DNA from: Confluentibacter lentus
Lineage (GTDB): Bacteria; Bacteroidota; Bacteroidia; Flavobacteriales; Flavobacteriaceae
Reading direction: 5' to 3'
NCBI RefSeq assembly: GCF_002806995.1
Contig: NZ_NIHE01000001.1
Coordinates: forward strand, 1 to 64,000
DNA: 64,000 nucleotides
Below, piece by piece: positions 1-64,000 of this stretch (its first letter is position 1; each line of letters starts with the position of its first letter). Made by a program: the position numbers and the translations under genes. The notes under the pieces were generated by a model that saw nothing but the letters and a program-made list of their open reading frames with translations, ran no database searches and had not been told where the DNA came from.

Positions 1-53
1 CCCAAAACCTCATGCCGAACGACGCCCCTAAGCTTTCACTTTTTTAGCGGCTG

Positions 54-86
54 CAAACATACGACCCTTTCCCTTTTATTTGCAAA
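54..86 (-). promoter_or_regulatory. Leftward Bacteroidota promoter at window edge
   Basis: Read on the minus strand, TATGTTTG (54-61) matches the -7 consensus TAnnTTTG, and TTTG (83-86) lies 21 nt upstream as the -33 element. Both elements are perfect, which suggests a strong promoter. The transcript would start near 47 and leave the window at once, so its product is unknown; a stable RNA operon is one possibility, a protein gene beginning with the ATG at 14-12 another. Confidence 0.5.
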
Positions 87-344
87 CTTTTTGAAACCTT
101 TTTTTGAGGTTTTTTTAACATCCTTTTAAGATCATTGTTATCAATTGGTTAGGTGGGTAATTTTACTTAAAAATTATAAAAATGTTTCTATTAAGACATT
201 AAATCTTGATTTGAAATTCTGAATTTATGACTAAAAAATGCCAAAAACAATGAAGCTATCTTTTAAATTAAACAAAAAGCACTTCCACATAACACTTAAA
301 AACACACCTTATATTGTTACTTTAAACTAAAAACTTTATTTGAA

Positions 345-440
345 ACGAGCGTTAGGGATGTTAATGGCATCCTTTTGCTTTTGGGGCAAAACATATAATG
401 GACAGCCCGACAGCACCCAAAGTGCTGTGACGCCAAGAAA
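345..440 (+). ncRNA. Structured RNA resembling the flavo-1 motif
   Basis: Several short hairpins follow one another in a non-coding stretch: GGATG/CATCC around 355-373, TTTTGC/GCAAAA around 373-391 and CAGCAC/GTGCTG around 410-427, the last flanked by CCCGA on the left and GACGCC on the right. From memory, flavo-1 RNAs of Flavobacteria show this order (GTTAGGGAT, a GGCATCC stem, a GCCCGACAGC stem) in long intergenic regions, with no known function. The family assignment rests on recall and would need a covariance-model search. Confidence 0.5.
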
Positions 441-471
441 AAAATTAGAAATAATAATACCTATATATATA

Positions 472-501
472 TTGTGTGTATTTGTTATACTATTATCTTT
501 G
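472..501 (+). promoter_or_regulatory. thrS operon promoter
   Basis: TATCTTTG at 494-501 matches the -7 consensus TAnnTTTG, and TTG at 472-474 is correctly spaced as the -33 element. The start codon of thrS follows 23 nt after the -7 box, so the leader is very short and leaves no room for a T-box or other leader control. Confidence 0.75.
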
Positions 502-524
502 CACCCTGAATTTAATTTATTTTA

Positions 525-2459
525 ATGATACATATAACATTGCCCGATGGAAGTGTAAAGGAGTTTCAACAAAACGTTACTCCCATGGATGTTGCTAAAA
601 GCATCAGTGAAGGATTTGCTAGAAATGTGATTTCGGCTAATTTTAATGGTACAACCATTGAAACGGCGACACCTTTAACGACGGACGGCTCTTTAGTTTT
701 ATATACATGGAACAATGATGAAGGCAAAAAGGCATTTTGGCACTCTTCTGCGCACGTGTTAGCACAAGCTATTGAAGAATTGTATCCTGGTGTTAAACTT
801 ACTATTGGCCCTGCTATTGAAAATGGGTTTTATTATGATGTAGATTTTGGTGACCATTCCATATCTGATAAAGATTTCAAGGCTATCGAGGAAAAAATGA
901 TTGATATTGCCCGTGGCAAGCATGATTTTAAGATGCGCGCCATTTCTAAAGCAGAAGCTTTATCTATATATAAAGGTAATGAGTTTAAAACTGAGCTTAT
1001 TGAAAACCTTGAAGATGGTACGATTACATTCTGCGATCATTCAACATTTACGGATTTATGTCGTGGAGGACATATTCCTAACACAGAAATTATAAAAGCG
1101 GTTAAAATTCTATCTATTGCAGGTGCTTACTGGAGGGGTGATGAAAAGAACAAGCAACTTACAAGAGTTTATGCTATTTCCTTCCCTAAACAAAAAGACC
1201 TTACTGAATATTTGACCTTTTTAGAAGAAGCCAAAAAACGTGACCATAGAAAGCTAGGTAAAGAACTGGAACTTTTTACTTTTTCTAAAAGAGTTGGCCA
1301 AGGTTTGCCTTTATGGTTACCAAAGGGAGCGGCTTTACGCGAACGTTTAGAGAACTTTTTAAAGAAAGCTCAAAAGAAAGCAGGTTATGAAATGGTTGTG
1401 ACGCCGCACATAGGCCAAAAGGAACTTTATGTTACTTCAGGCCATTACGCAAAATATGGTGCCGATAGTTTTCAGCCGATACGTACACCTAAAGAAGACG
1501 AGGAATTTTTATTGAAACCAATGAACTGCCCTCATCACTGTGAAATTTATAACACTAGTCAATGGTCCTATAAAGATTTACCCAAACGCTATGCAGAATT
1601 TGGTACTGTATATAGGTATGAACAAAGTGGCGAATTGCATGGATTAACCCGTGTTAGAGGGTTTACTCAAGATGACGCCCATTTGTTTTGCACACCAGAT
1701 CAATTGGACAAAGAGTTTAAAGATGTTATTGATTTAGTGCTTTACGTTTTTGGATCCTTAGGTTTTGAAAATTTTACGGCTCAAGTTTCAGTGAGAGATC
1801 CTGAAAATCCAGATAAATATATAGGAGACGTAAAAAACTGGGAAAAAGCTGAACAAGCTATTATTAATGCCGCTACAGATAAAGGCTTAGACTTTGTTAT
1901 TGTAGAAGGTGAAGCTGCTTTTTATGGCCCTAAATTAGACTTTATGGTTAAGGATGCTTTGGGAAGACGTTGGCAACTAGGCACTATTCAAGTGGACTAT
2001 AATCTACCCGAACGATTTGATTTAACATATAAAGGCAGTGATAATGAGTTGCACAGACCCGTAATGATTCACAGAGCACCCTTTGGAAGTATGGAGCGTT
2101 TTGTGGCGTTATTATTGGAACATACGGGAGGAAATTTCCCTATTTGGCTGATGCCAAAACAGGTCGCCATATTATCTCTTAGTGAGAAATATGAAAAATA
2201 CGCTGAAAAAGTTTTAAATTTGCTGGAAAATGACGAAATTCGCGCCCTTGTTGATAACAGGAATGAGACTATAGGTAAGAAAATTCGGGAAGCCGAGATG
2301 CAAAAGTACCCTTTTATGCTTATTATTGGAGAACAAGAACAAGAGCAAGAAAAAATAACAGTGCGCAAGCATGGTGGAGAAGATTTAGGAATGATTACCA
2401 TCGAAGAATTTTCTAAAATCATTGAAACCGAAATAAGCAAAACATTAAAACAGTTTTAA
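525..2459 (+). CDS. thrS: Threonine--tRNA ligase
   Basis: Threonyl-tRNA synthetase (644 aa, usual family length) charges tRNA-Thr and edits mischarged serine. An N-terminal TGS domain (about 1-62) is followed by the editing domain with its HSSAH motif (73-77), the class II catalytic core and a C-terminal anticodon-binding domain. The catalytic zinc ligands are visible as Cys335 (MNCPHH), His386 (DDAHLF) and His516 (MIHRAPFG), and motif 3 GSMERF is intact. The ATG lies just downstream of a consensus promoter. It is first in the thrS-infC-rpmI-rplT cluster and is probably co-transcribed with infC, which begins 28 nt after its stop. Confidence 0.98.
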
Positions 2460-2486
2460 AAAAGTTTAACTTAAAAAGATAAAGCC

Positions 2487-3035
2487 ATAGCAATTAGAAG
2501 AAAAAGTCAGCCTGGTGCAAGGGCTTCACAAGAGGACAAGCACAGAATTAACTCTAGAATTACGTCTCCAAACATTCGTTTGGTTGGTGAAAATGTTGAA
2601 ATAGGGGTTTATTCTACCCGAGATGCTTTAAAAATAGCAGATGAGCAAGGATTGGATCTTGTTGAGATTTCGCCTAATGCCGACCCTCCTGTATGTAAGG
2701 TTATGGATTATAAAAAGTTTCTTTACGAACAAAAGAAACGAGATAAAGTTATAAAGGCTAAGGCAACAAAAGTTATTATTAAAGAAATTCGTTTTGGTCC
2801 TCAAACAGATGACCATGATTACGAATTTAAAAAGAAACATGCTGAGAAGTTCTTAAAAGAAGGTGCTAAATTAAAAGCATTTGTATTCTTTAAAGGACGA
2901 TCTATCATATTTAAAGAGCAAGGGCAAATATTATTATTAAAACTTGCCCAAGATTTAGAAGAGTTTGGAAAGGTGGAACAGATGCCTAAATTAGAAGGTA
3001 AACGTATGACCATGTTTTTAGCTCCAAAAAAATAA
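2487..3035 (+). CDS. infC: Translation initiation factor IF-3 (non-canonical start)
   Basis: IF-3 (182 aa from the start chosen here) controls start-codon selection and keeps 30S subunits apart from 50S. Homology of the reading frame runs upstream to 2487 (residues IAIRRKSQ and HRINSRI, then the IF3-N core RLVGEN). The in-frame stop at 2472-2474 leaves only AAA, GAT, AAA, GCC, ATA, GCA and ATT before the conserved RRK, so no ATG, GTG or TTG can start the full protein. ATA at 2487-2489 (or ATT at 2493-2495) is the likely initiator. The first usual-type start, TTG at 2580, would remove the first 31 residues. IF-3 discriminates against rare start codons and so represses its own translation in E. 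coli, where infC begins with AUU; the same is inferred here. Confidence 0.93.
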
Positions 3036-3104
3036 ATATCCCTGAATATTATTTATCAGGATTCAAAAATAATTAAGCGAAATAATTAAAACTAGGAGAA
3101 CAAG

Positions 3105-3302
3105 ATGCCTAAAATGAAAACAAAATCTAGTGCCAAAAAACGTTTTAAACTAACTGGCACTGGTAAGATTAAAAGAAAGCACGCTTTTAAAAGTCACATC
3201 TTAACAAAGAAGTCTAAAAAGCGTAAACTTGCTCTAACTCATGATACTTTGGTACATAAGGCAGACGAGAGCAATGTTAAATTGATGTTACGTTTAAAGT
3301 AA
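3105..3302 (+). CDS. rpmI: 50S ribosomal protein L35
   Basis: L35 (65 aa) is a small, very basic protein of the large ribosomal subunit. The sequence opens with [13 protein letters not shown] and continues with [13 protein letters not shown], both typical of the family. It lies between infC and rplT in the usual order. An AGGAG-like stretch occurs about 7 nt before the ATG, which is unusual for Bacteroidota. Confidence 0.97.
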
Positions 3303-3357
3303 CATTCCTTTAACTGGTTAAATAAATTATAAACCCTGGAGTTAGGCCAATAAAAGA

Positions 3358-3388
3358 GTTAAAAGTTAAAAGTTAAAAGTTAAAAGTT
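3358..3388 (+). repeat. Heptamer tandem repeat GTTAAAA x4
   Basis: Four exact head-to-tail copies of GTTAAAA (3358-3385) plus a partial fifth lie between rpmI and rplT. The same heptamer recurs in reverse orientation at 11912-11946. The array is inside the presumed rpmI-rplT transcript and has no obvious protein-coding role. Confidence 0.9.
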
Positions 3389-3452
3389 TCAAAACTAATA
3401 ACCAAAACCTATAGCCAAACTAACCGCCTACTACAAAAAACAATTAAAAATT

Positions 3453-3797
3453 ATGCCAAGATCAGTAAATTCTGTAGCAAAAAGAGCCAGAAGAAAAAAG
3501 GTTCTTAAACAAGCAAAAGGCTTTTTCGGACGTCGTAAAAACGTTTGGACAGTAGCAAAAAATGCGGTTGATAAAGCGATGTTATATTCGTATAGAGACC
3601 GTAGAAACAAAAAGAGATCATTCCGTGCTTTATGGATTACACGTATTAACGCTGGAGCCAGAGCTTACGGATTATCGTATTCTCAATTTATGGGAAAATT
3701 AAAAGCTAATGATATTGAATTAAACCGTAAGGTTTTAGCAGATTTAGCTATGAATAACCCAGAGGCCTTTAAAGCCGTAGTAGAGAAAATAAAATAA
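3453..3797 (+). CDS. rplT: 50S ribosomal protein L20
   Basis: L20 (114 aa) binds 23S rRNA early in 50S assembly. The start [15 protein letters not shown], the basic N-terminal half and the C-terminal half ending in [10 protein letters not shown] match the family over its full length. It is the last gene of the cluster and is followed by an intrinsic terminator. The 150-nt gap after rpmI holds a heptamer repeat and no evident pseudoknot leader, so feedback control by L20 cannot be claimed. Confidence 0.98.
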
Positions 3798-3838
3798 GGC
3801 GTTTCGCCTATTGTAAAACATATTATTCGCTTAATATA

Positions 3839-3868
3839 AAATCCGGTTCTTAATTGAACCGGATTTTT
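3839..3868 (+). terminator. Intrinsic terminator after rplT
   Basis: The nine-base stem ATCCGGTTC (3841-3849) pairs with GAACCGGAT (3856-3864) around a six-base loop and runs into a T-tract. It closes the thrS-infC-rpmI-rplT unit. Confidence 0.9.
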
Positions 3869-3945
3869 CATTTTTTACAAATTAATATTTTAGAAACATC
3901 TGTTAAACAGAGTAATCTTAATATTGTAAATTATTAATACAGCAT

Positions 3946-4758
3946 ATGGATTTATCCCAAATAAAACTAGTTGTGTCGGATATGGACGGCACATTACTAA
4001 ATTCCAATCACGAAGTTAGCAGCTTATTCTTTGAGCTATTCAAGGAATTGAAAAAACACAACATTATTTTTGTCGCTGCTAGCGGAAGACCCTATTATAG
4101 CATCACAGAAAAATTAAATTCAATTAAAGATGACATCATCATAGTTGCCGAAAACGGCGGAATTGTCATTAAACAAGAAGAACTCCTGTTGTCTACACCT
4201 ATAAAAAACGAGTATTTATCTCAAGTTGAATTATTAATAAACGCAAATAATCACATTCATCCTGTTTTTTGCACCAAGTTTAAAGCATATTTTAAAAGTG
4301 CATCCAATGGATATATCAAACTTTTGTCTGAATATTATCCAACCTTTACAGTTATTGATAGTATTGACGAAGTTGAAGAAGATATCATAAAAATTGCATT
4401 ATATCATGATATAGATTCTGAGAAGTATATTTATCCACATTTTAAGCATTTAGAACCCGACTATAAAGTTAAAATTTCAGGGAAACATTGGGTGGACCTT
4501 TCAGATGATTTGGCCAATAAAGGACATGCCATCGAGTTGCTTCAAAAAACCTATGATATATCATCTGAAGAAACCTTGATTTTTGGGGATTATAATAATG
4601 ATATCGAAATGTTGAAACTTGCCACCTATAGTTTTGCAATGGAGAATGCACATGAAAATGTTAAAAAAATTGCTCTTTATGAAACTAAAAGCAACAACCA
4701 TTTTGGTGTTGAACGCATATTAGAAAAACTTATTGAAGCCAAAAAGTCATATAGTTAA
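3946..4758 (+). CDS. Cof-type HAD-IIB family phosphatase
   Basis: This is a cytoplasmic phosphatase of the haloacid-dehalogenase superfamily, subfamily IIB (Cof/YbiV-like), usually acting on sugar phosphates or other small phosphorylated metabolites; its substrate is not known. Motif I DMDGT (residues 12-16) carries the nucleophile Asp, ASGRP gives motif II, and GDYNNDIEM near residue 212 is the Mg-binding motif IV. Length (270 aa) is normal. Its stop codon overlaps that of the convergent yjbQ-like gene by four bases (TTAA at 4755-4758), so there is no room for a terminator between them. Confidence 0.9.
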   Translation: MDLSQIKLVVSDMDGTLLNSNHEVSSLFFELFKELKKHNIIFVAASGRPYYSITEKLNSIKDDIIIVAENGGIVIKQEELLLSTPIKNEYLSQVELLINANNHIHPVFCTKFKAYFKSASNGYIKLLSEYYPTFTVIDSIDEVEEDIIKIALYHDIDSEKYIYPHFKHLEPDYKVKISGKHWVDLSDDLANKGHAIELLQKTYDISSEETLIFGDYNNDIEMLKLATYSFAMENAHENVKKIALYETKSNNHFGVERILEKLIEAKKSYS

Positions 4759-5177
4759 TTTCCAAAAGCTGTTATTACTAATTGTCTGCCACCACCATTA
4801 TTTCTATGTTCACATAGATAAATACCTTGCCAAATACCTAAGTTTAATTTACCATGAGTTATTGGTATTTGAACAGAAGACCCAAGCAAAGATGCTTTAA
4901 TATGCGCAGGCATATCGTCACTTCCTTCATAAGTATGAACATAGTAAGAAGCATCTTCTGGAACCATCACATTAAAATGTCTTTCAAAATCACCTCTCAC
5001 AGTGTAATCAGCATTTTCATTAATTGATAAACTAGCCGATGTATGCTTAATAAACACCTGCAATTGCCCAATACTTATATCCTTGATTTCAGGTATTGAT
5101 TCTATAATGTCGTTAGTAATTAAATGAAACCCTCTTGGATATCTTTTTAGCTTTAATTGTTTTTGATGGAACTTCAT
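4755..5177 (-). CDS. YjbQ/UPF0047 family protein
   Basis: A 140-aa member of the YjbQ (UPF0047) family, whose members show weak thiamine-phosphate-synthase-like activity; the true role is unsettled. The family signatures HTSASLSINEN, TVRGDFE, DMPAHIKASLLG and the C-terminal GIYLCEHRNNGGGRQ are all present, including the conserved His and Glu residues of the active-site pocket. It is convergent with the HAD phosphatase and appears to be a single-gene unit. Confidence 0.9.
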   Translation of the reverse strand: MKFHQKQLKLKRYPRGFHLITNDIIESIPEIKDISIGQLQVFIKHTSASLSINENADYTVRGDFERHFNVMVPEDASYYVHTYEGSDDMPAHIKASLLGSSVQIPITHGKLNLGIWQGIYLCEHRNNGGGRQLVITAFGN

Positions 5178-5305
5178 AAATACTATTTTAATATGATTTT
5201 TTAAATTTGCCTATCTATTATATTTTTTGGTTATATAGACGCAACCTTTTTGTTTTATAACATCTACATTAAAAACAAGTATAATAAAAATCTAAACAAA
5301 ACGAC

Positions 5306-5755
5306 ATGAAACATTATTTAATAATTGCTTGCATTAGCTTTTTTACTTTAACAAATTGTTCCCTGAATGATATTAATAATGACATTCCCCAAGTAACAAG
5401 AGTGCTCTGGCACTTAAAAAATGTTAGTGGAGGCGTTGCCGGTGTTGATAATGATTTCGCTTCCGGTGTCATCATTTGGGAATTTAAGAATGGAAATTCT
5501 ACATTAACTGTTACCAATACAAATAGCAACACGGCCATAGAGGATGGTTTGGATTCTGGGAACTATTCTTACAATATCACTCCAATAGGCACCAGTAGTA
5601 AAACTTATCTTGTTATAAACTCTAATGAATTTGGAAGCATCTCTTTTGCTTCAAATGATACCCAATTAATTATCAACCAAAATGAGACTTCAACTGGACC
5701 TGTTGCCGATGGATACATTTACACATTCACCAAAAGCGTCATTGTTGAAAATTAA
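5306..5755 (+). CDS. Small surface or periplasmic lipoprotein
   Basis: An uncharacterised 149-aa lipoprotein. Residues 1-17 form a hydrophobic signal peptide ending in a lipobox with Cys18 (TLTNCS). The mature part is Asn/Thr-rich and predicted beta, with a pattern (LWHLKNVSGG near the start and YIYTFTKS near the end) common to lipocalin-like flavobacterial proteins. No catalytic motif is visible. The one-base gap to the convergent gene at 5757 leaves no terminator. Confidence 0.75.
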   Translation: MKHYLIIACISFFTLTNCSLNDINNDIPQVTRVLWHLKNVSGGVAGVDNDFASGVIIWEFKNGNSTLTVTNTNSNTAIEDGLDSGNYSYNITPIGTSSKTYLVINSNEFGSISFASNDTQLIINQNETSTGPVADGYIYTFTKSVIVEN

Positions 5756-5756
5756 T

Positions 5757-7016
5757 TTAGGTTTTCTGTTTCTTTTTTCTAGCTGCTGGAAATAATACAT
5801 TATTCAATATAAGTCTGTACCCAGGAGATGTAGGATGCAAATCCAGTTCTGTTTTAGAATCTCCTACCCTATGTTGATAATCTTCTGGGTCATGACCACC
5901 ATAAAATGTGAAGAAGCCTTTCCCTTTTATACCATGAATATATTTAGCTTCACCATTTATTTTACTCTCACCCATTACCAAAACATTTGATTTTATCTCA
6001 TCTCTAGTAAAAGAAGTGGTTTGACCCATAAATCCCTTCACCAAAGCCGTGTGATTTTGACATAACATGGTTGGAATGGGATCCCATTTTGCGGAAAATT
6101 CCATTAAAGAAAAGTAATCGCTTGTGGCGGTAATCATTCTTTTTTGAGTCATATCAATTGATGAAAACTCATAAACCATTGGGTTTTGCTCCAAAGTAAA
6201 GTCGGTAAATGCAAACGTTTTATTATAATCTATTCTGTTTTGGTAGCCTGGGTCACTAGCATCGCCATCAAACATAGGTTCACAAATATCCAATCCTTCG
6301 GCAGCCAAAGCGATATCAAAACTATCGGCCGCACTACACATGGCAAACATAAATCCGCCGCCTATAACGTAATCCCTGATTTTTAACGCTACCGCTAATT
6401 TTTCTTCAGATACTTTACTGTATCCCAACTTTTCAGCTAAGGCTTCAGCTGCCTTCTTTTCTTCAATATACCAAGAATTTGCTCTATATGCTCCATAAAA
6501 TTTGCCGTACTGTCCTGTAAAATCTTCATGGTGCAAATGCAACCAATCAAACGCTAAAAGCCCATCATTCAACACTTCTTCATCGTACACCGTTTCATAA
6601 GGAATTTCAGCATATTGTAAAACCATCGTTACGGCATCATCCCAAGGCTGCTTTCCATTGGGCGTATAGACAGCAATTTTAGGCGCTTTTTCTAAAACAA
6701 CGGCTTCCATATTTTGACTTGGACTACTAATATCTTCTAATATACTTTCTGTTTTAGAATCTGAAAGCACTTCAAACGATACGCCTCTAATTTGACATTC
6801 TTTTTGAATTTCGGGGGTATCTGGCAATAAAAAAGAGCCGCCTCTATAGTTCAACAGCCACTTCACCTTGAGTTCTTTATTAAGTACCCAATAGGTCATA
6901 CCATAAGCTTTTAAATGATTCTTTTGGCTCTCTGTATCCATGGAAATCAATACATACGAAGCGAACGTTTGTATGGAAAAAAATAAAAATAATATGATAG
7001 ATAGGGTTTTCTTCAT
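5757..7016 (-). CDS. Secreted protein often labelled asparagine synthetase B
   Basis: A 419-aa exported protein with a signal peptide (1-19, ending TFAS). Close flavobacterial relatives are often auto-annotated as asparagine synthetase B, but none of that enzyme's features can be seen: there is no N-terminal catalytic Cys2, no PPi-loop SGGXDS, and the protein is secreted. The segment from about 110 onward (IAVYTPNGKQPWDDAV, then HLHHEDF, CSAADSFD) looks more like a class-I-amidotransferase or ThuA-like alpha/beta fold. Function is unknown. It lies 66 nt downstream of dnaB and may share its transcript. Confidence 0.7.
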   Translation of the reverse strand: MKKTLSIILFLFFSIQTFASYVLISMDTESQKNHLKAYGMTYWVLNKELKVKWLLNYRGGSFLLPDTPEIQKECQIRGVSFEVLSDSKTESILEDISSPSQNMEAVVLEKAPKIAVYTPNGKQPWDDAVTMVLQYAEIPYETVYDEEVLNDGLLAFDWLHLHHEDFTGQYGKFYGAYRANSWYIEEKKAAEALAEKLGYSKVSEEKLAVALKIRDYVIGGGFMFAMCSAADSFDIALAAEGLDICEPMFDGDASDPGYQNRIDYNKTFAFTDFTLEQNPMVYEFSSIDMTQKRMITATSDYFSLMEFSAKWDPIPTMLCQNHTALVKGFMGQTTSFTRDEIKSNVLVMGESKINGEAKYIHGIKGKGFFTFYGGHDPEDYQHRVGDSKTELDLHPTSPGYRLILNNVLFPAARKKKQKT

Positions 7017-7082
7017 AGACCGAAAGGTAATGAAAAATTATATTGACTTAAAATGCTTTAGGGAAATATTAAGTTTTATGTT

Positions 7083-8624
7083 TTAAAACGGCACATCGCT
7101 ATCATCGTCATCATTAAACGAACTACCGAAAGCTTGGTCTGGACTTGCTTTAAAATTATCAGATTTAAAAGTATCATCATTGGCAGCAGCGTTCATTTTA
7201 GAATGAAACTCGAATGGCGAATCAAAATTATCCAGATTATCAAACTTCCCTAAATGACCAATAAATTTCAAACGAATGTTTTCCAAACCACCGTTACGGT
7301 GCTTTGCCACAATAAACTCCGCCTGACCTTCAGTTGGTGAACGTTCTTCATCATCCCATTCATCAATTTTATAATATTCTGGTCGGTAAATAAAGCTTAC
7401 GATATCCGCATCTTGCTCAATGGCACCAGATTCACGTAAGTCTGAAAGTAAGGGTCTTTTGCTACCACCACGTGTTTCTACAGCACGTGATAATTGCGAT
7501 AATGCAATAACAGGCACATTCAATTCTTTAGCTAAAGCCTTTAAGTTTCTAGAAATCATGGAAATTTCCTGTTCGCGGTTTCCGCCATGACTACTACCGC
7601 CCGTCATTAATTGCAAATAATCAATCATGATTAATTTAATACCATGTTGCGATGATAAACGGCGTGCTTTTGCTCTTAAATCGAAAATAGACAGTGATGG
7701 TGTATCGTCAATATACAAAGGTGCTTTTTCAAGCCCTTTAACTTTGACGTTAAGTTGTTCCCACTCGTGCTTTTCAAGTTTTCCTGTTCTTAATTTTTCT
7801 GAAGACAGACCAGTTTCACTCGAAATTAAACGTGTAATCAACTGTACAGAAGCCATCTCTAATGAGAAAAATGCCACGGGAATATTTAAATCGACCGCAA
7901 TATTTCTTGCCATAGACAGGGTTAAGGCCGTTTTACCCATACCAGGTCTAGCAGCCACAATAATTAAATCAGATGGTTGCCAACCAGAGGTTAACTTATC
8001 AAGTTTTGTAAATCCTGTTGGGATTCCGCTTAACCCTTCTTTATTGGATATTTCTTCAATTTTTTTCTTAGCCTGAATTACTAAATCTTGAGCAGTTTCA
8101 CTAGATTTTTTAATGTTTCCTTGAGTTACTTCGTAAAGTTTGGACTCCGCATTGTCCAATAAATCAAACACATCTTTGGTTTCATCATAAGCATCCTCAA
8201 TAATTTCACTGGATATTTTTATTAAACTGCGTTGAATAAATTTCTGTAAAATGATACGCGCGTGAAACTCGATATGCGCCGAAGATGATACTTTTTGAGT
8301 AAGTGAAATGAGGTAAAAATCTCCTCCAGCCAACTCTAATTTTGAATTTTTTTTGAGTTGTGTTGAAACAGTTAATAAGTCGACTGGTTCGCTATTTTCA
8401 AATAACTGGTAAATAGCTTGAAATATATGCTGATGGGCTTCTTTGTAGAATGCATCTGGACTTAAAATATCAATAACCTCATCAACCCCTTTTTTATCAA
8501 TCATCATAGCACCTAATACAACTTCCTCTAAATCAAGTGCTTGAGGAGGTATTTTTCCTTTCTCAAGACTAATTAGCGTGCTTTTATCTACTTTATAGGA
8601 TTTAATTTGTTCAGGTTGTTTCAT
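7083..8624 (-). CDS. dnaB: Replicative DNA helicase DnaB
   Basis: The hexameric 5'-3' helicase that unwinds DNA at the replication fork. The N-terminal DnaB domain (about 25-130) is followed by a linker and the RecA-like motor with Walker A ARPGMGKTA (225-233), Walker B IMIDYLQL, and the DRESGAIEQDAD and AKHRNG motifs. No intein interrupts it. Length is 513 aa, with a C-terminal tail rich in acidic residues ending DDDDSDVPF, similar to the SSB-type acidic tip; that resemblance is only compositional. Confidence 0.98.
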   Translation of the reverse strand: MKQPEQIKSYKVDKSTLISLEKGKIPPQALDLEEVVLGAMMIDKKGVDEVIDILSPDAFYKEAHQHIFQAIYQLFENSEPVDLLTVSTQLKKNSKLELAGGDFYLISLTQKVSSSAHIEFHARIILQKFIQRSLIKISSEIIEDAYDETKDVFDLLDNAESKLYEVTQGNIKKSSETAQDLVIQAKKKIEEISNKEGLSGIPTGFTKLDKLTSGWQPSDLIIVAARPGMGKTALTLSMARNIAVDLNIPVAFFSLEMASVQLITRLISSETGLSSEKLRTGKLEKHEWEQLNVKVKGLEKAPLYIDDTPSLSIFDLRAKARRLSSQHGIKLIMIDYLQLMTGGSSHGGNREQEISMISRNLKALAKELNVPVIALSQLSRAVETRGGSKRPLLSDLRESGAIEQDADIVSFIYRPEYYKIDEWDDEERSPTEGQAEFIVAKHRNGGLENIRLKFIGHLGKFDNLDNFDSPFEFHSKMNAAANDDTFKSDNFKASPDQAFGSSFNDDDDSDVPF

Positions 8625-8735
8625 AAAACGAAAATAACTAATTATAGTAGTTTTTAAATATTATTTAAATTATGATTGTTAACCAGCCATCAACAATCGA
8701 ACTGTTAACAACTTTAAAATATTGTGAATAAGCAT

Positions 8736-8770
8736 AAAAAAATCTGAAGCCAAGGACCTCAGATTTTTTT
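8736..8770 (-). terminator. Terminator after accA
   Basis: AATCTGA (8741-8747) pairs with TCAGATT (8759-8765), extended by A- and T-tracts on both sides. It lies directly downstream of the minus-strand accA stop codon; the symmetric tracts would let it work in either direction. Confidence 0.85.
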
Positions 8771-8790
8771 ATACTATGATTTTAAAAGGA

Positions 8791-9744
8791 TTATCCTTTG
8801 AAGACTCCCATATTAGCATATTTTTCCATACGCTGATTTACTAAATCTTTTGCTGATAAGTTTTTAAGAACATCATAATGCCTAACAATCGCATTGCTTA
8901 CAGATTTAAATGTTTTTTCTCGGTCTCTATGAGCGCCCCCTAAAGGTTCTTTTATTATTTCATCAATCAACTTCTGCTTTTTCATGTCAGCTGACGTTAA
9001 TTTCAGTGCTTCGGCAGCTTGTTCTTTATACTCCCAACTATGCCAAAGAATGGAAGAACATGACTCTGGTGAAATAACGGAATACCATGTGTTTTCCAAC
9101 ATCAAAACCACGTCTCCAACACCTATTCCAAGAGCTCCTCCAGAAGCACCTTCTCCAACAATGACTGTGATAATTGGCACTTTCAAGCGTGTCATTTCAA
9201 AAATATTTCTAGCAATGGCTTCTCCTTGTCCACGTTCTTCAGCTTCCAAACCAGGATATGCACCCGGAGTATCTATAAGCGTTACTACAGGAATACCAAA
9301 TTTTTCGGCCGATTTCATTAAGCGTAATGCTTTACGATAGCCTTCTGGATTTGCCATTCCGAAGTTTCTATATTGGCGAGTTTTGGTGTTATACCCTTTT
9401 TGCTGTCCAATGAACATAAAACTTTGGTCTCCAATTTTTCCCAAACCACCAATCATGGCTTTATCATCTTTAAAACTTCTATCACCGTGAAGTTCTAAAA
9501 AAGATTCCCCACAAATGGCACGAATATGATCCAACGTATAAGGTCTGTCTGGGTGTCTGGATAATTGAACACGCTGCCAAGCCGTCAAATCTTTATAAAT
9601 CTTGGTTTTTGCGTCAATAAGTTTCTTTTCAATTTGCGAACAAGTTCCAGAAACATCTACTTCGCTTTCTTTACCAATTACTTGACATTTTTGAAGCTGT
9701 TCTTCAAGCTCTTTAATGGGAAGTTCAAAATCTAAATATTCCAT
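8791..9744 (-). CDS. accA: Acetyl-CoA carboxylase carboxyltransferase subunit alpha
   Basis: The alpha subunit of the carboxyltransferase half of acetyl-CoA carboxylase, which makes malonyl-CoA for fatty-acid synthesis together with AccD (not in this window). The 317-aa length, the N-terminal helical part ([12 protein letters not shown]-like), [11 protein letters not shown], the oxyanion-hole region [12 protein letters not shown] and the final [14 protein letters not shown] motif all match. It is a single-gene unit with its own promoter and terminator. Confidence 0.98.
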
Positions 9745-9776
9745 AAGAATTTATGATTCTATTTTTTATTAGCTTA

Positions 9777-9784
9777 CAAACCTA
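9777..9784 (-). promoter_or_regulatory. accA -7 promoter element
   Basis: On the minus strand TAGGTTTG matches TAnnTTTG 33 nt before the accA ATG. The bases just upstream (an A-tract then TATG) are nearly identical to those in front of tgt (13100-13107), forming a shared extended promoter of about 19 bp. Confidence 0.65.
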
Positions 9785-9881
9785 CATATTTTTTTCAATT
9801 TAACTTAAGTAAAATCATTAAATATAGGTTCTCTTAGCCCGAATTACAAAAGTAATAATTATCTAAGAAAATATAAAAAAT

Positions 9882-10796
9882 TTAATTCTGCCTGAAGCCT
9901 AAGAGGCTTTTATTTTTTTGTCTTCTCATATTTTTCAACACAGCGTTCAAAAGGACTGTAACGATAATAATCAATGCGCCGTAATAAAAATTTGGACTCA
10001 TTTTTTCTTTTTCAGGAAACAGAATAATAGCTATAATAATACCGTAAATAGGCTCTAAATTATAAGTAAGAACCACAGTATAAGGACTAATATGCCTCAT
10101 AACATAAATGGCCGCAATGAATGCGTAAGCAGTACAAACTGAACCTAAAATAAATAAATACCAAAAGTCAATGCCACTTAAATTGAAAAATTGCAATGAA
10201 AAACCACCTTCAAAAATGAGTATAAAAAACGTGATGAATACAACACCACTAATAAATTCATAAAATGAAATGACAGTTGCCGTATGTTGCTTTAAAAAAC
10301 TACCATTAAGCACTGCAAACAATGAAGAAAAAAAGGCAGCCAAAATACCAAGTACAATTCCTTTAATATAGCCGATTTCACTTTGGGTTATTACAAAGAC
10401 ACCAAGAATTACAAATATTCCGAAGAAAATCTCATACCAAATGATACGCCGTTTGTGAATAATAGGTTCTAGTATAGAAGCGAAAAAAGTACCTGATGAA
10501 AATACTGCTAATGTGATTGAAACATTAGATGCATCAATGGCTCCAAAAAAAGTGATCCAATGCAATGCAATGACAATGCCTGCAATAGACAGTTTTAAAA
10601 CGGATTTAAAAGGTATTTTGATGTGTATTTTGGCTACTTTAATATAAATGAATATCAAAATAGACGCGATTGACATTCTAAACCAAACCAAAGGCACGGC
10701 ATTTATGGTGATAAGTTGCCCTAAAATGGCTGTAAAACCAGCTATAAAAACTAAAAAATGCAAATGCAGGTAATTCTTAAGCCTATCGTTTAGCAT
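9882..10796 (-). CDS. DMT-superfamily (EamA) membrane exporter
   Basis: A ten-helix inner-membrane transporter of the drug/metabolite transporter superfamily, made of two EamA repeats of about 140 residues each; substrate unknown. I place the start at the ATG at 10796 (MLNDRLKNYL), giving 304 aa, because the longer frame from 10853 would overlap the upstream permease gene by 71 nt, whereas this start overlaps its stop by only 14 nt, a normal translational-coupling distance. It follows the LptF/G-type gene in the same operon. An abundance of hydrophobic stretches starting at HLHFLVFIAGF supports a membrane protein throughout. Confidence 0.85.
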   Translation of the reverse strand: MLNDRLKNYLHLHFLVFIAGFTAILGQLITINAVPLVWFRMSIASILIFIYIKVAKIHIKIPFKSVLKLSIAGIVIALHWITFFGAIDASNVSITLAVFSSGTFFASILEPIIHKRRIIWYEIFFGIFVILGVFVITQSEIGYIKGIVLGILAAFFSSLFAVLNGSFLKQHTATVISFYEFISGVVFITFFILIFEGGFSLQFFNLSGIDFWYLFILGSVCTAYAFIAAIYVMRHISPYTVVLTYNLEPIYGIIIAIILFPEKEKMSPNFYYGALIIIVTVLLNAVLKNMRRQKNKSLLGFRQN

Positions 10797-11859
10797 TCCG
10801 AAGAAGAAATAAAGATACGATGCCAAAAATAACATTAGGGAACCATGCTGCAACTATCGCCGGAAAATCAGATTGTTCTGCCATAACCCCAAAAATCTTA
10901 TCAAAGAAAATAAAAACCATGGCAATACAAATACCTACGGCCAGGTTTATTCCCATACCACCACGTCGCTTTATAGAGGACACAGCTACGGCTATAATGG
11001 TTAAGATAAAAACAGACACTGGCAAGCTCCATTTTCTATAAAGCACTAACTCATAACGCCCTACATTGGATGACCCTCTCAATTCCTCTTTTTCAATAAA
11101 GTTTAATAAATCCTTATAAGACAAAATTTCAGCAATATATATAACAGGTGTTAAATCTTCGGCATCAAAGGCGAACAACGTATCTTTCTTTCTTTCGCTT
11201 TCTAACTTATCCGGCATATCACCAATAATACGTTTTGTGTAATTAGTTAAGGTATATAAAGTGTCTTCATCGTTATATTTAATAATATCAGCCGTAATTT
11301 TATGGGTCATGACATTATCTTCAAAATGTTCTAAAATGAAATTAGTCCCTTGCTTGTTTTTAGGGTCAAAACTACTGACATAAATAAGTTCCTTTTCATT
11401 TATTTGCCTAAAAACATTTGAGTTTTCCACATCACTTCTTCCTGTTTTAAAATATTTATAGTCAAATTCATTAAAACCCTTACTTGCAATGGGTGCTAAA
11501 TACAAACCCAATACCAAAGCTAGAATAGACGCAATAATGGCTCCATAAATATAAGGTCTTAAAAATCTGGAAAAAGATACCCCAGAACTTAAAAAAGCTA
11601 CGATTTCTGTATTATTGGCAAGCTTAGAAGTAAACCAAATAACCGATAAAAATAAAAACAAAGGAAACAATAAGTTTGCAAAATAAATTGTGAAGTTTAA
11701 AAAATAAACAAGCACTTCATTTATTGGCACGTTATTATCTAAAATCTTTCCTATTTTTTCAGCCAAATGCACTGTAATACCAATAGGAATGAACAGTAAT
11801 AACATGGCGGTAAATGTAAAAAGATAACGTTTTAATATGTACCAGTCTAGTATTTTCAA
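10783..11859 (-). CDS. LptF/LptG family LPS export permease
   Basis: A YjgP/YjgQ-family permease (358 aa) of the LptB2FG exporter that pulls lipopolysaccharide out of the inner membrane. Three transmembrane helices at the N-terminus (MKILDWYILKRYLFTFTAM onward), a periplasmic beta-jellyroll region (about 130-260) and three C-terminal helices (about 275-355) give the family topology. The opening ILDWYILKRYL is typical of the LptG type. It sits downstream of tgt, with a heptamer repeat between them, and overlaps the next gene by 14 nt. Confidence 0.9.
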   Translation of the reverse strand: MKILDWYILKRYLFTFTAMLLLFIPIGITVHLAEKIGKILDNNVPINEVLVYFLNFTIYFANLLFPLFLFLSVIWFTSKLANNTEIVAFLSSGVSFSRFLRPYIYGAIIASILALVLGLYLAPIASKGFNEFDYKYFKTGRSDVENSNVFRQINEKELIYVSSFDPKNKQGTNFILEHFEDNVMTHKITADIIKYNDEDTLYTLTNYTKRIIGDMPDKLESERKKDTLFAFDAEDLTPVIYIAEILSYKDLLNFIEKEELRGSSNVGRYELVLYRKWSLPVSVFILTIIAVAVSSIKRRGGMGINLAVGICIAMVFIFFDKIFGVMAEQSDFPAIVAAWFPNVIFGIVSLFLLRNAKR

Positions 11860-11911
11860 TTTTTTGTTGGGTTGTTTGTCTTTTAGTTGTTTGTTGTTTA
11901 GCTGAATTAAC

Positions 11912-11946
11912 TTTTAACTTTTAACTTTTAACTTTTAACTTTTAAC
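11912..11946 (-). repeat. Heptamer tandem repeat TTTTAAC x5
   Basis: Five exact copies of TTTTAAC, the reverse complement of the GTTAAAA unit seen at 3358-3388, end directly before the tgt stop codon (11948-11950). The array fills most of the gap between tgt and the LptF/G-type gene. Confidence 0.9.
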
Positions 11947-11947
11947 T

Positions 11948-13078
11948 TTATAAACGATTATCCATTTGTTTAACCATTTTGTTTTTCCAATCATTAAAAT
12001 CTCCCGCTAATATATGTTTTCTTGCTTCACGAACCAACCATAAATAAAATCCTAAATTATGAATGGTGGCTATTTGTTTTCCCAATAACTCATTCACAAT
12101 AAATAAATGTCTTAAATACGCTTTTGTATAATCTGTATCTACAAACGTTATTCCCATATCATCAATAGGAGAGAAATCCTCTTCCCACTTCTTATTCTTT
12201 ATATTGATAGTCCCATAAGCTGTAAATAACATCCCGTTTCTGGCATTTCTAGTGGGCATGACGCAATCAAACATATCTATACCTAACGCAATATTTTCCA
12301 AAATATTTATTGGTGTACCAACACCCATTAAATATCTTGGTTTATCTTCAGGCAAAATGTTACAAACCACCTCGGTCATAGCGTACATTTCTTCGGCCGG
12401 TTCCCCAACAGACAACCCTCCAATGGCATTTCCTACGGCTCCTGCATTGGCAATATATTCAGCAGATTGCATTCTTAAATCCTTATAAGTGCTTCCTTGA
12501 ACTATAGGAAAAAAAGCCTGACTATAATCATATTTAAAAGGCACTTTTTCTAAGTGATTGATACATCTATCTAACCAACGATGTGTCATGTGCATGGAGC
12601 GTTTTGCATAATTGTACTCGCATGGATACGGTGTGCATTCATCAAAAGCCATGATGATATCTGCCCCAATGCTTCGTTGGATTTCCATCACATTTTCTGG
12701 CGTAAAAACATGGTAACTCCCATCTATATGAGATTTGAACTTCACACCTTCTTCCTTGATTTTCCTATTTGCAGAAAGTGAATACACTTGATAACCTCCT
12801 GAATCGGTTAAAATATTTCTATCCCAATTCATAAATTTATGCAAGCCGCCAGCTTTTTCAATTACTTGGGTTTGTGGACGCAAATATAAGTGATAGGTAT
12901 TTCCTAGAATAATATCAGGATTAATATCGTTTTTAAGCTCACGTTGATGTACCCCTTTTACAGTAGCAACAGTTCCAACAGGCATAAAAATAGGCGTTTC
13001 AATAATACCATGGTCTGTTGTCATTACTCCTGCTCTCGCTTTACTTTGGCTGTCTTTGGCTTTTAATTCAAATATCAT
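11948..13078 (-). CDS. tgt: tRNA-guanine transglycosylase
   Basis: Tgt swaps guanine for the queuosine precursor at position 34 of GUN-anticodon tRNAs. The catalytic residues are present: Asp92 in DSGGYQ and the nucleophile Asp271 in MFDCVMPTRNARNG, plus GGLSVGE (220-226). The zinc site differs from the E. coli/Zymomonas type: the region that normally carries CxCxxC (here 302-318, SPIDDMGITFVDTDY) has no cysteine at all, and only the later His340 (TIHN) remains. The rest is full length (376 aa) and well conserved, so this is likely a lineage-specific zinc-free form, as I recall for other Bacteroidota, and not a broken gene. Confidence 0.96.
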   Translation of the reverse strand: MIFELKAKDSQSKARAGVMTTDHGIIETPIFMPVGTVATVKGVHQRELKNDINPDIILGNTYHLYLRPQTQVIEKAGGLHKFMNWDRNILTDSGGYQVYSLSANRKIKEEGVKFKSHIDGSYHVFTPENVMEIQRSIGADIIMAFDECTPYPCEYNYAKRSMHMTHRWLDRCINHLEKVPFKYDYSQAFFPIVQGSTYKDLRMQSAEYIANAGAVGNAIGGLSVGEPAEEMYAMTEVVCNILPEDKPRYLMGVGTPINILENIALGIDMFDCVMPTRNARNGMLFTAYGTINIKNKKWEEDFSPIDDMGITFVDTDYTKAYLRHLFIVNELLGKQIATIHNLGFYLWLVREARKHILAGDFNDWKNKMVKQMDNRL

Positions 13079-13099
13079 ATCAAGAAATCAATAAGTCGG

Positions 13100-13107
13100 C
13101 AAACCTA
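13100..13107 (-). promoter_or_regulatory. tgt -7 promoter element
   Basis: TAGGTTTG on the minus strand lies 22 nt before the tgt ATG. The upstream A-tract and TATG are the same as at accA. Confidence 0.65.
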
Positions 13108-13287
13108 CATATTTTTTTAATTTTAAAATGGTTTTACAGCATTTAACTAGGTTCATTAATCAAAATAAATAACACTGATGCACTAGTAATTACCTTGAAA
13201 TATCCCCATCTTTATTTTAAAAATAACCTATACCCTTTTAAATTTTTTTTAAACTCGCTTTTTACTTAAAAATAGAAGATTAATCTT

Positions 13288-13317
13288 TTGTAAAACTATC
13301 TTAATAACCTATTTTTG
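13288..13317 (+). promoter_or_regulatory. Transketolase operon promoter
   Basis: TATTTTTG (13310-13317) is a -7 element and TTG (13288-13290) a correctly spaced -33 element. Because the box overlaps the TTG at 13315, the reading-frame extension beginning there cannot be translated; the ATG at 13342 is the first usable start. Confidence 0.75.
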
Positions 13318-13341
13318 TCAAGCAAAATTAACAAATTAGAC

Positions 13342-14187
13342 ATGCCAAACACGAAACATTTAGAAGATTTAACCATTCAAGTTAGAAGAGACATCTTACG
13401 TATGGTTCATAAAGTAAACTCTGGTCATCCAGGAGGTTCATTAGGTTGTACAGAATTCTTGGTATCATTATATAATGAAATCATGGAAAGAAAAGAAGGT
13501 TTTGATATGGATGGTATTGGGGAAGATCTTTTCTTTTTATCTAACGGCCATATCTCACCTGTTTTTTATAGTGTTATATCTAGAGCAGGCTATTTTCCTG
13601 TTGAAGAATTAAATACATTCCGATTATTAAATTCCCGCCTACAAGGACACCCAACAACTCATGAAGGTTTACCAGGTGTTAGAATCGCTTCTGGTTCTTT
13701 AGGCCAAGGTATGTCTGTTGCCTTAGGTGCTGCCCAAGCAAAAAAACTAAATCGCGACAACCATTTGGTTTACACCTTACATGGTGATGGCGAACTTCAA
13801 GAAGGACAAAATTGGGAAGCCATTATGTATGCTGCCGCAAAAAAAGTGGACAACATCATTTGTACAGTCGATTTAAACGGACAACAAATTGATGGTTCTA
13901 CAGATGAAGTTTTACCAATGGGAAGCATTAAAGCTAAATTTGAAGCTTTTGGCTGGGTTGTGATTGAGATTGAACAAGGCAACAATATTGAAGCCATTTT
14001 AAAAGGCATGGCTGAAGCTAAATCCCATACTGGGAAAGGCAAGCCTGTTTGCGTATTGTTAAAAACCATTATGGGCCATGGCGTAGACTTTATGATGTAC
14101 ACACACGCTTGGCATGGTAAAGCACCTAATGATGAGCAATTAGCAAAAGGTTTAGCACAAAATCCTGAAACTTTAGGCGATTACTAA
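13342..14187 (+). CDS. Transketolase, N-terminal (TPP-binding) subunit
   Basis: The thiamine-diphosphate-binding half of a split transketolase (281 aa) of the pentose phosphate pathway. Visible features are GHPGGSLG near residue 31, the GSLGQGMSVALG segment, and the ThDP/Mg motif GDGELQEGQNWEA. The start is set at ATG 13342 by the promoter. The C-terminal half is the next gene, 20 nt downstream, and both are needed for activity. Confidence 0.95.
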   Translation: MPNTKHLEDLTIQVRRDILRMVHKVNSGHPGGSLGCTEFLVSLYNEIMERKEGFDMDGIGEDLFFLSNGHISPVFYSVISRAGYFPVEELNTFRLLNSRLQGHPTTHEGLPGVRIASGSLGQGMSVALGAAQAKKLNRDNHLVYTLHGDGELQEGQNWEAIMYAAAKKVDNIICTVDLNGQQIDGSTDEVLPMGSIKAKFEAFGWVVIEIEQGNNIEAILKGMAEAKSHTGKGKPVCVLLKTIMGHGVDFMMYTHAWHGKAPNDEQLAKGLAQNPETLGDY

Positions 14188-14207
14188 TAATAAGACCAAT
14201 TTAGAAC

Positions 14208-15161
14208 ATGAAAACATATACATATACAGAAAAAAAAGATACAAGGAGCGGTTTTGGAGCTGGTTTAGCTGAATTAGGAAGAACAAACCCTAATGTAGTG
14301 GCGCTTTGTGCCGATTTAATTGGTTCTTTAAAAATGGAAAAATTTATTGAAGAAAACCCTGAGCGTTTTTTTCAAATAGGAATTGCTGAGGCCAATATGA
14401 TGGGCATCGCTGCTGGTTTAACCATTGGCGGCAAAATACCTTTTACTGGTACGTTTGCCAATTTCTCAACTGGTCGTGTTTACGATCAAATTCGTCAATC
14501 GATAGCGTATTCAGATAAAAATGTGAAAATATGTGCATCGCACGCTGGTTTAACATTGGGCGAAGATGGCGCAACACATCAAATCCTTGAAGACATTGGT
14601 CTTATGAAAATGCTACCTGGAATGACCGTTATCAATACATGTGATTACAACCAAACCAAAGCAGCGACTATCGCTATTGCAGCACATCATGGTCCTGTTT
14701 ATTTACGTTTTGGAAGACCAGTTGTGCCTATATTCACACCTGAAGACCAAAAATTTGAAATCGGTAAAGCCGTTATGCTTACTGAAGGCACCGATGTTAC
14801 TATTGTAGCTACCGGACATTTGGTTTGGGAGGCTTTAGAGGCTTCAAAAGTTTTGTTTGAAAAAGGCATTTCTGCTGAAGTTATCAATATTCACACTATT
14901 AAACCTTTAGATGAAGAAGCTATTCTTAAATCGGTTGCAAAAACAGGATGTGTTGTAACTGCCGAAGAGCATAACTATCTTGGCGGATTAGGAGAAAGTG
15001 TTGCAAGGGTTTTGGCTTTAAACAATCCAACGCCACAAGAATTTGTAGCAACTAACGACACCTTTGGTGAATCTGGAACCCCTGCACAACTTATGAATAA
15101 ATACGGTTTAAATAGTGCCGCTATTGTTGAAAAATCGTTATCAGTTATAAAAAGAAAGTAA
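14208..15161 (+). CDS. Transketolase, C-terminal subunit
   Basis: The pyrimidine-binding and C-terminal domains of the split transketolase (317 aa). Residues DTRSGFGAGLAEL, the FFQIGIAEANMMGIAAGL segment containing the catalytic Glu, and HAGLTLGEDGATHQ match the family; the C-terminal domain carries TAEEHNYLGGLG. It forms an operon with the N-terminal half. Confidence 0.95.
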   Translation: MKTYTYTEKKDTRSGFGAGLAELGRTNPNVVALCADLIGSLKMEKFIEENPERFFQIGIAEANMMGIAAGLTIGGKIPFTGTFANFSTGRVYDQIRQSIAYSDKNVKICASHAGLTLGEDGATHQILEDIGLMKMLPGMTVINTCDYNQTKAATIAIAAHHGPVYLRFGRPVVPIFTPEDQKFEIGKAVMLTEGTDVTIVATGHLVWEALEASKVLFEKGISAEVINIHTIKPLDEEAILKSVAKTGCVVTAEEHNYLGGLGESVARVLALNNPTPQEFVATNDTFGESGTPAQLMNKYGLNSAAIVEKSLSVIKRK

Positions 15162-15309
15162 TAATATTCGTTTGGCAACGTTTTTGATTGAGTACATTAT
15201 CTCGTTTCAATCAGTATATAATTTACATCCTTTATTGTGTGTAAATACATTTATCAAATTATATAAAAATCAAAAATAATTATATAAAAGATAAAGAATA
15301 AGAACTATA

Positions 15310-15317
15310 TACTTTTG
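15310..15317 (+). promoter_or_regulatory. Possible -7 element of outer-membrane barrel gene
   Basis: TACTTTTG matches TAnnTTTG 40 nt before the ATG at 15357. No good -33 element is visible. Confidence 0.45.
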
Positions 15318-15356
15318 GAGAAGAAAAAAACTCAAGTCTAATTAAAAACGAATCTT

Positions 15357-15971
15357 ATGAAAAATTTAAAAAGCAAATTAAATGCTAGTAAAAAAACAAT
15401 TTTACTAGCATTATTTTTAGTATCAATATCTTCATTTACCTATGCCCAATCGGCTACTGGGTTTGGTATTAAAGGCGGTTTAAACTACAATGCCAATGGC
15501 GACTATTTTGAGTCTATAGGAAGCAATGCTAAAAATCCCGACAGAAATGTTGGTTACCACATTGGTTTATTTGGCAAAATAGGAACTCAAATATACTTTA
15601 AACCAGAACTTGTATATACAAGCACTAAGAGTGATTATGACAATGAAAGCTTTGAAATGCAAAAAATAGATGCCCCTTTGTTGGTTGGTATTAAAGTATT
15701 AGGACCTGTTAGTGTTTTTGCAGGACCGTCGTTTCAATATATCTTAGACTCAGACTTTAACGGTATTACGATAGATGATATTGAAAATGATTTTAGTGTT
15801 GGGCTGAATTTTGGAATTGGCCTTAACATTAATAAGTTAGGCATCGATTTAAGATACGAACGAGGTTTTAGTGATAACGAAGCTACTTTTATAGGTAATA
15901 ATGGTGTTGGAACAAGTAGATTAGACACCAGACCCGAACAACTTATTTTAAGTTTGTCATTGCTATTGTAA
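15357..15971 (+). CDS. Outer-membrane beta-barrel protein
   Basis: A 204-aa exported protein: a positively charged start, a hydrophobic signal segment (about 14-30) ending YAQ, then alternating beta-strands (GFGIKGGLNYNANG, VGYHIGLFGKIG, IYFKPELVYT, GLNFGIGLNI, IDLRYERGF) and a C-terminal strand LILSLSLLL. This is the pattern of the small porin-like barrel family (outer_membrane_beta-barrel, PorT-like) common in Bacteroidota. Its function is unknown. It is a single-gene unit ended by a strong bidirectional terminator. Confidence 0.85.
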   Translation: MKNLKSKLNASKKTILLALFLVSISSFTYAQSATGFGIKGGLNYNANGDYFESIGSNAKNPDRNVGYHIGLFGKIGTQIYFKPELVYTSTKSDYDNESFEMQKIDAPLLVGIKVLGPVSVFAGPSFQYILDSDFNGITIDDIENDFSVGLNFGIGLNINKLGIDLRYERGFSDNEATFIGNNGVGTSRLDTRPEQLILSLSLLL

Positions 15972-15991
15972 ACTTATATTGACTAAAAACC

Positions 15992-16029
15992 AAAAGGCTC
16001 ACTAGAATTAATTCTAGTGAGCCTTTTTT
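15992..16029. terminator. Bidirectional terminator, perfect palindrome
   Basis: Positions 15992-16027 are a perfect 36-base palindrome whose arms begin AAAAGGCTCACTAG, followed by extra T residues on the plus strand and preceded by A residues for the minus strand. It separates two convergent genes and can terminate both. Confidence 0.92.
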
Positions 16030-16048
16030 CATCCCTTTTTAAGAACGT

Positions 16049-17083
16049 TTACTTGGGATCTAAATAATCTGGAATACCATCTGAATCCGTATCTGGGAAT
16101 GTTATTATAGTACCAGTATAAGTTCCATTTTGTTGTTTAGTAATTTTATTTAGAAGTACTTGATTGGTTAGCAAAGCCGTATCCAAAACCTCTTGCCTTG
16201 TTGGTTTGTTAACCGTAGTAACTTCAATTTCATCCTTAGTTAAAACACCATCGCCATCATCATCTGTATCTGCATAATCAGGATTAAGATCACCATCGGT
16301 ATCATCATCATTAGGATCATTTCTATTTTCAAAATTAACAGTAAATTCACCATCACCATTCAAATCTTCTAAATAAGAAGGTATGCCATCACCATCAAAA
16401 TCGTTTTGAAACATTCTTAACAATTCAAACTTAAATATTATTGGAGAATAAGCAGGGATATCTGATTGTGTATTAGAAAAATATCCTAAACCAGAAGGTA
16501 AAAACATAACACCTATCCCTTTATTTATATAATTTACAGTACCATCTTCGGCATCAACAAAAGATTCCGCAGTATTAAAATCTGGCAATACTTTTCTCCA
16601 GCCAGGGATTAATTCAGTTAAACTGAATGTTATTGGAGTCACCGCACTATCAAATATTTCATTATCTAAAGTAAAACCCTCATAAGTAACAAAAACGTTA
16701 TCAGCAAAAGTTGGCATATCCTCTCCACCTCCTTGATTTAATTTAAGCACATAAAATTCGTATTCTGTGGAAGCATATGTTACTGTTTTTATAGAAAGCT
16801 TGGGAGAATCCTTGAGTATAGTATGTCCATCAGGAACTTCTTCACCATTAGCCAATTCAGTGATAATAAGATCTGAAATACTTGGGTTTGGATTTGCTTC
16901 AAAATCAGCAGAATTATAATAATGGGTTTCCAAATAGCCAATCAAAGAATCTTTGTCTATAATCTGTTGTTCACCTCTGTCTCTCGGAGGTGTTACAGCT
17001 GTATCATCATCATCATCTTTTTTACAAGACGTTAAACCCAGTGTCAAAAACAAAATAAGCAATCCTATTTTTCCTAAATTCAT
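16049..17083 (-). CDS. FKBP-type prolyl isomerase lipoprotein with TSP3 repeats
   Basis: A lipoprotein of 344 aa from the ATG at 17083 (MNLGKIGLLIL). The signal peptide ends in the lipobox LTSC, followed by KKDDDDD. An FKBP-like domain (VFVTYEGFTLDNEIFDS, then LIPGWRKVLP, GVMFLPSGLGY) suggests peptidyl-prolyl isomerase activity in the periplasm or at the outer surface. The C-terminal part has three thrombospondin-type-3-like Asp-rich repeats (DFDGDGIPSYLED, DTDDDGDGVL, DTDSDGIPDYLD), which bind calcium. Longer starts at 17116 or 17143 are possible, but the -7 box at 17147-17154 makes 17143 unlikely. Similar FKBP lipoproteins assist gliding or secretion in Flavobacteria; that link is inference. 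Confidence 0.85.
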   Translation of the reverse strand: MNLGKIGLLILFLTLGLTSCKKDDDDDTAVTPPRDRGEQQIIDKDSLIGYLETHYYNSADFEANPNPSISDLIITELANGEEVPDGHTILKDSPKLSIKTVTYASTEYEFYVLKLNQGGGEDMPTFADNVFVTYEGFTLDNEIFDSAVTPITFSLTELIPGWRKVLPDFNTAESFVDAEDGTVNYINKGIGVMFLPSGLGYFSNTQSDIPAYSPIIFKFELLRMFQNDFDGDGIPSYLEDLNGDGEFTVNFENRNDPNDDDTDGDLNPDYADTDDDGDGVLTKDEIEVTTVNKPTRQEVLDTALLTNQVLLNKITKQQNGTYTGTIITFPDTDSDGIPDYLDPK

Positions 17084-17146
17084 TTGCAATTTTCTATTGT
17101 TTTTTTCTAATTTCATACAATACAATATATATTCAATCAACATTTA

Positions 17147-17154
17147 CAAATTTA
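17147..17154 (-). promoter_or_regulatory. Possible -7 element for FKBP lipoprotein
   Basis: TAAATTTG on the minus strand matches TAnnTTTG; no matching -33 element is evident. Confidence 0.45.
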
Positions 17155-17253
17155 GGCAGTAAATGCATCATTATTGTTTATTTTTGAGGTCGCAAGATAC
17201 AATTTTAATATAATCTTGCACAAGAACATTAACGTAGTTTTTATAATTATTAT

Positions 17254-17631
17254 ATGCGAATTGATAAGTATTTATGGTGTGTTAGGTACTATAAAACCAG
17301 AACGTTGGCAACTACAGCATGCAAAAAAGGACATATTAGGGTAAACAATGATATTGTAAAACCTAGTAGAGAGGTTTATGCGCAGGACAATATTGAGATT
17401 AGATTAAATCAAATCAAATATCAAATTACCGTGAATGACCTCCCTGAAAGCCGAGTTGGCGCCAAATTGGTTGATATATATAGAATTGACAAAACCCCAA
17501 AAGAACAGTTTGATGCACAAGAACTTTTAAAATTAGCTAAAGATTATTACAGAGAAAAAGGTGTTGGAAGACCCACTAAAAAAGACAGAAGGGATATAGA
17601 CGAATACAACGATGAAGCATCTAATGAATGA
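17254..17631 (+). CDS. hslR: S4-domain RNA-binding protein (Hsp15/HslR family)
   Basis: A 125-aa RNA-binding protein. The S4 fold fills residues 1-65 (MRIDKYLWCVRYYKTRTLATTACKKGHIRVN, VKPSREV), and the C-terminal tail is basic (GVGRPTKKDRRDID). Relatives of E. coli Hsp15 rescue 50S subunits carrying blocked nascent chains. The match is to the family as a whole; a specific heat-shock role is not shown by the sequence. Confidence 0.88.
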   Translation: MRIDKYLWCVRYYKTRTLATTACKKGHIRVNNDIVKPSREVYAQDNIEIRLNQIKYQITVNDLPESRVGAKLVDIYRIDKTPKEQFDAQELLKLAKDYYREKGVGRPTKKDRRDIDEYNDEASNE

Positions 17632-17724
17632 CTTTTCATTTTATTTTTATATGTGATTTGAAAAAAATAACCTAAACAGATAAAAATGAGTAATTTTATG
17701 CTTTTAATTTTTTAACCAAAACTT

Positions 17725-18228
17725 ATGGAAGTTAAAAACAACATTATACTAAACCACGACGAAATCAATCATAAAATTAGGCGCATTGCATTTCAAATTT
17801 ATGAAGCAAATGTGAATGAAAAAGAAGTTGTTTTGGCTGGCATAGATAGTAATGGCTATATTTTTGCTAAAAAATTGAAATCGGTTCTTCAAAAAATATC
17901 GGATATCGACGTCATACTTTGCAAAGTAACGATTGATAAAAAAAATCCATGGCTGGATATTAAAACCTCTCTCTCTCCTGATGATTACAAAAACAAATCG
18001 TTGGTATTGGTTGACGATGTATTGAATTCTGGAACGACACTCATTTATGGCGTAAAACATTTTTTGAATGTGCCATTAAAACAATTTAAAACGGCCGTAT
18101 TGGTAAATAGAAACCATAAAAAATATCCCGTTAAGGCCGATTTTAAAGGCATTTCGTTATCTACTTCATTACACGAACATGTGCATATCAATTTAGATGG
18201 AAAATCTTTTGAGGCCTTTTTAGAATAA
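17725..18228 (+). CDS. Phosphoribosyltransferase (PyrR-like)
   Basis: A type I phosphoribosyltransferase of 167 aa. The PRPP-binding loop is clear: SLVLVDDVLNSGTTLIYG at about residues 92-109. The overall length and the C-terminal VALVNRNHKKYPVKADF-like region (here AVLVNRNHKKYPVKADFKG) resemble PyrR, the pyrimidine-attenuation protein with uracil PRTase activity, but there is no pyr gene nearby, so substrate and role stay open. Its 3' end overlaps the convergent aroK by 9 nt. Confidence 0.85.
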   Translation: MEVKNNIILNHDEINHKIRRIAFQIYEANVNEKEVVLAGIDSNGYIFAKKLKSVLQKISDIDVILCKVTIDKKNPWLDIKTSLSPDDYKNKSLVLVDDVLNSGTTLIYGVKHFLNVPLKQFKTAVLVNRNHKKYPVKADFKGISLSTSLHEHVHINLDGKSFEAFLE

Positions 18229-18741
18229 ATTTAAAAGCAATTCTTCTACAATATCTGCTTCCGTTTTGTTATCGGTTGTAATTTTTGTTTCCGCTAAATT
18301 ATAAAATTGGGAGCGTTCAAATAAATGTTTACCAATAAACTCAGTAAGCAAATCGTCAGTTTTTATATGAGCTATTAAAGGGCGTTTGGATTTTTCATTT
18401 TTTAATCTACTAACCAATTCAGGAATCCCAGTTTTTAAGTAAATACTTTTAGAATTAGCATCGTTTAAAATAACATCCATATTGTTTCCATAGCAAGGCG
18501 TACCACCTCCAAGTGATAAAACCATGTTGCTTTTATTCTTTAAAATTGTTTTTAAATGCGCTGTTTCCAACTTCCTAAAATAAATTTCTCCTTTAGATTT
18601 AAAAATATTTACAATGGAAGTTTGCTCCTCTTTTTCGATATAATCATCTAAATCAATAAAATCGTAATTCAATTTATTTGCTAAAATCTTTCCTATAGTT
18701 GACTTTCCAGAAGCCATATACCCAATTAATATTACATTCAT
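18220..18741 (-). CDS. aroK: Shikimate kinase
   Basis: Shikimate kinase phosphorylates shikimate at O3 in aromatic amino-acid synthesis. From ATG 18741 the protein has 173 aa, the family norm, and begins MNVILIGYMASGKSTIGK with Walker A GYMASGKS at residues 7-14. FIDLDDYIE gives the Mg/shikimate-binding Asp residues, FRKLE an arginine contact, and SLGGGTP the substrate glycine loop. The longer frame from 18819 would add 26 hydrophobic, non-conserved residues and is rejected. Confidence 0.95.
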   Translation of the reverse strand: MNVILIGYMASGKSTIGKILANKLNYDFIDLDDYIEKEEQTSIVNIFKSKGEIYFRKLETAHLKTILKNKSNMVLSLGGGTPCYGNNMDVILNDANSKSIYLKTGIPELVSRLKNEKSKRPLIAHIKTDDLLTEFIGKHLFERSQFYNLAETKITTDNKTEADIVEELLLNLF

Positions 18742-18818
18742 TATTTGGCTTTTAAATTGATTCTTAAAAACATAGATATTCGTCAGGCAAAAAAACAAAA
18801 AATTATACAAAAAAAGCA

Positions 18819-18848
18819 TTGTTTTATTAATTAAACATTTTATATTTG
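18819..18848 (+). promoter_or_regulatory. tRNA-Lys promoter
   Basis: TATATTTG (18841-18848) and TTG (18819-18821) form a well spaced -7/-33 pair; transcription would begin about 15 nt before the mature tRNA. Confidence 0.8.
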
Positions 18849-18868
18849 CACCCTCATTAAAGAGACTA

Positions 18869-18941
18869 GACCTGGTAGCTCAGTCGGTAGAGCATTTCAC
18901 TTTTAATGAAAGGGTCCTGGGTTCGAATCCCAGCCCGGTCA
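18869..18941 (+). tRNA. tRNA-Lys (anticodon UUU)
   Basis: A 73-nt cloverleaf: acceptor GACCTGG with CCCGGTC, D-arm AGCTCAGTCGGTAGAGC, anticodon stem TTTCA/TGAAA with loop CTTTTAA (anticodon TTT), and T-arm CTGGG TTCGAAT CCCAG. Position 5-68 is a T-C mismatch in the acceptor stem. CCA is not encoded. The gene stands alone between its own promoter and terminator. Confidence 0.96.
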
Positions 18942-18971
18942 CTTTAATTAACTTTCAACAAGTAGTTACGA

Positions 18972-19010
18972 AGCCTTGAAAATTATCATATTTTCAAGGC
19001 TTTATTTTTT
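18972..19010 (+). terminator. Terminator after tRNA-Lys
   Basis: AGCCTTGAAAAT (18972-18983) pairs perfectly with ATTTTCAAGGCT (18990-19001) and is followed by a T-rich tract. Confidence 0.9.
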
Positions 19011-19077
19011 TAGGATTTTCCCCTTTGCATAACCATACCAAGACCGGTCAAAATAATGTTATTAAGAAAAGACGAAA

Positions 19078-19120
19078 TGACATATATCATTTTGATTTCG
19101 TTACGTTTAACATACATTTA
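19078..19120 (+). promoter_or_regulatory. Regulon operator A and promoter (PPOX-pfkB)
   Basis: TGACATATATCA (19078-19089; one mismatch to TGATnnnnATCA) is followed after exactly 23 nt by the -7 octamer TACATTTA (19113-19120). It serves the PPOX-fold gene starting at 19146 and perhaps pfkB behind it. It is the leftmost and the only imperfect member of the thirteen-site set. Confidence 0.8.
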
Positions 19121-19145
19121 TGAATGAAATTTAAAATTAAGTGTG

Positions 19146-19595
19146 ATGTTAGGAGACTTAAAAAAAAGCCAAATAGAACATTTATTGTATAGCCAAGTAA
19201 TTGGAAGAGTTGGCTGCCATGCTGATAATATGACCTACATTGTGCCTATAACATATGCTTATGATGGCAACTATGTTTATGGTCATACAAAAGAAGGTAT
19301 GAAAATAAACATGATGCGTAAAAACCCTAATGTTTGTTTCGAAGTTGATGTTATAGAAAACATGAGCAATTGGAGAAGCGTCATAGCTTGGGGTAAATTT
19401 GAAGAATTAAAAACTCTCGAAGAACGAAAAATGGGCATGCAAAAACTTATGGATCACATATCACCAATAATAACGGGCGAAACAACAATTCAACATGCTA
19501 TGACCGATTCCCATGGAAAATACATTGAGACCCTACAAGGTGTAGTATACAGAATAAAACTCATCGAAAAAACGGGTCGGTATGAAAAAAGATGA
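19146..19595 (+). CDS. PPOX-fold flavin-binding protein (NimA-like)
   Basis: A cytoplasmic FMN-binding split-barrel protein (149 aa from ATG 19146; a GTG lies one codon upstream) of the pyridoxamine-phosphate-oxidase-like superfamily. Family signs are the N-terminal IGRVGCHADNMTYIVPITYAYDGNYVYGHT block, KINMMRKNPNVCFEVD and WRSVIAWGKFEEL. Relatives reduce nitro compounds, bind haem or F420/FMN, or act in redox stress; the cofactor here is unproven. A distant paralogue under the same type of operator is at 42890-43354. Confidence 0.88.
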   Translation: MLGDLKKSQIEHLLYSQVIGRVGCHADNMTYIVPITYAYDGNYVYGHTKEGMKINMMRKNPNVCFEVDVIENMSNWRSVIAWGKFEELKTLEERKMGMQKLMDHISPIITGETTIQHAMTDSHGKYIETLQGVVYRIKLIEKTGRYEKR

Positions 19596-19689
19596 GTAAT
19601 TCTTAAAGAACTTTTTCGAATACAAATCAAAAGTTTCTAACTATATTAGAAGTGTTTTAAAACATTTCTAATCTTAAAAATTATAACTT

Positions 19690-20613
19690 TTGAATATCAT
19701 AACACTTACCATAAATCCTGCTTTAGACAAAAGTGCCAAAGTAGATGGTCTTGTACCAGATCAGAAACTGCAATGCCATTCTATAGTTTATCAACCTGGA
19801 GGAGGAGGCATCAATGTCTCAAGAGTGCTTAATAGGCTTGATGAACAAACCCATTGTATATTTACTTCTGGTGGTGATACTGGGAAAAATCTTAATGAAT
19901 TACTTTTAAAAGAAGGCATTAATCCCAAAACCATTTCTATAAAAGCATGGACAAGGGAAAACCTGTCCATAGTGGATACAAAAACCAATTTTCAATATCG
20001 TTTTGGAATGCCGAGTAACGGTTTACAGGATGCGGAACTCGATGAAATAAAATCGACGCTAGATAAATATCTTAATAATGGCGATATCCTTGTTTTAAGC
20101 GGAAGCCTTCCTCAAAACGTGCCGGCAGATTATTATGCGAGATTAATCAAACATGTATCCCACAAAAACATAAAGATTGTCATTGATACTTCTGGCCCCG
20201 CACTTACCGAAGCTCTTAAAGAAAAGGTGTTTTTGGTAAAACCCAATCAAAGAGAATTGGCGCAATGGGCAGGCAAGGAATTTTTATCAAGTACAGAACA
20301 AGAAGCCTTTGCTTTAGAAATGGTAGCATCAGGCAAAGCACTATATATTGTGGTTTCTTTAGGCGCAAGAGGTGCCTTTATGGCATCCAAAGAAGGCATT
20401 GTTTATCAATCCACGCCATCCATAACAGTAAAAAGCACCATTGGTGCGGGCGATAGTATGGTTGCAGGATTAATTTATGGAATCAAGAATGATTTTTCGG
20501 TAAATGACATTTTAAAATGGGGTGTTGCGTGTGGGGTGGCCACAACCATGAGTGAAGGAACCAATCTTGCCAGTAAATCAAATATTGACAATGTTATGAA
20601 AATGCTGAAGTAA
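19690..20613 (+). CDS. pfkB: 6-phosphofructokinase II (PfkB family)
   Basis: A ribokinase-fold sugar-phosphate kinase of 307 aa. TLTINPALDKSAKVDGL, QPGGGGINVSRVL (substrate-binding glycines) and the catalytic motif TIGAGDSMVAGLIYG (catalytic Asp in GAGD) place it closest to E. coli PfkB (Pfk-2), although the 1-phosphofructokinase branch is similar. The start is TTG: an in-frame TAA at 19684-19686 leaves no ATG upstream. It follows the PPOX gene by 94 nt with no visible terminator, so it may be read from operator A. PfkB also belongs to the mycobacterial dormancy regulon. Confidence 0.9.
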   Translation: MNIITLTINPALDKSAKVDGLVPDQKLQCHSIVYQPGGGGINVSRVLNRLDEQTHCIFTSGGDTGKNLNELLLKEGINPKTISIKAWTRENLSIVDTKTNFQYRFGMPSNGLQDAELDEIKSTLDKYLNNGDILVLSGSLPQNVPADYYARLIKHVSHKNIKIVIDTSGPALTEALKEKVFLVKPNQRELAQWAGKEFLSSTEQEAFALEMVASGKALYIVVSLGARGAFMASKEGIVYQSTPSITVKSTIGAGDSMVAGLIYGIKNDFSVNDILKWGVACGVATTMSEGTNLASKSNIDNVMKMLK

Positions 20614-20630
20614 ATTAAACGTTATCTTAC

Positions 20631-23162
20631 TTAATGGCTTGCTACTATTGAAGCTGGTTGTTTTCTTTTATACCATTTTAGGATTTCATACCAAATAACG
20701 AATAAAAATCCAGTGACAAAGCTCAAAAATACTTGGGTCATGGATAGTCTTTCAAATTTCAAAAACCCTATAAAAGGCTCTACAAAAATGAATAATGTCG
20801 TTATAAAAATCGTAATGCCAATTATAAGTGGTACCAATTTATTTTTATACCCCAAAGTGGTTATGACCGAATAAAAGAATGAACGATTGACCAAAGTTAG
20901 CGTCATGTTTGAAACAATCAGTGTTAAAAAAACCATGGTACGGGTCAATGATTCTCCGTAGTCACTATAAACTGCATATTGATATATAAGTAGGATACCA
21001 CCCGTAATCATCAAGCCTTGAAAAATACTTGTTGTGAGTTCCTTAAAATTTAAAAAAGTATGTGTAAAAGGACGTGGTTTTTGCTGCATGATGTTCTTTT
21101 CCATCGGTTCATTTTCATAAATGATGGAACATGTTGGCCCCATAATCAATTCCAACAAAATAACATGTACCGGCGAAAAAATATTAGGATACACCCATCC
21201 CAACGCCAAAGGAATGAAAACAGTTAGAATAATGGGAATGTGAATGGATATGATGTACTGAATCGCCTTTTTGAGATTTGCATAAATTTTACGCCCCATA
21301 GCAATGGCATCAATCATTTTTGATAAATCATCTTCCACCAGGATAATGGAAGCGGCCTGTTTTGCAATCTCGGTACCCCTCTTGCCCATGGCAATACCAA
21401 TATGAGCGGATTTTAAAGCAGGCGCATCGTTGATGCCATCGCCTGTCATGGCTATAATTTCATTTTGCGCTTTTAAAGCATTGACAATTTTCAATTTCGC
21501 ATCCGGGAACATTCTAGTAAACAAATAATTATCTGTGGAGGCGGATTGCAATTCTATTTCCGATAAATTCATTAATTCACTTCCGGAAATATGTTTGTCA
21601 TCATGTTTGAAATGTATTTGTTTTGCTATGGCAAGCGCCGTATTTTCATTATCACCTGTAATTATTTTTACTTTAATTCCAGCGTCATAAAAAGCTTTGA
21701 AAACGGATTGAATATTAGATTTTGGCGGATCATAGAAGGCGACAATTCCTTTGAAATTAAATTTGAAATCTTGCTGATTTGATGGAAAATCATTTCCGGA
21801 AAAATCAGATATTCCTACAGCCAATAAACGATACCCATTGGATGCCAAACTTTTGATATTATCATTGATTTGTTTTTTTTCATTTTCTGAAAGTTCGGAC
21901 ACATTCATGATGGCTTCTGGCGCACCTTTCGCCGCGATGATACGTTTGCCATTATCGTTCTCAAAAATATGGGTCATCATAGGAGGCGTTCCGCCTAAAG
22001 GATATTCGTGAACCATTTTATATTTTGGACGCTCATCTTCATAAACCGTTTTGGAATAGGCATCGTGCAAGGCCATTTCCATAGCATCAAATGGTATAGG
22101 TTCACTGGCCCACATGGCGAGCGCTATTAATTCTTTTTCATCTGCTGTAAATGCAGATGAATCAGCATCTGAAATGCTATTCGATTTTAAGGAATATATT
22201 TTAACAAGGCTCATGTCGTTTTTGGTAATAGTCCCTGTTTTATCAACGCAAATGGTTGTGGCACTTCCTAGGGTTTCAACAGTTTTCATTTGTTTTACAA
22301 CGATGCCCATTTTTAATAATCTATAGGTGCCCAAAGCCATAAACGTAGTAAAGGCTATGGGAATTTCTTCTGGTAAGATGCTCATTGCCAAAGTCAACGA
22401 TTTCAATAAACTATCTAAAATATCATAAGTTCGAAAATAATTCAGAACCCAAACACCAATAAAAATGACCACTCCAGCAACAACCATCTTTTTGATGAAA
22501 TTCTGGATTTGAATTTCAATAGGTGTTTTTTCTTCTTCTATGCTTTCTAGACTCTTTCCAATTTTACCTAATTCGGTCTTTTCACCGATAGCGCTAACAG
22601 TGGCAATAGCCAAGCCACTAGCAACAGTGGTACCTTGATACACAAAATGCTCTGCTTTGTCTTTGTCCTTGTAAACTGCGAGTGATTCTCCAGTAAGAAG
22701 GGACTCGTTGACCGAAAAGTCATTGGAATGAATGATGGTTCCATCTGCCGCTATTGAATAGCCCTCTTCAACAATCAAGGCATCGCCAATAACAATATCT
22801 TCGCTTTTGATATCCACGACTTCCCCATTCCTAATAACCTTGCTGTGCGGCTTCGTAAGGTCTTTTAATTTTTCTAATGCATTACGACTTTTGGAATCCT
22901 GATACAGGGAGATTGTAGACACTAAAACGATGGCAACAGAGAGAAAAACACCATCCCCTACATTACCCGTTATAAAATAAATACTTGCTGTAACCAACAG
23001 TAGAATAACCATTGGTTCTTTTAATAAACTTTTAAGAGCCCTTACAAGCTCATTTTCCCTTTTGAAATTGGTGCTATTACCACCAAATTGCTTCCTTGAT
23101 TTAAGTACTTCATTACTTGAAAGACCTTTAATATTGAAATTCTCTACTGAAATCATTGGCAT
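20631..23162 (-). CDS. P2-type cation-transporting ATPase
   Basis: An 843-aa P-type ATPase with an N-terminal cation-ATPase domain, actuator motif LTGES (156-160), phosphorylation motif CVDKTGT (Asp307), hinge TGDGINDAP and about ten membrane helices. There are no heavy-metal-binding domains. The membrane helix 4 motif is PEEIP (264-268) where classical Ca pumps have PEGLP, so the transported ion (Ca, Mg, Na or H) cannot be assigned. The mycobacterial dormancy ATPase CtpF is a P2-type pump as well. No regulon operator is present in the 216 nt upstream, only an isolated TGAT half-site at 23216. Confidence 0.92.
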   Translation of the reverse strand: MPMISVENFNIKGLSSNEVLKSRKQFGGNSTNFKRENELVRALKSLLKEPMVILLLVTASIYFITGNVGDGVFLSVAIVLVSTISLYQDSKSRNALEKLKDLTKPHSKVIRNGEVVDIKSEDIVIGDALIVEEGYSIAADGTIIHSNDFSVNESLLTGESLAVYKDKDKAEHFVYQGTTVASGLAIATVSAIGEKTELGKIGKSLESIEEEKTPIEIQIQNFIKKMVVAGVVIFIGVWVLNYFRTYDILDSLLKSLTLAMSILPEEIPIAFTTFMALGTYRLLKMGIVVKQMKTVETLGSATTICVDKTGTITKNDMSLVKIYSLKSNSISDADSSAFTADEKELIALAMWASEPIPFDAMEMALHDAYSKTVYEDERPKYKMVHEYPLGGTPPMMTHIFENDNGKRIIAAKGAPEAIMNVSELSENEKKQINDNIKSLASNGYRLLAVGISDFSGNDFPSNQQDFKFNFKGIVAFYDPPKSNIQSVFKAFYDAGIKVKIITGDNENTALAIAKQIHFKHDDKHISGSELMNLSEIELQSASTDNYLFTRMFPDAKLKIVNALKAQNEIIAMTGDGINDAPALKSAHIGIAMGKRGTEIAKQAASIILVEDDLSKMIDAIAMGRKIYANLKKAIQYIISIHIPIILTVFIPLALGWVYPNIFSPVHVILLELIMGPTCSIIYENEPMEKNIMQQKPRPFTHTFLNFKELTTSIFQGLMITGGILLIYQYAVYSDYGESLTRTMVFLTLIVSNMTLTLVNRSFFYSVITTLGYKNKLVPLIIGITIFITTLFIFVEPFIGFLKFERLSMTQVFLSFVTGFLFVIWYEILKWYKRKQPASIVASH

Positions 23163-23378
23163 AATTGATTAAGCACGGTATCTAATTTAAGGAATAAAGG
23201 CTTTAGAAAATCAACTGATATTCTTTTCTTTCAATCAATCTTTACTTCTCTAATGATTTAATCTCTTTTAATGGTTTATTTATAATTGTAGTTCCGCAAG
23301 CAAAATTTATTAATCTCGACATAACTATCTAAACAGTATTAAGAACAACATCTTGTATACTATTATTTATTCAATAAA

Positions 23379-24038
23379 TCATATAGCAATATCCCCTGTT
23401 TCTTCTTGATTTAAGGGCGTGATTAACTGTTCTTCCTCCAAAGCAATAATAATTAGGTTAACATATTCAGTGATAATACCCTGCACATTCTTTGGGTCAG
23501 TTATATCGATATATGCCTTCCATATTAAGGCTCTTTCTTTACCGGGGCAAATACAATACATGCTCGTTTCCGTATGGTATAATTTGAAATTCTCGTAATA
23601 GTCTGGGTTATAATAAATGTCTTGATACATAAGGTATTCTTCCTTGAACTTTTTATAAGTTGAATCAAAACCATCATAATCTTGTTTATACCTAATCTTA
23701 TCATCCACTCCAATTACTTTAGTGAATAAAATGGTATCAAAGCCCTCATCCAATAACTTAGCCTCCAAATCGTCCATCTGAGCCTCATCTATTTTCTCAG
23801 TAATCATCGATGGGTCAAAAAAGACCATACTAGTAATCGCTTCAGACCCTCTTAATTCAAATGTCCCTTTTAATTGATTTTCAAACTCTTGCCTTGCAGT
23901 TATGTTTGAAGTCATACCTATTATTAATACTTTAGATGGATAGTAGGTTGATATTTCTGGATTTTTCCATGAATCAACAAGCTCCACGGAACAACTAGAT
24001 AGCAGTAAAAATGATATGACCAAGATTAATGATTTCAT
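23379..24038 (-). CDS. Island lipoprotein, paralogue 1
   Basis: A 219-aa lipoprotein with lipobox LSSC (Cys16). It shares its layout with the protein at 49025-49651: VDSWKNPEISTYYPSKVLIIGMTSNITARQEFE against IDSWKSSEYNNYQPKKVLIVGITDNLTARKIFE (here shown only for comparison of those blocks), then a Tyr-rich YQDIYYNPDYY block and a WKAYIDITDP block. No catalytic motif is recognised; the fold recalls DUF4136-type lipoproteins. A short ORF overlaps its start by an ATGA, and it appears to be the last gene of the hsp20 operon. Confidence 0.75.
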   Translation of the reverse strand: MKSLILVISFLLLSSCSVELVDSWKNPEISTYYPSKVLIIGMTSNITARQEFENQLKGTFELRGSEAITSMVFFDPSMITEKIDEAQMDDLEAKLLDEGFDTILFTKVIGVDDKIRYKQDYDGFDSTYKKFKEEYLMYQDIYYNPDYYENFKLYHTETSMYCICPGKERALIWKAYIDITDPKNVQGIITEYVNLIIIALEEEQLITPLNQEETGDIAI

Positions 24039-24133
24039 TTGTTTATTTTTATTTTTTGATTGTCATCCCGACACTTATTGTTAGAAACACCCTTAACAAT
24101 CATATTCGTAAATGAATGCCATAGGTGTTTCAT
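24035..24133 (-). CDS. Small ORF coupled to lipoprotein gene
   Basis: A 32-codon frame starting MKHLWHSFTNMIVKG and ending DDNQKIKINK. Its TGA overlaps the ATG of the next gene (ATGA at 24035-24038), and it starts 13 nt after the preceding stop codon, so the spacing fits translational coupling in one operon. An inverted repeat GAAACACC/GGTGTTTC (24084-24091, 24124-24131) lies within it. No relative is recognised; it could be a real small protein or a coupling leader. Confidence 0.4.
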   Translation of the reverse strand: MKHLWHSFTNMIVKGVSNNKCRDDNQKIKINK

Positions 24134-24145
24134 AATTTATACTTT

Positions 24146-24592
24146 TTATCGCTTTTCAAGCAAACGCTGCTGCTTATCTTTTTTAAGTATATCCTTAACC
24201 GCCTCAAATAACTTGGACTTTAATGATTGGTAGTCTTTCAAAAATTCACTGACCAAGACAATAAGATTTCTATGTTCTTTTTTATAAACACCCTCCTCTT
24301 TGGGCTGATTAACACCATCAATCATTATTTGAAGTTCATTGCTATGGACTTTGATAGCATCAATAAGAGCGTTGTTTCTTTTTTCAGAATGTTTTATAGA
24401 GTCAATAATTTTTTGGTATTCAGAGAATTTTTTGGCGTCAATTATTTGAAGGGTATATGTTTTTACTAAATCTTCAAAGAAATGGTGTTCATCTTTTACA
24501 AATTCTAATTCAGATAGCCAATCGTGTACTTGTCGATACATATCTTCTGCACTGAACCATTCTACATGTTTTGTTTTAAATTGTGTATTCAT
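24146..24592 (-). CDS. Helical protein of the hsp20 operon
   Basis: An unrecognised 148-aa soluble protein, started at ATG 24592 (MNTQFKTKHVEWFSAED). It is rich in Lys, Glu and Leu in heptad-like order from about residue 30 to the end, so a helical bundle or coiled coil is likely; there is no signal peptide or membrane helix. It follows hsp20 by 63 nt, with a hairpin between, and is therefore probably expressed from operator B. Its function is unknown. Confidence 0.7.
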   Translation of the reverse strand: MNTQFKTKHVEWFSAEDMYRQVHDWLSELEFVKDEHHFFEDLVKTYTLQIIDAKKFSEYQKIIDSIKHSEKRNNALIDAIKVHSNELQIMIDGVNQPKEEGVYKKEHRNLIVLVSEFLKDYQSLKSKLFEAVKDILKKDKQQRLLEKR

Positions 24593-24608
24593 GACAGTTT
24601 TTTTTAAC

Positions 24609-24645
24609 AAGGCAGAAAGCAATCCCTCAATTAACTTTCTGCCTT
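24609..24645. other. Hairpin between hsp20 and next gene
   Basis: AAGGCAGAAAG pairs with CTTTCTGCCTT around a loop of about 15 nt. On the transcript (minus strand) the stem is followed by GTT and then A residues, not U, so it is not an ordinary intrinsic terminator. It may be an mRNA-stabilising or processing element that makes hsp20 mRNA more abundant than the distal genes. Confidence 0.6.
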
Positions 24646-24655
24646 AATAACATAC

Positions 24656-25105
24656 TCAAAGAATTTCGATTTTCTTTTTAGGCGTGGTTTTGGATTCTTC
24701 TTTTTTAAGAAGATTTAATTTTAGAATACCATCATTGTAACTAGCCTTTACTTTTTTATCTGCATTTACATTTTCAGGTAATTTTAGGGATCTTTTAAAA
24801 GAGTTGTAACTAAATTCTTTACGAGTATAGTCATCGTCTTTTTCCTCTTTTTCCATACTTTTTTCTCCACAAACATGAAGTATATCACCATCAATGCTTA
24901 TGTCAAAATCTTTTTTTGAAAATCCAGGGGCTGCAAACTCAATTTCAAAATCCTTGTCATGTTCTTTAACGTTCATTGCTGGCATGAAACTATCTTCATC
25001 CAATAAATCATCGTTAATAAAAGGGTCATAGTCTAAAAGGCTTCTCAATCCACCATTATTCCATGGGAACAATCTGTTTCTGTTGTTAAATTTCACCAGT
25101 GTCAT
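24656..25105 (-). CDS. Hsp20/alpha-crystallin small heat-shock protein
   Basis: A 149-aa ATP-independent holding chaperone. The alpha-crystallin domain (about 38-140) includes EFAAPGFSKKDFDISIDGD, the NVNADKVKASYNDGILKLNL-like strand pair and the C-terminal IEIL (I-x-I/L-type) anchor. The N-terminal LVKFNNRNRLFPWNNG arm is short. It is the first gene after operator B. HspX of the mycobacterial DosR regulon belongs to the same family. Confidence 0.95.
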   Translation of the reverse strand: MTLVKFNNRNRLFPWNNGGLRSLLDYDPFINDDLLDEDSFMPAMNVKEHDKDFEIEFAAPGFSKKDFDISIDGDILHVCGEKSMEKEEKDDDYTRKEFSYNSFKRSLKLPENVNADKKVKASYNDGILKLNLLKKEESKTTPKKKIEIL

Positions 25106-25141
25106 AATTTTATGTTTTTTTAATTAAACCATGTTATGACA

Positions 25142-25184
25142 TAAATTTACGACACTAAAACGCTGATGGAAATGATAAATATCA
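25142..25184 (-). promoter_or_regulatory. Regulon operator B and promoter (hsp20 operon)
   Basis: TGATAAATATCA (25173-25184) and -7 octamer TAAATTTA (25142-25149, minus strand) are 23 nt apart. The ATG of hsp20 follows about 37 nt after the octamer. Confidence 0.88.
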
Positions 25185-25285
25185 GTCTGATAATCAAATT
25201 TAAGCACTCTTAAATCTGATTATTTTCCATTATTGCGAAGACATTAATTTGTGATGCTAATTTGTAAGTTTCGGCAATCACCTTT

Positions 25286-26659
25286 TTATATGATTATTTT
25301 TTCCACATCAAATAATTTAGGTATGCTAACATTCCAATGATACACATCTTTAATTTTCACCCTTAAAGCTTCTAAAGCTGATGGTTCTCCATGGATGAGA
25401 TAAACTTTTTCAGGAATACTTTTGATGCCGCCCATCCAATGAATCAGCTCTTCCTGATCGGCATGGGCAGACAGACTCTCAAGATGTTTTACGGTAGCTT
25501 TCACTGGATAGTATTTACCAAACAATTTGATTTCGTGAGCACCATCCAACAATTGCCTTCCACGAGTGCCTTCTGCTTGATAACCGACCATTAAAACCGT
25601 GGTAGATGGGTCGTCAATGAGCTGTTGCAAATAGGTCAATACCCGTCCACCTGTAACCATCCCACTTCCCGCAATAACAATTTTAGAGCGTTTGTCGTCT
25701 ATGGTTTCCCAGGTTTCTTTATACGATTGTACAATGTTTACATGATGGCTCATGGCTGTTATATCGGAACTTGAAAGCTTGTGCCATTTTGCAAAGTGAT
25801 TAAAAAGCTGTAAAACATTGCTTCCCATGGGGCTATCCATAAAAATAGGAATATTTGGTATTTTGTTCTTTTGATACAGTTTCCAGAGGATGTACATCAA
25901 CGTCTGAAGGCGCTCGACTGCAAAACTTGGGATGATTACATTGCCTTTTTTGTGAATGGTGTCAATAATTATTTCCGAAAGCACGGCCTCGACATCTTCA
26001 GACGGATGAAGCTTATTACCATAAGTACTTTCCAAAAAAAGGAAATCTGCCCATTCGGGTCGTTTAGGGTCATTTAGCAAATAATCGTTGGTTCTTCCAA
26101 TATCACCAGAAAACACAAAACGTTTGGCATGGATTTCCATTTCTATGAATGTCGCCCCAAGAATATGTCCGTTATATTGAAAACGATACGATATGTGTTC
26201 CGATAGATGAATCCATTTATCTTCCATTTCCACTTGAAACATTTGGGTTGTTTTTTCAACATCCTCTAGGGTATAAAATGGCAAGGCAGGATGATGTTTG
26301 GTGTAGCTTTCTTTATTTGCTTTTTCGGCCTCTTCCTCCTGTATTTTTGCGCTGTCCTTTAAAATGATTTCTGCAATAGCCAGAGTTGGTGCCGTACCTA
26401 TTATTTTGCCTTTAAAACCTTGCTTTACCAATCGCGGTAAATACCCAACATGATCTAAATGCCCATGAGTTAACAACACCAAATCGATAGCGCTTACATC
26501 AATAGGAAGATTACCCCAATTGAGTTCCCGAAGCTCTTTAAGGCCTTGAAACATGCCACAATCAATCAAAATATTTTTATCAGAAGTTTCGATTAGAAAT
26601 TTTGAGCCCGTAACTACACCAGAAGCTCCTAAAAAAGACACATTTACATAATTATCCAT
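25286..26659 (-). CDS. MBL-fold/beta-CASP RNA-processing hydrolase
   Basis: A 457-aa metallo-beta-lactamase-fold hydrolase with the beta-CASP and RMMBL domains of the CPSF73/RNase family. The zinc motif HGHLDH is at residues 65-70, followed by FSGDIGR, a beta-CASP region with SFAVERLQTLMY and GSGMVTGGRV, and a C-terminal SAHADQEELIHW His-containing motif. Such enzymes are endo- or exoribonucleases. It is the last gene of the USP/eRF1-like/nuclease operon and starts 5 nt after the preceding stop. Confidence 0.92.
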   Translation of the reverse strand: MDNYVNVSFLGASGVVTGSKFLIETSDKNILIDCGMFQGLKELRELNWGNLPIDVSAIDLVLLTHGHLDHVGYLPRLVKQGFKGKIIGTAPTLAIAEIILKDSAKIQEEEAEKANKESYTKHHPALPFYTLEDVEKTTQMFQVEMEDKWIHLSEHISYRFQYNGHILGATFIEMEIHAKRFVFSGDIGRTNDYLLNDPKRPEWADFLFLESTYGNKLHPSEDVEAVLSEIIIDTIHKKGNVIIPSFAVERLQTLMYILWKLYQKNKIPNIPIFMDSPMGSNVLQLFNHFAKWHKLSSSDITAMSHHVNIVQSYKETWETIDDKRSKIVIAGSGMVTGGRVLTYLQQLIDDPSTTVLMVGYQAEGTRGRQLLDGAHEIKLFGKYYPVKATVKHLESLSAHADQEELIHWMGGIKSIPEKVYLIHGEPSALEALRVKIKDVYHWNVSIPKLFDVEKIII

Positions 26660-26663
26660 GGCA

Positions 26664-27500
26664 TCAATGTTTACATAGCATGTTTACCTCATTCAGTATT
26701 TTTTCTTTCCGGATATCGGATACACCTAAATGATCCAGAAAAAAAACATCATCTATTAAATCTCTACAGAGTACAACATCCCTGCTTAATAAAAACTGTT
26801 TTTCGCGACTGCTCAATAAGGTTGAAACGGTTATAGGATATAATCCCAATCGATCTATACGATCTCTTAAACCATCATTTTTTGGATAATCCCAACTCAA
26901 CAAATACAAGCCAGCACATTTACCATATTGCAACGCATCTTCTGTAAAACGTGTGTTTGTAACCACCCAACCTTCATTTAACTTAGTATTGTGGGGTTTA
27001 GAATCCCAATGCGCTTTAACATCTTTATAACGTGAAGCAATATACAAAGGCACTTTTACATTGCAATTTCGTCCTTCCTCACTATGGAATTTACATTCAA
27101 TTACAGTAGTGGTTCCGTTTTTATGGGCAACTACATCTATTTCATGAGTAACACATTGTCCATGTAAAATTTCACCAACTAGGGTTTGATAGCCTGAATA
27201 TTTTAAAATAGCGCTTATAAAGCGTTCAAAAGGATAGCCTGTGGGTCCCAACTCATAAATTGCTTTTTTAAGTTTGTACTTTGATGCTAGATAACCTCCC
27301 TTTTTTTTGAGCAAGGCAAATGCTCGGTTATAAATTTCCTTTGTAGAGATACCATTATACAGTTCATCCCTTACTTTATCTATAATTTGGTTTATTGTTT
27401 GATTGTCTGCACCAGATTTACTTAAGGATGAACGCAACTTATCCAATGAAAATTTTACTTTTTCACCTGAAGATTTAATGACTTCAAAATCAGCACCCAT
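26664..27500 (-). CDS. ATP-cone domain fused to PD-(D/E)XK nuclease domain
   Basis: A 278-aa fusion. Residues 1-95 look like an ATP-cone (FEVIKSSGEKVKFSLDKLRSSL, then the KLKKAIYELGPTGYPFE segment), a nucleotide-sensing module known from ribonucleotide reductase and NrdR. Residues 96-180 carry a restriction-endonuclease (Mrr-like) core: Glu92, Asp122 in EIDVVA and Glu135-x-Lys137 in VIECKF. The C-terminus is helical. I infer a DNA- or RNA-cleaving enzyme gated by ATP/dATP; the target is unknown. It lies between the eRF1-like gene and the beta-CASP hydrolase in one operon. Confidence 0.82.
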   Translation of the reverse strand: MGADFEVIKSSGEKVKFSLDKLRSSLSKSGADNQTINQIIDKVRDELYNGISTKEIYNRAFALLKKKGGYLASKYKLKKAIYELGPTGYPFERFISAILKYSGYQTLVGEILHGQCVTHEIDVVAHKNGTTTVIECKFHSEEGRNCNVKVPLYIASRYKDVKAHWDSKPHNTKLNEGWVVTNTRFTEDALQYGKCAGLYLLSWDYPKNDGLRDRIDRLGLYPITVSTLLSSREKQFLLSRDVVLCRDLIDDVFFLDHLGVSDIRKEKILNEVNMLCKH

Positions 27501-27526
27501 ATGTTTAAAAATTTATACTAATACGT

Positions 27527-27925
27527 TTATTTAGATTCAAAAAAATCCCTTACCCAAGCCACCACCTGATTATCAGTCATACTATCAGCCTTTCTAATAC
27601 CTTTAATTTTTTCACTGATCGTTTTATAGTTTTCTTCCAGCTCTTTTGTAAATTTTTCATAGGTTTCCGCAGGCCCAAAAATGACTAAGGCATCTGCATT
27701 TTTTATCTCTTGCGTTATATCCTTGAAGTAGGTTTTAAACTGATGTTTTTCCCTTTCTAAATATTTCATATCCTTGACGATTTCTTTTGCCCCTCCAACA
27801 TGTCTATTTGACTTAATATTATAATTATCCAAGTCAGAATGGATTGTTTTTACGGTTTCCATATCGTTTTCTATGGTAACGATAAGCGCTTTCTTTTTAT
27901 CTAACCAAACACCTATATTTTTCAT
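27527..27925 (-). CDS. eRF1-domain-3-like translational machinery protein
   Basis: A 132-aa single-domain protein. The start KNIGVWLDKKKALIV, the middle LEREKHQFKTYFKDITQEI and the end ADALVIFGPAE...NQVVAWVRDFF follow the pattern I know from bacterial proteins annotated as translational machinery protein or eRF1 domain 3 (pelota/Dom34-like). Such proteins are thought to bind stalled ribosomes; no peptidyl-hydrolysing GGQ domain is present. It is co-transcribed with a USP, a nuclease and an RNase-like enzyme, which fits a ribosome-hibernation or rescue role (inference). Confidence 0.65.
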   Translation of the reverse strand: MKNIGVWLDKKKALIVTIENDMETVKTIHSDLDNYNIKSNRHVGGAKEIVKDMKYLEREKHQFKTYFKDITQEIKNADALVIFGPAETYEKFTKELEENYKTISEKIKGIRKADSMTDNQVVAWVRDFFESK

Positions 27926-27936
27926 TTTTTAAAGTT

Positions 27937-28791
27937 TTAATTTCTTAAATCATGCATCACTAAAATGGGAACTTTAGAATCAAAACTGATTTCTTTTACC
28001 AATGGCTGGGTAAAAATACTTCCAAAAAAAGCATGTTTTTTATTTATAAACGCAACCATTTCGCTTTCCCTACTTTCAACAAAACAATTAATGGCCTCCG
28101 GAACAGAATTGTGGCTCAAAAAATGAAATGAATGGTTTACACCTTCAAAATATTCCGCTAAAAGTTTTTTGCCATTAAATTGTTCTTCATTTAATATCTC
28201 TTCGTTGGCTACGTGCAATACTTTTATTGAGGCCTTACATTTCTGGGCGATGTCGATTAAATAATTTAACTCCCGTTTTTTAAAATGTGTTTTGTAACTG
28301 GTTGGAAATACAATTTCCTTTGGCAACTGTAGTTTTGCCAATTCGGGAACCACAATTACTGGACAGTTTCTCACTTTCTCCATAACATTAACTGCTACAC
28401 TTCCAAAAACACTGGTTCTTGATTTTGTTTCACCTTTTGTGCCCATCACAATAAGTTCGATATCGTTTTTCTCTACAGCATGCTTAATGGCTTCCAATGG
28501 ACTGTTAAATGTTGAAATAGTCTGAAAACTGTGCTTCGGGTTTCCGTTTTCCCCAAACGCAACAGAGTTCAAAACGTTTGAAAGTCCAATTTCGGAATTT
28601 GATTTTGCCGTTTCGTACAATTCACTTCCCGGCTCCATGTTAATGAGACTATCCATAACATTTGAAGACACAGTAAAAACGTTTAAAAGATAAAAAAGAC
28701 AGGGTTCATCTTTATAAAGTTCCAAAGCATAATTAATGGCCCGTAACGCATTGCTTGAAAAATCTGTTGGTAATAAAATCTTGCGTGTCAT
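27937..28791 (-). CDS. Universal stress protein, two-domain (USP 1)
   Basis: A 284-aa tandem-UspA protein. The first domain opens KILLPTDFSSNALRAI and has a complete ATP-binding motif G-2x-G-9x-G-S (GTKG, nine residues, GS, near 117-132). The second domain keeps the fold (IVFPTSYKTHF onward) but has lost the glycines. It is the first gene after operator C and leads the operon with the eRF1-like, ATP-cone/nuclease and beta-CASP genes. USPs of this type accompany growth arrest and hypoxia in many bacteria. Confidence 0.93.
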   Translation of the reverse strand: MTRKILLPTDFSSNALRAINYALELYKDEPCLFYLLNVFTVSSNVMDSLINMEPGSELYETAKSNSEIGLSNVLNSVAFGENGNPKHSFQTISTFNSPLEAIKHAVEKNDIELIVMGTKGETKSRTSVFGSVAVNVMEKVRNCPVIVVPELAKLQLPKEIVFPTSYKTHFKKRELNYLIDIAQKCKASIKVLHVANEEILNEEQFNGKKLLAEYFEGVNHSFHFLSHNSVPEAINCFVESRESEMVAFINKKHAFFGSIFTQPLVKEISFDSKVPILVMHDLRN

Positions 28792-28818
28792 CCTATTTCA
28801 ATTTAATTGATTGTGTAA

Positions 28819-28861
28819 TAAATTTAATTGAGAATATACTTTACGGCAATGATAAATATCA
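28819..28861 (-). promoter_or_regulatory. Regulon operator C and promoter (USP 1 operon)
   Basis: TGATAAATATCA (28850-28861) and TAAATTTA (28819-28826, minus strand) are 23 nt apart. The operator lies just past the stop codon of the preceding USP gene. Confidence 0.88.
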
Positions 28862-28863
28862 GC

Positions 28864-29706
28864 TCACTCTGGCATGATTAATATAGGAACTTTAGGGTGA
28901 AGGGCCAGTTTATTTATTACTGGCTCATTGGTTATCATTTCTAAGATACTGTGCTTATATTTTATCATGGCAAGTATATCGATTTCGAAATCTTCAATAA
29001 ATGTTGTAATAGCTTCTACTTTTTTTGCATTATTAGCTAACCAATGAAAACTGCATTCATAATCGGCTAAATAGTTCTTAAGCATCGTCATATTATACTC
29101 CTGGATACTCGATAATTTTTTCTCAACGCTTACATGCACCACACGTATTTTAGAGTTGAATAAATCTGCCATACTTTTAAGTGGCCTTAATTCATTATCA
29201 TCATAAAAGCGATTGTAATCTGTTGGAAACGCTATTTGTTTTGGCGCAACAAAATCATGCTCATCTGGTATAATTAAAACAGGACAGTCCTTAATTCTTT
29301 TAACTACTTTTACGGTATTGCTTCCAAAAAAATATTCCATGGAATCTGTTGACCCCTTGGTTCCCATAACAACAATATCAATGGCATTTTGCTTGACTGC
29401 TTTAAAAACGGCATCCATAAGTTCATCTTCAAATAAAAGCGTTTTGAAGTCATGGTTAGCATTGGCATCAACAATTTCTGTTTGGGCTTTTAATTCCGTT
29501 AATTCCCTTAATGCCTGCTCTTTTTGTTTTTCAACATAATGCGCTGTAATGTAAGTTCTGGATACGGAATTTGAGATGTAAGTGGAATGCATGAAATAAA
29601 AAGTACAATATTGGTCCGCATATAGTTTTAAAGCATATACAATAGCGTTCCATGCATTATCTGAAAAATCGGTTGGCAATAGAATGTTTAATGTGTTTGT
29701 TTTCAT
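28864..29706 (-). CDS. Universal stress protein, two-domain (USP 2)
   Basis: A 280-aa tandem-UspA protein. NILLPTDFSDNAWNAI starts domain one, which holds GTKG, nine residues, then GS (an intact ATP site); domain two (IAFPTDYNRFYDD onward) lacks it. The start ATG overlaps the stop of USP 3 in an ATGA arrangement (29703-29706), so translation of the two is coupled. It is the last of the three USP genes read from operator D. Confidence 0.93.
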   Translation of the reverse strand: MKTNTLNILLPTDFSDNAWNAIVYALKLYADQYCTFYFMHSTYISNSVSRTYITAHYVEKQKEQALRELTELKAQTEIVDANANHDFKTLLFEDELMDAVFKAVKQNAIDIVVMGTKGSTDSMEYFFGSNTVKVVKRIKDCPVLIIPDEHDFVAPKQIAFPTDYNRFYDDNELRPLKSMADLFNSKIRVVHVSVEKKLSSIQEYNMTMLKNYLADYECSFHWLANNAKKVEAITTFIEDFEIDILAMIKYKHSILEMITNEPVINKLALHPKVPILIMPE

Positions 29707-30560
29707 GGCTCATTATATGTTTTAGAAGGAATTACCAAAAACGGAATATTTAAATGAAAACCTATTTGATTGATGGTATCCTTAAAAAATAAATTTTCAA
29801 AAAACGAATGCTTATTATTTATCATGGCCAACATATTGATTTTAAATTTAGTTTGGAATTTATTAACAGCATCTACAATCTCCATATTTTCAAAATCATA
29901 GAATAAATAGGCGGTACTTTTAAATATATCTTCCAATATCACTTTATGGCCCTTTTGGGTTTCCGTTAAATCATAACCTGTTGAAACATGTATAGCATGT
30001 ATTCTTGAATGATGAGTTGTTGCAATATCTACCAAAAGATCCATAGATGTCTTTTGATAATCCACTTCAAGATCGGTTGGAAACAGAATCTCCAAGGGTG
30101 ACTCATATTCAAAATCAGATGGAATGGCCAGTATAGGACACTTTATATTTTTAAAAATCTGAACGGTATTTGAGCCTAATAATACCTCCTTGGCTCCTAT
30201 GGCTCCTTTTGTACCCATAACAATAAGGTCTATATGGCGTTCGGCAATCAACTCTTTAATGCCAAGAACTAAAGTGTCGAATCTCGCAATAATCTCAAAC
30301 TTATGGTTTGGATTATTTTTGAACTCCTTAGAAATTCGATCCATAAGCCTTTCTAAACCGTGCAAGGAAGACTCTCTTACGGCATCTCCCAAACCAAATT
30401 GTGCAGGATACGCTAGTACATACTCTACATGATAAATTACGGGGATATAAGCGTTAAACAAATAAAACGTACAGTCATCATCTTTGTAAAGCTTCATGGC
30501 ATATTTAATGGCATTCCAAGAATTATCTGAAAAATCGGTGGGCAAAAGGATGTTCTTCAT
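29703..30560 (-). CDS. Universal stress protein, two-domain (USP 3)
   Basis: A 285-aa tandem-UspA protein, started at ATG 30560 (MKNILLPTDFSDNSW) because the sister proteins begin at this point; an in-frame extension to 30599 adds 13 non-conserved residues. The first domain carries GTKG, nine residues (AIGAKEVLL), GS; the second has lost the motif. It is the middle gene of the operator D operon. Confidence 0.93.
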   Translation of the reverse strand: MKNILLPTDFSDNSWNAIKYAMKLYKDDDCTFYLFNAYIPVIYHVEYVLAYPAQFGLGDAVRESSLHGLERLMDRISKEFKNNPNHKFEIIARFDTLVLGIKELIAERHIDLIVMGTKGAIGAKEVLLGSNTVQIFKNIKCPILAIPSDFEYESPLEILFPTDLEVDYQKTSMDLLVDIATTHHSRIHAIHVSTGYDLTETQKGHKVILEDIFKSTAYLFYDFENMEIVDAVNKFQTKFKINMLAMINNKHSFFENLFFKDTINQIGFHLNIPFLVIPSKTYNEP

Positions 30561-30613
30561 GGTCGTAATTTTTGATTTTAATGGCGATTTCATAATCAAT
30601 CATTTTAGTATAT

Positions 30614-31465
30614 TTATGTAAAACGCATCGTGTTTTGCAATGCCAAAAGTGGTATTTTAAGATCCACACTTACCAAATCTATGTTAGGAGGAAATAACAT
30701 ATCCTCTAAAAATGAATGTTGGGTATTGACCATTACCAGCATATCTATGGCATTATTTTTTATATAGTTTTGAATCGCCTCTGCAATTTTTTTACTATGT
30801 TCTATGTGAAAATTAATCTTGGTTTTACAGATGGTTTCTTTTATAAATGCTTGATTATCTTCTTGTCTAAGGGATAATTTATCACTTTTAGAGAGATACA
30901 ATACATCAATAATACTTTTATGTGACGCTGCCAATTCACATAACAATTTTAACTCGCGATGTTTATATGGAATCAGATAGTTTGTTGGAAACAACATACG
31001 CTTTGGCTGCGTATTGGTATAATTTGAAGGAATAGCCAAAACAGGACATGTTACATACTTTAAAACCTGAAACGTATGGCTTCCAAAAATAATGTGCCGT
31101 TCATCAGACTTTCCTTTTGTACCCATAACAATCAAATCAATATTTTTGGCTTCAGCAACCAAATTGGCTTCATCTACCAACGTATTGTAAGCAGAAATGG
31201 CATGATAGGCAAACCTAGGATTAGGTTCCATTTTTTTTACAGTCTCAAGAAGATTTTCAAGATTTTTTTGCGATTGCTTCTTAACCTTATCCAGAACCTC
31301 ATCAAAAACCTCTCTAGATGTTAATTCATCGTGATTATAGAATTCGTTTTGATAGGCATGCATAAAGAAAAAATCAACCTTTTGATGTTTAAAAAATGCC
31401 AAGGCATATTTGACAGCATTCATTGAATTTTCCGAAAAATCTGTAGGAAGAAGTATGGACAGCAT
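30614..31465 (-). CDS. Universal stress protein, two-domain (USP 4)
   Basis: A 283-aa tandem-UspA protein starting MLSILLPTDFSENSMNAV. The GTKG, nine-residue (KSDERHIIF), GS motif of domain one is intact, and domain two (RMLFPTNYLIPYKH) is degenerate as in its sisters. It is the first gene after operator D, 25 nt downstream of the -7 box. Confidence 0.93.
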   Translation of the reverse strand: MLSILLPTDFSENSMNAVKYALAFFKHQKVDFFFMHAYQNEFYNHDELTSREVFDEVLDKVKKQSQKNLENLLETVKKMEPNPRFAYHAISAYNTLVDEANLVAEAKNIDLIVMGTKGKSDERHIIFGSHTFQVLKYVTCPVLAIPSNYTNTQPKRMLFPTNYLIPYKHRELKLLCELAASHKSIIDVLYLSKSDKLSLRQEDNQAFIKETICKTKINFHIEHSKKIAEAIQNYIKNNAIDMLVMVNTQHSFLEDMLFPPNIDLVSVDLKIPLLALQNTMRFT

Positions 31466-31489
31466 ACACGTTCTTTTTAGTATTTCCTA

Positions 31490-31532
31490 TAAATTTAAAC
31501 CGTTCTGGGAACAAAAACCATGATAAATATCA
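31490..31532 (-). promoter_or_regulatory. Regulon operator D and promoter (USP 4-3-2 operon)
   Basis: TGATAAATATCA (31521-31532) and TAAATTTA (31490-31497, minus strand) are 23 nt apart, identical in sequence to operators B and C. Confidence 0.88.
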
Positions 31533-31576
31533 GGCGCGGATTATTGGTAATGATGGTTCTCAACCGGCTTAAAATC

Positions 31577-31608
31577 AAAAACGGAGAAGCTTACCACTTC
31601 TCCGTTTT
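31577..31608 (-). terminator. Hairpin upstream of operator D
   Basis: AAAACGGAGAAG (31577-31588/89) pairs with CTTCTCCGTTTT (31597-31608) around a short loop; both flanks are T-rich on the relevant strand. It would insulate operator D from leftward transcription. Confidence 0.75.
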
Positions 31609-31744
31609 CTTTGGATATTCAATTTTATCTTTTGATTTTTTCTAACCGTTAACATTCTTCATTACTAAGGAAAATTAACTTTTCAGCCAACAGATACCTT
31701 TGAATATCTTTTCTTTATATTTTAGATTTTCATGACAATTAATA

Positions 31745-31952
31745 ACTAAAAAACAGGAAGTCGAAACTTCCTGTTTTCCGAAGAACTTAAGTTTATCGAT
31801 TAACCGTTAATACAATCAGTATATAACTTTATTAGTATAAAGGGCACCTGATGATGTGGTATAAATAATAACTCTAAATTCCTCATTGAATCCATAAGAT
31901 CATGCTTTTACAGATTTCATGTTTTTATGAAAAAGAACTTATTTTAATTACA
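31745..31952 (-). ncRNA. Operator-driven short transcript, sRNA or micro-protein
   Basis: A leftward transcript of about 205 nt is predicted between operator E (start near 31952) and the terminator at 31749-31778. It holds a 31-codon ORF (31895-31800, starting MDSMRNLELLF) and, in another frame, MKSVKA then TGA then a 27-residue frame of protein-like make-up (31920-31816, SYGFNEEFRVIIYTTSSG at its start). Neither is recognised. It could be a regulatory RNA, a micro-protein, or a decayed gene with one TGG-to-TGA change. Confidence 0.5.
31749..31778 (-). terminator. Terminator of short transcript
   Basis: AAAACAGGAAGT (31750-31761) pairs perfectly with ACTTCCTGTTTT (31766-31777) around a four-base loop; on the minus strand the stem runs into a T-tract of six. 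Confidence 0.85.
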
Positions 31953-31955
31953 ATG

Positions 31956-31998
31956 CTAATTTACAATACCACTATGGATTTGAAAATGATATATATCA
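31956..31998 (-). promoter_or_regulatory. Regulon operator E and promoter (orphan)
   Basis: TGATATATATCA (31987-31998) and TAAATTAG (31956-31963, minus strand) are 23 nt apart. The octamer variant TAAATTAG is the same as at operator L. No protein gene of normal size lies downstream before the terminator at 31749-31778. Confidence 0.8.
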
Positions 31999-32008
31999 GT
32001 TTTAAAAA

Positions 32009-32395
32009 CTAATAAAGCACAATTCCGTACACCTGGTTCAGGAGAAAGAGTCCTGTTAGAAATAGCAACATATAAATAACTTGCACCAACTTAACATTTA
32101 TATAATTGAGCCAGATTACCGTTGACTTAGGTATAATAAAAAGTGCCAACCCTATAAATAGGGACATCCACCCAATAAGAGTTATTATTAATGTCCATGA
32201 TGGATTCCACACATTGTGGAACAAAATATTCAATAGGCCTACAATGGTTGCTAAAAGCGATGATAGAATGAGAAATTTTTCATCTTTTAGATCCTCAAAT
32301 ATTTGTTTGACACGAATGGGATTGAAGGTTAAAATCACAAAAAAAATGATAAGGTACCAACCCCAAAATTTTGCTAAAAAAAGTGATACATCCAT
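32009..32395 (-). CDS. Four-helix inner-membrane protein
   Basis: An unrecognised membrane protein of 128 aa from ATG 32395 (MDVSLFLAKFWGWYL). Four hydrophobic helices are visible at about 8-24, 43-60, 67-87 and 104-125, separated by a short charged loop (RVKQIFEDLKDEK). No motif suggests a function. It lies 104 nt downstream of USP 5 with no terminator and no operator of its own, so it is most likely read from operator G. Confidence 0.7.
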   Translation of the reverse strand: MDVSLFLAKFWGWYLIIFFVILTFNPIRVKQIFEDLKDEKFLILSSLLATIVGLLNILFHNVWNPSWTLIITLIGWMSLFIGLALFIIPKSTVIWLNYINVKLVQVIYMLLFLTGLFLLNQVYGIVLY

Positions 32396-32499
32396 AGATA
32401 TCGTTTTATAAAGCCACCATGAGCTCAATTAACAGTTAGATTTATTAAAGATAAAACCATCATTATGCATTGAAATTGTCATGATAAACACAAACTAAG

Positions 32500-33342
32500 T
32501 TATCCATGCATTACTAAAAAGGGAATATTGGTATGATAACTAATATTTTCAATTTTGGAGTGGAATAAAATTTGTTGAAAGTAATTTAAATTCTTCGCCA
32601 CCATGGCAATCATATTAATATCCCTGCTTTGAACAAAACATTCGATGGCATCTTCAACATTTTTATTGGTAAGATTATAAAATCTCACTTCAAAATTATT
32701 GAAATAATCCTTGAGCGAATCCTTGTTATCCTGCTGACTAAAGCCCAATTTTTCAGGCTGATTTGTAATATGCAATACTCCTAAGCTTGAATGCTGCACC
32801 TCCATGATTTCATAAAGAGGTTTTAGCAGATTAACGCCATAAGTCAAAAAATAATCGGTAGGAAATGCTATTTCTTTCAGACTAGTAAATGTAGCATTCT
32901 CAGGCACTATCAGGATTGTACACTTTACTTTTTTTATAACATCTGCAGCATTGCTTCCTATAATTAATTTCTTTAAACCGGTTGCTCCTTTGGTTCCCAT
33001 AATAATCATGTCGATTTTCTTCTCATCTACATAATTACGGATGGAGTCTATAAAAAAATTATAATCTGTGAGCGTGAAAAAATGGTGGTTCTTATTATCT
33101 GGAAATTCTTGGGAAATACGCTTTAGAAGCTTCCTTAATTGCAGTTTGGAGGGCTTGGTATAGGTATTCTCAATAAAATCTTCAGTATCTACATAGAGTG
33201 GATCTTTTGTCATCGCGTAACTCAATGTATTAACATGTAACAAATAAAAAGTACATGTTGAATTCTCATAAAATTTAAGCGCATATTTAATGGCATTCCA
33301 TGAGTTTTTAGAAAAGTCGGTGGGCAATAAAATGGTTTTCAT
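32500..33342 (-). CDS. Universal stress protein, two-domain (USP 5)
   Basis: A 280-aa tandem-UspA protein starting MKTILLPTDFSKNSWNAI. The first-domain motif GTKG, nine residues (ATGLKKLII), GS is intact and the second domain is degenerate, as in the other four. It is separated from USP 1-4 by the membrane-protein gene and the operator-rich gap, and is the gene next to the regulator. Confidence 0.93.
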   Translation of the reverse strand: MKTILLPTDFSKNSWNAIKYALKFYENSTCTFYLLHVNTLSYAMTKDPLYVDTEDFIENTYTKPSKLQLRKLLKRISQEFPDNKNHHFFTLTDYNFFIDSIRNYVDEKKIDMIIMGTKGATGLKKLIIGSNAADVIKKVKCTILIVPENATFTSLKEIAFPTDYFLTYGVNLLKPLYEIMEVQHSSLGVLHITNQPEKLGFSQQDNKDSLKDYFNNFEVRFYNLTNKNVEDAIECFVQSRDINMIAMVAKNLNYFQQILFHSKIENISYHTNIPFLVMHG

Positions 33343-33387
33343 TTGCTTTATAATTCATCGGTCCATAATTGTTTTTAGTAGGTATAA

Positions 33388-33430
33388 CAAATATAGAGGG
33401 ATGGATTACTTCTTGAAATGATATCCATCA
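33388..33430 (-). promoter_or_regulatory. Regulon operator G and promoter (USP 5)
   Basis: TGATATCCATCA (33419-33430) and a perfect -7 box TATATTTG (33388-33395, minus strand) are 23 nt apart. The operator lies just downstream of the regulator gene's stop codon. Confidence 0.88.
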
Positions 33431-33453
33431 TGTTTAATGACGACAACTAACGG

Positions 33454-34506
33454 TCAATAAATACCCTGAAGCTTTTGAAGGTCCAAAATTTTAATATTTC
33501 TTCCTTCAATTTCAATAAGACCTTCCTTTTTAAATTGAGACATGGCCCTGATAAATGTTTCGGTTGCAATACCGGCAACACTTGCCAAATCGTAACGTGA
33601 AATTTTAATGGGATCTTCTGGTTTTCGATTCATTTTTTCTGCGAACTTTAAAATGGCAGTAGCGGTTTTTTTATTTACAGAGCTGTAAGCCATTTGTAAC
33701 AATTGGTCTTTAATATCCAAAAGGTCGTTAGTAAGCAGTTGAATAAACTCCAAAGTCATATTATGATTATCGTCGAGAAGATGTTTGAGTTGGTCTTTTG
33801 AAATACCAACCAATTTTGTGTTTTTAATAGCTGTTGCCGCTTCCCGATAGGGAATGTTTTGGATAAATGATGTGTAACCAAACAAATCGTCTTCTTTATA
33901 TAAAGCAGTTGTGAGCTCTTTACCTTGATCATCTAATTTATGGCATTTTACAACGCCCTTAATAATTAAAAAGATATGGTTTGAATGTTGCCCTTCTTTA
34001 TAAATTGATTCTCCTTCCTGAAATTCAAATGATTCTCCATTGTCATCAAAAAAATTTTTAAGGTCATTGAGTGTTTTAATTTCATCATCATTGTGCTTAA
34101 CTCCCTCTGGAACATGATTGTTTTCCTTTAAAATAGCGGTCTTTGCTAAACGGCTCTCAATCGCCGTTATAAGATCTTCTTCATTAAAGGGTTTGGTAAT
34201 ATAGTCATCTGCCCCTAGATTCATTCCCAAACGCACATCTTTTCGTTCCGCTTTTGCAGACAAAAAAATAAATGGTATAGATTTGGTACTTTCATTTTTG
34301 CTAAGTATCTCCAAAACGCCATAACCATCCAATTCCGGCATCATAATATCGCAAACAATAATATCAGGATGCAGTTGCTTTGCTTTTTCCACACCTATTT
34401 TACCATTGGAAGCCAAAATAACTTCATAGTATGAAAGCTCCAATATTTCTGCAGTATTTCCCCTTAACGAGGCATCGTCTTCTATCAATAATACTTTCTT
34501 TGTCAT
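33454..34506 (-). CDS. REC-CRP/FNR response regulator (proposed regulon activator)
   Basis: A 350-aa hybrid. Residues 1-122 are a receiver domain (Asp10/11, phospho-acceptor Asp53 in CDIMMPE, Lys105 in ITKPF). A cyclic-nucleotide-binding-fold sensor (about 155-265, FQEGESIYKEGQHSNHIFLI) and a CRP-type winged helix (about 275-345) follow. The recognition helix reads ATETFIRAM: Glu316 and Arg320 match FNR Glu209 and Arg213, while Ile319 replaces FNR Ser212. That predicts binding to TGA(T) half-sites without the leading T of TTGAT, which is what the thirteen operators show. The N-terminal cysteines of FNR are missing. It overlaps the kinase gene by ATGA. Confidence 0.9.
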   Translation of the reverse strand: MTKKVLLIEDDASLRGNTAEILELSYYEVILASNGKIGVEKAKQLHPDIIVCDIMMPELDGYGVLEILSKNESTKSIPFIFLSAKAERKDVRLGMNLGADDYITKPFNEEDLITAIESRLAKTAILKENNHVPEGVKHNDDEIKTLNDLKNFFDDNGESFEFQEGESIYKEGQHSNHIFLIIKGVVKCHKLDDQGKELTTALYKEDDLFGYTSFIQNIPYREAATAIKNTKLVGISKDQLKHLLDDNHNMTLEFIQLLTNDLLDIKDQLLQMAYSSVNKKTATAILKFAEKMNRKPEDPIKISRYDLASVAGIATETFIRAMSQFKKEGLIEIEGRNIKILDLQKLQGIY

Positions 34507-36005
34507 GAGGCTTTATTTGGTATGGTTAAAATAAACGTTGACCCTTTGTTTTCCTGACTTTTAAAAGTTATTGTACCACCTAAATTCTCTATATGTGATT
34601 TCGCTATATTAAGACCTATTCCGGTTCCTTGGGTAATTAGTACATTTTGTGCCCTAAAATAGCGATGGAATATGTTCTTTTGATCTTTTTCGGGAATTCC
34701 AATACCAGAATCTGAAATTTCAAAAGTTGTTTTGGATTTATCTTGCTTGACACTAATATTAACAATCGTATTTTCTGATGAATACTTTATCGCGTTGTGC
34801 ACTAAATTGGAGAGTGCCAATCCAATAGTCTTTTCATCTTGAACCAACGATATATCCTCTATATTCTCAGGATATTTAATTTGTTGCCCTTCCTTTAGCA
34901 ACATATTGGCATTGTAAACAACTTCATCAATTAATTTACTCAACCTAAATGTCGTGAATTTATAATTTACTTTTCCTGTTTCCAATTTTTCAAGAGACAA
35001 AAAATCATCCAGTATATTGTTTAAATAATATACTTTATCGGTAATTGTTTGAATATGCTTTTCCCTTTTATCTTGCTGCTCTTGCAATGTATATTTGCTT
35101 AAAAGAATGGTAGAGGTCAATATGGTACTCAATGGTGTTTTAAATTCATGGGAAACCAACGATAAAAATTTGGTTTTTAATTCATTGAGGTTTTTTTCTT
35201 GCTCAAGCGCTATTTTAAGTTGTTTTGTTCTCAACGCCACCGTTTTTTCTAATTTTTGGGTGTAGTTACGTTGCTCTGTTATATCTAAAATAATCGCTAC
35301 AAAGACTTTATTTTCCCCTAAAACCGATAGTTCTAAATTCACATAAACAGGATAGGTGGTTCCATCTTTGCGTTTATGAATCGTCTCGAATTCTATTTTG
35401 TCTTTAATATTCTTGACTAATGGCTCCGTTAACTTTCTGAATTTTTTTTCACTAAATTCTGGTTTAATATCCACTAAAGACATTTCTTTTAATTCACCCA
35501 ACGAATAACCTAGGTTTTTTTGCGCACCAAAATTGACATTTATAAATTTTAGTGAGACCGAATCAAAGACATATATTTCGTTCAGTGAATCGTCGAATAT
35601 TTTAGATAGATAATTGCGTTCTTGTTCTGCTTTTTTTCGGTCTGAAATGTCAATAATCAGAGCCATTACATACGTTTTATCGAAAATTGTAAAAGGGTTC
35701 AAGCCAACCTCTATCGGGAATTGATGCCCATTTTTGTGCCATCCGAATAAATCACGGCCATGACCCGTTTTACGTTTTTCACTATTATCGTAAAATGTCT
35801 TAAAATAACTGCCATGATTGGATTGGTATTTTTTTGGGATTAATACATGTAACCTCTTTCCCAATAATTCATTCTTATTATAGCCAAACATGGTATCTGC
35901 AGAGATATTTGTGGAAACAATATTCTGGTCTGCATCAACAATGACAATGCCCTCTGAAACCGCATCAGATAAAATTTGAAAAATGTCCCTGCTGTTTTTG
36001 AACAT
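34503..36005 (-). CDS. Soluble PAS-PAS histidine kinase (FixL-like PAS)
   Basis: A 500-aa sensor kinase without membrane helices or signal peptide. PAS 1 (about 5-120) resembles the FixL haem PAS: His64 (YQSNHGSY) and Arg84 (GHGRDLFG) stand 20 residues apart, as do His200 and Arg220 of Bradyrhizobium FixL. PAS 2 spans about 130-245. The HisKA phospho-acceptor is His286 (SLVSHEFKTP), followed by a full HATPase with N, G1 and G2 boxes. Many PAS domains share the His, so haem binding is plausible, not proven. Its stop overlaps the start of the response regulator gene, a clear cognate pair. Confidence 0.92.
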   Translation of the reverse strand: MFKNSRDIFQILSDAVSEGIVIVDADQNIVSTNISADTMFGYNKNELLGKRLHVLIPKKYQSNHGSYFKTFYDNSEKRKTGHGRDLFGWHKNGHQFPIEVGLNPFTIFDKTYVMALIIDISDRKKAEQERNYLSKIFDDSLNEIYVFDSVSLKFINVNFGAQKNLGYSLGELKEMSLVDIKPEFSEKKFRKLTEPLVKNIKDKIEFETIHKRKDGTTYPVYVNLELSVLGENKVFVAIILDITEQRNYTQKLEKTVALRTKQLKIALEQEKNLNELKTKFLSLVSHEFKTPLSTILTSTILLSKYTLQEQQDKREKHIQTITDKVYYLNNILDDFLSLEKLETGKVNYKFTTFRLSKLIDEVVYNANMLLKEGQQIKYPENIEDISLVQDEKTIGLALSNLVHNAIKYSSENTIVNISVKQDKSKTTFEISDSGIGIPEKDQKNIFHRYFRAQNVLITQGTGIGLNIAKSHIENLGGTITFKSQENKGSTFILTIPNKAS

Positions 36006-36109
36006 TTGTTGTCTTAGATTAAAAAGCCCTATAAAGATAAAACTTATTGTATTAATTATTAGGGTATTGTTTCAATAATCCGCGATAATTTAATAAGGAA
36101 ATGCAGCCA

Positions 36110-36152
36110 TGATATATATCATTTTTAAATAACAAAACAGCACTTAAATTTG
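36110..36152 (+). promoter_or_regulatory. Regulon operator H and promoter (TerB-like operon)
   Basis: TGATATATATCA (36110-36121) and a perfect -7 box TAAATTTG (36145-36152) are 23 nt apart, 19 nt before the ATG at 36172. The divergent kinase gene has no -7 box at the matching distance on its side. Confidence 0.9.
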
Positions 36153-36171
36153 TGTTTAGGAAAAAAACAAA

Positions 36172-36588
36172 ATGGAAACAAAAAAGCACATGACCTTAAA
36201 GTTTTATCAAAATTTGGGGAAACTATTTTATGCCATTGCAGCAGCAGACAATAAGGTTCACGAAGCTGAAATGAACAAACTTAAAGAGCTTGTCAAAAAA
36301 GAATGGCTGAATGTTGATGTTATTGAAGACGAATTTGGAATCGATGCCGCTTATCAAATAGACATTGTTTTTGATTGGTTATCACAGACTCATGATGAAG
36401 GGCTTGATATAAAATCCTGCTATGATGATTTCATAAACTACAAAAAAGAACAAAAACACCTTTACACAGAAAACGTAAACCGATTGATCCTAAAAACGGC
36501 AAATGCCATTGCAGAAAGTTTTTCTGGCAAAAACAAATCGGAATTGATGCTTTTGGCAAAACTAAATATTGAATTAAATAAAAAATAA
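36172..36588 (+). CDS. TerB-like protein
   Basis: A 138-aa helical cytoplasmic protein. The FYQNLGKLFYAIAAADNKVHEAEM segment has the AAADxKVHxxE Asp/Glu pattern of the TerB (tellurite-resistance) fold, a metal-binding helical bundle. No partner Ter genes are near. It is the first gene of the operon from operator H, followed 3 nt later by the DUF302 gene. Confidence 0.75.
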   Translation: METKKHMTLKFYQNLGKLFYAIAAADNKVHEAEMNKLKELVKKEWLNVDVIEDEFGIDAAYQIDIVFDWLSQTHDEGLDIKSCYDDFINYKKEQKHLYTENVNRLILKTANAIAESFSGKNKSELMLLAKLNIELNKK

Positions 36589-36590
36589 CC

Positions 36591-36986
36591 ATGAGCTATT
36601 ATTTTAGTACCATTGTTAAAGATGATTTTGATAACGTAGTAGACAAAACCACAGGATTACTACAAAAGGAAGGATTTGGTGTCCTAACACAAATCGATAT
36701 GCAACAAACCCTAAAGAAAAAACTGGATGTTGATTTTAACAGATATAAAATTCTAGGTGCGTGTAATCCACAATTTGCCTACAAAGCACTTCAAGCAGAA
36801 AATAAAATAGGTACTATGTTGCCATGCAATGTCATCATACAAGAGCTTGTAAACGGAACCGTTGAGGTAGCAGCGGTTAATCCCATGCAGTCTATGCAAG
36901 CGGTAAAAAACCCGGCACTGGAAGCTATTGCTAATGACGTTACGAACAAACTAAAGAACGTCATTAAAAACCTAAGCGATAAATAA
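36591..36986 (+). CDS. DUF302 family protein
   Basis: A 131-aa protein of the DUF302 family: [45 protein letters not shown] and the end VEVAAVNPM are all hallmarks. The family is small, soluble, of unknown function, and often associated with metal or redox stress. It sits between the TerB-like and nucleoside phosphorylase genes in a compact operon. Confidence 0.88.
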
Positions 36987-36993
36987 ACAAGCA

Positions 36994-37698
36994 ATGAGCA
37001 CACATATTGAAGCAAAAAAAGGAGCCATTGCCGAATCGGTGTTATTACCTGGTGATCCAATGCGTGCCAAATGGATTGCAGAAACTTTTTTAGAAAATGT
37101 AGTTTGCTATAATGATATTCGAAGTATGTTGGGTTTTACGGGCACATATAAAGGAAAACCAATTTCGGTGCAAGGCACTGGTATGGGTATTCCATCTGCT
37201 TTGATTTACTGCCACGAATTAATTAATGATTATGGTGTAAAAAATTTGATTCGGGTTGGTTCTGCTGGATCTTATCAAAAAGATATACATATAAGGGATA
37301 TTGTCATTGCCATGGCAGCTTCCACAACATCAGGTATTAATAATTCCAGGTTCATCAATGCCGACTACTCGCCTACAGCCAATTTTGAACTTTTCATGAA
37401 AGCGGCGACTTATGCCGAAAAAAACAACATTCCAATTAAAGCCGGCAATGTACTTTCTGCCGATGAGTTCTATGATGACGACCCAGATTTCTATAAAAAG
37501 TGGGCGGAATTCGGAGTACTCTGCGTTGAAATGGAAACAGCAGGCCTATATACCATTGCTGCAAAATACAAGGTAAATGCCTTAACGATTTTAACAATTT
37601 CCGACTCCTTGGTCACCAAAGAAAAAACAACGGCTGGTGAACGAGAAAGCACATTCCATAACATGATAGATATTGCTCTAAATACCTTGTGCGAATAA
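36994..37698 (+). CDS. deoD: Purine-nucleoside phosphorylase
   Basis: A hexameric purine nucleoside phosphorylase (234 aa) that cleaves (deoxy)inosine, guanosine or adenosine with phosphate. [28 protein letters not shown], the phosphate site [10 protein letters not shown], and VEMETAGLY (substrate Met/Glu) are intact; Asp in ISDS is the catalytic acid. It is third in the operator H operon. Salvage of nucleosides during RNA turnover in arrested cells would fit the neighbouring RNases (inference). Confidence 0.96.
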
Positions 37699-37715
37699 AA
37701 TCGATTTCCCTTACA

Positions 37716-37758
37716 TGATGAATATCATTTTATAATATTACAAAACCCTATACTTTTA
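37716..37758 (+). promoter_or_regulatory. Regulon operator I and promoter (WG-repeat operon)
   Basis: TGATGAATATCA (37716-37727) and TACTTTTA (37751-37758) are 23 nt apart. The octamer is also the left end of a 28-nt inverted repeat (37751-37778). Confidence 0.88.
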
Positions 37759-37778
37759 AATATGAATATTTAAAAGTA
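37751..37778 (+). repeat. Perfect inverted repeat at the transcription start
   Basis: TACTTTTAAATAT (37751-37763), two spacer bases, then its exact complement (37766-37778). It spans the -7 box and the start point, just before the ATG at 37785, and could act as a second operator or a 5'-end hairpin. Confidence 0.8.
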
Positions 37779-37784
37779 TGAGTC

Positions 37785-38396
37785 ATGAAAAAAGTAATAT
37801 TTATGCAAATTCTATTTGTGCTGATTCCTATCTTAGGATTTACCCAAAGCCAAGAAAGTTTCGATTATGTTTCCAAATTTCATGAGGATGTTGCCGCTGT
37901 TAAAAAAGGAAATCAATGGGGATTTATAAATGGCAACGGTAATATTGTCATAGACTTTAGAGGGGATTTGGTTTTAACCGAAACCGAAGACGGCATGTAT
38001 CCTGTTTTTAAGAATGACAGATGTTTAATTTCTGAAATCAAAAATGATATCCCTTACTTTGGATATATTGACAAAAGTGGCAAAACGGTTATTGAACCAC
38101 AGTTTTTAAAAGCCTTAAATTTTAATTATAATGCCGCTTTTGCCTTAAAGTTGGTCACAGAGGTCATTGGTACCAATGAGATATTAAATAAAAGAATGGT
38201 TTATCACAAATACTTTGAGGTAATTATAGATACCAATGGGAATGTAAAAGATTATTTATCTGAACCTATTAATATCATTTTAGACAAAAAGCATATTAAA
38301 AAACCACTGAAAATCACTTCTAAATTTATTTCAGACCAATTAATAGCAACTATGAATAAGGATGGAAAATGGAATATCAGAAAGTATGAACAATAG
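37785..38396 (+). CDS. Exported WG-repeat protein
   Basis: A 203-aa exported protein with a signal peptide (about 1-20, ending FTQS). Two WG-type repeats are clear: KKGNQWGFINGNGNIVI and FGYIDKSGKTVIEPQF. A final partial one reads NKDGKWNI. Such repeats mediate binding; no enzymatic motif is present. It is the first gene of a six-gene run that ends at 42676. Confidence 0.82.
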   Translation: MKKVIFMQILFVLIPILGFTQSQESFDYVSKFHEDVAAVKKGNQWGFINGNGNIVIDFRGDLVLTETEDGMYPVFKNDRCLISEIKNDIPYFGYIDKSGKTVIEPQFLKALNFNYNAAFALKLVTEVIGTNEILNKRMVYHKYFEVIIDTNGNVKDYLSEPINIILDKKHIKKPLKITSKFISDQLIATMNKDGKWNIRKYEQ

Positions 38397-38427
38397 AACT
38401 GAAATGTAAAACACCAGCTCACTTATT

Positions 38428-39513
38428 ATGAAAGCAAATCTAAATTTAGGCAGTATTTGGGGCATTAAACTAATAGTTCATTGGACATTCTTTTTTTTAA
38501 TTGTTTGGATTGTTTTAAGCGAATTAAATCGTGGTGGCACTACCAAAAGTGTATTATTTAATCTGTCACTGGTATTGGCTGTTTTTGCATGTGTCATTTT
38601 GCATGAGTTTGGACATGCTTTAGCCGCCAAGCGCTTCGGTATCCATACTAAAAAAATAACATTGCTCCCAATTGGCGGCATGGCAAGTTTAGAGCGTATA
38701 CCCGAATCGCCAAAACAAGAACTTCTGGTTACATTAGCAGGCCCTCTAGTGAATGTCATTATTGCCCTTTTCCTCTATTTTATGGTTCCTGTAAATGAAT
38801 TTATGCATTTAAATTTTACAGAAACTTTTGATGCCCTTACCAGCTACACCCTACAAAGTTTTTTATTCTATCTATATCTGGTTAATATTGGTTTGGTGGT
38901 TTTTAATCTAATTCCAGCATTTCCTATGGATGGCGGCCGCATTTTAAGAGCCCTTTTAGCTATGAAAATGAGTCGTGTAAAGGCTACCCAAATAGCCTCA
39001 ACCATTGGGCAGTTTATAGCCATATTGTTTTTATTGTTAGGATTATTATACAATCCATTTTTAATCATCATTGCGCTTTTTGTTTTTTTAGGCGCTTATG
39101 GCGAAAACCAAATAGTACAGCATTTAGCATTACTTAAAGGGCACAGTGTTGAAGAAGCTATGATGATCAATATATCTACTTTTAATCCAGACGACTCCAT
39201 AGACTTAGTTGTGAACAAAATCATTTCTGGGACAGAAAATAACTTCGTTGTTATTGAAGACCATAAGGTCAAAGGGATTTTATATCATAAAAACATTATT
39301 GACAACTCCAATAAAAATGTTTTAGTGAAGAATATCATGGAAACAACTTTTAAAACTGTTAAAGACACTGACAACCTCAATGACATCTATGATATCATTT
39401 TTATGGAAAAAAAATCATTTGTACCAGTTATAAAGGAAGAAAAACTTGTAGGTGTTATTGATGCCAACAACTTATATGAATATATTTTATTACAAACCAA
39501 ATTATCCTATTAA
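38428..39513 (+). CDS. Site-2 protease family protein with CBS domains
   Basis: A 361-aa intramembrane metalloprotease of family M50. Zinc motif HEFGH (about residue 59) and the third ligand in FPMDGGRILRAL lie in a six-helix membrane core (1-215). The cytoplasmic C-terminus has two CBS motifs (about 235-355), which in the family bind adenine nucleotides. A closely similar arrangement is known in Rip3-like proteins and sporulation SpoIVFB relatives. The substrate is unknown. Confidence 0.92.
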   Translation: MKANLNLGSIWGIKLIVHWTFFFLIVWIVLSELNRGGTTKSVLFNLSLVLAVFACVILHEFGHALAAKRFGIHTKKITLLPIGGMASLERIPESPKQELLVTLAGPLVNVIIALFLYFMVPVNEFMHLNFTETFDALTSYTLQSFLFYLYLVNIGLVVFNLIPAFPMDGGRILRALLAMKMSRVKATQIASTIGQFIAILFLLLGLLYNPFLIIIALFVFLGAYGENQIVQHLALLKGHSVEEAMMINISTFNPDDSIDLVVNKIISGTENNFVVIEDHKVKGILYHKNIIDNSNKNVLVKNIMETTFKTVKDTDNLNDIYDIIFMEKKSFVPVIKEEKLVGVIDANNLYEYILLQTKLSY

Positions 39514-39636
39514 TCATGAAATAGTATTAAAATGTCTTTTCTTGTTAAATCTTCTTGTTAAAAAACAAGGGAATATTTCCAACAAAAAGGTCTTTATACT
39601 AATTATAATAATGCAACTAAACTTAACAATAACCAA

Positions 39637-40524
39637 ATGGCTTTCATTGACTATTATAACATTTTAGGATTGCCAAAAACAGCTTCCGAACAGGATATTA
39701 AAAAAGCCTATCGGAAATTGGCACGCAAATACCATCCAGACCTAAACCCAAACGATGCCATTTCGGAAAAGAAATTCAAAGAAATAAATGAAGCTAACGA
39801 GGTATTAAGCAATGCTGAAAATAGAAAAAAATACGACCAGTACGGCGAGCATTGGAAACATGCTGAAGACTATGAAAAAGCGAAGCAACAAGGGCAATAT
39901 CAAAAAAGATATCAAGAAACAACAGACGGATATTCGGATGATGATTTTTCAAGCTTTTTTGAAAATATGTTTGATGGTGCGTCATCCAGAACTGGTGGCG
40001 GACAAGTAAAATTTAGAGGTCAAGATTTTAATGCGGAATTGCAACTCGATTTAAAAGATGTTTACATCACACATAAACGCACTTTAACGGTCAACAATAA
40101 AAATATTAGAATTACCATCCCATCGGGTGTTGAAAACGGACAAATCATAAAAATAAAAGGCCATGGTGGCAAAGGTGCTAATGGTGGCCCGAATGGCGAC
40201 TTATACATTCAATTTTCAATCGTAAACCATTCAAAATTCAAAAGAGATAAAGATGATTTATATACAATCGTCGATTTAGATTTATATAAAGCATTACTCG
40301 GCGGAGAACTTATGGTAGATACTTTTAATGGAAAAGTAAGATTGAATATAAAACCCGAAACACAAAACGGCACTAAAATAAAGCTTAAAGGCAAAGGCTT
40401 TCCCAAATACAAAAAAGAAGGACAGTTTGGGGATTTATTTATAACCTATCAAATAAAATTACCTACCAATCTTTCCAATGAAGAAATGGAATTAATAAAA
40501 GAGCTACAAAAACTACGTTCATAA
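39637..40524 (+). CDS. cbpA: DnaJ-type co-chaperone (CbpA-like)
   Basis: A 295-aa Hsp40. The J domain (2-70) has the HPD motif (KYHPDLNPND), followed by a Gly/Ser linker (TGGGQV) and the two substrate-binding beta domains; the Cys-rich zinc finger of DnaJ proper is missing, the mark of CbpA. Start ATG 39637. Its stop overlaps the next start (TAATG), and that gene encodes the usual CbpM partner, which supports the identification. Confidence 0.93.
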   Translation: MAFIDYYNILGLPKTASEQDIKKAYRKLARKYHPDLNPNDAISEKKFKEINEANEVLSNAENRKKYDQYGEHWKHAEDYEKAKQQGQYQKRYQETTDGYSDDDFSSFFENMFDGASSRTGGGQVKFRGQDFNAELQLDLKDVYITHKRTLTVNNKNIRITIPSGVENGQIIKIKGHGGKGANGGPNGDLYIQFSIVNHSKFKRDKDDLYTIVDLDLYKALLGGELMVDTFNGKVRLNIKPETQNGTKIKLKGKGFPKYKKEGQFGDLFITYQIKLPTNLSNEEMELIKELQKLRS

Positions 40525-40820
40525 TGGAATCAACACATTTAATACCGGTACAATTAGTTTGCAAACATTACAAAATCCCCGTTGCTTTTATAAACACGTT
40601 ACAAGAATTTCAACTTATAGAGTTAGCTGTCGAAAAAGACACTCATTTTATTCATAAAAAACAATTAAAAAAAGTTGAAAAAATAGCTCGCTTGCATTAT
40701 GACCTAGATATAAATATAGAAGGCATTGATGCTATTTATAATTTGTTGGAACAAGTAAATACCCTAAAACGAGAGGTGAAAAATTTAAATAACAGATTGC
40801 GTTTGTATGAAGATTTTTAA
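40524..40820 (+). CDS. cbpM: CbpM-like chaperone modulator
   Basis: A 98-aa MerR-like helical protein: LIPVQLVCKHYKIPVAF, then LDINIEGIDAIYNLLEQV and a C-terminal coiled coil. In E. coli CbpM binds the J domain of CbpA and blocks its action. The start codon overlaps the stop of cbpA by one base. Sequence similarity is limited, so the name rests largely on gene order. Confidence 0.82.
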   Translation: MESTHLIPVQLVCKHYKIPVAFINTLQEFQLIELAVEKDTHFIHKKQLKKVEKIARLHYDLDINIEGIDAIYNLLEQVNTLKREVKNLNNRLRLYEDF

Positions 40821-40856
40821 TCAAGCAACATTACCTGAAACAAAATAACAAATGAT

Positions 40857-41453
40857 ATGCTAACCTTTAAAAATTTCAATATTGCCGATTGGTTTTCATT
40901 TTATAGGATATTGGCCGTTCCCTTATTAATTTCATTGATTATTTTGGATGAGCGTCTAATATTCACATGGTTTCTATTGATTAGTTATCTCACCGATACC
41001 ATTGATGGCTATTTGGCAAGAAAACTTAACATTACTAGTGCTAGAGGTTCTCAACTTGATTCCTTTGGAGATCAGTTGACTTTGATTATGGGCTTAATTG
41101 GTCTTTTTTATTTTGAAACGGCATTCATCAAATCAAATATCATTACCATAACGATTGTTCTAGCACCCTATTTTATTCAAATGCTGATTGCCTATTATAA
41201 ATATGGGAAAGCCACTGCTTTCCATACGTATTTAGCTAAAACGTCGGCTGTGCTACAAAGTATCTTTGTTATTTTGGCTTTATTTTTTAGTCCAAATTAT
41301 ACACTATTCTATATGATGATTGCTTTCGGCCTATTGGAAACTATCGAAGAAATCATATTGATTTTCATTTATGATGATTGGGTTTCGGATGTTAAAGGGC
41401 TTTATTGGGCTTTAAGGGATAAAAGAAGACTTCATAAAAAAACTTCTAAATAA
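40857..41453 (+). CDS. CDP-alcohol phosphatidyltransferase family protein
   Basis: A 198-aa membrane enzyme of the CDP-alcohol phosphotransferase family. The catalytic motif D-G-x2-A-R-x8-G-x3-D-x3-D reads DTIDGYLARKLNITSARGSQ then LDSFGDQ (Asp residues present). About six membrane helices follow. The product could be phosphatidylglycerophosphate, phosphatidylserine or a related lipid; the acceptor is not determined. Its place in the operon links phospholipid synthesis to the stress response. Confidence 0.88.
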   Translation: MLTFKNFNIADWFSFYRILAVPLLISLIILDERLIFTWFLLISYLTDTIDGYLARKLNITSARGSQLDSFGDQLTLIMGLIGLFYFETAFIKSNIITITIVLAPYFIQMLIAYYKYGKATAFHTYLAKTSAVLQSIFVILALFFSPNYTLFYMMIAFGLLETIEEIILIFIYDDWVSDVKGLYWALRDKRRLHKKTSK

Positions 41454-41458
41454 CATAT

Positions 41459-42676
41459 ATGCGCAGCTATTCCATATTTACAATTTTCTTGTTGTGCATT
41501 GCCATCCTAATTATTGACACTTTAGCTTTTTATTGGCTTCAATCCATTACACAATTACTTGAGTCGAATTTAAAAACCATTATCAATTTTTTGTTTTGGA
41601 TATTTACCATTGGTCTTATTAGCGCCATTTTAATTCTAAAAATCAAACTTGATGACATTGACCCCAGACGAAAACAACTCCTCATTTCTTCCTTGTACGG
41701 ACTTACAGTTTCTTCATTTATACCCAAAATAATATTCGTTATTGTCATTTCCCAACTCTTTTATTTGAATGTTATTTTTTCAGAAAAAGAATCCCTCGTG
41801 GTCGTTCCCATAATAGGTCTCTTCTCTGGATTTTTACCTTTTTTTGCCATTGTATATGCCATATTTAAATCCATTTATCATTTCAAAATCCATAGACACA
41901 CATTAGAATTCGAACAGCTTCCTCCATCATTTAGCGGACTTAAAATGGTGCATATTTCCGATTTGCATTTAGGAAGCTTTAATTATCGGTTTAAAATTAT
42001 GAACCGAGCCATAAAACTGATCAATGATCTAGAACCAGACCTGATTTTTTTCACAGGTGATTTGGTGAATAATTATGCTTGGGAATTACGCGGATGGCAA
42101 AGGGTTTTTATCAAACTAAAAGCCAACTTAGGTAAATATGCCGTGTTGGGTAATCATGATTATGGCGATTACAGCAAATGGGAAACCGAAAGCGAAAAGC
42201 AAGACAATCATAAAGCCATCAAACGATTTTATGAGGTTATTGATTTCAAACTCCTTCTTAACGATTCGGATATCATTAAAAAAGGTCATGAAGAAATTGC
42301 CATAGTGGGTGTTGAAAATTGGGGGCATCCGCCATTTAAGCAATATGGGGACTTGCAAAAAGCATTGGAAAAAGCTATCAATGTCCCTTTTAAAATCTTG
42401 TTATCACATGACCCAAACTTGTGGAATGAAGCGGTAATAAATAAAACTGATATTGGATTAACACTATCGGGTCACACCCACGGCATGCAGGCGGCTATAA
42501 AAATTAAAGGTTTACAGTGGAGTCCCATTAAATACAAATACCGGCATTGGGCTGGTGTGTACCAGGTTAATGACCAATACTTAAACGTTAATCGTGGTCT
42601 TGGATGGATGGGGTTTCCGGGGCGATTAGGCATGCGTCCAGAAATTACTTCATTAAAATTAATAAGCCATAATTAG
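41459..42676 (+). CDS. Membrane-anchored metallophosphoesterase
   Basis: A 405-aa protein: four N-terminal membrane helices (about 5-140), then a calcineurin-type phosphoesterase domain. Metal-binding motifs are MVHISDLHLG, FTGDLVN, LGNHDYGDY, LLSHDP and LSGHTHGMQ, all intact. The YaeI-like arrangement suggests phospholipid or UDP-diacylglucosamine-type substrates, unproven. It is the last gene of the operator I operon. Confidence 0.9.
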   Translation: MRSYSIFTIFLLCIAILIIDTLAFYWLQSITQLLESNLKTIINFLFWIFTIGLISAILILKIKLDDIDPRRKQLLISSLYGLTVSSFIPKIIFVIVISQLFYLNVIFSEKESLVVVPIIGLFSGFLPFFAIVYAIFKSIYHFKIHRHTLEFEQLPPSFSGLKMVHISDLHLGSFNYRFKIMNRAIKLINDLEPDLIFFTGDLVNNYAWELRGWQRVFIKLKANLGKYAVLGNHDYGDYSKWETESEKQDNHKAIKRFYEVIDFKLLLNDSDIIKKGHEEIAIVGVENWGHPPFKQYGDLQKALEKAINVPFKILLSHDPNLWNEAVINKTDIGLTLSGHTHGMQAAIKIKGLQWSPIKYKYRHWAGVYQVNDQYLNVNRGLGWMGFPGRLGMRPEITSLKLISHN

Positions 42677-42682
42677 AATCAC

Positions 42683-42725
42683 TGATATATATCATTGCCT
42701 TCTTAAAAGTGAGTTTATATTTTTA
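42683..42725 (+). promoter_or_regulatory. Regulon operator J and promoter (PPOX 2)
   Basis: TGATATATATCA (42683-42694) and TATTTTTA (42718-42725) are 23 nt apart. The following leader of about 160 nt before the ATG at 42890 is unusually long; it contains only very short frames such as a 14-codon one at 42803. Confidence 0.85.
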
Positions 42726-42889
42726 TGACAACAAAAAAATTAAAAGGTATAATTCTAATTTTAAGACCAATCATCTAACTGTTCACGCAAAAATTCAAAG
42801 TAATGGCTAGAATATTATTTTACTCATTCATATTTAGTAAAAAATAAAAGCCATAATCATGATAAAAAACATCTATAAATCGTAACATC

Positions 42890-43354
42890 ATGTTTATAAA
42901 TTTAGAAGATAAGGAAATCAAGTTCATTTTGGAAAATAATTATATTGGGTATTTAGGTTATGTCTATAAAAACAGACCTTATGTTATACCAATTACATAT
43001 TATTTTAATAGAGAAAATAACACGATCATTTGCTATTCTGGAGAAGGCCATAAAGTAGATGCCATGCGCAAAAACAATGCTATTTCATTACAAGTTACAT
43101 CAATTGATTCTGTTACTAACTGGAAATCTGTGTTAGTGCACGGAACTTTTGAAGAGCTTTTTGGTAGCATTGCCAAAGCTTATCTTCATAAATTTTCATT
43201 AGGGATTAAAGAGGTTATCATGGAGCAAGAACATAAAACAGTGAATTTTATAAGTGATTTTTCCAATAAAATATATAATGATGAGATCCCCACTGTATTT
43301 ATCATGAAAATTGAAGAATTCACTGGAAAAAAGAGAAATACATTCAGCGCATAA
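42890..43354 (+). CDS. PPOX-fold flavin-binding protein 2
   Basis: A 154-aa paralogue of the protein at 19146: IGYLGYVYKNRPYVIPITYYF, GEGHKVDAMRKNNAISLQV and WKSVLVHGTFEEL align with its blocks. FMN or haem binding is the family norm. It is the second member of this family carrying the operator, so a redox-linked duty during the response is likely. The C-terminus is basic (GKKRNTFSA). Confidence 0.87.
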   Translation: MFINLEDKEIKFILENNYIGYLGYVYKNRPYVIPITYYFNRENNTIICYSGEGHKVDAMRKNNAISLQVTSIDSVTNWKSVLVHGTFEELFGSIAKAYLHKFSLGIKEVIMEQEHKTVNFISDFSNKIYNDEIPTVFIMKIEEFTGKKRNTFSA

Positions 43355-43369
43355 ATAGCTGTATTTTAA

Positions 43370-43468
43370 TTGTTTACAAACAAATTCGAGATCATTTGGA
43401 AACTAAAAGAAGGCGATTTCAATTGGTTGAATTTTGAAATCACAGATTTGAAATACATTTTGAACTAA
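43370..43468 (+). CDS. Possible small ORF, 32 codons
   Basis: A TTG-initiated frame (FTNKFEIIWKLKEGDF to LKYILN) follows the PPOX gene by 15 nt. Its composition is protein-like with three Trp/aromatic clusters, but there is no ATG and no recognised relative. Low confidence; it may be the tail of a decayed gene. Confidence 0.2.
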   Translation: MFTNKFEIIWKLKEGDFNWLNFEITDLKYILN

Positions 43469-43482
43469 TAAAAATAACAAGT

Positions 43483-43650
43483 GTGAAAATTAACAAAGAA
43501 TGGCACTTCGCACATAAAATGCCTAAAAACCCATCACTTGAGCAACGCATTAAATGGCATTTGGAACATTTGAAAAATTGCCAGTGCAGAAGTGATATCC
43601 CTGAAAAATTAAAAGTAGAAATGAAAAAGTCAGGAATTAAAAGTTTATGA
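43483..43650 (+). CDS. Small conserved protein, 55 aa
   Basis: A GTG-initiated frame of 55 codons. The sequence KEWHFAHKMPKNPSLEQR, then WHLEHLKNCQCR and a tail of EMKKSGIKSL matches a small bacterial family known to me only as hypothetical. The HxxH...C-x-C arrangement (CQC, His residues) could bind a metal. Its TGA overlaps the ATG of the next gene (ATGA at 43647-43650), so the two are translationally coupled. Confidence 0.7.
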   Translation: MKINKEWHFAHKMPKNPSLEQRIKWHLEHLKNCQCRSDIPEKLKVEMKKSGIKSL

Positions 43651-43985
43651 AAATCGATAAACTATTAATAATAAAAAGTATACACACTGTCGTTTGGCTC
43701 TTTTTCAATGTGGTTATATTTTATCTTTTGTATGCGGTTATAATAAACAACATTGACCATTGGGTTTGGATTTGCGTTGGTTTGGTAATCCTCGAAGGAA
43801 TGGTTTTATTACTATTTAAAATGTTTTGTCCTTTAACGATAATAGCTAGAAAGTACTCAAATTCCACAAAAGATAATTTTGATATTTTCTTGCCAAATTG
43901 GTTGGCCAAGTATAATAAGATTATTTATACCAGCATTTTTTTGATTGCTGTAGGCCTTTTGGTTTACCGTTTAATGAGCAAATAA
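43647..43985 (+). CDS. Small membrane protein, three helices
   Basis: A 112-aa unrecognised inner-membrane protein with helices at about 12-32, 38-56 and 88-108, and a loop containing FCPLTIIARKYSNST. The FCPLT/ARKYS pattern recurs in DUF2784-like proteins, so that family is a candidate. It is last in the operon and meets the convergent MCE gene with no gap. Confidence 0.65.
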   Translation: MKIDKLLIIKSIHTVVWLFFNVVIFYLLYAVIINNIDHWVWICVGLVILEGMVLLLFKMFCPLTIIARKYSNSTKDNFDIFLPNWLAKYNKIIYTSIFLIAVGLLVYRLMSK

Positions 43986-44966
43986 TTAATTGTCTTTTGC
44001 CTTTCTCTCTTCCTTCTCCAATTTCCTAAAGTATCCTCTTGTTAAAAAATTATGCTTTAATGCTTCCATATTCTGGTTAAACTTGTCGCTACCCTCATTT
44101 ACATTTCTTAGGGTAGATTTTAAACTATTGACCAAGGATGTATCTTTTATAATGTAATTAAAGGCACCATCGCTGCTGTTTACATTCTCAATAATGGTAT
44201 TTAATTTTTCCACAGAATTTTCCATTTTAACACTTGAGCTTTCAAGATTGCCCAATGTTATTTTTAACTTGTTTCCAGAAATGGTGTCATTAAGCAATAA
44301 TCCTAAAATCGATGCATCATCCGTTTTGATGGATTTCACAAGACCATTCAATTCAATCAATGTATTTGAAGCATTCTCGCTCACCTGTTTTATGTTCTTT
44401 ATAGTTTGGTTTAGATTGGAAGACATAACGGTATCATTGAGAATGGTCGCCAAGGAGCCCTTGCCATTATTGATTGAGTTGGTAATTCTCAACAAATCCT
44501 CTGTCAAGATTTCGGTGTTTTTTATGGTCACACTCAAGTTACTCAAAAGATCATCAGGCTCTACTTTACTGAAGGATTTAATCATGTCACCATTTTCAAT
44601 AACTCCTGCAATACCATCCCTAGGAAGAATATTAATAATCATATTGCCCACCAAACCATCGGACCCAATGGTTGCCACCGCATTTTTTCTAATATGCTTT
44701 ACGATGTTTTCCTCTATATTCATCTCTACTTTAACAATGGAATCATTGAGCATCTCAATGGCTTTCACCGTTCCTATATTAATTCCTGAATAGCGCACAT
44801 TATTGCCTTTTTGCAAGCCATTCACATTTTGGAATTCCGCACTGATCATAAAGGTTTTTTTAAACATATTCTGTTTTTGACCTATTAAATAAATGCCCAG
44901 AACAAAGAATAGTGTACCAATGATTACAAATAAACCTAATCGTATTTTCTGTGAGTTTGTATTCAT
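43986..44966 (-). CDS. MCE-domain (MlaD-like) lipid-transport protein
   Basis: A 326-aa periplasmic lipid-carrier subunit anchored by one N-terminal helix (about 9-28). The MCE domain (about 38-115) begins FMISAEFQNVNGLQKGNNVRYSGINIGTV, and a long helical, Ser/Asn-rich tail follows. It is third in an operon after the permease and ATPase genes. The complex probably moves phospholipids between the membranes; no outer-membrane MlaA homologue lies nearby. Confidence 0.9.
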   Translation of the reverse strand: MNTNSQKIRLGLFVIIGTLFFVLGIYLIGQKQNMFKKTFMISAEFQNVNGLQKGNNVRYSGINIGTVKAIEMLNDSIVKVEMNIEENIVKHIRKNAVATIGSDGLVGNMIINILPRDGIAGVIENGDMIKSFSKVEPDDLLSNLSVTIKNTEILTEDLLRITNSINNGKGSLATILNDTVMSSNLNQTIKNIKQVSENASNTLIELNGLVKSIKTDDASILGLLLNDTISGNKLKITLGNLESSSVKMENSVEKLNTIIENVNSSDGAFNYIIKDTSLVNSLKSTLRNVNEGSDKFNQNMEALKHNFLTRGYFRKLEKEERKAKDN

Positions 44967-44976
44967 GACATCTGAT

Positions 44977-45759
44977 TTAGTGTTTAAAAAATGCTTTTAC
45001 TTTTGGGTCGGTTGAAACAGATAAGGCATCAAATGTTCCTTCTGCATAATTGGTGCCGTCAATCAATAAAACCATTCTATCTGAAATAGCTCGGGCACAA
45101 TCCACATCGTGCGTTATAATAAGCGATGATGTGTTGTATTTCTTTTGTATATCTTGCATCAAAATAATGATTTCTTTAGCAGTAATGGGGTCGAGTCCAC
45201 TGGTTGGTTCATCATACAAAATAATTTTTGGTTGTAAAATCAAGGTTCTTGCCAATGCCACCCTACGCTGCATGCCACCAGATAATTCGGCCGGCATTAA
45301 ATCTATGGCATGGGCTAATCCCACATTTTCCAGTGCTTCCATGACCAACGTATTGGTATCCATGTTTTTTTCAAATCTACTGGAATGTCTGCGCAAAGGG
45401 AATTCCAAATTTTCACGAACCGTCATGGAATCATATAATGCACTCCCTTGAAATAAAAAACCAATATCTGAACGTAATATATCTAATGCTGTTTGATTTA
45501 ACGTCGTAATATCTTTGTGCATGACCGAAATAATACCACTATCCGCTTGTATCAATCCCACAAGGCATTTGATCATCACCGATTTTCCAGAACCCGATTT
45601 CCCCATTATTACCAGGTTTTCACCTTTATAAAGTTTCATATTGAAATTCTTGAGCACGTGATTATCCCCAAAACTTTTGTTCAGGTTTTTAATTTCCAGA
45701 ACAATTTCTTGTGTACCTGTAACTTTTCCCTGTGGCAATATGGTATTACTTTCCTTCAT
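44977..45759 (-). CDS. MlaF-like ABC transporter ATPase
   Basis: A 260-aa ABC ATPase with Walker A GKSGSGKS, signature LSGGMQRR, Walker B IILYDEPTSGLDP and the H-loop ITHD. The long-chain/lipid-transport type is indicated by its permease and MCE neighbours. Its start overlaps the stop of the permease gene by 4 nt. Confidence 0.94.
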   Translation of the reverse strand: MKESNTILPQGKVTGTQEIVLEIKNLNKSFGDNHVLKNFNMKLYKGENLVIMGKSGSGKSVMIKCLVGLIQADSGIISVMHKDITTLNQTALDILRSDIGFLFQGSALYDSMTVRENLEFPLRRHSSRFEKNMDTNTLVMEALENVGLAHAIDLMPAELSGGMQRRVALARTLILQPKIILYDEPTSGLDPITAKEIIILMQDIQKKYNTSSLIITHDVDCARAISDRMVLLIDGTNYAEGTFDALSVSTDPKVKAFFKH

Positions 45760-46538
45760 AAGTCATAAAAAATGTCCGCTGCAAAAACCGCTATAAAGTC
45801 AATAATAAATAAGAGTAGGGATGTAAAAACCACTGCCGAATTGGCAGCGCGTCCAACTCCTGCCGTCCCTTTTCCACAATAATACCCTTTAAAACAGCCT
45901 ACAAGACCAATGGCCAAGCCAAAGAAAAAGGATTTTATGGTTGCGGGAATGATGTCTCCAAATTCCAACGATTCGAACACCTGATTAAAATATAATTGAA
46001 ACGACACATCGCCTTTAAGATGTTCTACCAAATAGGAACCATATAACCCAATGGCATCTCCAATAATTACTAACAGTGGTATCATAAAAGTTGTTGCCAA
46101 AACTCTAGTAACTACCAAATATTTAAAAGGATTGGTTCCAGACACTTCCATAGCATCAATTTGCTCGGTGACTCGCATTGAACCCAGTTCGGCGCCTATG
46201 CCAGAGCCTATTCTACCTGCGCATACCAAAGCCGTAATCATTGGGCCAATCTCTCTAATTATGGAAATACCTACCATAGACGGCATCCAGGAAACTGCTC
46301 CAAACTCCATAAGTGTCGGTCTGGTTTGTAAGGTTAAAACCAAACCAATGATAAATCCGGTAATACCGACTAAAACTAACGAGCGGTTTCCCATGCTGTA
46401 GCATTGTCTCAAAAACTCTTTAAACTCAAACGGTTTCCTAAAAGATTCTTTAAAAAAGCGTGCCGTAAAATAAGACAGTTCTCCTATTTCTTTCAAAAAT
46501 GTTTGAATATGGGATTTTATGTTGCTTAAACCCGACAT
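45756..46538 (-). CDS. MlaE-like lipid ABC transporter permease
   Basis: A 260-aa permease of the MlaE/YrbE family with five to six helices. The motifs GFIIGLVLTLQTRPTL, GIGAELGSMRVTEQIDAMEV (the family-typical EQIDAME) and VGRAANSAVV are intact. It is the first gene of the operon, 21 nt after the -7 box of operator K2. Confidence 0.94.
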   Translation of the reverse strand: MSGLSNIKSHIQTFLKEIGELSYFTARFFKESFRKPFEFKEFLRQCYSMGNRSLVLVGITGFIIGLVLTLQTRPTLMEFGAVSWMPSMVGISIIREIGPMITALVCAGRIGSGIGAELGSMRVTEQIDAMEVSGTNPFKYLVVTRVLATTFMIPLLVIIGDAIGLYGSYLVEHLKGDVSFQLYFNQVFESLEFGDIIPATIKSFFFGLAIGLVGCFKGYYCGKGTAGVGRAANSAVVFTSLLLFIIDFIAVFAADIFYDL

Positions 46539-46558
46539 GTTTTTCTTGTAACATTACT

Positions 46559-46601
46559 CAAATGTAATAGAATAGAATAGGGTGTAAAATGATTAAAATC
46601 A
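46559..46601 (-). promoter_or_regulatory. Regulon operator K2 and promoter (Mla operon)
   Basis: TGATTAAAATCA (46590-46601) and a perfect -7 box TACATTTG (46559-46566, minus strand) are 23 nt apart. It reads leftward into the MlaE-like gene. Confidence 0.9.
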
Positions 46602-46612
46602 TATACTTATAC

Positions 46613-46655
46613 TGATGAATATCATTTAGTAAACCAACTTTCACCATTACTTTTG
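46613..46655 (+). promoter_or_regulatory. Regulon operator K1 and promoter (patatin)
   Basis: TGATGAATATCA (46613-46624) and a perfect -7 box TACTTTTG (46648-46655) are 23 nt apart. It reads rightward; the two operators of this divergent pair are centred 23 bp apart. Confidence 0.9.
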
Positions 46656-46682
46656 AATAGTTTCATATCATACTTATTAATC

Positions 46683-47456
46683 ATGAAAATTGGTTTAGTA
46701 CTTTCTGGTGGAGGCATGAGAGGCGTTGCTCATATTGGAGTTATCCGCGCATTGGAAGAACATGGCATTATACCTACCCACATAGCGGGCTCTAGCGTAG
46801 GTGCTATTGTTGGTGCTTTATATGCTTACGGGTACGATTCGAAAGACATACTAAACTTCTTTAGAAGCATTCAGATTTTTGAATTAAAAAAATATGCAGT
46901 AAATAAGCCAGGCATTATCGATGCTGAAAAATTCTATAGTTCCTTCAAATTATATCTCAAGGAAGATGATTTTTCAGTGCTAAAAAAACAATTGTTCATT
47001 ACAGCTACCAATGTACTGAATGGGGAACTAACCGTATTCAATACTGGCGAACTGATAAAACCTGTATTGGCATCTGCCGCTTTTCCAGGAATATTTGCTC
47101 CTGTTAACATACAGGATTCTTACTATGTGGATGGAGGTGTTTTAAATAATTTCCCCGTAGATCAATTAAATGATGTTTGCGATGTCATCATCGGTGTATA
47201 TGTTAATGGTTTTGATACGGTGGCAATAGATGACTTAAAACATTCCCACAATGTCATTGAACGGGTTTTTAAATTAAAAACCGTAAGAGAAGATATTAAA
47301 AAATTTGAAACGTGTGATGTTTTAATATATCCCAAAGAATTAAACAAATACGGCACTTTTGACAGGAAATATCTTGACGATATTTATAAAATTGGTTATG
47401 ATACTGCCAATAAAGAGCTTGCCAAAAAACAAATACTGGATAAAATTCTAACCTAA
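46683..47456 (+). CDS. Patatin-like phospholipase
   Basis: A 257-aa lipid acyl hydrolase of the RssA/patatin family. It has the oxyanion loop GGGMRG, the nucleophile elbow GSSVG and the catalytic Asp in VDGGVLNNFP. The start is ATG 46683 because the -7 box of operator K1 covers the TTG at 46653 that would begin the longer frame. No signal peptide is visible, so it acts inside the cell, perhaps on phospholipids carried by the divergent Mla system. Confidence 0.93.
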   Translation: MKIGLVLSGGGMRGVAHIGVIRALEEHGIIPTHIAGSSVGAIVGALYAYGYDSKDILNFFRSIQIFELKKYAVNKPGIIDAEKFYSSFKLYLKEDDFSVLKKQLFITATNVLNGELTVFNTGELIKPVLASAAFPGIFAPVNIQDSYYVDGGVLNNFPVDQLNDVCDVIIGVYVNGFDTVAIDDLKHSHNVIERVFKLKTVREDIKKFETCDVLIYPKELNKYGTFDRKYLDDIYKIGYDTANKELAKKQILDKILT

Positions 47457-47497
47457 AGAATTATTCAAAAACCAATAATTAGCAAAATACAATCATC

Positions 47498-48468
47498 GTG
47501 AAAACATCTTTAAAATTGCAACTATGTTTGTTAGTTCCCTTACTCTTTCTAATGACTTTAATGTATGTTGTAAAAAGAATAATAATGCTGCATTATTGAA
47601 AAAAGATATCGTTTCAAAGCCTATTTTTCAACAAAATGTAAAGACCAACTCGATTCTGGTTGGAAAGAATATTACCGTCGGCAACTATTTCCAATATATA
47701 GATTCCCTTGTTATTAAATACGATTCGATAACCCCTTATAAGTTAACCGAACATCTCTTAGTAAGATCAAATCCTTGGATTATTGACACACTGCAAAATA
47801 CCGATTACTATAGAATGATAGTTAAGGATTCCTTTGTCTATGACCAAAAAAAGATGATTGTACTTCCCAAAGGTGCTTTGATTTTTATACCCGATTCCAT
47901 GAAAGCTGAAAAATTGCTTAAATCATTTAACCATACCTTGATTGACATCAACATACCAGAATTTAAACTCCGTATCTATGAAGATTCAACACAATTGTAT
48001 GAATTTCCAGTTAGAGTTGGCAGAAACGAAAAAAAATACTTAGCTATGGCCGGAAGAACAATGGATTTAAGAACAAAAACAGGAAAAGGAACCATTGTTT
48101 CCCATGTAAAAACTCCAGATTATTACAATCCCGTAGATGGAAAACGTTATTATACAACTAGAAGGGATGACCAAAAAGTTACTAGGCTCCCTCAGATTCC
48201 TTTTTTGGAACCCGAAATCAATGGTATGAGACATGGACAATTGATACATCCAACCACAAACCCTGTAACTTTAGGAAAAGCATATTCCAATGGTTGCATT
48301 GGGACTAAAGAAGCTGATGCCTGGGTTATTTATTATTACGCGCCAATAGGTACAAAAATACATATCCGCTATGATTTACAAGTCACTGATTCGGTAAAAC
48401 ATACCACTCTTTTAAAAGATATTTACGGTTACAGCAAAAAAGATAAAACCCTTATTATTAACAACTGA
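47498..48468 (+). pseudogene. L,D-transpeptidase (YkuD) gene with possible frameshift
   Basis: An L,D-transpeptidase (YkuD family) that cross-links peptidoglycan. The frame from ATG 47524 (314 aa) includes the catalytic domain with HGQLIHPTTN and the active-site SNGCIG, but its N-terminus has no proper signal peptide. In a different frame, GTG 47498 opens a classical hydrophobic export signal (KTSLKLQLCLLVPLLFLMTL) that stops at 47599. A one-base indel near 47540-47570 would join the two. The catalytic part is intact, so activity may persist; a sequencing error is equally possible. Confidence 0.7.
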
Positions 48469-48508
48469 TTATTATCATTTTAAAATATAAAGTAGTCATG
48501 TAAATTAG
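48466..48508 (+). promoter_or_regulatory. Regulon operator L and promoter (YtxH)
   Basis: TGATTATTATCA (48466-48477) and TAAATTAG (48501-48508) are 23 nt apart. The first three bases of the operator are the stop codon of the upstream gene. Confidence 0.85.
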
Positions 48509-48534
48509 TAGATAATCTTAAATTAATTAATATC

Positions 48535-48861
48535 ATGGAAAACGATAAATCAAGTATGATTGTTCCACTTTTGGTTGGAACTATCATTGGTGCCACCATA
48601 GGAATTCTTTTTGCTCCTGATAAAGGAAAAACCACTAGAGAAAAAATCAAAACAAAAACTCTGGACACTGCCCATAATATTTCTGAACAAATTGTAAATA
48701 CTAAAGAAGAAATAACAAAATTCGCCCAAGACAAAAAGGCTGAATTTGAGAAAAAAATTGAAAACAAAATTTCAAACTTAAGTTATAAAGTTGAAGATAT
48801 CATTAACAAATTAGAAGATAAACTGGAAGATTTAAAGAAAAAAAACGCCACCTTGCATTAA
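48535..48861 (+). CDS. YtxH-domain stress protein
   Basis: A 108-aa protein with an N-terminal membrane helix (IVPLLVGTIIGATIGILFAPDKGK) of the YtxH type, followed by a long amphipathic, Lys/Glu-rich helical tail (about 40-108). YtxH of Bacillus belongs to the general stress regulon, but its role is unclear. It is a single-gene unit between operator L and a terminator. Confidence 0.88.
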   Translation: MENDKSSMIVPLLVGTIIGATIGILFAPDKGKTTREKIKTKTLDTAHNISEQIVNTKEEITKFAQDKKAEFEKKIENKISNLSYKVEDIINKLEDKLEDLKKKNATLH

Positions 48862-48892
48862 ACCAATTATTATATTATTTCGATTCAAAACA

Positions 48893-48931
48893 GAAAATGT
48901 CACTGATTCCATATATTCAGTGACATTTTTT
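48893..48931 (+). terminator. Terminator after YtxH gene
   Basis: AATGTCACTGA pairs with TCAGTGACATT around a ten-base loop, followed by a run of T residues. Confidence 0.9.
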
Positions 48932-49024
48932 TATGTGAAACCTTGAACATGATGAGAAGGTTTACATACTAAATTATTCTTATCCTTTTTCTGCGCAACA
49001 AGTACATTCAAATTATCTATAGCT

Positions 49025-49651
49025 CTAAGGAATCAGAGATTCATTTTTCAATGCCCTGATAATGGCATTTACATAATTATGAACTGTAGAATTAATGCTT
49101 ATTGGATCTATAATATTATAGGAAGCGACCCAAACAAGAGATTTGGCATTGTTTGTTTTTATATTGTATAACGAAGATTCTATGTGATAAACTTTGTAAT
49201 TATTATAATAACCGGGTTCAAAATATACGTCTTGGTATAAATAATAGTAACGCCCAAAATGATGCCAATAATAACCCGATAAGAATTTGTTACCCGAATA
49301 AGATATTTCATTGTCTACTCCTTTTACTGCTGATATCAGTACGGAATCATATCCATCACTAACGAGTCGGTTCACTTCTTTGTCTATCTGCTCTTCAGTT
49401 TGTTTCGAGTTCATAAAATCCTCATCAAAAACAATGGAACTTTCAACGGCACTAATTCCTCTTCCAGATAACTTGTCCTTAAGATTTTGCTCAAAAATTT
49501 TTCGAGCCGTCAAATTATCAGTAATACCAACAATCAATACTTTTTTTGGCTGATAATTATTGTATTCACTGCTCTTCCAACTATCTATCATCCTTGTTGA
49601 AGAACAACTTAGAAGAACAGATAGCATCACAATACTATAAAACCGTTTCAT
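49025..49651 (-). CDS. Island lipoprotein, paralogue 2
   Basis: A 208-aa lipoprotein (lipobox LLSC, Cys16) related to the one at 23379-24038; the blocks IDSWKSSEY, KVLIVGITDNLTAR, a Tyr-rich YLYQDVYFEPGYY and a closing ALKNESLIP are in the same order. It has its own operator (M), whereas its sister belongs to the hsp20 operon. It is the rightmost gene of the regulon, next to the glycoside-hydrolase cluster. Function unknown. Confidence 0.75.
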   Translation of the reverse strand: MKRFYSIVMLSVLLSCSSTRMIDSWKSSEYNNYQPKKVLIVGITDNLTARKIFEQNLKDKLSGRGISAVESSIVFDEDFMNSKQTEEQIDKEVNRLVSDGYDSVLISAVKGVDNEISYSGNKFLSGYYWHHFGRYYYLYQDVYFEPGYYNNYKVYHIESSLYNIKTNNAKSLVWVASYNIIDPISINSTVHNYVNAIIRALKNESLIP

Positions 49652-49668
49652 CGTTTCTTTGTTTTTTA

Positions 49669-49711
49669 TAAAAATATGTATAGAAATCTATTTTTTCAAT
49701 GATATGTATCA
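49669..49711 (-). promoter_or_regulatory. Regulon operator M and promoter (lipoprotein 2)
   Basis: TGATATGTATCA (49700-49711) and TATTTTTA (49669-49676, minus strand) are 23 nt apart. It is the rightmost of the thirteen sites. Confidence 0.86.
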
Positions 49712-49847
49712 GTTGAAAAAAAATGCAAAATAAATTACGGTATTCCTTTTCTATTTTCGTAAAGGTTAACTAATGAAAGAGCCTATTATAATCATTAAAT
49801 TTAACCTCTTTCTGTAAATTTATATAGGATTGAATATTTTTATATTT

Positions 49848-49870
49848 AAAAGTGTAATTTTTACACTTTT
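49848..49870 (+). promoter_or_regulatory. Inverted repeat before GH95, possible operator
   Basis: AAAAGTGTAA (49848-49857) and its exact complement TTACACTTTT (49861-49870) flank a three-base spacer; a possible -7 box TATATTTA (49841-49848) abuts it. It differs from the stress-island operator and may be the binding site of a sugar-responsive regulator, or a hairpin in the leader. Confidence 0.45.
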
Positions 49871-49933
49871 ATGTGTTATATTTATTTTTTCTATTTAAAA
49901 ACACTTAAACCTTACCTAAAAAAGCAAACTAAA

Positions 49934-52399
49934 GTGAGAAAAAAACTAATTATCTTTTTATTTTTTATCGGATTTTCCATTTCGGGATTCGGACAAAACA
50001 CGAACGATTTAAAATTATGGTACAACACCCCATCTGGTAGTGTTTGGGAAAACGCATTACCCATTGGCAATGGTTTCCAAGCGGCCATGGTTTACGGCAA
50101 TGTGGATAAAGAAATATTCCAGCTTAATGAACACACCGTATGGAGCGGAAGCCCGAACCGAAACGATAATCCTGATGCATTAGGAGCTCTTGATAGTGTT
50201 AGAAAACTCATCTTTGAAGGCGAATACAAAGCCGCAGAGAATATGGCTAACCAAAGAATTATCACAAAAAAATCGCACGGACAAATGTTTCAGCCCGTTG
50301 GGAATTTGGAATTAACTTTTGCCGGTCATGAAAACTTTTCTAATTATTATCGTGAATTGAATATTGAAAATGCCACCGCAACAACGCGATACTCCGTTGA
50401 TGGTGTCACCTATACCCGAGAAGCTTTCACATCTTTTCCAGACCGAGTGATGGTTATTCGTCTTTCTGCTGATAAACCCGGGAAATTATCTTTTTCGGCA
50501 GCCTTGACCACAAAACATGTTAAACAGGAGATTAAAGTTAATGCCAATAACGAACTATCGCTTTGGGGAACTACCAGCGACCATGAAGGTATTGAAGGCA
50601 AAGTGGAATTTAATGCTTTAGGCAGAATAAAAACCGATGGTGGTAAAATAACACAAACTGATAATTCAGTTGAAATTGAAAATGCAAATTCCGTTACCAT
50701 ATTTGTTTCCATTGCATCCAACTTCAATAATTATAATGATATCAGTGGTGATGAAAATCAACGCGCAAAAGACTACATGGGCAAAGCATTCAATAAGAAT
50801 TTTGATGACATGAAAGTTGCGCATATACAAGCATATCAAAAATATTTCAACAGGGTAAAACTGGATTTGGGTTCTACTGAAGCAAGTAAATTGCCTACAA
50901 ACGAACGGCTTAATAATTTTAGAAATACGTCTGACCCTTCTTTTGTAACCTTATACTACCAATTTGGAAGGTATCTTTTAATTTCTTCTTCCCAACCAGG
51001 TGGGCAACCAGCAAACCTTCAAGGTATTTGGAATGGCAATATGAAACCGGCATGGGACAGCAAATACACCATCAACATCAATACGGAAATGAACTATTGG
51101 CCGGCCGAAAAAACCAATCTTTCTGAAATGCATGAACCGCTTTTAAAGTTGATTATGGAACTTTCCGAAACTGGAAAAGAAACCGCAAAAGTGATGTATG
51201 GTGCTAATGGATGGATGGCTCACCATAATACGGATATTTGGAGGATTACCGGTCCTTTAGACGGCTCTTTTTGGGGCATTTGGAATGGCGGTGGTGGCTG
51301 GTTAAGCCAACATTTATGGGAACGTTATCTTTACACTGGAGATAAAACGTATTTGGAATCAGCTTATACCGCCATTAAAGGCGCAGCTGAATTTTATGCT
51401 GATTTCCTTGTGGAACATCCAACATACAAATGGCTAGTAGTTGCTCCTGGTAATTCTCCAGAAAATGCACCAAAAGAACATCAAGGTGCTTCCATTACTG
51501 CGGGTTCTACCATGGATAATCAAATTGTTTTTGATGTATTTAGTGCTACAATCAATGCCGCAGAAATACTTGGCAAGGATAAAGACTTTGTTGAAAAGCT
51601 AAAAAACATGAAGAAGCGATTGCCTCCCATGCATATTGGGAAACACAATCAAATTCAAGAGTGGTTGGATGATGTTGATGACCCGAATGATAACCACCGA
51701 CACATTTCGCACTTGTATGGTTTGTATCCATCCAATCAAATATCACCTTACAGCAATCCGAAACTTTTCGCCGCTGCTAAAAACACGCTGTTGCACAGAG
51801 GAGATGTTTCAACTGGCTGGAGTATGGGCTGGAAAGTAAATTGGTGGGCAAAAATGCAAGATGGTAACCATGCTTATAAATTGATTCAGAATCAATTAAT
51901 GCCATTAGGAACTGTGCGAGGTGGTGGAGGTACTTATAATAATCTTTTTGATGCACATCCTCCATTCCAAATTGATGGTAATTTTGGTTGTACTTCTGGT
52001 ATCACTGAAATGATCATGCAAAGTTCTGATGGCGCCGTTCATTTATTACCAGCTTTACCTGATAATTTTGATAAAGGCACTGTTGGTGGCTTACTGACTA
52101 GAGGGGGTTTTGAAATCGTAAACATGGTTTGGGAAAACCACAAATTGGTCTCAGTTGAAATCAAATCAAACCTAGGTGGCAATCTTCGTTTAAGAACGCC
52201 TAATGAAATAAAATTAAAAGCTGGTAAAAAATTAAAAAATGCTTCAGGTAAAAATCCAAATGGCTTTTTTATAGTGAATGAGATTTTAAGCCCTGTGATT
52301 TCAGAAGCATCCAACATTGAGCCTTTACAATTAAAACCAACATTTCTATATGATTTACCAACTAAAAAAGGGGAGTCATACACGTTTGTTGTGAAATAA
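49934..52399 (+). CDS. GH95 alpha-L-galactosidase/fucosidase
   Basis: An exported glycoside hydrolase of family 95 (821 aa from GTG 49934, which opens a signal peptide RKKLIIFLFFIGFSISGFGQ; a start at 49871 would put 21 extra residues before it). LKLWYNTPSGSVWENALPIGNGF and LNEHTVWSGSPNR mark the family. The catalytic Asn pair lies in TININTEMNYWP, and the later FQIDGNFG holds the catalytic Asp. At the position of His419 in Bifidobacterium AfcA this enzyme has Thr (residue 379), which I recall as a mark of alpha-L-galactosidase over fucosidase. It leads the glycoside-hydrolase run. Confidence 0.92.
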   Translation: MRKKLIIFLFFIGFSISGFGQNTNDLKLWYNTPSGSVWENALPIGNGFQAAMVYGNVDKEIFQLNEHTVWSGSPNRNDNPDALGALDSVRKLIFEGEYKAAENMANQRIITKKSHGQMFQPVGNLELTFAGHENFSNYYRELNIENATATTRYSVDGVTYTREAFTSFPDRVMVIRLSADKPGKLSFSAALTTKHVKQEIKVNANNELSLWGTTSDHEGIEGKVEFNALGRIKTDGGKITQTDNSVEIENANSVTIFVSIASNFNNYNDISGDENQRAKDYMGKAFNKNFDDMKVAHIQAYQKYFNRVKLDLGSTEASKLPTNERLNNFRNTSDPSFVTLYYQFGRYLLISSSQPGGQPANLQGIWNGNMKPAWDSKYTININTEMNYWPAEKTNLSEMHEPLLKLIMELSETGKETAKVMYGANGWMAHHNTDIWRITGPLDGSFWGIWNGGGGWLSQHLWERYLYTGDKTYLESAYTAIKGAAEFYADFLVEHPTYKWLVVAPGNSPENAPKEHQGASITAGSTMDNQIVFDVFSATINAAEILGKDKDFVEKLKNMKKRLPPMHIGKHNQIQEWLDDVDDPNDNHRHISHLYGLYPSNQISPYSNPKLFAAAKNTLLHRGDVSTGWSMGWKVNWWAKMQDGNHAYKLIQNQLMPLGTVRGGGGTYNNLFDAHPPFQIDGNFGCTSGITEMIMQSSDGAVHLLPALPDNFDKGTVGGLLTRGGFEIVNMVWENHKLVSVEIKSNLGGNLRLRTPNEIKLKAGKKLKNASGKNPNGFFIVNEILSPVISEASNIEPLQLKPTFLYDLPTKKGESYTFVVK

Positions 52400-52427
52400 A
52401 AAAACATTTAAATTAAGATTATACTAT

Positions 52428-54743
52428 ATGCAATTTCATCATTTAAACAGATCTATTTCATTTCGGGCTAAACATATAATCCATTTGTTTTGCTTACTTA
52501 TCTCTTATACTGCTTTTAGTCAAATGCAGTCTTTCAAATTACAAGATGTAAGAATTACAGACGGGCCTTTTAAAAATGCCCAAGATATTGATTTGAAATA
52601 CATTCTTGATTTAGAACCCGATAGGCTTTTAGCACCTTATTTAATAGATGCAGGTTTACCAACAAAGGAAGACAGATATGGCAACTGGGAAAGTATCGGT
52701 CTGGATGGACACATTGCAGGGCATTATTTATCAGCTTTGGCTATGCTTTACGTTTCCACTGATAATCAAGAATTAAAAACCCGTTTAGATTATATGCTTT
52801 CGGAATTGGAACGCTGTCAAAATAAAAACGGCAATGGTTATGTTGGGGGTATACCGCAAGGGAAAATATTTTGGGAACGCATCCATAAAGGCGATATTGA
52901 TGGCAGTGGTTTCGGATTAAATAATACATGGGTACCTCTTTATAATATTCATAAATTATTTGCAGGCCTCATTGACACATATCATTTTACTGGTAGTGAT
53001 AAGGCTAAAACCATTGTTATAAAATTAGGGGATTGGTTTATAGAGTTGATTGAACCTCTTTCGGATGAACAAATACAGAATATTTTAAGAACTGAACATG
53101 GTGGCATCAATGAATCTTTTGCCGATTTATTCATGATTACAAAAGATGAAAAATACTTAAATACCGCAAAAAAACTAACTCACAAAAATTTCTTAAATCC
53201 GTTATTACAAAAGGAAGACAAGTTAACGGGTATGCACGCCAATACCCAAATACCGAAAGTTATTGGGTATGAAAAAGTGGCTTCCCTAACTAATAATGAA
53301 GAATTATCAGAAGCTGTCAAATTCTTTTGGAGAAATGTTTCACAAACTAGAAGTGTTGCTTTCGGCGGAAACAGTGTCGGTGAACATTTTAATCCGGTTA
53401 ATGATTTTAGCGGTATGGTAAAATCCAACGAAGGTCCAGAAACATGTAATTCATATAACATGCTCCGATTAAGCAAAGCTTTGTTTCTTGATAATAATGA
53501 TATTTCATATTTAGATTTTTACGAGCGAACCCTTTACAATCATATCTTGTCCAGCCAGCATCCAGAAAAAGGTGGGTTTGTATATTTTACACCTATACGT
53601 CCTAACCATTACCGAGTCTATTCCCAACCAGAAACCAGTATGTGGTGCTGCGTTGGTTCTGGTTTAGAAAATCACACGAAGTATGGTGAACTCATTTATA
53701 GTCATAACGAAAAAGATGTGTTTGTGAATTTGTTTATTCCTTCAACTTTAAATTGGAAAGAAAAAGGCATTGAGTTGACTCAAAATACCAAATTCCCTTA
53801 TGAAAATCAATCGGAATTAGTCTTAAATCTCAAAAAGAAACAAACGTTCGCTTTAAACATTCGTCAGCCAAAATGGGCGGAAAATTTTGAAATTTTAGTA
53901 AATGGAAAAATTCAAAAAACACAAGAGAATCCATCTGGCTACATCAGTGTAAACAGAACATGGAAATCTGGAGACACCATTACTATCAAATTTAAAACAG
54001 CAACCCATCTAGAAAATTTACCAGACGGCTCCAATTGGGTGGCGTTTGTTGATGGGCCTATCGTTTTAGCCGCCAAAACCTCAACTGAAGATTTGGACGG
54101 TTTATTTGCAGATGATAGTCGTATGGGACACGCTACACATGGTAAATACATCCCGTTGGATCAAGCGTATGCTTTGGTGGGCGACAAAGACACGTACCTT
54201 TCTAAAATCAAAAATACCGGAAATCGTCGTTATAGTTTGGATTCTTTAGAACTGCAACCTTTTTTTGAAGTACACGATGCGCGTTACCAAATGTATTTTC
54301 AAGCGTATAGTCAAGAAGAATACAAAGAAAAACAAGCCTTACTAAAGCAACAAGAAATGGAAGCAGCGGCTCTTGAAGCCAAAACTGTGGATAAAGTAAA
54401 CTGTGGCGAACAACAACCCGAGGTTGGTCATTTATATAAAGGCGAAAAAAGCAACTCTGGTTACGATGATGATAAATTTTGGAGAAGTACTCGTGGCTAT
54501 ATGTCTTACCAACTTTCAAATAAAAATTTAGAAGGCAAATTTTTAGATATTACCGTATTAGATGAATTAAAATTAGACAATGTTGACATTTTCATTAATG
54601 AAAAACCAGCTAACATTGTTTCAACCAAGGATAAAACCATCAGAATAAACATAGAAAAAATGGATATTGTGAACTTAAAAATCACTTCAAACAATGATAA
54701 ACCAACCCCAAGGTTTTATGAAATACGGATTTTAAAAGATTAA
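52428..54743 (+). CDS. GH127 beta-L-arabinofuranosidase
   Basis: An exported 771-aa enzyme of family 127 (DUF1680). The signal peptide ends near residue 32 (YTAFSQ). The family's zinc-thiolate catalytic site is visible as Glu and Cys in GPETCNSYNML and the Cys pair in SMWCCVGSGLENH, matching Glu338, Cys340, Cys417 and Cys418 of HypBA1. A C-terminal part (about 610-771) includes a DUF4986-like beta domain. It would release beta-L-arabinofuranose or related units, though some family members act on other sugars. Confidence 0.93.
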   Translation: MQFHHLNRSISFRAKHIIHLFCLLISYTAFSQMQSFKLQDVRITDGPFKNAQDIDLKYILDLEPDRLLAPYLIDAGLPTKEDRYGNWESIGLDGHIAGHYLSALAMLYVSTDNQELKTRLDYMLSELERCQNKNGNGYVGGIPQGKIFWERIHKGDIDGSGFGLNNTWVPLYNIHKLFAGLIDTYHFTGSDKAKTIVIKLGDWFIELIEPLSDEQIQNILRTEHGGINESFADLFMITKDEKYLNTAKKLTHKNFLNPLLQKEDKLTGMHANTQIPKVIGYEKVASLTNNEELSEAVKFFWRNVSQTRSVAFGGNSVGEHFNPVNDFSGMVKSNEGPETCNSYNMLRLSKALFLDNNDISYLDFYERTLYNHILSSQHPEKGGFVYFTPIRPNHYRVYSQPETSMWCCVGSGLENHTKYGELIYSHNEKDVFVNLFIPSTLNWKEKGIELTQNTKFPYENQSELVLNLKKKQTFALNIRQPKWAENFEILVNGKIQKTQENPSGYISVNRTWKSGDTITIKFKTATHLENLPDGSNWVAFVDGPIVLAAKTSTEDLDGLFADDSRMGHATHGKYIPLDQAYALVGDKDTYLSKIKNTGNRRYSLDSLELQPFFEVHDARYQMYFQAYSQEEYKEKQALLKQQEMEAAALEAKTVDKVNCGEQQPEVGHLYKGEKSNSGYDDDKFWRSTRGYMSYQLSNKNLEGKFLDITVLDELKLDNVDIFINEKPANIVSTKDKTIRINIEKMDIVNLKITSNNDKPTPRFYEIRILKD

Positions 54744-54774
54744 AAACAAAGCCATAATAACACATCATAAATCA

Positions 54775-56346
54775 ATGAAAATACTTTTCAAATTCACACT
54801 AATTTTAAACTTATTAATTGTTTGTACTGCGAATGCCCAAAATAATAAGGCACACAATCCAATAATTTTTGCCGATGTGCCTGATGCGTCTATGGTTCGT
54901 GTAGGTGATACTTACTATATGAGTAGCACCACCATGCACATGAGTCCCGGATTACCAATAATGAAATCGAAGGATTTAGTGAATTGGGAACTCATCAATT
55001 ATGGCTACGAAACGCTTGGCAATAATGATGAACTTGATTTAGAAAATGGAAAAAACATGTATGGAAGAGGCTCTTGGGCTAGTTGTATACGCTACCATAA
55101 TGGGACTTTTTACGTGAGCACGTTTTCTGCAACAACTGGAAAAACCTATATTTTCAGTACCAAAGATCTTGAAAAAGGTCCTTTGAATAAAATAGAATTC
55201 ACGCCTTCTTACCATGACAATACCATCTTTTTTGATGATGATGGCAAAATATATATGATTTGGGCCGCTGGAAAACTTAATATAGCTGAATTGAAAGATG
55301 ATCTTTCTGGTGTTAAGGAAGGCACAGAACGTGTTTTGATAGAAAATGCCAGTGCTCCCGCTGGAACAAATATCATGCTAGGTGCTGAAGGATCTCAACT
55401 CTTTAAAGTCAACGGCAAATATTATCTCTTTAATATCACTTGGCCTAGGGGTGGCATGCGTACAGTAGTTATTCACCGTGCGGATAATATCAATGGTCCT
55501 TGGGAAGGGAAAGTTGGTTTACAAGATTTAGGTGTGGCGCAAGGCGGACTTATAGATACCCCAGACGGCAGATGGTTTTCTTATTTATTTAGGGATTATG
55601 GTGGTGTTGGCCGTATTCCGTATATCGTTCCTGTAAAATGGGAAGATGGCTGGCCTGTTCTAGGTGAAAATGGCAAAGTACCTGAAACTCTTGACTTGCC
55701 TGCTAGCAAAGGTTTAATTCCTGCTATTGCAGCATCAGATGATTTTAAGCGCAAGAAAAAAGACAGAGCACTTCCTTTAGTTTGGCAATGGAACCACAAC
55801 CCAGATAATTCACTTTGGTCACTTAAAGAACGTAAAGGCTATTTAAGATTAAAAACCGGTAGAATTGATACCAGTTTTGTTCAAGCAAAAAACACATTGA
55901 CACAACGCACCATAGGCCCAGAAAGCACTGGTTCAACATCCTTGGATATTTCTAATATGAAAGAAGGTGATTTTGCTGGCTTATGTTTATTACAAAAAGA
56001 ATTTGGATTGGTTGGTGTCAAGGTAGATAATGGGACTAAAAAAATTGTCATGGTTAGTGCTGCTGGCAATGCCATTAAAGAACTGGGAAATGTTCCTATA
56101 AACCAAAACAAAATCTATTTTAAAGCAGAATGCAATTTTAAAGATAAAACCGATAAAGCTAATTTCTTTTTCAGTCTAGACGGAACATCTTGGACACGTA
56201 TTGGGGAACCCATAAACATGCCGTACACACTCCCGCATTTTATGGGATATAGATTTGGTCTGTTCAATTATGCGACAAAACATGTAGGTGGCTCTGTGGA
56301 TTTTGATTATTTCCACATAAGCGATCGTATCTCTAATAGTGATTAG
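54775..56346 (+). CDS. GH43 xylosidase/arabinofuranosidase
   Basis: A 523-aa exported five-bladed-propeller enzyme of family 43. The signal peptide (1-21) ends ANAQ. The catalytic base Asp lies in FADVPDASMVRVGDTYYM, the pKa-adjusting Asp in YHDNTIFFDDDG and the acid Glu in LGAEGSQLFKVNGKYYLF. A concanavalin-like C-terminal domain (about 325-520) follows, as in beta-xylosidases. Its last 8 nt overlap the longest frame of the GH3 gene, but not the GH3 start chosen here. Confidence 0.93.
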   Translation: MKILFKFTLILNLLIVCTANAQNNKAHNPIIFADVPDASMVRVGDTYYMSSTTMHMSPGLPIMKSKDLVNWELINYGYETLGNNDELDLENGKNMYGRGSWASCIRYHNGTFYVSTFSATTGKTYIFSTKDLEKGPLNKIEFTPSYHDNTIFFDDDGKIYMIWAAGKLNIAELKDDLSGVKEGTERVLIENASAPAGTNIMLGAEGSQLFKVNGKYYLFNITWPRGGMRTVVIHRADNINGPWEGKVGLQDLGVAQGGLIDTPDGRWFSYLFRDYGGVGRIPYIVPVKWEDGWPVLGENGKVPETLDLPASKGLIPAIAASDDFKRKKKDRALPLVWQWNHNPDNSLWSLKERKGYLRLKTGRIDTSFVQAKNTLTQRTIGPESTGSTSLDISNMKEGDFAGLCLLQKEFGLVGVKVDNGTKKIVMVSAAGNAIKELGNVPINQNKIYFKAECNFKDKTDKANFFFSLDGTSWTRIGEPINMPYTLPHFMGYRFGLFNYATKHVGGSVDFDYFHISDRISNSD

Positions 56347-56389
56347 TTATGCTGTAGAATTTGAATTAAAATATATAATAGCATTAATT

Positions 56390-59023
56390 ATGAACTCTTT
56401 AACAACTAAAAAAACGACAAAACGCCTATGGTTTTTATCCTTATGTGTTTTGGGAATGTGGCATCTACATGCACAACAATTCCCTTTTCAAAACCCTGAA
56501 TTAAGTTCTGAGGAACGCGCCAAAGATTTAATTTCACGCTTAACCATTGAAGAAAAAGCAGCACTAATGTGCGATCAATCCGATCCCATACCGCGATTGG
56601 GTATTAAAAAATTCAATTGGTGGAGTGAAGCCTTACATGGCTATGCCAATAATGATAATGTGACTGTATTTCCGGAGCCTATAGGCATGGCAGCATCTTT
56701 CGACCATGAATTGGTATATCGTGTTTTTGATGCGGTTTCAGATGAAGCCAGAGCGAAATATAACCAATGGATTCAAGAAGGCAATGAGAATAAACGCTTT
56801 TTAAGTTTGTCTGTATGGACACCAAATGTGAATATTTTTCGTGATCCACGTTGGGGGCGAGGCCAAGAAACTTATGGAGAAGATCCTTATCTAACTTCCT
56901 TAATGGGAGTGTCCGTTGTTAAAGGTTTACAAGGTCCGGAAGATTCCAAATATCGTAAATTGTTGGCTTGTGCTAAACATTATGCGGTGCACTCGGGTCC
57001 AGAATGGAGCCGACATGAACTTAATTTAAACGATGTCAATCCACGTGAATTATATGAAACCTATTTACCTGCTTTCAAATCCTTGGTACAAGATGCCGAT
57101 GTACGTCAGGTCATGTGTGCTTACCAAAGACTAGATGATGAACCTTGTTGTGGAAATACCAGACTGTTACAACGTATCCTACGCGATGAATGGGGATATG
57201 AATATATGGTGGTATCCGATTGTGGTGCCGTAACCGATTTTTTCACTACACATAATGTATCTTCAACTGCTACACATGCCGCAGCAAAAGCTGTATTGGC
57301 TGGAACCGATGTGGAATGTGTTTGGGAAAATTATCCTTTTAAAACATTACCCGAAGCTGTTGCAAAAGATTTAATAAAAGAAGCCGATGTTGATAAAAGT
57401 TTAGTTCGTGTCTTAATCGGTCGCTTTGATTTGGGCGAGATGGATGATGATGCCATAGTGCCTTGGGCTCAAATACCGGCATCTGTTTTAAACAGTAAGA
57501 AACACCAGGACCTAGCGCTGGAAATGGCTAGAAAATCCATGACACTGCTTCAAAACAAAAATAATGTGCTTCCTTTAAATAAATCCATCAGCAAAATTGC
57601 CGTGATTGGTCCTAATGCCGATAATGAACCTATGCTTTGGGGAAATTATAATGGAACCCCTAATCAAACCATTACCATTCTGAATGGGATAAAATCAAAA
57701 GTATCTGAAAATAATATTTTTTACGATAAAGCTGCTGATTTAGTTGAAGACAAAGTAACAACCACCTATTTTCCAAAAACCATATTTGAAGGAAAAAAAG
57801 GATTTAAAGCCACTTATTGGAATACCCCTGATAGAACAGGCAATATAATAGCTACAACACAAATCGTAAATCCTTTAAAATTAACCACAGCTGGTCAACA
57901 TGAATTTGCAACCGGCGTAAAACTTGAAGGTTTCTCCGCAAAATATGAAACCGAATTTATTGCAGAGGAAAATGATGAACTGGTTTTTAAAACAGGCGCC
58001 ACGGGTGATTTTGAATTATTAGTTAATGGAGAATCTATCAGTAAATATACTAACTGGCGCACGATTCCAGCGCGCATTCCATTTACTGTAGAAGCCGGGA
58101 AAACCTATAAAATTGAAATTCTTTTTGCACAGTCAAACAATTGGCAAGCCAATCTGGAATTTGATTTTGGAAAAGAATATGATGTTGATTTTAGTGGATT
58201 GATTCAAAAATTAAAAGGAATCGACACGGTGGTATTTGTTGGCGGACTTTCAACCTTGCTTGAAGGAGAAGAAATGCCTGTCTCCTACCCTGGCTTTAAA
58301 GGTGGAGACCGCACAAACATTGACCTTCCCGCTGTTCAAAGAAAATGTTTAAAAGCTTTGAAAGATGCAGGTAAAAAAGTTGTTTTTGTTAACTGCTCTG
58401 GCTCTGCCATTGCTTTAACACCAGAAACCGAAAGTTGCGATGCTATTCTGCAAGCATGGTATGGTGGAGAATCGGGCGGACAAGCGGTTGCTGATGTGCT
58501 GTTTGGTGATTATAATCCTTCTGGAAAACTACCTGTAACTTTTTATAAAAATTCGGATGTATTAGGCGATTTTGAAGATTATTCCATGAAAGGACGCACT
58601 TACCGCTATATGAATGATGCCTTATTTCCTTTCGGTTTCGGATTAAGTTATTCTAAATTCAACATAGGCTCTGCTAGTTTAAACAAAACCACAATAAAAA
58701 CTGATGAATCCATTCAACTAACTATTCCTGTAACCAATTCTAGTAAACGTGATGGTACTGAAATCGTTCAAGTGTATGTCCGCAAATTAAATGATACCGA
58801 TGGCCCACTAAAAACATTAAGAGGATTTAAACGTGTGGATGTTAAGGCAAATAAAACTGAAAATATAACAATTGACTTACCATCATCTTCATTTGAATTT
58901 TACGATTGGAATACTATGGGAATGAATGTAACGCCTGGAGATTATGAAGTGTTTTATGGTAATAGTTCAGATACCAAAGATTTAAAAATGACAAAAATTA
59001 CCATACAGAAAACAAACATTTAA
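56390..59023 (+). CDS. GH3 beta-xylosidase/beta-glucosidase with PA14 insert
   Basis: An 877-aa exported family 3 hydrolase, started at ATG 56390 (MNSLTTKKTTKRLWFLSL, a signal peptide ending HAQQ). The nucleophile Asp is in MVVSDCGAVTDF, and HYAVHSGPEWSRHELN marks the substrate-binding region. A PA14 domain (about residues 460-600, FKATYWNTPDRTGNI onward) is inserted in the C-terminal alpha/beta domain, and a fibronectin-III-like domain closes the protein. The WWSEALHG motif points to the xylosidase branch. Confidence 0.93.
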   Translation: MNSLTTKKTTKRLWFLSLCVLGMWHLHAQQFPFQNPELSSEERAKDLISRLTIEEKAALMCDQSDPIPRLGIKKFNWWSEALHGYANNDNVTVFPEPIGMAASFDHELVYRVFDAVSDEARAKYNQWIQEGNENKRFLSLSVWTPNVNIFRDPRWGRGQETYGEDPYLTSLMGVSVVKGLQGPEDSKYRKLLACAKHYAVHSGPEWSRHELNLNDVNPRELYETYLPAFKSLVQDADVRQVMCAYQRLDDEPCCGNTRLLQRILRDEWGYEYMVVSDCGAVTDFFTTHNVSSTATHAAAKAVLAGTDVECVWENYPFKTLPEAVAKDLIKEADVDKSLVRVLIGRFDLGEMDDDAIVPWAQIPASVLNSKKHQDLALEMARKSMTLLQNKNNVLPLNKSISKIAVIGPNADNEPMLWGNYNGTPNQTITILNGIKSKVSENNIFYDKAADLVEDKVTTTYFPKTIFEGKKGFKATYWNTPDRTGNIIATTQIVNPLKLTTAGQHEFATGVKLEGFSAKYETEFIAEENDELVFKTGATGDFELLVNGESISKYTNWRTIPARIPFTVEAGKTYKIEILFAQSNNWQANLEFDFGKEYDVDFSGLIQKLKGIDTVVFVGGLSTLLEGEEMPVSYPGFKGGDRTNIDLPAVQRKCLKALKDAGKKVVFVNCSGSAIALTPETESCDAILQAWYGGESGGQAVADVLFGDYNPSGKLPVTFYKNSDVLGDFEDYSMKGRTYRYMNDALFPFGFGLSYSKFNIGSASLNKTTIKTDESIQLTIPVTNSSKRDGTEIVQVYVRKLNDTDGPLKTLRGFKRVDVKANKTENITIDLPSSSFEFYDWNTMGMNVTPGDYEVFYGNSSDTKDLKMTKITIQKTNI

Positions 59024-59086
59024 ATTTTTATTGGACCATGTAAAACCAATTAATTATAACACTAAATAAACATTAAACAGCATTAA

Positions 59087-60277
<1,191 letters not shown>

Positions 60278-60325
60278 TTGAAATACTTTATGCTAACAAT
60301 TTTTGATTTAATAAATCCAATCCTA

Positions 60326-62248
60326 ATGAAACAAAGACTTATCATTTTTTTATCTTTTTTAATATCTATTACCACTTTTGCTCAAAACGTCAGTGTGGTA
60401 TCACCTAACAACAAATGGAAAGTGGAATTGAAAAATGAGCAATCTGCTTCTACTGGGAAATGGTTTTTGAAAATCAATTCTATAAAGGAAAACACAAATT
60501 CTGAGATTATTCCGAAAATAGATTTGGGATTATTGCGTAGTGATCAAGATTTCTCCAATGAATTAAAGTTTATTAAAGCAGACAAGCCTAAATTAATAAA
60601 TGAAAATTATACGTCTTTACACGGTAAAAGCTCACAACGAAGCAATTCTGGAAACGAAATAGTTTTATATTTTGAAAATCCATCAAAAGCCAAATTAAAT
60701 ATCATTGTGAGAGCTTACAACGATGGGGTGACTTTTAGATATGAATTTCCTGAAAAAACAGGAACTTTTAAAATCAAAGATGAATTGACTGCTTACAAAA
60801 TTCCAGATAGCACTAATCGTTGGTTGGAAAAATTTGATCTTTCCAATGAAGGGCTTTATACCAATATGAAAGATGCTAGTGTACAGCAAGATTGGTGTTA
60901 TCCTGCACTTTTTAATACCAAAGGTGATGCTGACAACTGGTATCTCATCCATGAAGCTGATGTTGATAGACAATATGCCGCAACGAAGCTTACCAATACC
61001 ATTACAAATTCTGACTATAAAGTAACGCTTCCGGGTGCAGATGAAGGTGTTGGTGAGCCATTGCCAACCATCAATCTTCCTTGGAAATCGCCTTGGCGTG
61101 TTATTATTATGGGAAGTATTGCAGAAGTTGTGGAATCTACCTTAGTGGATGATGTGTCCTCTCCTTCCGTTTTGACTGATACCGATTGGGTGAAACCGGG
61201 TGTTGCCTCATGGAACTATTGGTCGAATAACCACGGTACCAAAGATTATAAAGTGGTTACGGAATTTGCCGATTTAGCTGCTGAAATGGGTTGGCCATAT
61301 ACACTTCTTGATTGGGAATGGGATCAAATGGAAAATGGTGGCAATTTAGAAGATGCTTTAAAATATATCCATTCCATAGGTGTAAAACCTTTGATGTGGT
61401 ACAATTCAGGCATGTTTAAATGGGTGACTTCTACACCTGTTGACCGCATGAAAACCCATGAAAACCGTATGGAAGAATTTGCGAAATTGAATAAATTAGG
61501 GGTTTACGGTATAAAAGTTGATTTTTTCTTGAGTGAAAAACAAGACATGATAAAATATTACCTAGATATTCTTGATGATGCAGCCAAGTTTAAAATCATG
61601 GTTTACTTTCACGGTTGTATCGTTCCTAGAGGATGGCAACGCACCTACCCACATTTGATGACATTTGAGGCCGCAAGAGGTGCTGAATGGTACAATAATG
61701 GTCCGGAATTAACTACAAGTGCCCCAGAGCACAATAATGTGTTGCCTTTTACAAGAAATATTGTTGGTTCTATGGACTACACACCAGTGACTTTCACCAA
61801 TTCGCAATTTGCTCATATTACCTCTTATGGTCATGAATTGGCGTTAAGTGTTGTGTTTGAATCTGCTATGCAACACATGGCCGATCGTCCTGAAGGCTAC
61901 AGAAATTTACCAGATGCACCTAAAACGTTTCTTAAGCATGTGCCTAGCACTTGGGATGACACCAAATTATTGGATGGGTATCCCGGAAAATTCACGATTA
62001 TGGCCCGTAGAAAAGGTTTAGATTGGTATATTGGTGGCATTAATTCGGATGGAAGAAGGGAAAAAGTTCAGAATTTAAAATTTGATTTTTTACCTGAAGG
62101 AACATCATACAAACTAACATTAATTGCTGATGGCGCGCATGACACCTTGTTTTCAACAAAATATATGGTGGTTGATAAATCTACTTCGATTGACGTAACC
62201 ATGCTTCGTCGTGGTGGCTTTGCGGCCTATTTAAGTCCGATTAAATAA
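60326..62248 (+). CDS. GH97 retaining alpha-galactosidase-like enzyme
   Basis: A 640-aa exported family 97 enzyme from ATG 60326 (MKQRLIIFLSFLISITTFAQ). The N-terminal beta-super-sandwich (about 20-270) carries the FRYEF motif; the barrel begins near SWNYWSNNHGTKDY. GIKVDFF holds an Asp at the nucleophile position of retaining GH97 enzymes (BtGH97b Asp415); in the inverting SusB this position is Gly. The enzyme is thus probably an alpha-galactosidase, not an alpha-glucosidase. A second GH97 follows. Confidence 0.92.
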   Translation: MKQRLIIFLSFLISITTFAQNVSVVSPNNKWKVELKNEQSASTGKWFLKINSIKENTNSEIIPKIDLGLLRSDQDFSNELKFIKADKPKLINENYTSLHGKSSQRSNSGNEIVLYFENPSKAKLNIIVRAYNDGVTFRYEFPEKTGTFKIKDELTAYKIPDSTNRWLEKFDLSNEGLYTNMKDASVQQDWCYPALFNTKGDADNWYLIHEADVDRQYAATKLTNTITNSDYKVTLPGADEGVGEPLPTINLPWKSPWRVIIMGSIAEVVESTLVDDVSSPSVLTDTDWVKPGVASWNYWSNNHGTKDYKVVTEFADLAAEMGWPYTLLDWEWDQMENGGNLEDALKYIHSIGVKPLMWYNSGMFKWVTSTPVDRMKTHENRMEEFAKLNKLGVYGIKVDFFLSEKQDMIKYYLDILDDAAKFKIMVYFHGCIVPRGWQRTYPHLMTFEAARGAEWYNNGPELTTSAPEHNNVLPFTRNIVGSMDYTPVTFTNSQFAHITSYGHELALSVVFESAMQHMADRPEGYRNLPDAPKTFLKHVPSTWDDTKLLDGYPGKFTIMARRKGLDWYIGGINSDGRREKVQNLKFDFLPEGTSYKLTLIADGAHDTLFSTKYMVVDKSTSIDVTMLRRGGFAAYLSPIK

Positions 62249-62300
62249 AAACAAACTAAAACTAAAGTAATAACTAAAAGGAAATTTTAAAATCTAAAAA

Positions 62301-64000
62301 ATGAAAAAATTAATTGTTTTATGCTGCTTATTAATATCGTCAGCAATGATCTCGCAGAATGCGGAAGTGGTAAGTCCCGATGGCAAACTAAAAGTAAATG
62401 TTTCTGTTGATAATGGTAAAATTTTATATTCAGTAGCTTACAATAATAAAGTGATGATTGAAAATTCTCCTTTAGGTTTAGTAACCAATGAAGGAGATTT
62501 TACTGAAAACATGAGCTTTATCGAATCTACCACTAATAAGGTCGATAAAAGTTATACCCAAGAAAAAATCAAGCAATCTTCGATTACCTATAAAGCCAAT
62601 ACTTTAAAATTCACGGTTACAAATAAGGATAAAAAACAGCTATCTGTGGCATTCCAAGTAAGTAATAATGATATTGCATTTAGATACGAAATCCCAAGTT
62701 GGGGCGAAACCATGTCTTGCGTGGTTGAAAAAGAAGTTACGGGCTATAAATTCCCAAGTACAACAACAACATTTCTTTCGTCCATGATGAATCCTATGAG
62801 CGGTTTTGCACGTACAGCGCCAAGCTACGAAAGCACATATACTGCAGATGTTGCCATGAGCACCAATACCGATAAAAATGGTTATGTGTTTCCGGGATTA
62901 TTTCGTGTTGAAAACAATGGTTGGGTATTATTATCTGAAACTGGTGTGTCAAGTCTATATAACGCTTCCCATTTAAGCAACTATAACAATGGCATGTATA
63001 ATGTAGAATATCCAGACGTAAAAACGAATAATGGTTTTGGTAGTGTAGGTGCTCAAGTGGGGCTTCCAGGAATGACCCCATGGCGTACCATTACCGTTGG
63101 TGAAACATTAAAACCTATTGTAGAAACAACCATTTCTTATGATGTGGTTGAACCTCTTTATGAAGCTTCCCAAGACTTTAAATATGGTCGCGGAAGTTGG
63201 AGTTGGATAGTTTGGCAAGATGAGAGCATGAATTATGAGGATCAGGTTAAATATATTGATTTGGCTGCTGCCATGAATTTCGAATACATTTTAATTGATG
63301 CTTGGTGGGATAAAAATATTGGGTATGATAGAATGAAAGAACTTATCCAATATGCAAAATCTAAAGGTGTTGATGTGTTTCTTTGGTACAATTCCAATGG
63401 GATTGTAAATGATGCTTTCCAAACCCCAAAAGATAAAATGAACACGTCCATTGTTAGAAAACGTGAAATGAAATGGCTTAAAGAAGTCGGTGTAAAAGGC
63501 TTAAAAGTCGATTTTTTTGGTGGTGATAAACAAGAAACCATGCGCTTATATGAAGAGATTCTTTCAGATGCTAATGATTATGGACTTATGATTATTTTCC
63601 ATGGTGCAACCCTTCCTCGTGGTTGGGAACGCATGTATCCTAATTTTGTAGGTAGTGAAGCAGTTATAGCTTCAGAGATGCTTATTTTTACTCAAGATGC
63701 CCGAAACAAAGAATCTTTTTATGCATCATTGCACCCTTTTATTCGTAATTCTGTTGCGAGTATGGAATATGGTGGTGTTTTTTTAAACAAGTATTTAAAC
63801 AAGGGTAACACCAAAGGGCAAGAACGTTTAACAACCAATATCTTTCAATTGGCTACTAGTGTACTTTACCAAAATTCGTTGCAAATGTTTGGTTTAACAC
63901 CAAACAATCTTGAAGATACACCAGCATATCAACTGGACTTTTTAAGAAACGTACCAACCACTTGGGATGAAACTGTGTTTCTTGATGGTTATCCAGGTAA
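62301..64000 (+). CDS. GH97 glycoside hydrolase 2, cut by window edge
   Basis: The frame is open from ATG 62301 (MKKLIVLCCLLISSAMIS, a signal peptide) to the window end, 566 codons with no stop. Family 97 signs are AFRYEIPSW, the barrel entry WSWIVWQDESMNYEDQVKYI and GLKVDFFGGDKQ, with the same nucleophile-type Asp as its neighbour. The two GH97 proteins are only moderately alike, so substrate preference may differ. The C-terminus lies beyond the edge. Confidence 0.92.
   Translation, partial: MKKLIVLCCLLISSAMISQNAEVVSPDGKLKVNVSVDNGKILYSVAYNNKVMIENSPLGLVTNEGDFTENMSFIESTTNKVDKSYTQEKIKQSSITYKANTLKFTVTNKDKKQLSVAFQVSNNDIAFRYEIPSWGETMSCVVEKEVTGYKFPSTTTTFLSSMMNPMSGFARTAPSYESTYTADVAMSTNTDKNGYVFPGLFRVENNGWVLLSETGVSSLYNASHLSNYNNGMYNVEYPDVKTNNGFGSVGAQVGLPGMTPWRTITVGETLKPIVETTISYDVVEPLYEASQDFKYGRGSWSWIVWQDESMNYEDQVKYIDLAAAMNFEYILIDAWWDKNIGYDRMKELIQYAKSKGVDVFLWYNSNGIVNDAFQTPKDKMNTSIVRKREMKWLKEVGVKGLKVDFFGGDKQETMRLYEEILSDANDYGLMIIFHGATLPRGWERMYPNFVGSEAVIASEMLIFTQDARNKESFYASLHPFIRNSVASMEYGGVFLNKYLNKGNTKGQERLTTNIFQLATSVLYQNSLQMFGLTPNNLEDTPAYQLDFLRNVPTTWDETVFLDGYPG

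Follow-up and report, generated by a model that had tools for sequence, protein, structure and literature searches.

Thirteen TGATN4ATCA operators, each followed at one fixed distance by a promoter octamer, lie in the window (the whole 64-kb stretch of Confluentibacter lentus DNA analysed here) and raise the question of which protein reads them, and in response to which signal. Little is said about oxygen control in Flavobacteriaceae in the openly licensed literature that we searched, and its listings yielded no earlier description of such a flavobacterial layout. We propose that the operators probably define a low-oxygen survival regulon, in which a FixL-type kinase and a fused "FixJ-FixK" regulator would direct class II activation.

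Operators and promoter geometry in the window

A motif scan recovered every operator that an earlier note on this DNA had placed here, 12 of them exact and one, at 19078, with a single mismatch, and at 13 of 13 sites (seven leftward, six rightward) the octamer stands at the claimed 23 nt from ATCA. In the following list the extents of the operons are predictions.

19078-19089, forward: operator TGACATATATCA, octamer TACATTTA at 23 nt, predicted start 19125; precedes the pyridoxamine-oxidase-like gene 19143 and PfkB gene 19690
25173-25184, reverse: operator, octamer TAAATTTA; precedes Hsp20 gene 25105 and probably later genes also
28850-28861, reverse: operator, octamer TAAATTTA; precedes the universal stress protein (USP) gene 28791 and probably 27527, ATP-cone/Mrr 26664 and beta-CASP/RMMBL 25286
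31521-31532, reverse: operator, octamer TAAATTTA; precedes three USP genes, from 31465 down to 28864
31987-31998, reverse: operator, octamer TAAATTAG; precedes a structured RNA
33419-33430, reverse: operator, octamer TATATTTG; precedes USP genes 33342 and 32009
36110-36121, forward: operator, octamer TAAATTTG; precedes 36172, DUF302 and the phosphorylase-superfamily gene 36994
37716-37727, forward: operator, octamer TACTTTTA; precedes WG-repeat gene 37785 and M50/CBS gene 38428
42683-42694, forward: operator, octamer TATTTTTA; precedes the pyridoxamine-oxidase-like gene 42890 (leader 160)
46590-46601, reverse: operator, octamer TACATTTG; precedes MlaE, ABC and MlaD genes
46613-46624, forward: operator, octamer TACTTTTG; precedes patatin and YkuD genes
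48466-48477, forward: operator, octamer TAAATTAG; precedes the YtxH-like gene 48535
49700-49711, reverse: operator, octamer TATTTTTA; precedes 49651 (lipoprotein-like by reading, with no Pfam match)

Eleven of the 13 octamers conform to TAnnTTTR, and the other two (sites 31987 and 48466) are TAAATTAG. Since the listed TTG start of the patatin-side gene lies 7 nt before the start predicted from site 46613, an internal ATG is likelier for this gene. Universal stress proteins, Hsp20, DnaJ/CbpM, PfkB and an M50/CBS protease are among the products of the cluster. On the same strand, 3' of M50/CBS gene 38428, we also note genes for DnaJ, a CbpM-like MerR protein, a CDP-alcohol transferase and a phosphoesterase.

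The window contains 14 exact palindromes against 2.65 expected, a number reached in none of 100 shuffles. Palindromes with at most one mismatch (63 against 52.85 expected; as many in 4 of 100 shuffles) are not clearly enriched, and therefore the octamer and its spacing carry the case. When spacers of 8-38 nt were scanned for TGAY-N4-RTCA paired with TAnnTTTR or TAnnTTAG, 13 pairs were found at spacer 23, one at 12 and one at 21, whereas 200 windows simulated with a first-order Markov model gave at most two pairs at any spacer. A matrix trained on the best 80 of at least 573 candidate loci, i.e. the closest relatives (one of them, L043, is a near relative whose regulator is 90% identical), matches exactly these 13 sites in the window and, as had been claimed, nothing in the first 19 kb or the glycoside-hydrolase region at matrix score 9. 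Two further exact palindromes, at 47939 and 50749, lie within predicted open reading frames, have no octamer and were left out of the earlier note.

The octamer of F. psychrophilum is mapped at -12 to -5 in the available part of the report (PMC9723704), and on this basis the operators are centred at -41.5 at all 13 window sites, close to the -41 suggested before, and likewise at the 159 strict sites of the best 80 loci. Judged by octamer position, this would be the place of a class II activator.

The geometry in the genome and in relatives

Over the whole genome, 13 of 25 operator-octamer pairs have spacer 23. We looked for the motif and spacing at random genomic positions and did not find them so scattered: the rest of the genome has three strict matches, two of which precede genes with good scores. 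Matrix matches in the genome also precede ccoN, a copper ATPase gene (octamer GAAATTTG), a pta-ackA-like pair and a USP gene that itself lies upstream of cydAB-like genes, these names having been assigned by reading.

Among the best 80 of at least 573 loci, 159 of 211 strict pairs are at spacer 23, and the relaxed TGAY-N4-RTCA core forms 305 pairs at this spacer, with all 80 loci contributing, whereas no other spacer has more than 13. Twelve control cores, which are rarer than the operator core (16-95 copies as against 282), give 0 or 1 pairs at spacer 23 in the same 80 loci. The strict TGAT half-site initially proposed thus gives way to TGAY, as obtained from both the relaxed scan and the matrix. 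The claimed flanks (A or C before TGAT, G or T after ATCA) hold for the window; at the 159 strict sites of the best 80 loci the preceding base is C in 56%, A in 38%, G in 2% and T in 2%, and the following base is T in 96%. The half-site is therefore unlike the TTGAT of E. coli FNR, in line with the original observation. Leaders predicted for 257 of the 305 relaxed sites of the best 80 loci have a median of 20 nt, and five of the 305 sites fall inside matched coding sequence. The corresponding value for F. psychrophilum is 24 nt in the part of PMC9723704 available.

Extending the search to 249 Flavobacteriaceae genomes, as the earlier note had advised, gave at least one strict match in 206 (control counts 55 in all). 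The 113 regulator-plus genomes, including G194 despite its truncated regulator match, carry a mean of 7.8 strict sites per whole genome. Strict matches also occur in 94 of the 136 genomes without a regulator match, some of which are incomplete, and these rule out a motif private to the receiver-CRP regulator. Thus, of the claim of a single regulon, the class II geometry stands, but the same design is present in many genomes that lack this regulator, where the operator is likely read by FNR. The rule of operator, exact 23-nt spacing and octamer is testable and names candidate promoters in many genomes.

Candidate regulator and sensor kinase

The gene previously named as the regulator remains the best candidate, as suggested by the adjacent kinase gene and the clustering of sites, and the rule thereby ties the candidate promoters to a candidate sensor and regulator.

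33454-34506, reverse: candidate regulator; receiver domain (residues 5-117), cNMP fold and HTH_Crp_2
34503-36005, reverse: sensor kinase; PAS domains (the first of FixL heme type), HisKA and HATPase

In the best 80 of at least 573 loci, the receiver-CRP gene has a co-oriented kinase gene as its neighbour in 79; the remaining locus is truncated at a contig end. The kinase PAS matches that of FixL (1d06) at 1.4e-13, and its nearest solved relatives are the oxygen sensors FixL and DosP. In the 79 kinases of these best 80 loci, the kinase His is kept in all, the heme-type His in 78 and Arg at the position aligned to the distal heme Arg in only 63. The receiver Asp is kept in 82 of 82 receiver-CRP proteins; these proteins begin with the receiver, contain one to four Cys each and lack the four cluster cysteines of FNR.

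We propose that falling oxygen would be sensed by the FixL-type heme-PAS kinase, which would then phosphorylate the receiver domain of the regulator, a single molecule that would do the work of both FixJ and FixK. Dimers of the active form would occupy (A/C)TGAY-N4-RTCA-T sites centred at -41.5, next to the -7 octamer, where they would bring in RNA polymerase in the manner of class II activators rather than repress. Their targets would be genes for stress proteins and chaperones, for a protease and for membrane-lipid transport, together with a tandem structured RNA. Site 36110 pairs rightward only, which leaves the kinase and regulator genes without their own promoter of this design in the window, a point against the proposal; only 4 of 194 sites precede the kinase in the best 80 loci.

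Alternative readers and signals

The genome encodes five CRP-type HTH proteins, including a second receiver-CRP protein (71% identical) and a stand-alone FNR (C31:25974-26648) with four conserved cysteines, both near cbb3 oxidase genes. This FNR carries Ile at a position where solved FNR chains carry Ser in an alignment, and shares the E..IR recognition-helix pattern with the receiver-CRP regulator, so that it may read the same operator. The helix, the four Cys kept in 13 of 13 FNR copies at the best 80 of at least 573 loci, and the motif in FNR-plus, regulator-minus genomes (in two of these, with 17 sites, it precedes ccoS-, hemN-, nirK- and CBS-type genes among others) would suit FNR as the protein that chiefly reads the 13 operators, with the receiver-CRP protein doing something else. 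We consider this unlikely: regulator-plus genomes with no FNR match at E<=1e-35, a threshold at which paralogues may be included among the matches, still have 1.65 sites/Mb (n=42), against 0.35 sites/Mb in genomes with neither match (n=46), and around the receiver-CRP gene (within ~10 kb, best 80 loci) the strict sites cluster at 9.9 per 100 kb, as compared with a mean of 7.8 in an entire regulator-plus genome, while FNR is found in only 13 of these 80 loci, all cbb3-linked. The receiver-CRP explanation has its own difficulties, as genomes with an FNR match but no receiver-CRP match still have 1.14 sites/Mb (n=90), five genomes with neither match have 4-7 sites each, and one regulator-plus genome has none. 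A shared operator pool for both receiver-CRP paralogues and FNR, making the island part of a wider network, is a serious possibility that falls just short of an even chance. It finds favour in the five CRP-type proteins, in the operators at ccoN, copper ATPase and pta-ackA-like genes, and in the overlap of FnrN and FixK in rhizobia. It is also compatible with a low-oxygen regulon, and the likelihoods of the two overlap.

The regulator could be the right one and the signal another, namely NO, redox or nitrogen oxides in place of oxygen. Heme PAS domains are able to bind NO and CO, and the absence of the distal Arg from 16 of the 79 kinases (best 80 loci) fits such a signal and tells against oxygen. 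We find this rather improbable, given that the nearest solved PAS relatives are oxygen sensors and that cbb3-type oxidase or its copper ATPase genes also occur in 22 of the best 80 loci. That the pattern arose by chance, or is a general feature of promoters that involves no regulator, might be suspected from the 34% G+C of the window, the short boxes and the hardly enriched one-mismatch palindrome. The spacing controls in the genome, the best 80 loci and the simulated windows refute a chance origin and, with the matrix scan, leave this explanation a negligible likelihood.

A tandem structured RNA at site 31987

Site 31987, counted earlier as an ordinary promoter of the regulon, instead serves a structured RNA, with no recognisable protein gene.

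31745-31951, reverse: predicted transcript of ~207 nt ending with a hairpin and a T run; first RNA unit, core 31748-31883
31577-31709, reverse: second RNA unit, in tandem (60.3 bits)

The RNA structure covaries across genera. One RNA alignment, from which L084, L097 and L107 are absent though they score highly in another search, leans towards the model, and so does the analysis built on it; an earlier analysis does not. The weakest matches of a stricter-filter search include opposite-strand hairpins. An Rfam scan of the RNA region gave no match and one of 17000-51000 only a tRNA, and we suggest that the tandem units represent a novel class of structured RNA, which would bring an RNA arm into the response. 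A second short RNA-like class, a GCTATTAATC-type box before varied hairpins, gave no consensus fold from 8 sequences.

Comparison with known systems

In rhizobia FixJ, with a LuxR-type HTH, and FixK are two proteins, the FixK box is a TGA(Y)-type palindrome, and cbb3 oxidase is among the FixK targets. The proposed system resembles FixL-FixJ-FixK in its heme-PAS kinase (heme-type PAS with HisKA/HATPase, as judged from sequence), in CRP/FNR output on such a palindrome and in cbb3 oxidase as a target. Unlike FixJ, the regulator has an HTH_Crp_2 output, and unlike FixK it has a receiver, both domains being in one chain; the outer operator base is C/A rather than T, and the -7 octamer is of Bacteroidota type. 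E. coli FNR class II promoters likewise have an N4 palindrome centred at -41.5, but the half-site here lacks the outer T and a receiver takes the place of the N-terminal cluster cysteines.

The gene content recalls two survival systems of other bacteria. DosR belongs to the LuxR-type response regulators and recognises a different operator, and its regulon also includes Rip3-like M50/CBS, cation ATPase and pyridoxamine-oxidase-like genes. USPs, an Hsp20-type chaperone, PfkB, M50/CBS, cation ATPase and pyridoxamine-oxidase-like genes are common to it and the present system, while regulator type and operator differ. In the part available, PMC6127331 lists USPs, alpha-crystallin and phosphofructokinase for the M. 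tuberculosis DosR regulon and itself draws the parallel with the low-oxygen lxa locus of B. cenocepacia (six USPs, a heat shock protein, phosphofructokinase, a metallo-beta-lactamase protein and a phosphate acetyl/butyryl transferase). USPs, heat shock protein and phosphofructokinase recur in the window cluster, and the metallo-beta-lactamase protein and the transferase are further features in common with the present system, although lxa belongs to another phylum and the regulator discussed for it there is an ANR/FixK-like CRP protein (PMC6127331). The M. xanthus NmpRSTU system, as far as described in the portion available, has a heme-dependent kinase and an oxygen-related regulon, but an NtrC-like regulator with sigma-54 (PMC11841059). 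The joint presence of USPs, Hsp20 and PfkB in the window, known from gene content, suggests that this survival set came under a different type of regulator here. We lean towards a Bacteroidota anoxic-survival regulon, independent of DosR and lxa, in which a FixL-type kinase would govern a FixJ-FixK fusion in a single protein, with an output that would include a new tandem structured RNA family from the same operator.

Origin of the cluster

The cluster starts after tRNA-Lys (18869-18942). Synteny with a genome of the same genus (G110) extends to 19014 and is back over PfkB (19609-20620, 86%); beyond PfkB, no G110 match was found in the genome's own C1 as far as 104000. A tRNA-borne island with direct repeats was rejected, as no repeat of the tRNA-Lys 3' end occurs in the window and the G110 synteny shows no clean insertion. 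In a tree, the window's regulator groups with that of MAG 32-35-8 (90% identity), apart from the cbb3-linked copies of the genus, a pattern that may reflect lateral gain, or else loss elsewhere.

Operator and octamer in the window and in related loci

The exact palindrome TGATN4ATCA occurs 14 times in the window against a shuffle mean of 2.65 (0 of 100 shuffles reach 14); with one mismatch there are 63 occurrences against 52.85, and 4 of 100 shuffles are as high. All 13 sites of the earlier note are present, twelve exact and one a TGAC variant, while two further exact palindromes (47939 and 50749) lie inside predicted ORFs and lack an octamer. When TGAY-N4-RTCA was paired with TAnnTTTR or TAnnTTAG at spacers of 8 to 38, the window gave 13 pairs at 23 and a single pair each at 12 and 21; 200 first-order Markov windows gave at most 2 pairs at any single spacer. 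The genome as a whole (3.35 Mb) contains 122 exact palindromes; under the strict pattern (TGATN4ATCA with TAnnTTTR, spacers 8-38) 25 pairs form, 13 of them at spacer 23 and ten of these in the window. The three outside, with genes named from protein reading, precede a phosphotransacetylase-like and acetate-kinase-like pair (C1:136347), precede a TolC-like gene after cydAB-like genes (C23:106784), or score under the matrix threshold of 9 (C23:17737).

The spacing also recurs in relatives. Public genomes scanned for the regulator yielded at least 573 candidate loci, of which the best 80 were analysed (1.61 Mb; titled Flavobacteriaceae, or unnamed Flavobacteriales or Bacteroidia); in these, 159 of 211 strict pairs over 31 spacers fall at 23. 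At that spacer, none of twelve other, rarer palindrome cores formed more than 1 pair. Relaxed half-sites (TGAY/RTCA) form 305 pairs at spacer 23, covering all of these best 80 loci, the second-fullest spacer having 13. A strict site is missing from 23 of the 80, in each of which a matrix built from the other loci scores above 9 at least once. Trained on the 80 loci, a matrix recovers the 13 window sites and no others at thresholds 8 to 14, with 0.0-0.4 matches in shuffled windows.

Genes behind 194 TGAT-ATCA sites (TTAG octamer permitted) in the best 80 of at least 573 loci
Universal stress protein (USP): 85
Gene 36172: 17
WG-repeat gene: 12
Hsp20: 8
Kinase: 4
Unmatched ORF: 30
No ORF of at least 70 aa within 400 nt: 21
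Other matched genes: remainder

Promoter geometry

According to start mapping in F. psychrophilum, the TAnnTTTG box occupies -12 to -5 (PMC9723704). On that placement the operator would reach from -47 to -36 and be centred on -41.5, in agreement with the position near -41 proposed earlier. This is the position of class II activators. The median distance from the predicted start to the first matched ORF is 20 nt (257 of 305 sites, best 80 of at least 573 loci), close to the F. psychrophilum median leader of 24 nt (PMC9723704). Ten of the twelve protein promoters in the window have predicted leaders of 13-41 nt, and that of site 46613 is -7 relative to the listed TTG start. Site 42683 has a much longer predicted leader, of 160 nt (42730-42890), before the second pyridoxamine-oxidase-like gene. 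Since TTG follows the operator within 6 nt at only 35 of the 305 relaxed sites in the same 80 loci, the -33 element is not conserved. The flanks of their strict sites are asymmetric, with C (56%) or A (38%) before TGAT and T (96%) after ATCA on the promoter side.

The earlier note knew of no flavobacterial regulon of this layout, and we found none in the literature searched, mainly papers open without subscription and hence weak evidence of absence. The accessible texts report low-oxygen induction of cbb3 oxidase and of heme synthesis in F. psychrophilum (PMC9723704), the lxa locus and its resemblance to DosR (PMC6127331), and a MalR-like reading of a CRP/FNR protein from a Flavobacteriales MAG (PMC8510549).

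The candidate regulator, the adjoining kinase and the probable readers of the operator

33454-34506 (-), candidate regulator: receiver (residues 5-117), cNMP fold (161-247), HTH_Crp_2 (282-347)
34503-36005 (-), kinase: PAS domains, HisKA, HATPase

The two genes adjoin on the same strand in 79 of the best 80 of at least 573 loci; the contig of the remaining one (L043) stops at the regulator. The first PAS domain of the kinase matches FixL (1d06, 1.4e-13) and DosP. Positions aligned to the heme His and distal Arg, which from knowledge of FixL we presume to have those roles, hold His in 78 and Arg in 63 of 79 relatives, and the phosphotransfer His is present in 79 of 79. The receiver Asp and Lys are each found in 82 of 82 receiver-CRP proteins.

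Five proteins of the genome carry HTH_Crp_2. One, on contig C31, is a receiver-CRP paralogue 71% identical to the window regulator. Together with a FixL-like kinase of its own, a USP and a four-cysteine, stand-alone FNR it forms a group (L036:14653-18652) near the cbb3 oxidase genes. Matrix matches on C31 precede ccoN, a copper ATPase (octamer GAAATTTG) and this USP.

The recognition helices of receiver-CRP (E, I and R, each 80 of 82) and stand-alone FNR (each 13 of 13) agree, whereas solved FNR chains align Ser with this Ile. The outer T of the classical operator is an FNR contact. The Ile in place of Ser fits the absence of that T.

Across 249 Flavobacteriaceae genomes there are 1256 strict matches, spread over 206 genomes, against 55 for the reversed pattern (hand tally). 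The regulator was found in 113 (cut-off 1e-40) and a stand-alone FNR match in 161 (cut-off 1e-35). Genomes with the regulator average 7.8 sites (1 of 113 has none), those without it 2.7 (42 of 136 have none).

Strict sites per Mb by regulator content
Neither regulator nor FNR (n=46): 0.35
FNR only (n=90): 1.14
Regulator only (n=42): 1.65
Both (n=71): 2.49

All 17 strict sites, in 16 stretches, were read in two FNR-only genomes (G017 and G107). By protein reading they precede CcoS-like, HemN-like and NirK-like genes, CBS proteins, an Rrf2-type regulator with a divergently oriented cytochrome c gene, a triosephosphate isomerase and others; two sites lack a called ORF within 500 nt. Receiver-CRP and FNR thus most likely both use one operator.

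A structured RNA behind site 31987

31577-31951 (-), two tandem RNA units

The window ORF listing has no ORF of at least 80 aa on that strand between site 31987 and the next USP, the candidates being 26-41 aa. A 203-nt stretch there folds at -44.7 kcal/mol (z -3.45), and comparable ORF-less sites of relatives occupy the same place, after a USP. Fourteen sequences chosen by eye align with 30 pairs, 16 of them changed on both sides; 93.1% of cells pair, against 37-51% for slid structures, and none of 500 shuffles attains any of five structure measures. A covariance model (E <1e-6) finds units in the window and in 17 of the best 80 of at least 573 loci; 13 of the 17 belong to the training set. 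The units stand in tandem, with up to four copies at intervals of about 180 nt. The model matches 38 of the 249 genomes at 0.01 and 27 at 1e-4, and the regulator is present in 26 of the 27. In a 60-match alignment, fitted to the model and hence biased towards it, 27 of 29 pairs are changed on both sides. Rfam 15 has no match to the RNA. This operator-driven, covarying tandem RNA is also present in other genera, close to this regulator; a role as sponge or base-pairing RNA would be a guess.

A second short RNA-like class, for which no consensus fold was found, also lies behind the operator in eight loci (L048, L052, L057, L065, L091, L096, L115, L122; near 12.2-12.7 kb), where a GCTATTAATC-type box precedes terminator hairpins that differ between loci.

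Origin of the cluster

In the tree the C31 regulator groups with Confluentibacter copies, and the window regulator with a MAG, among island copies; a genome of the same genus (G110) has one receiver-CRP only (cut-off 1e-40). Lateral gain would be plausible. The regulator was found in 43 of 296 genomes of a phylum sample, at 36-47% identity outside Flavobacteriaceae.

The left edge of the cluster holds a tRNA-Lys (18869-18942); same-genus synteny is lost at 19014 and regained only over PfkB.
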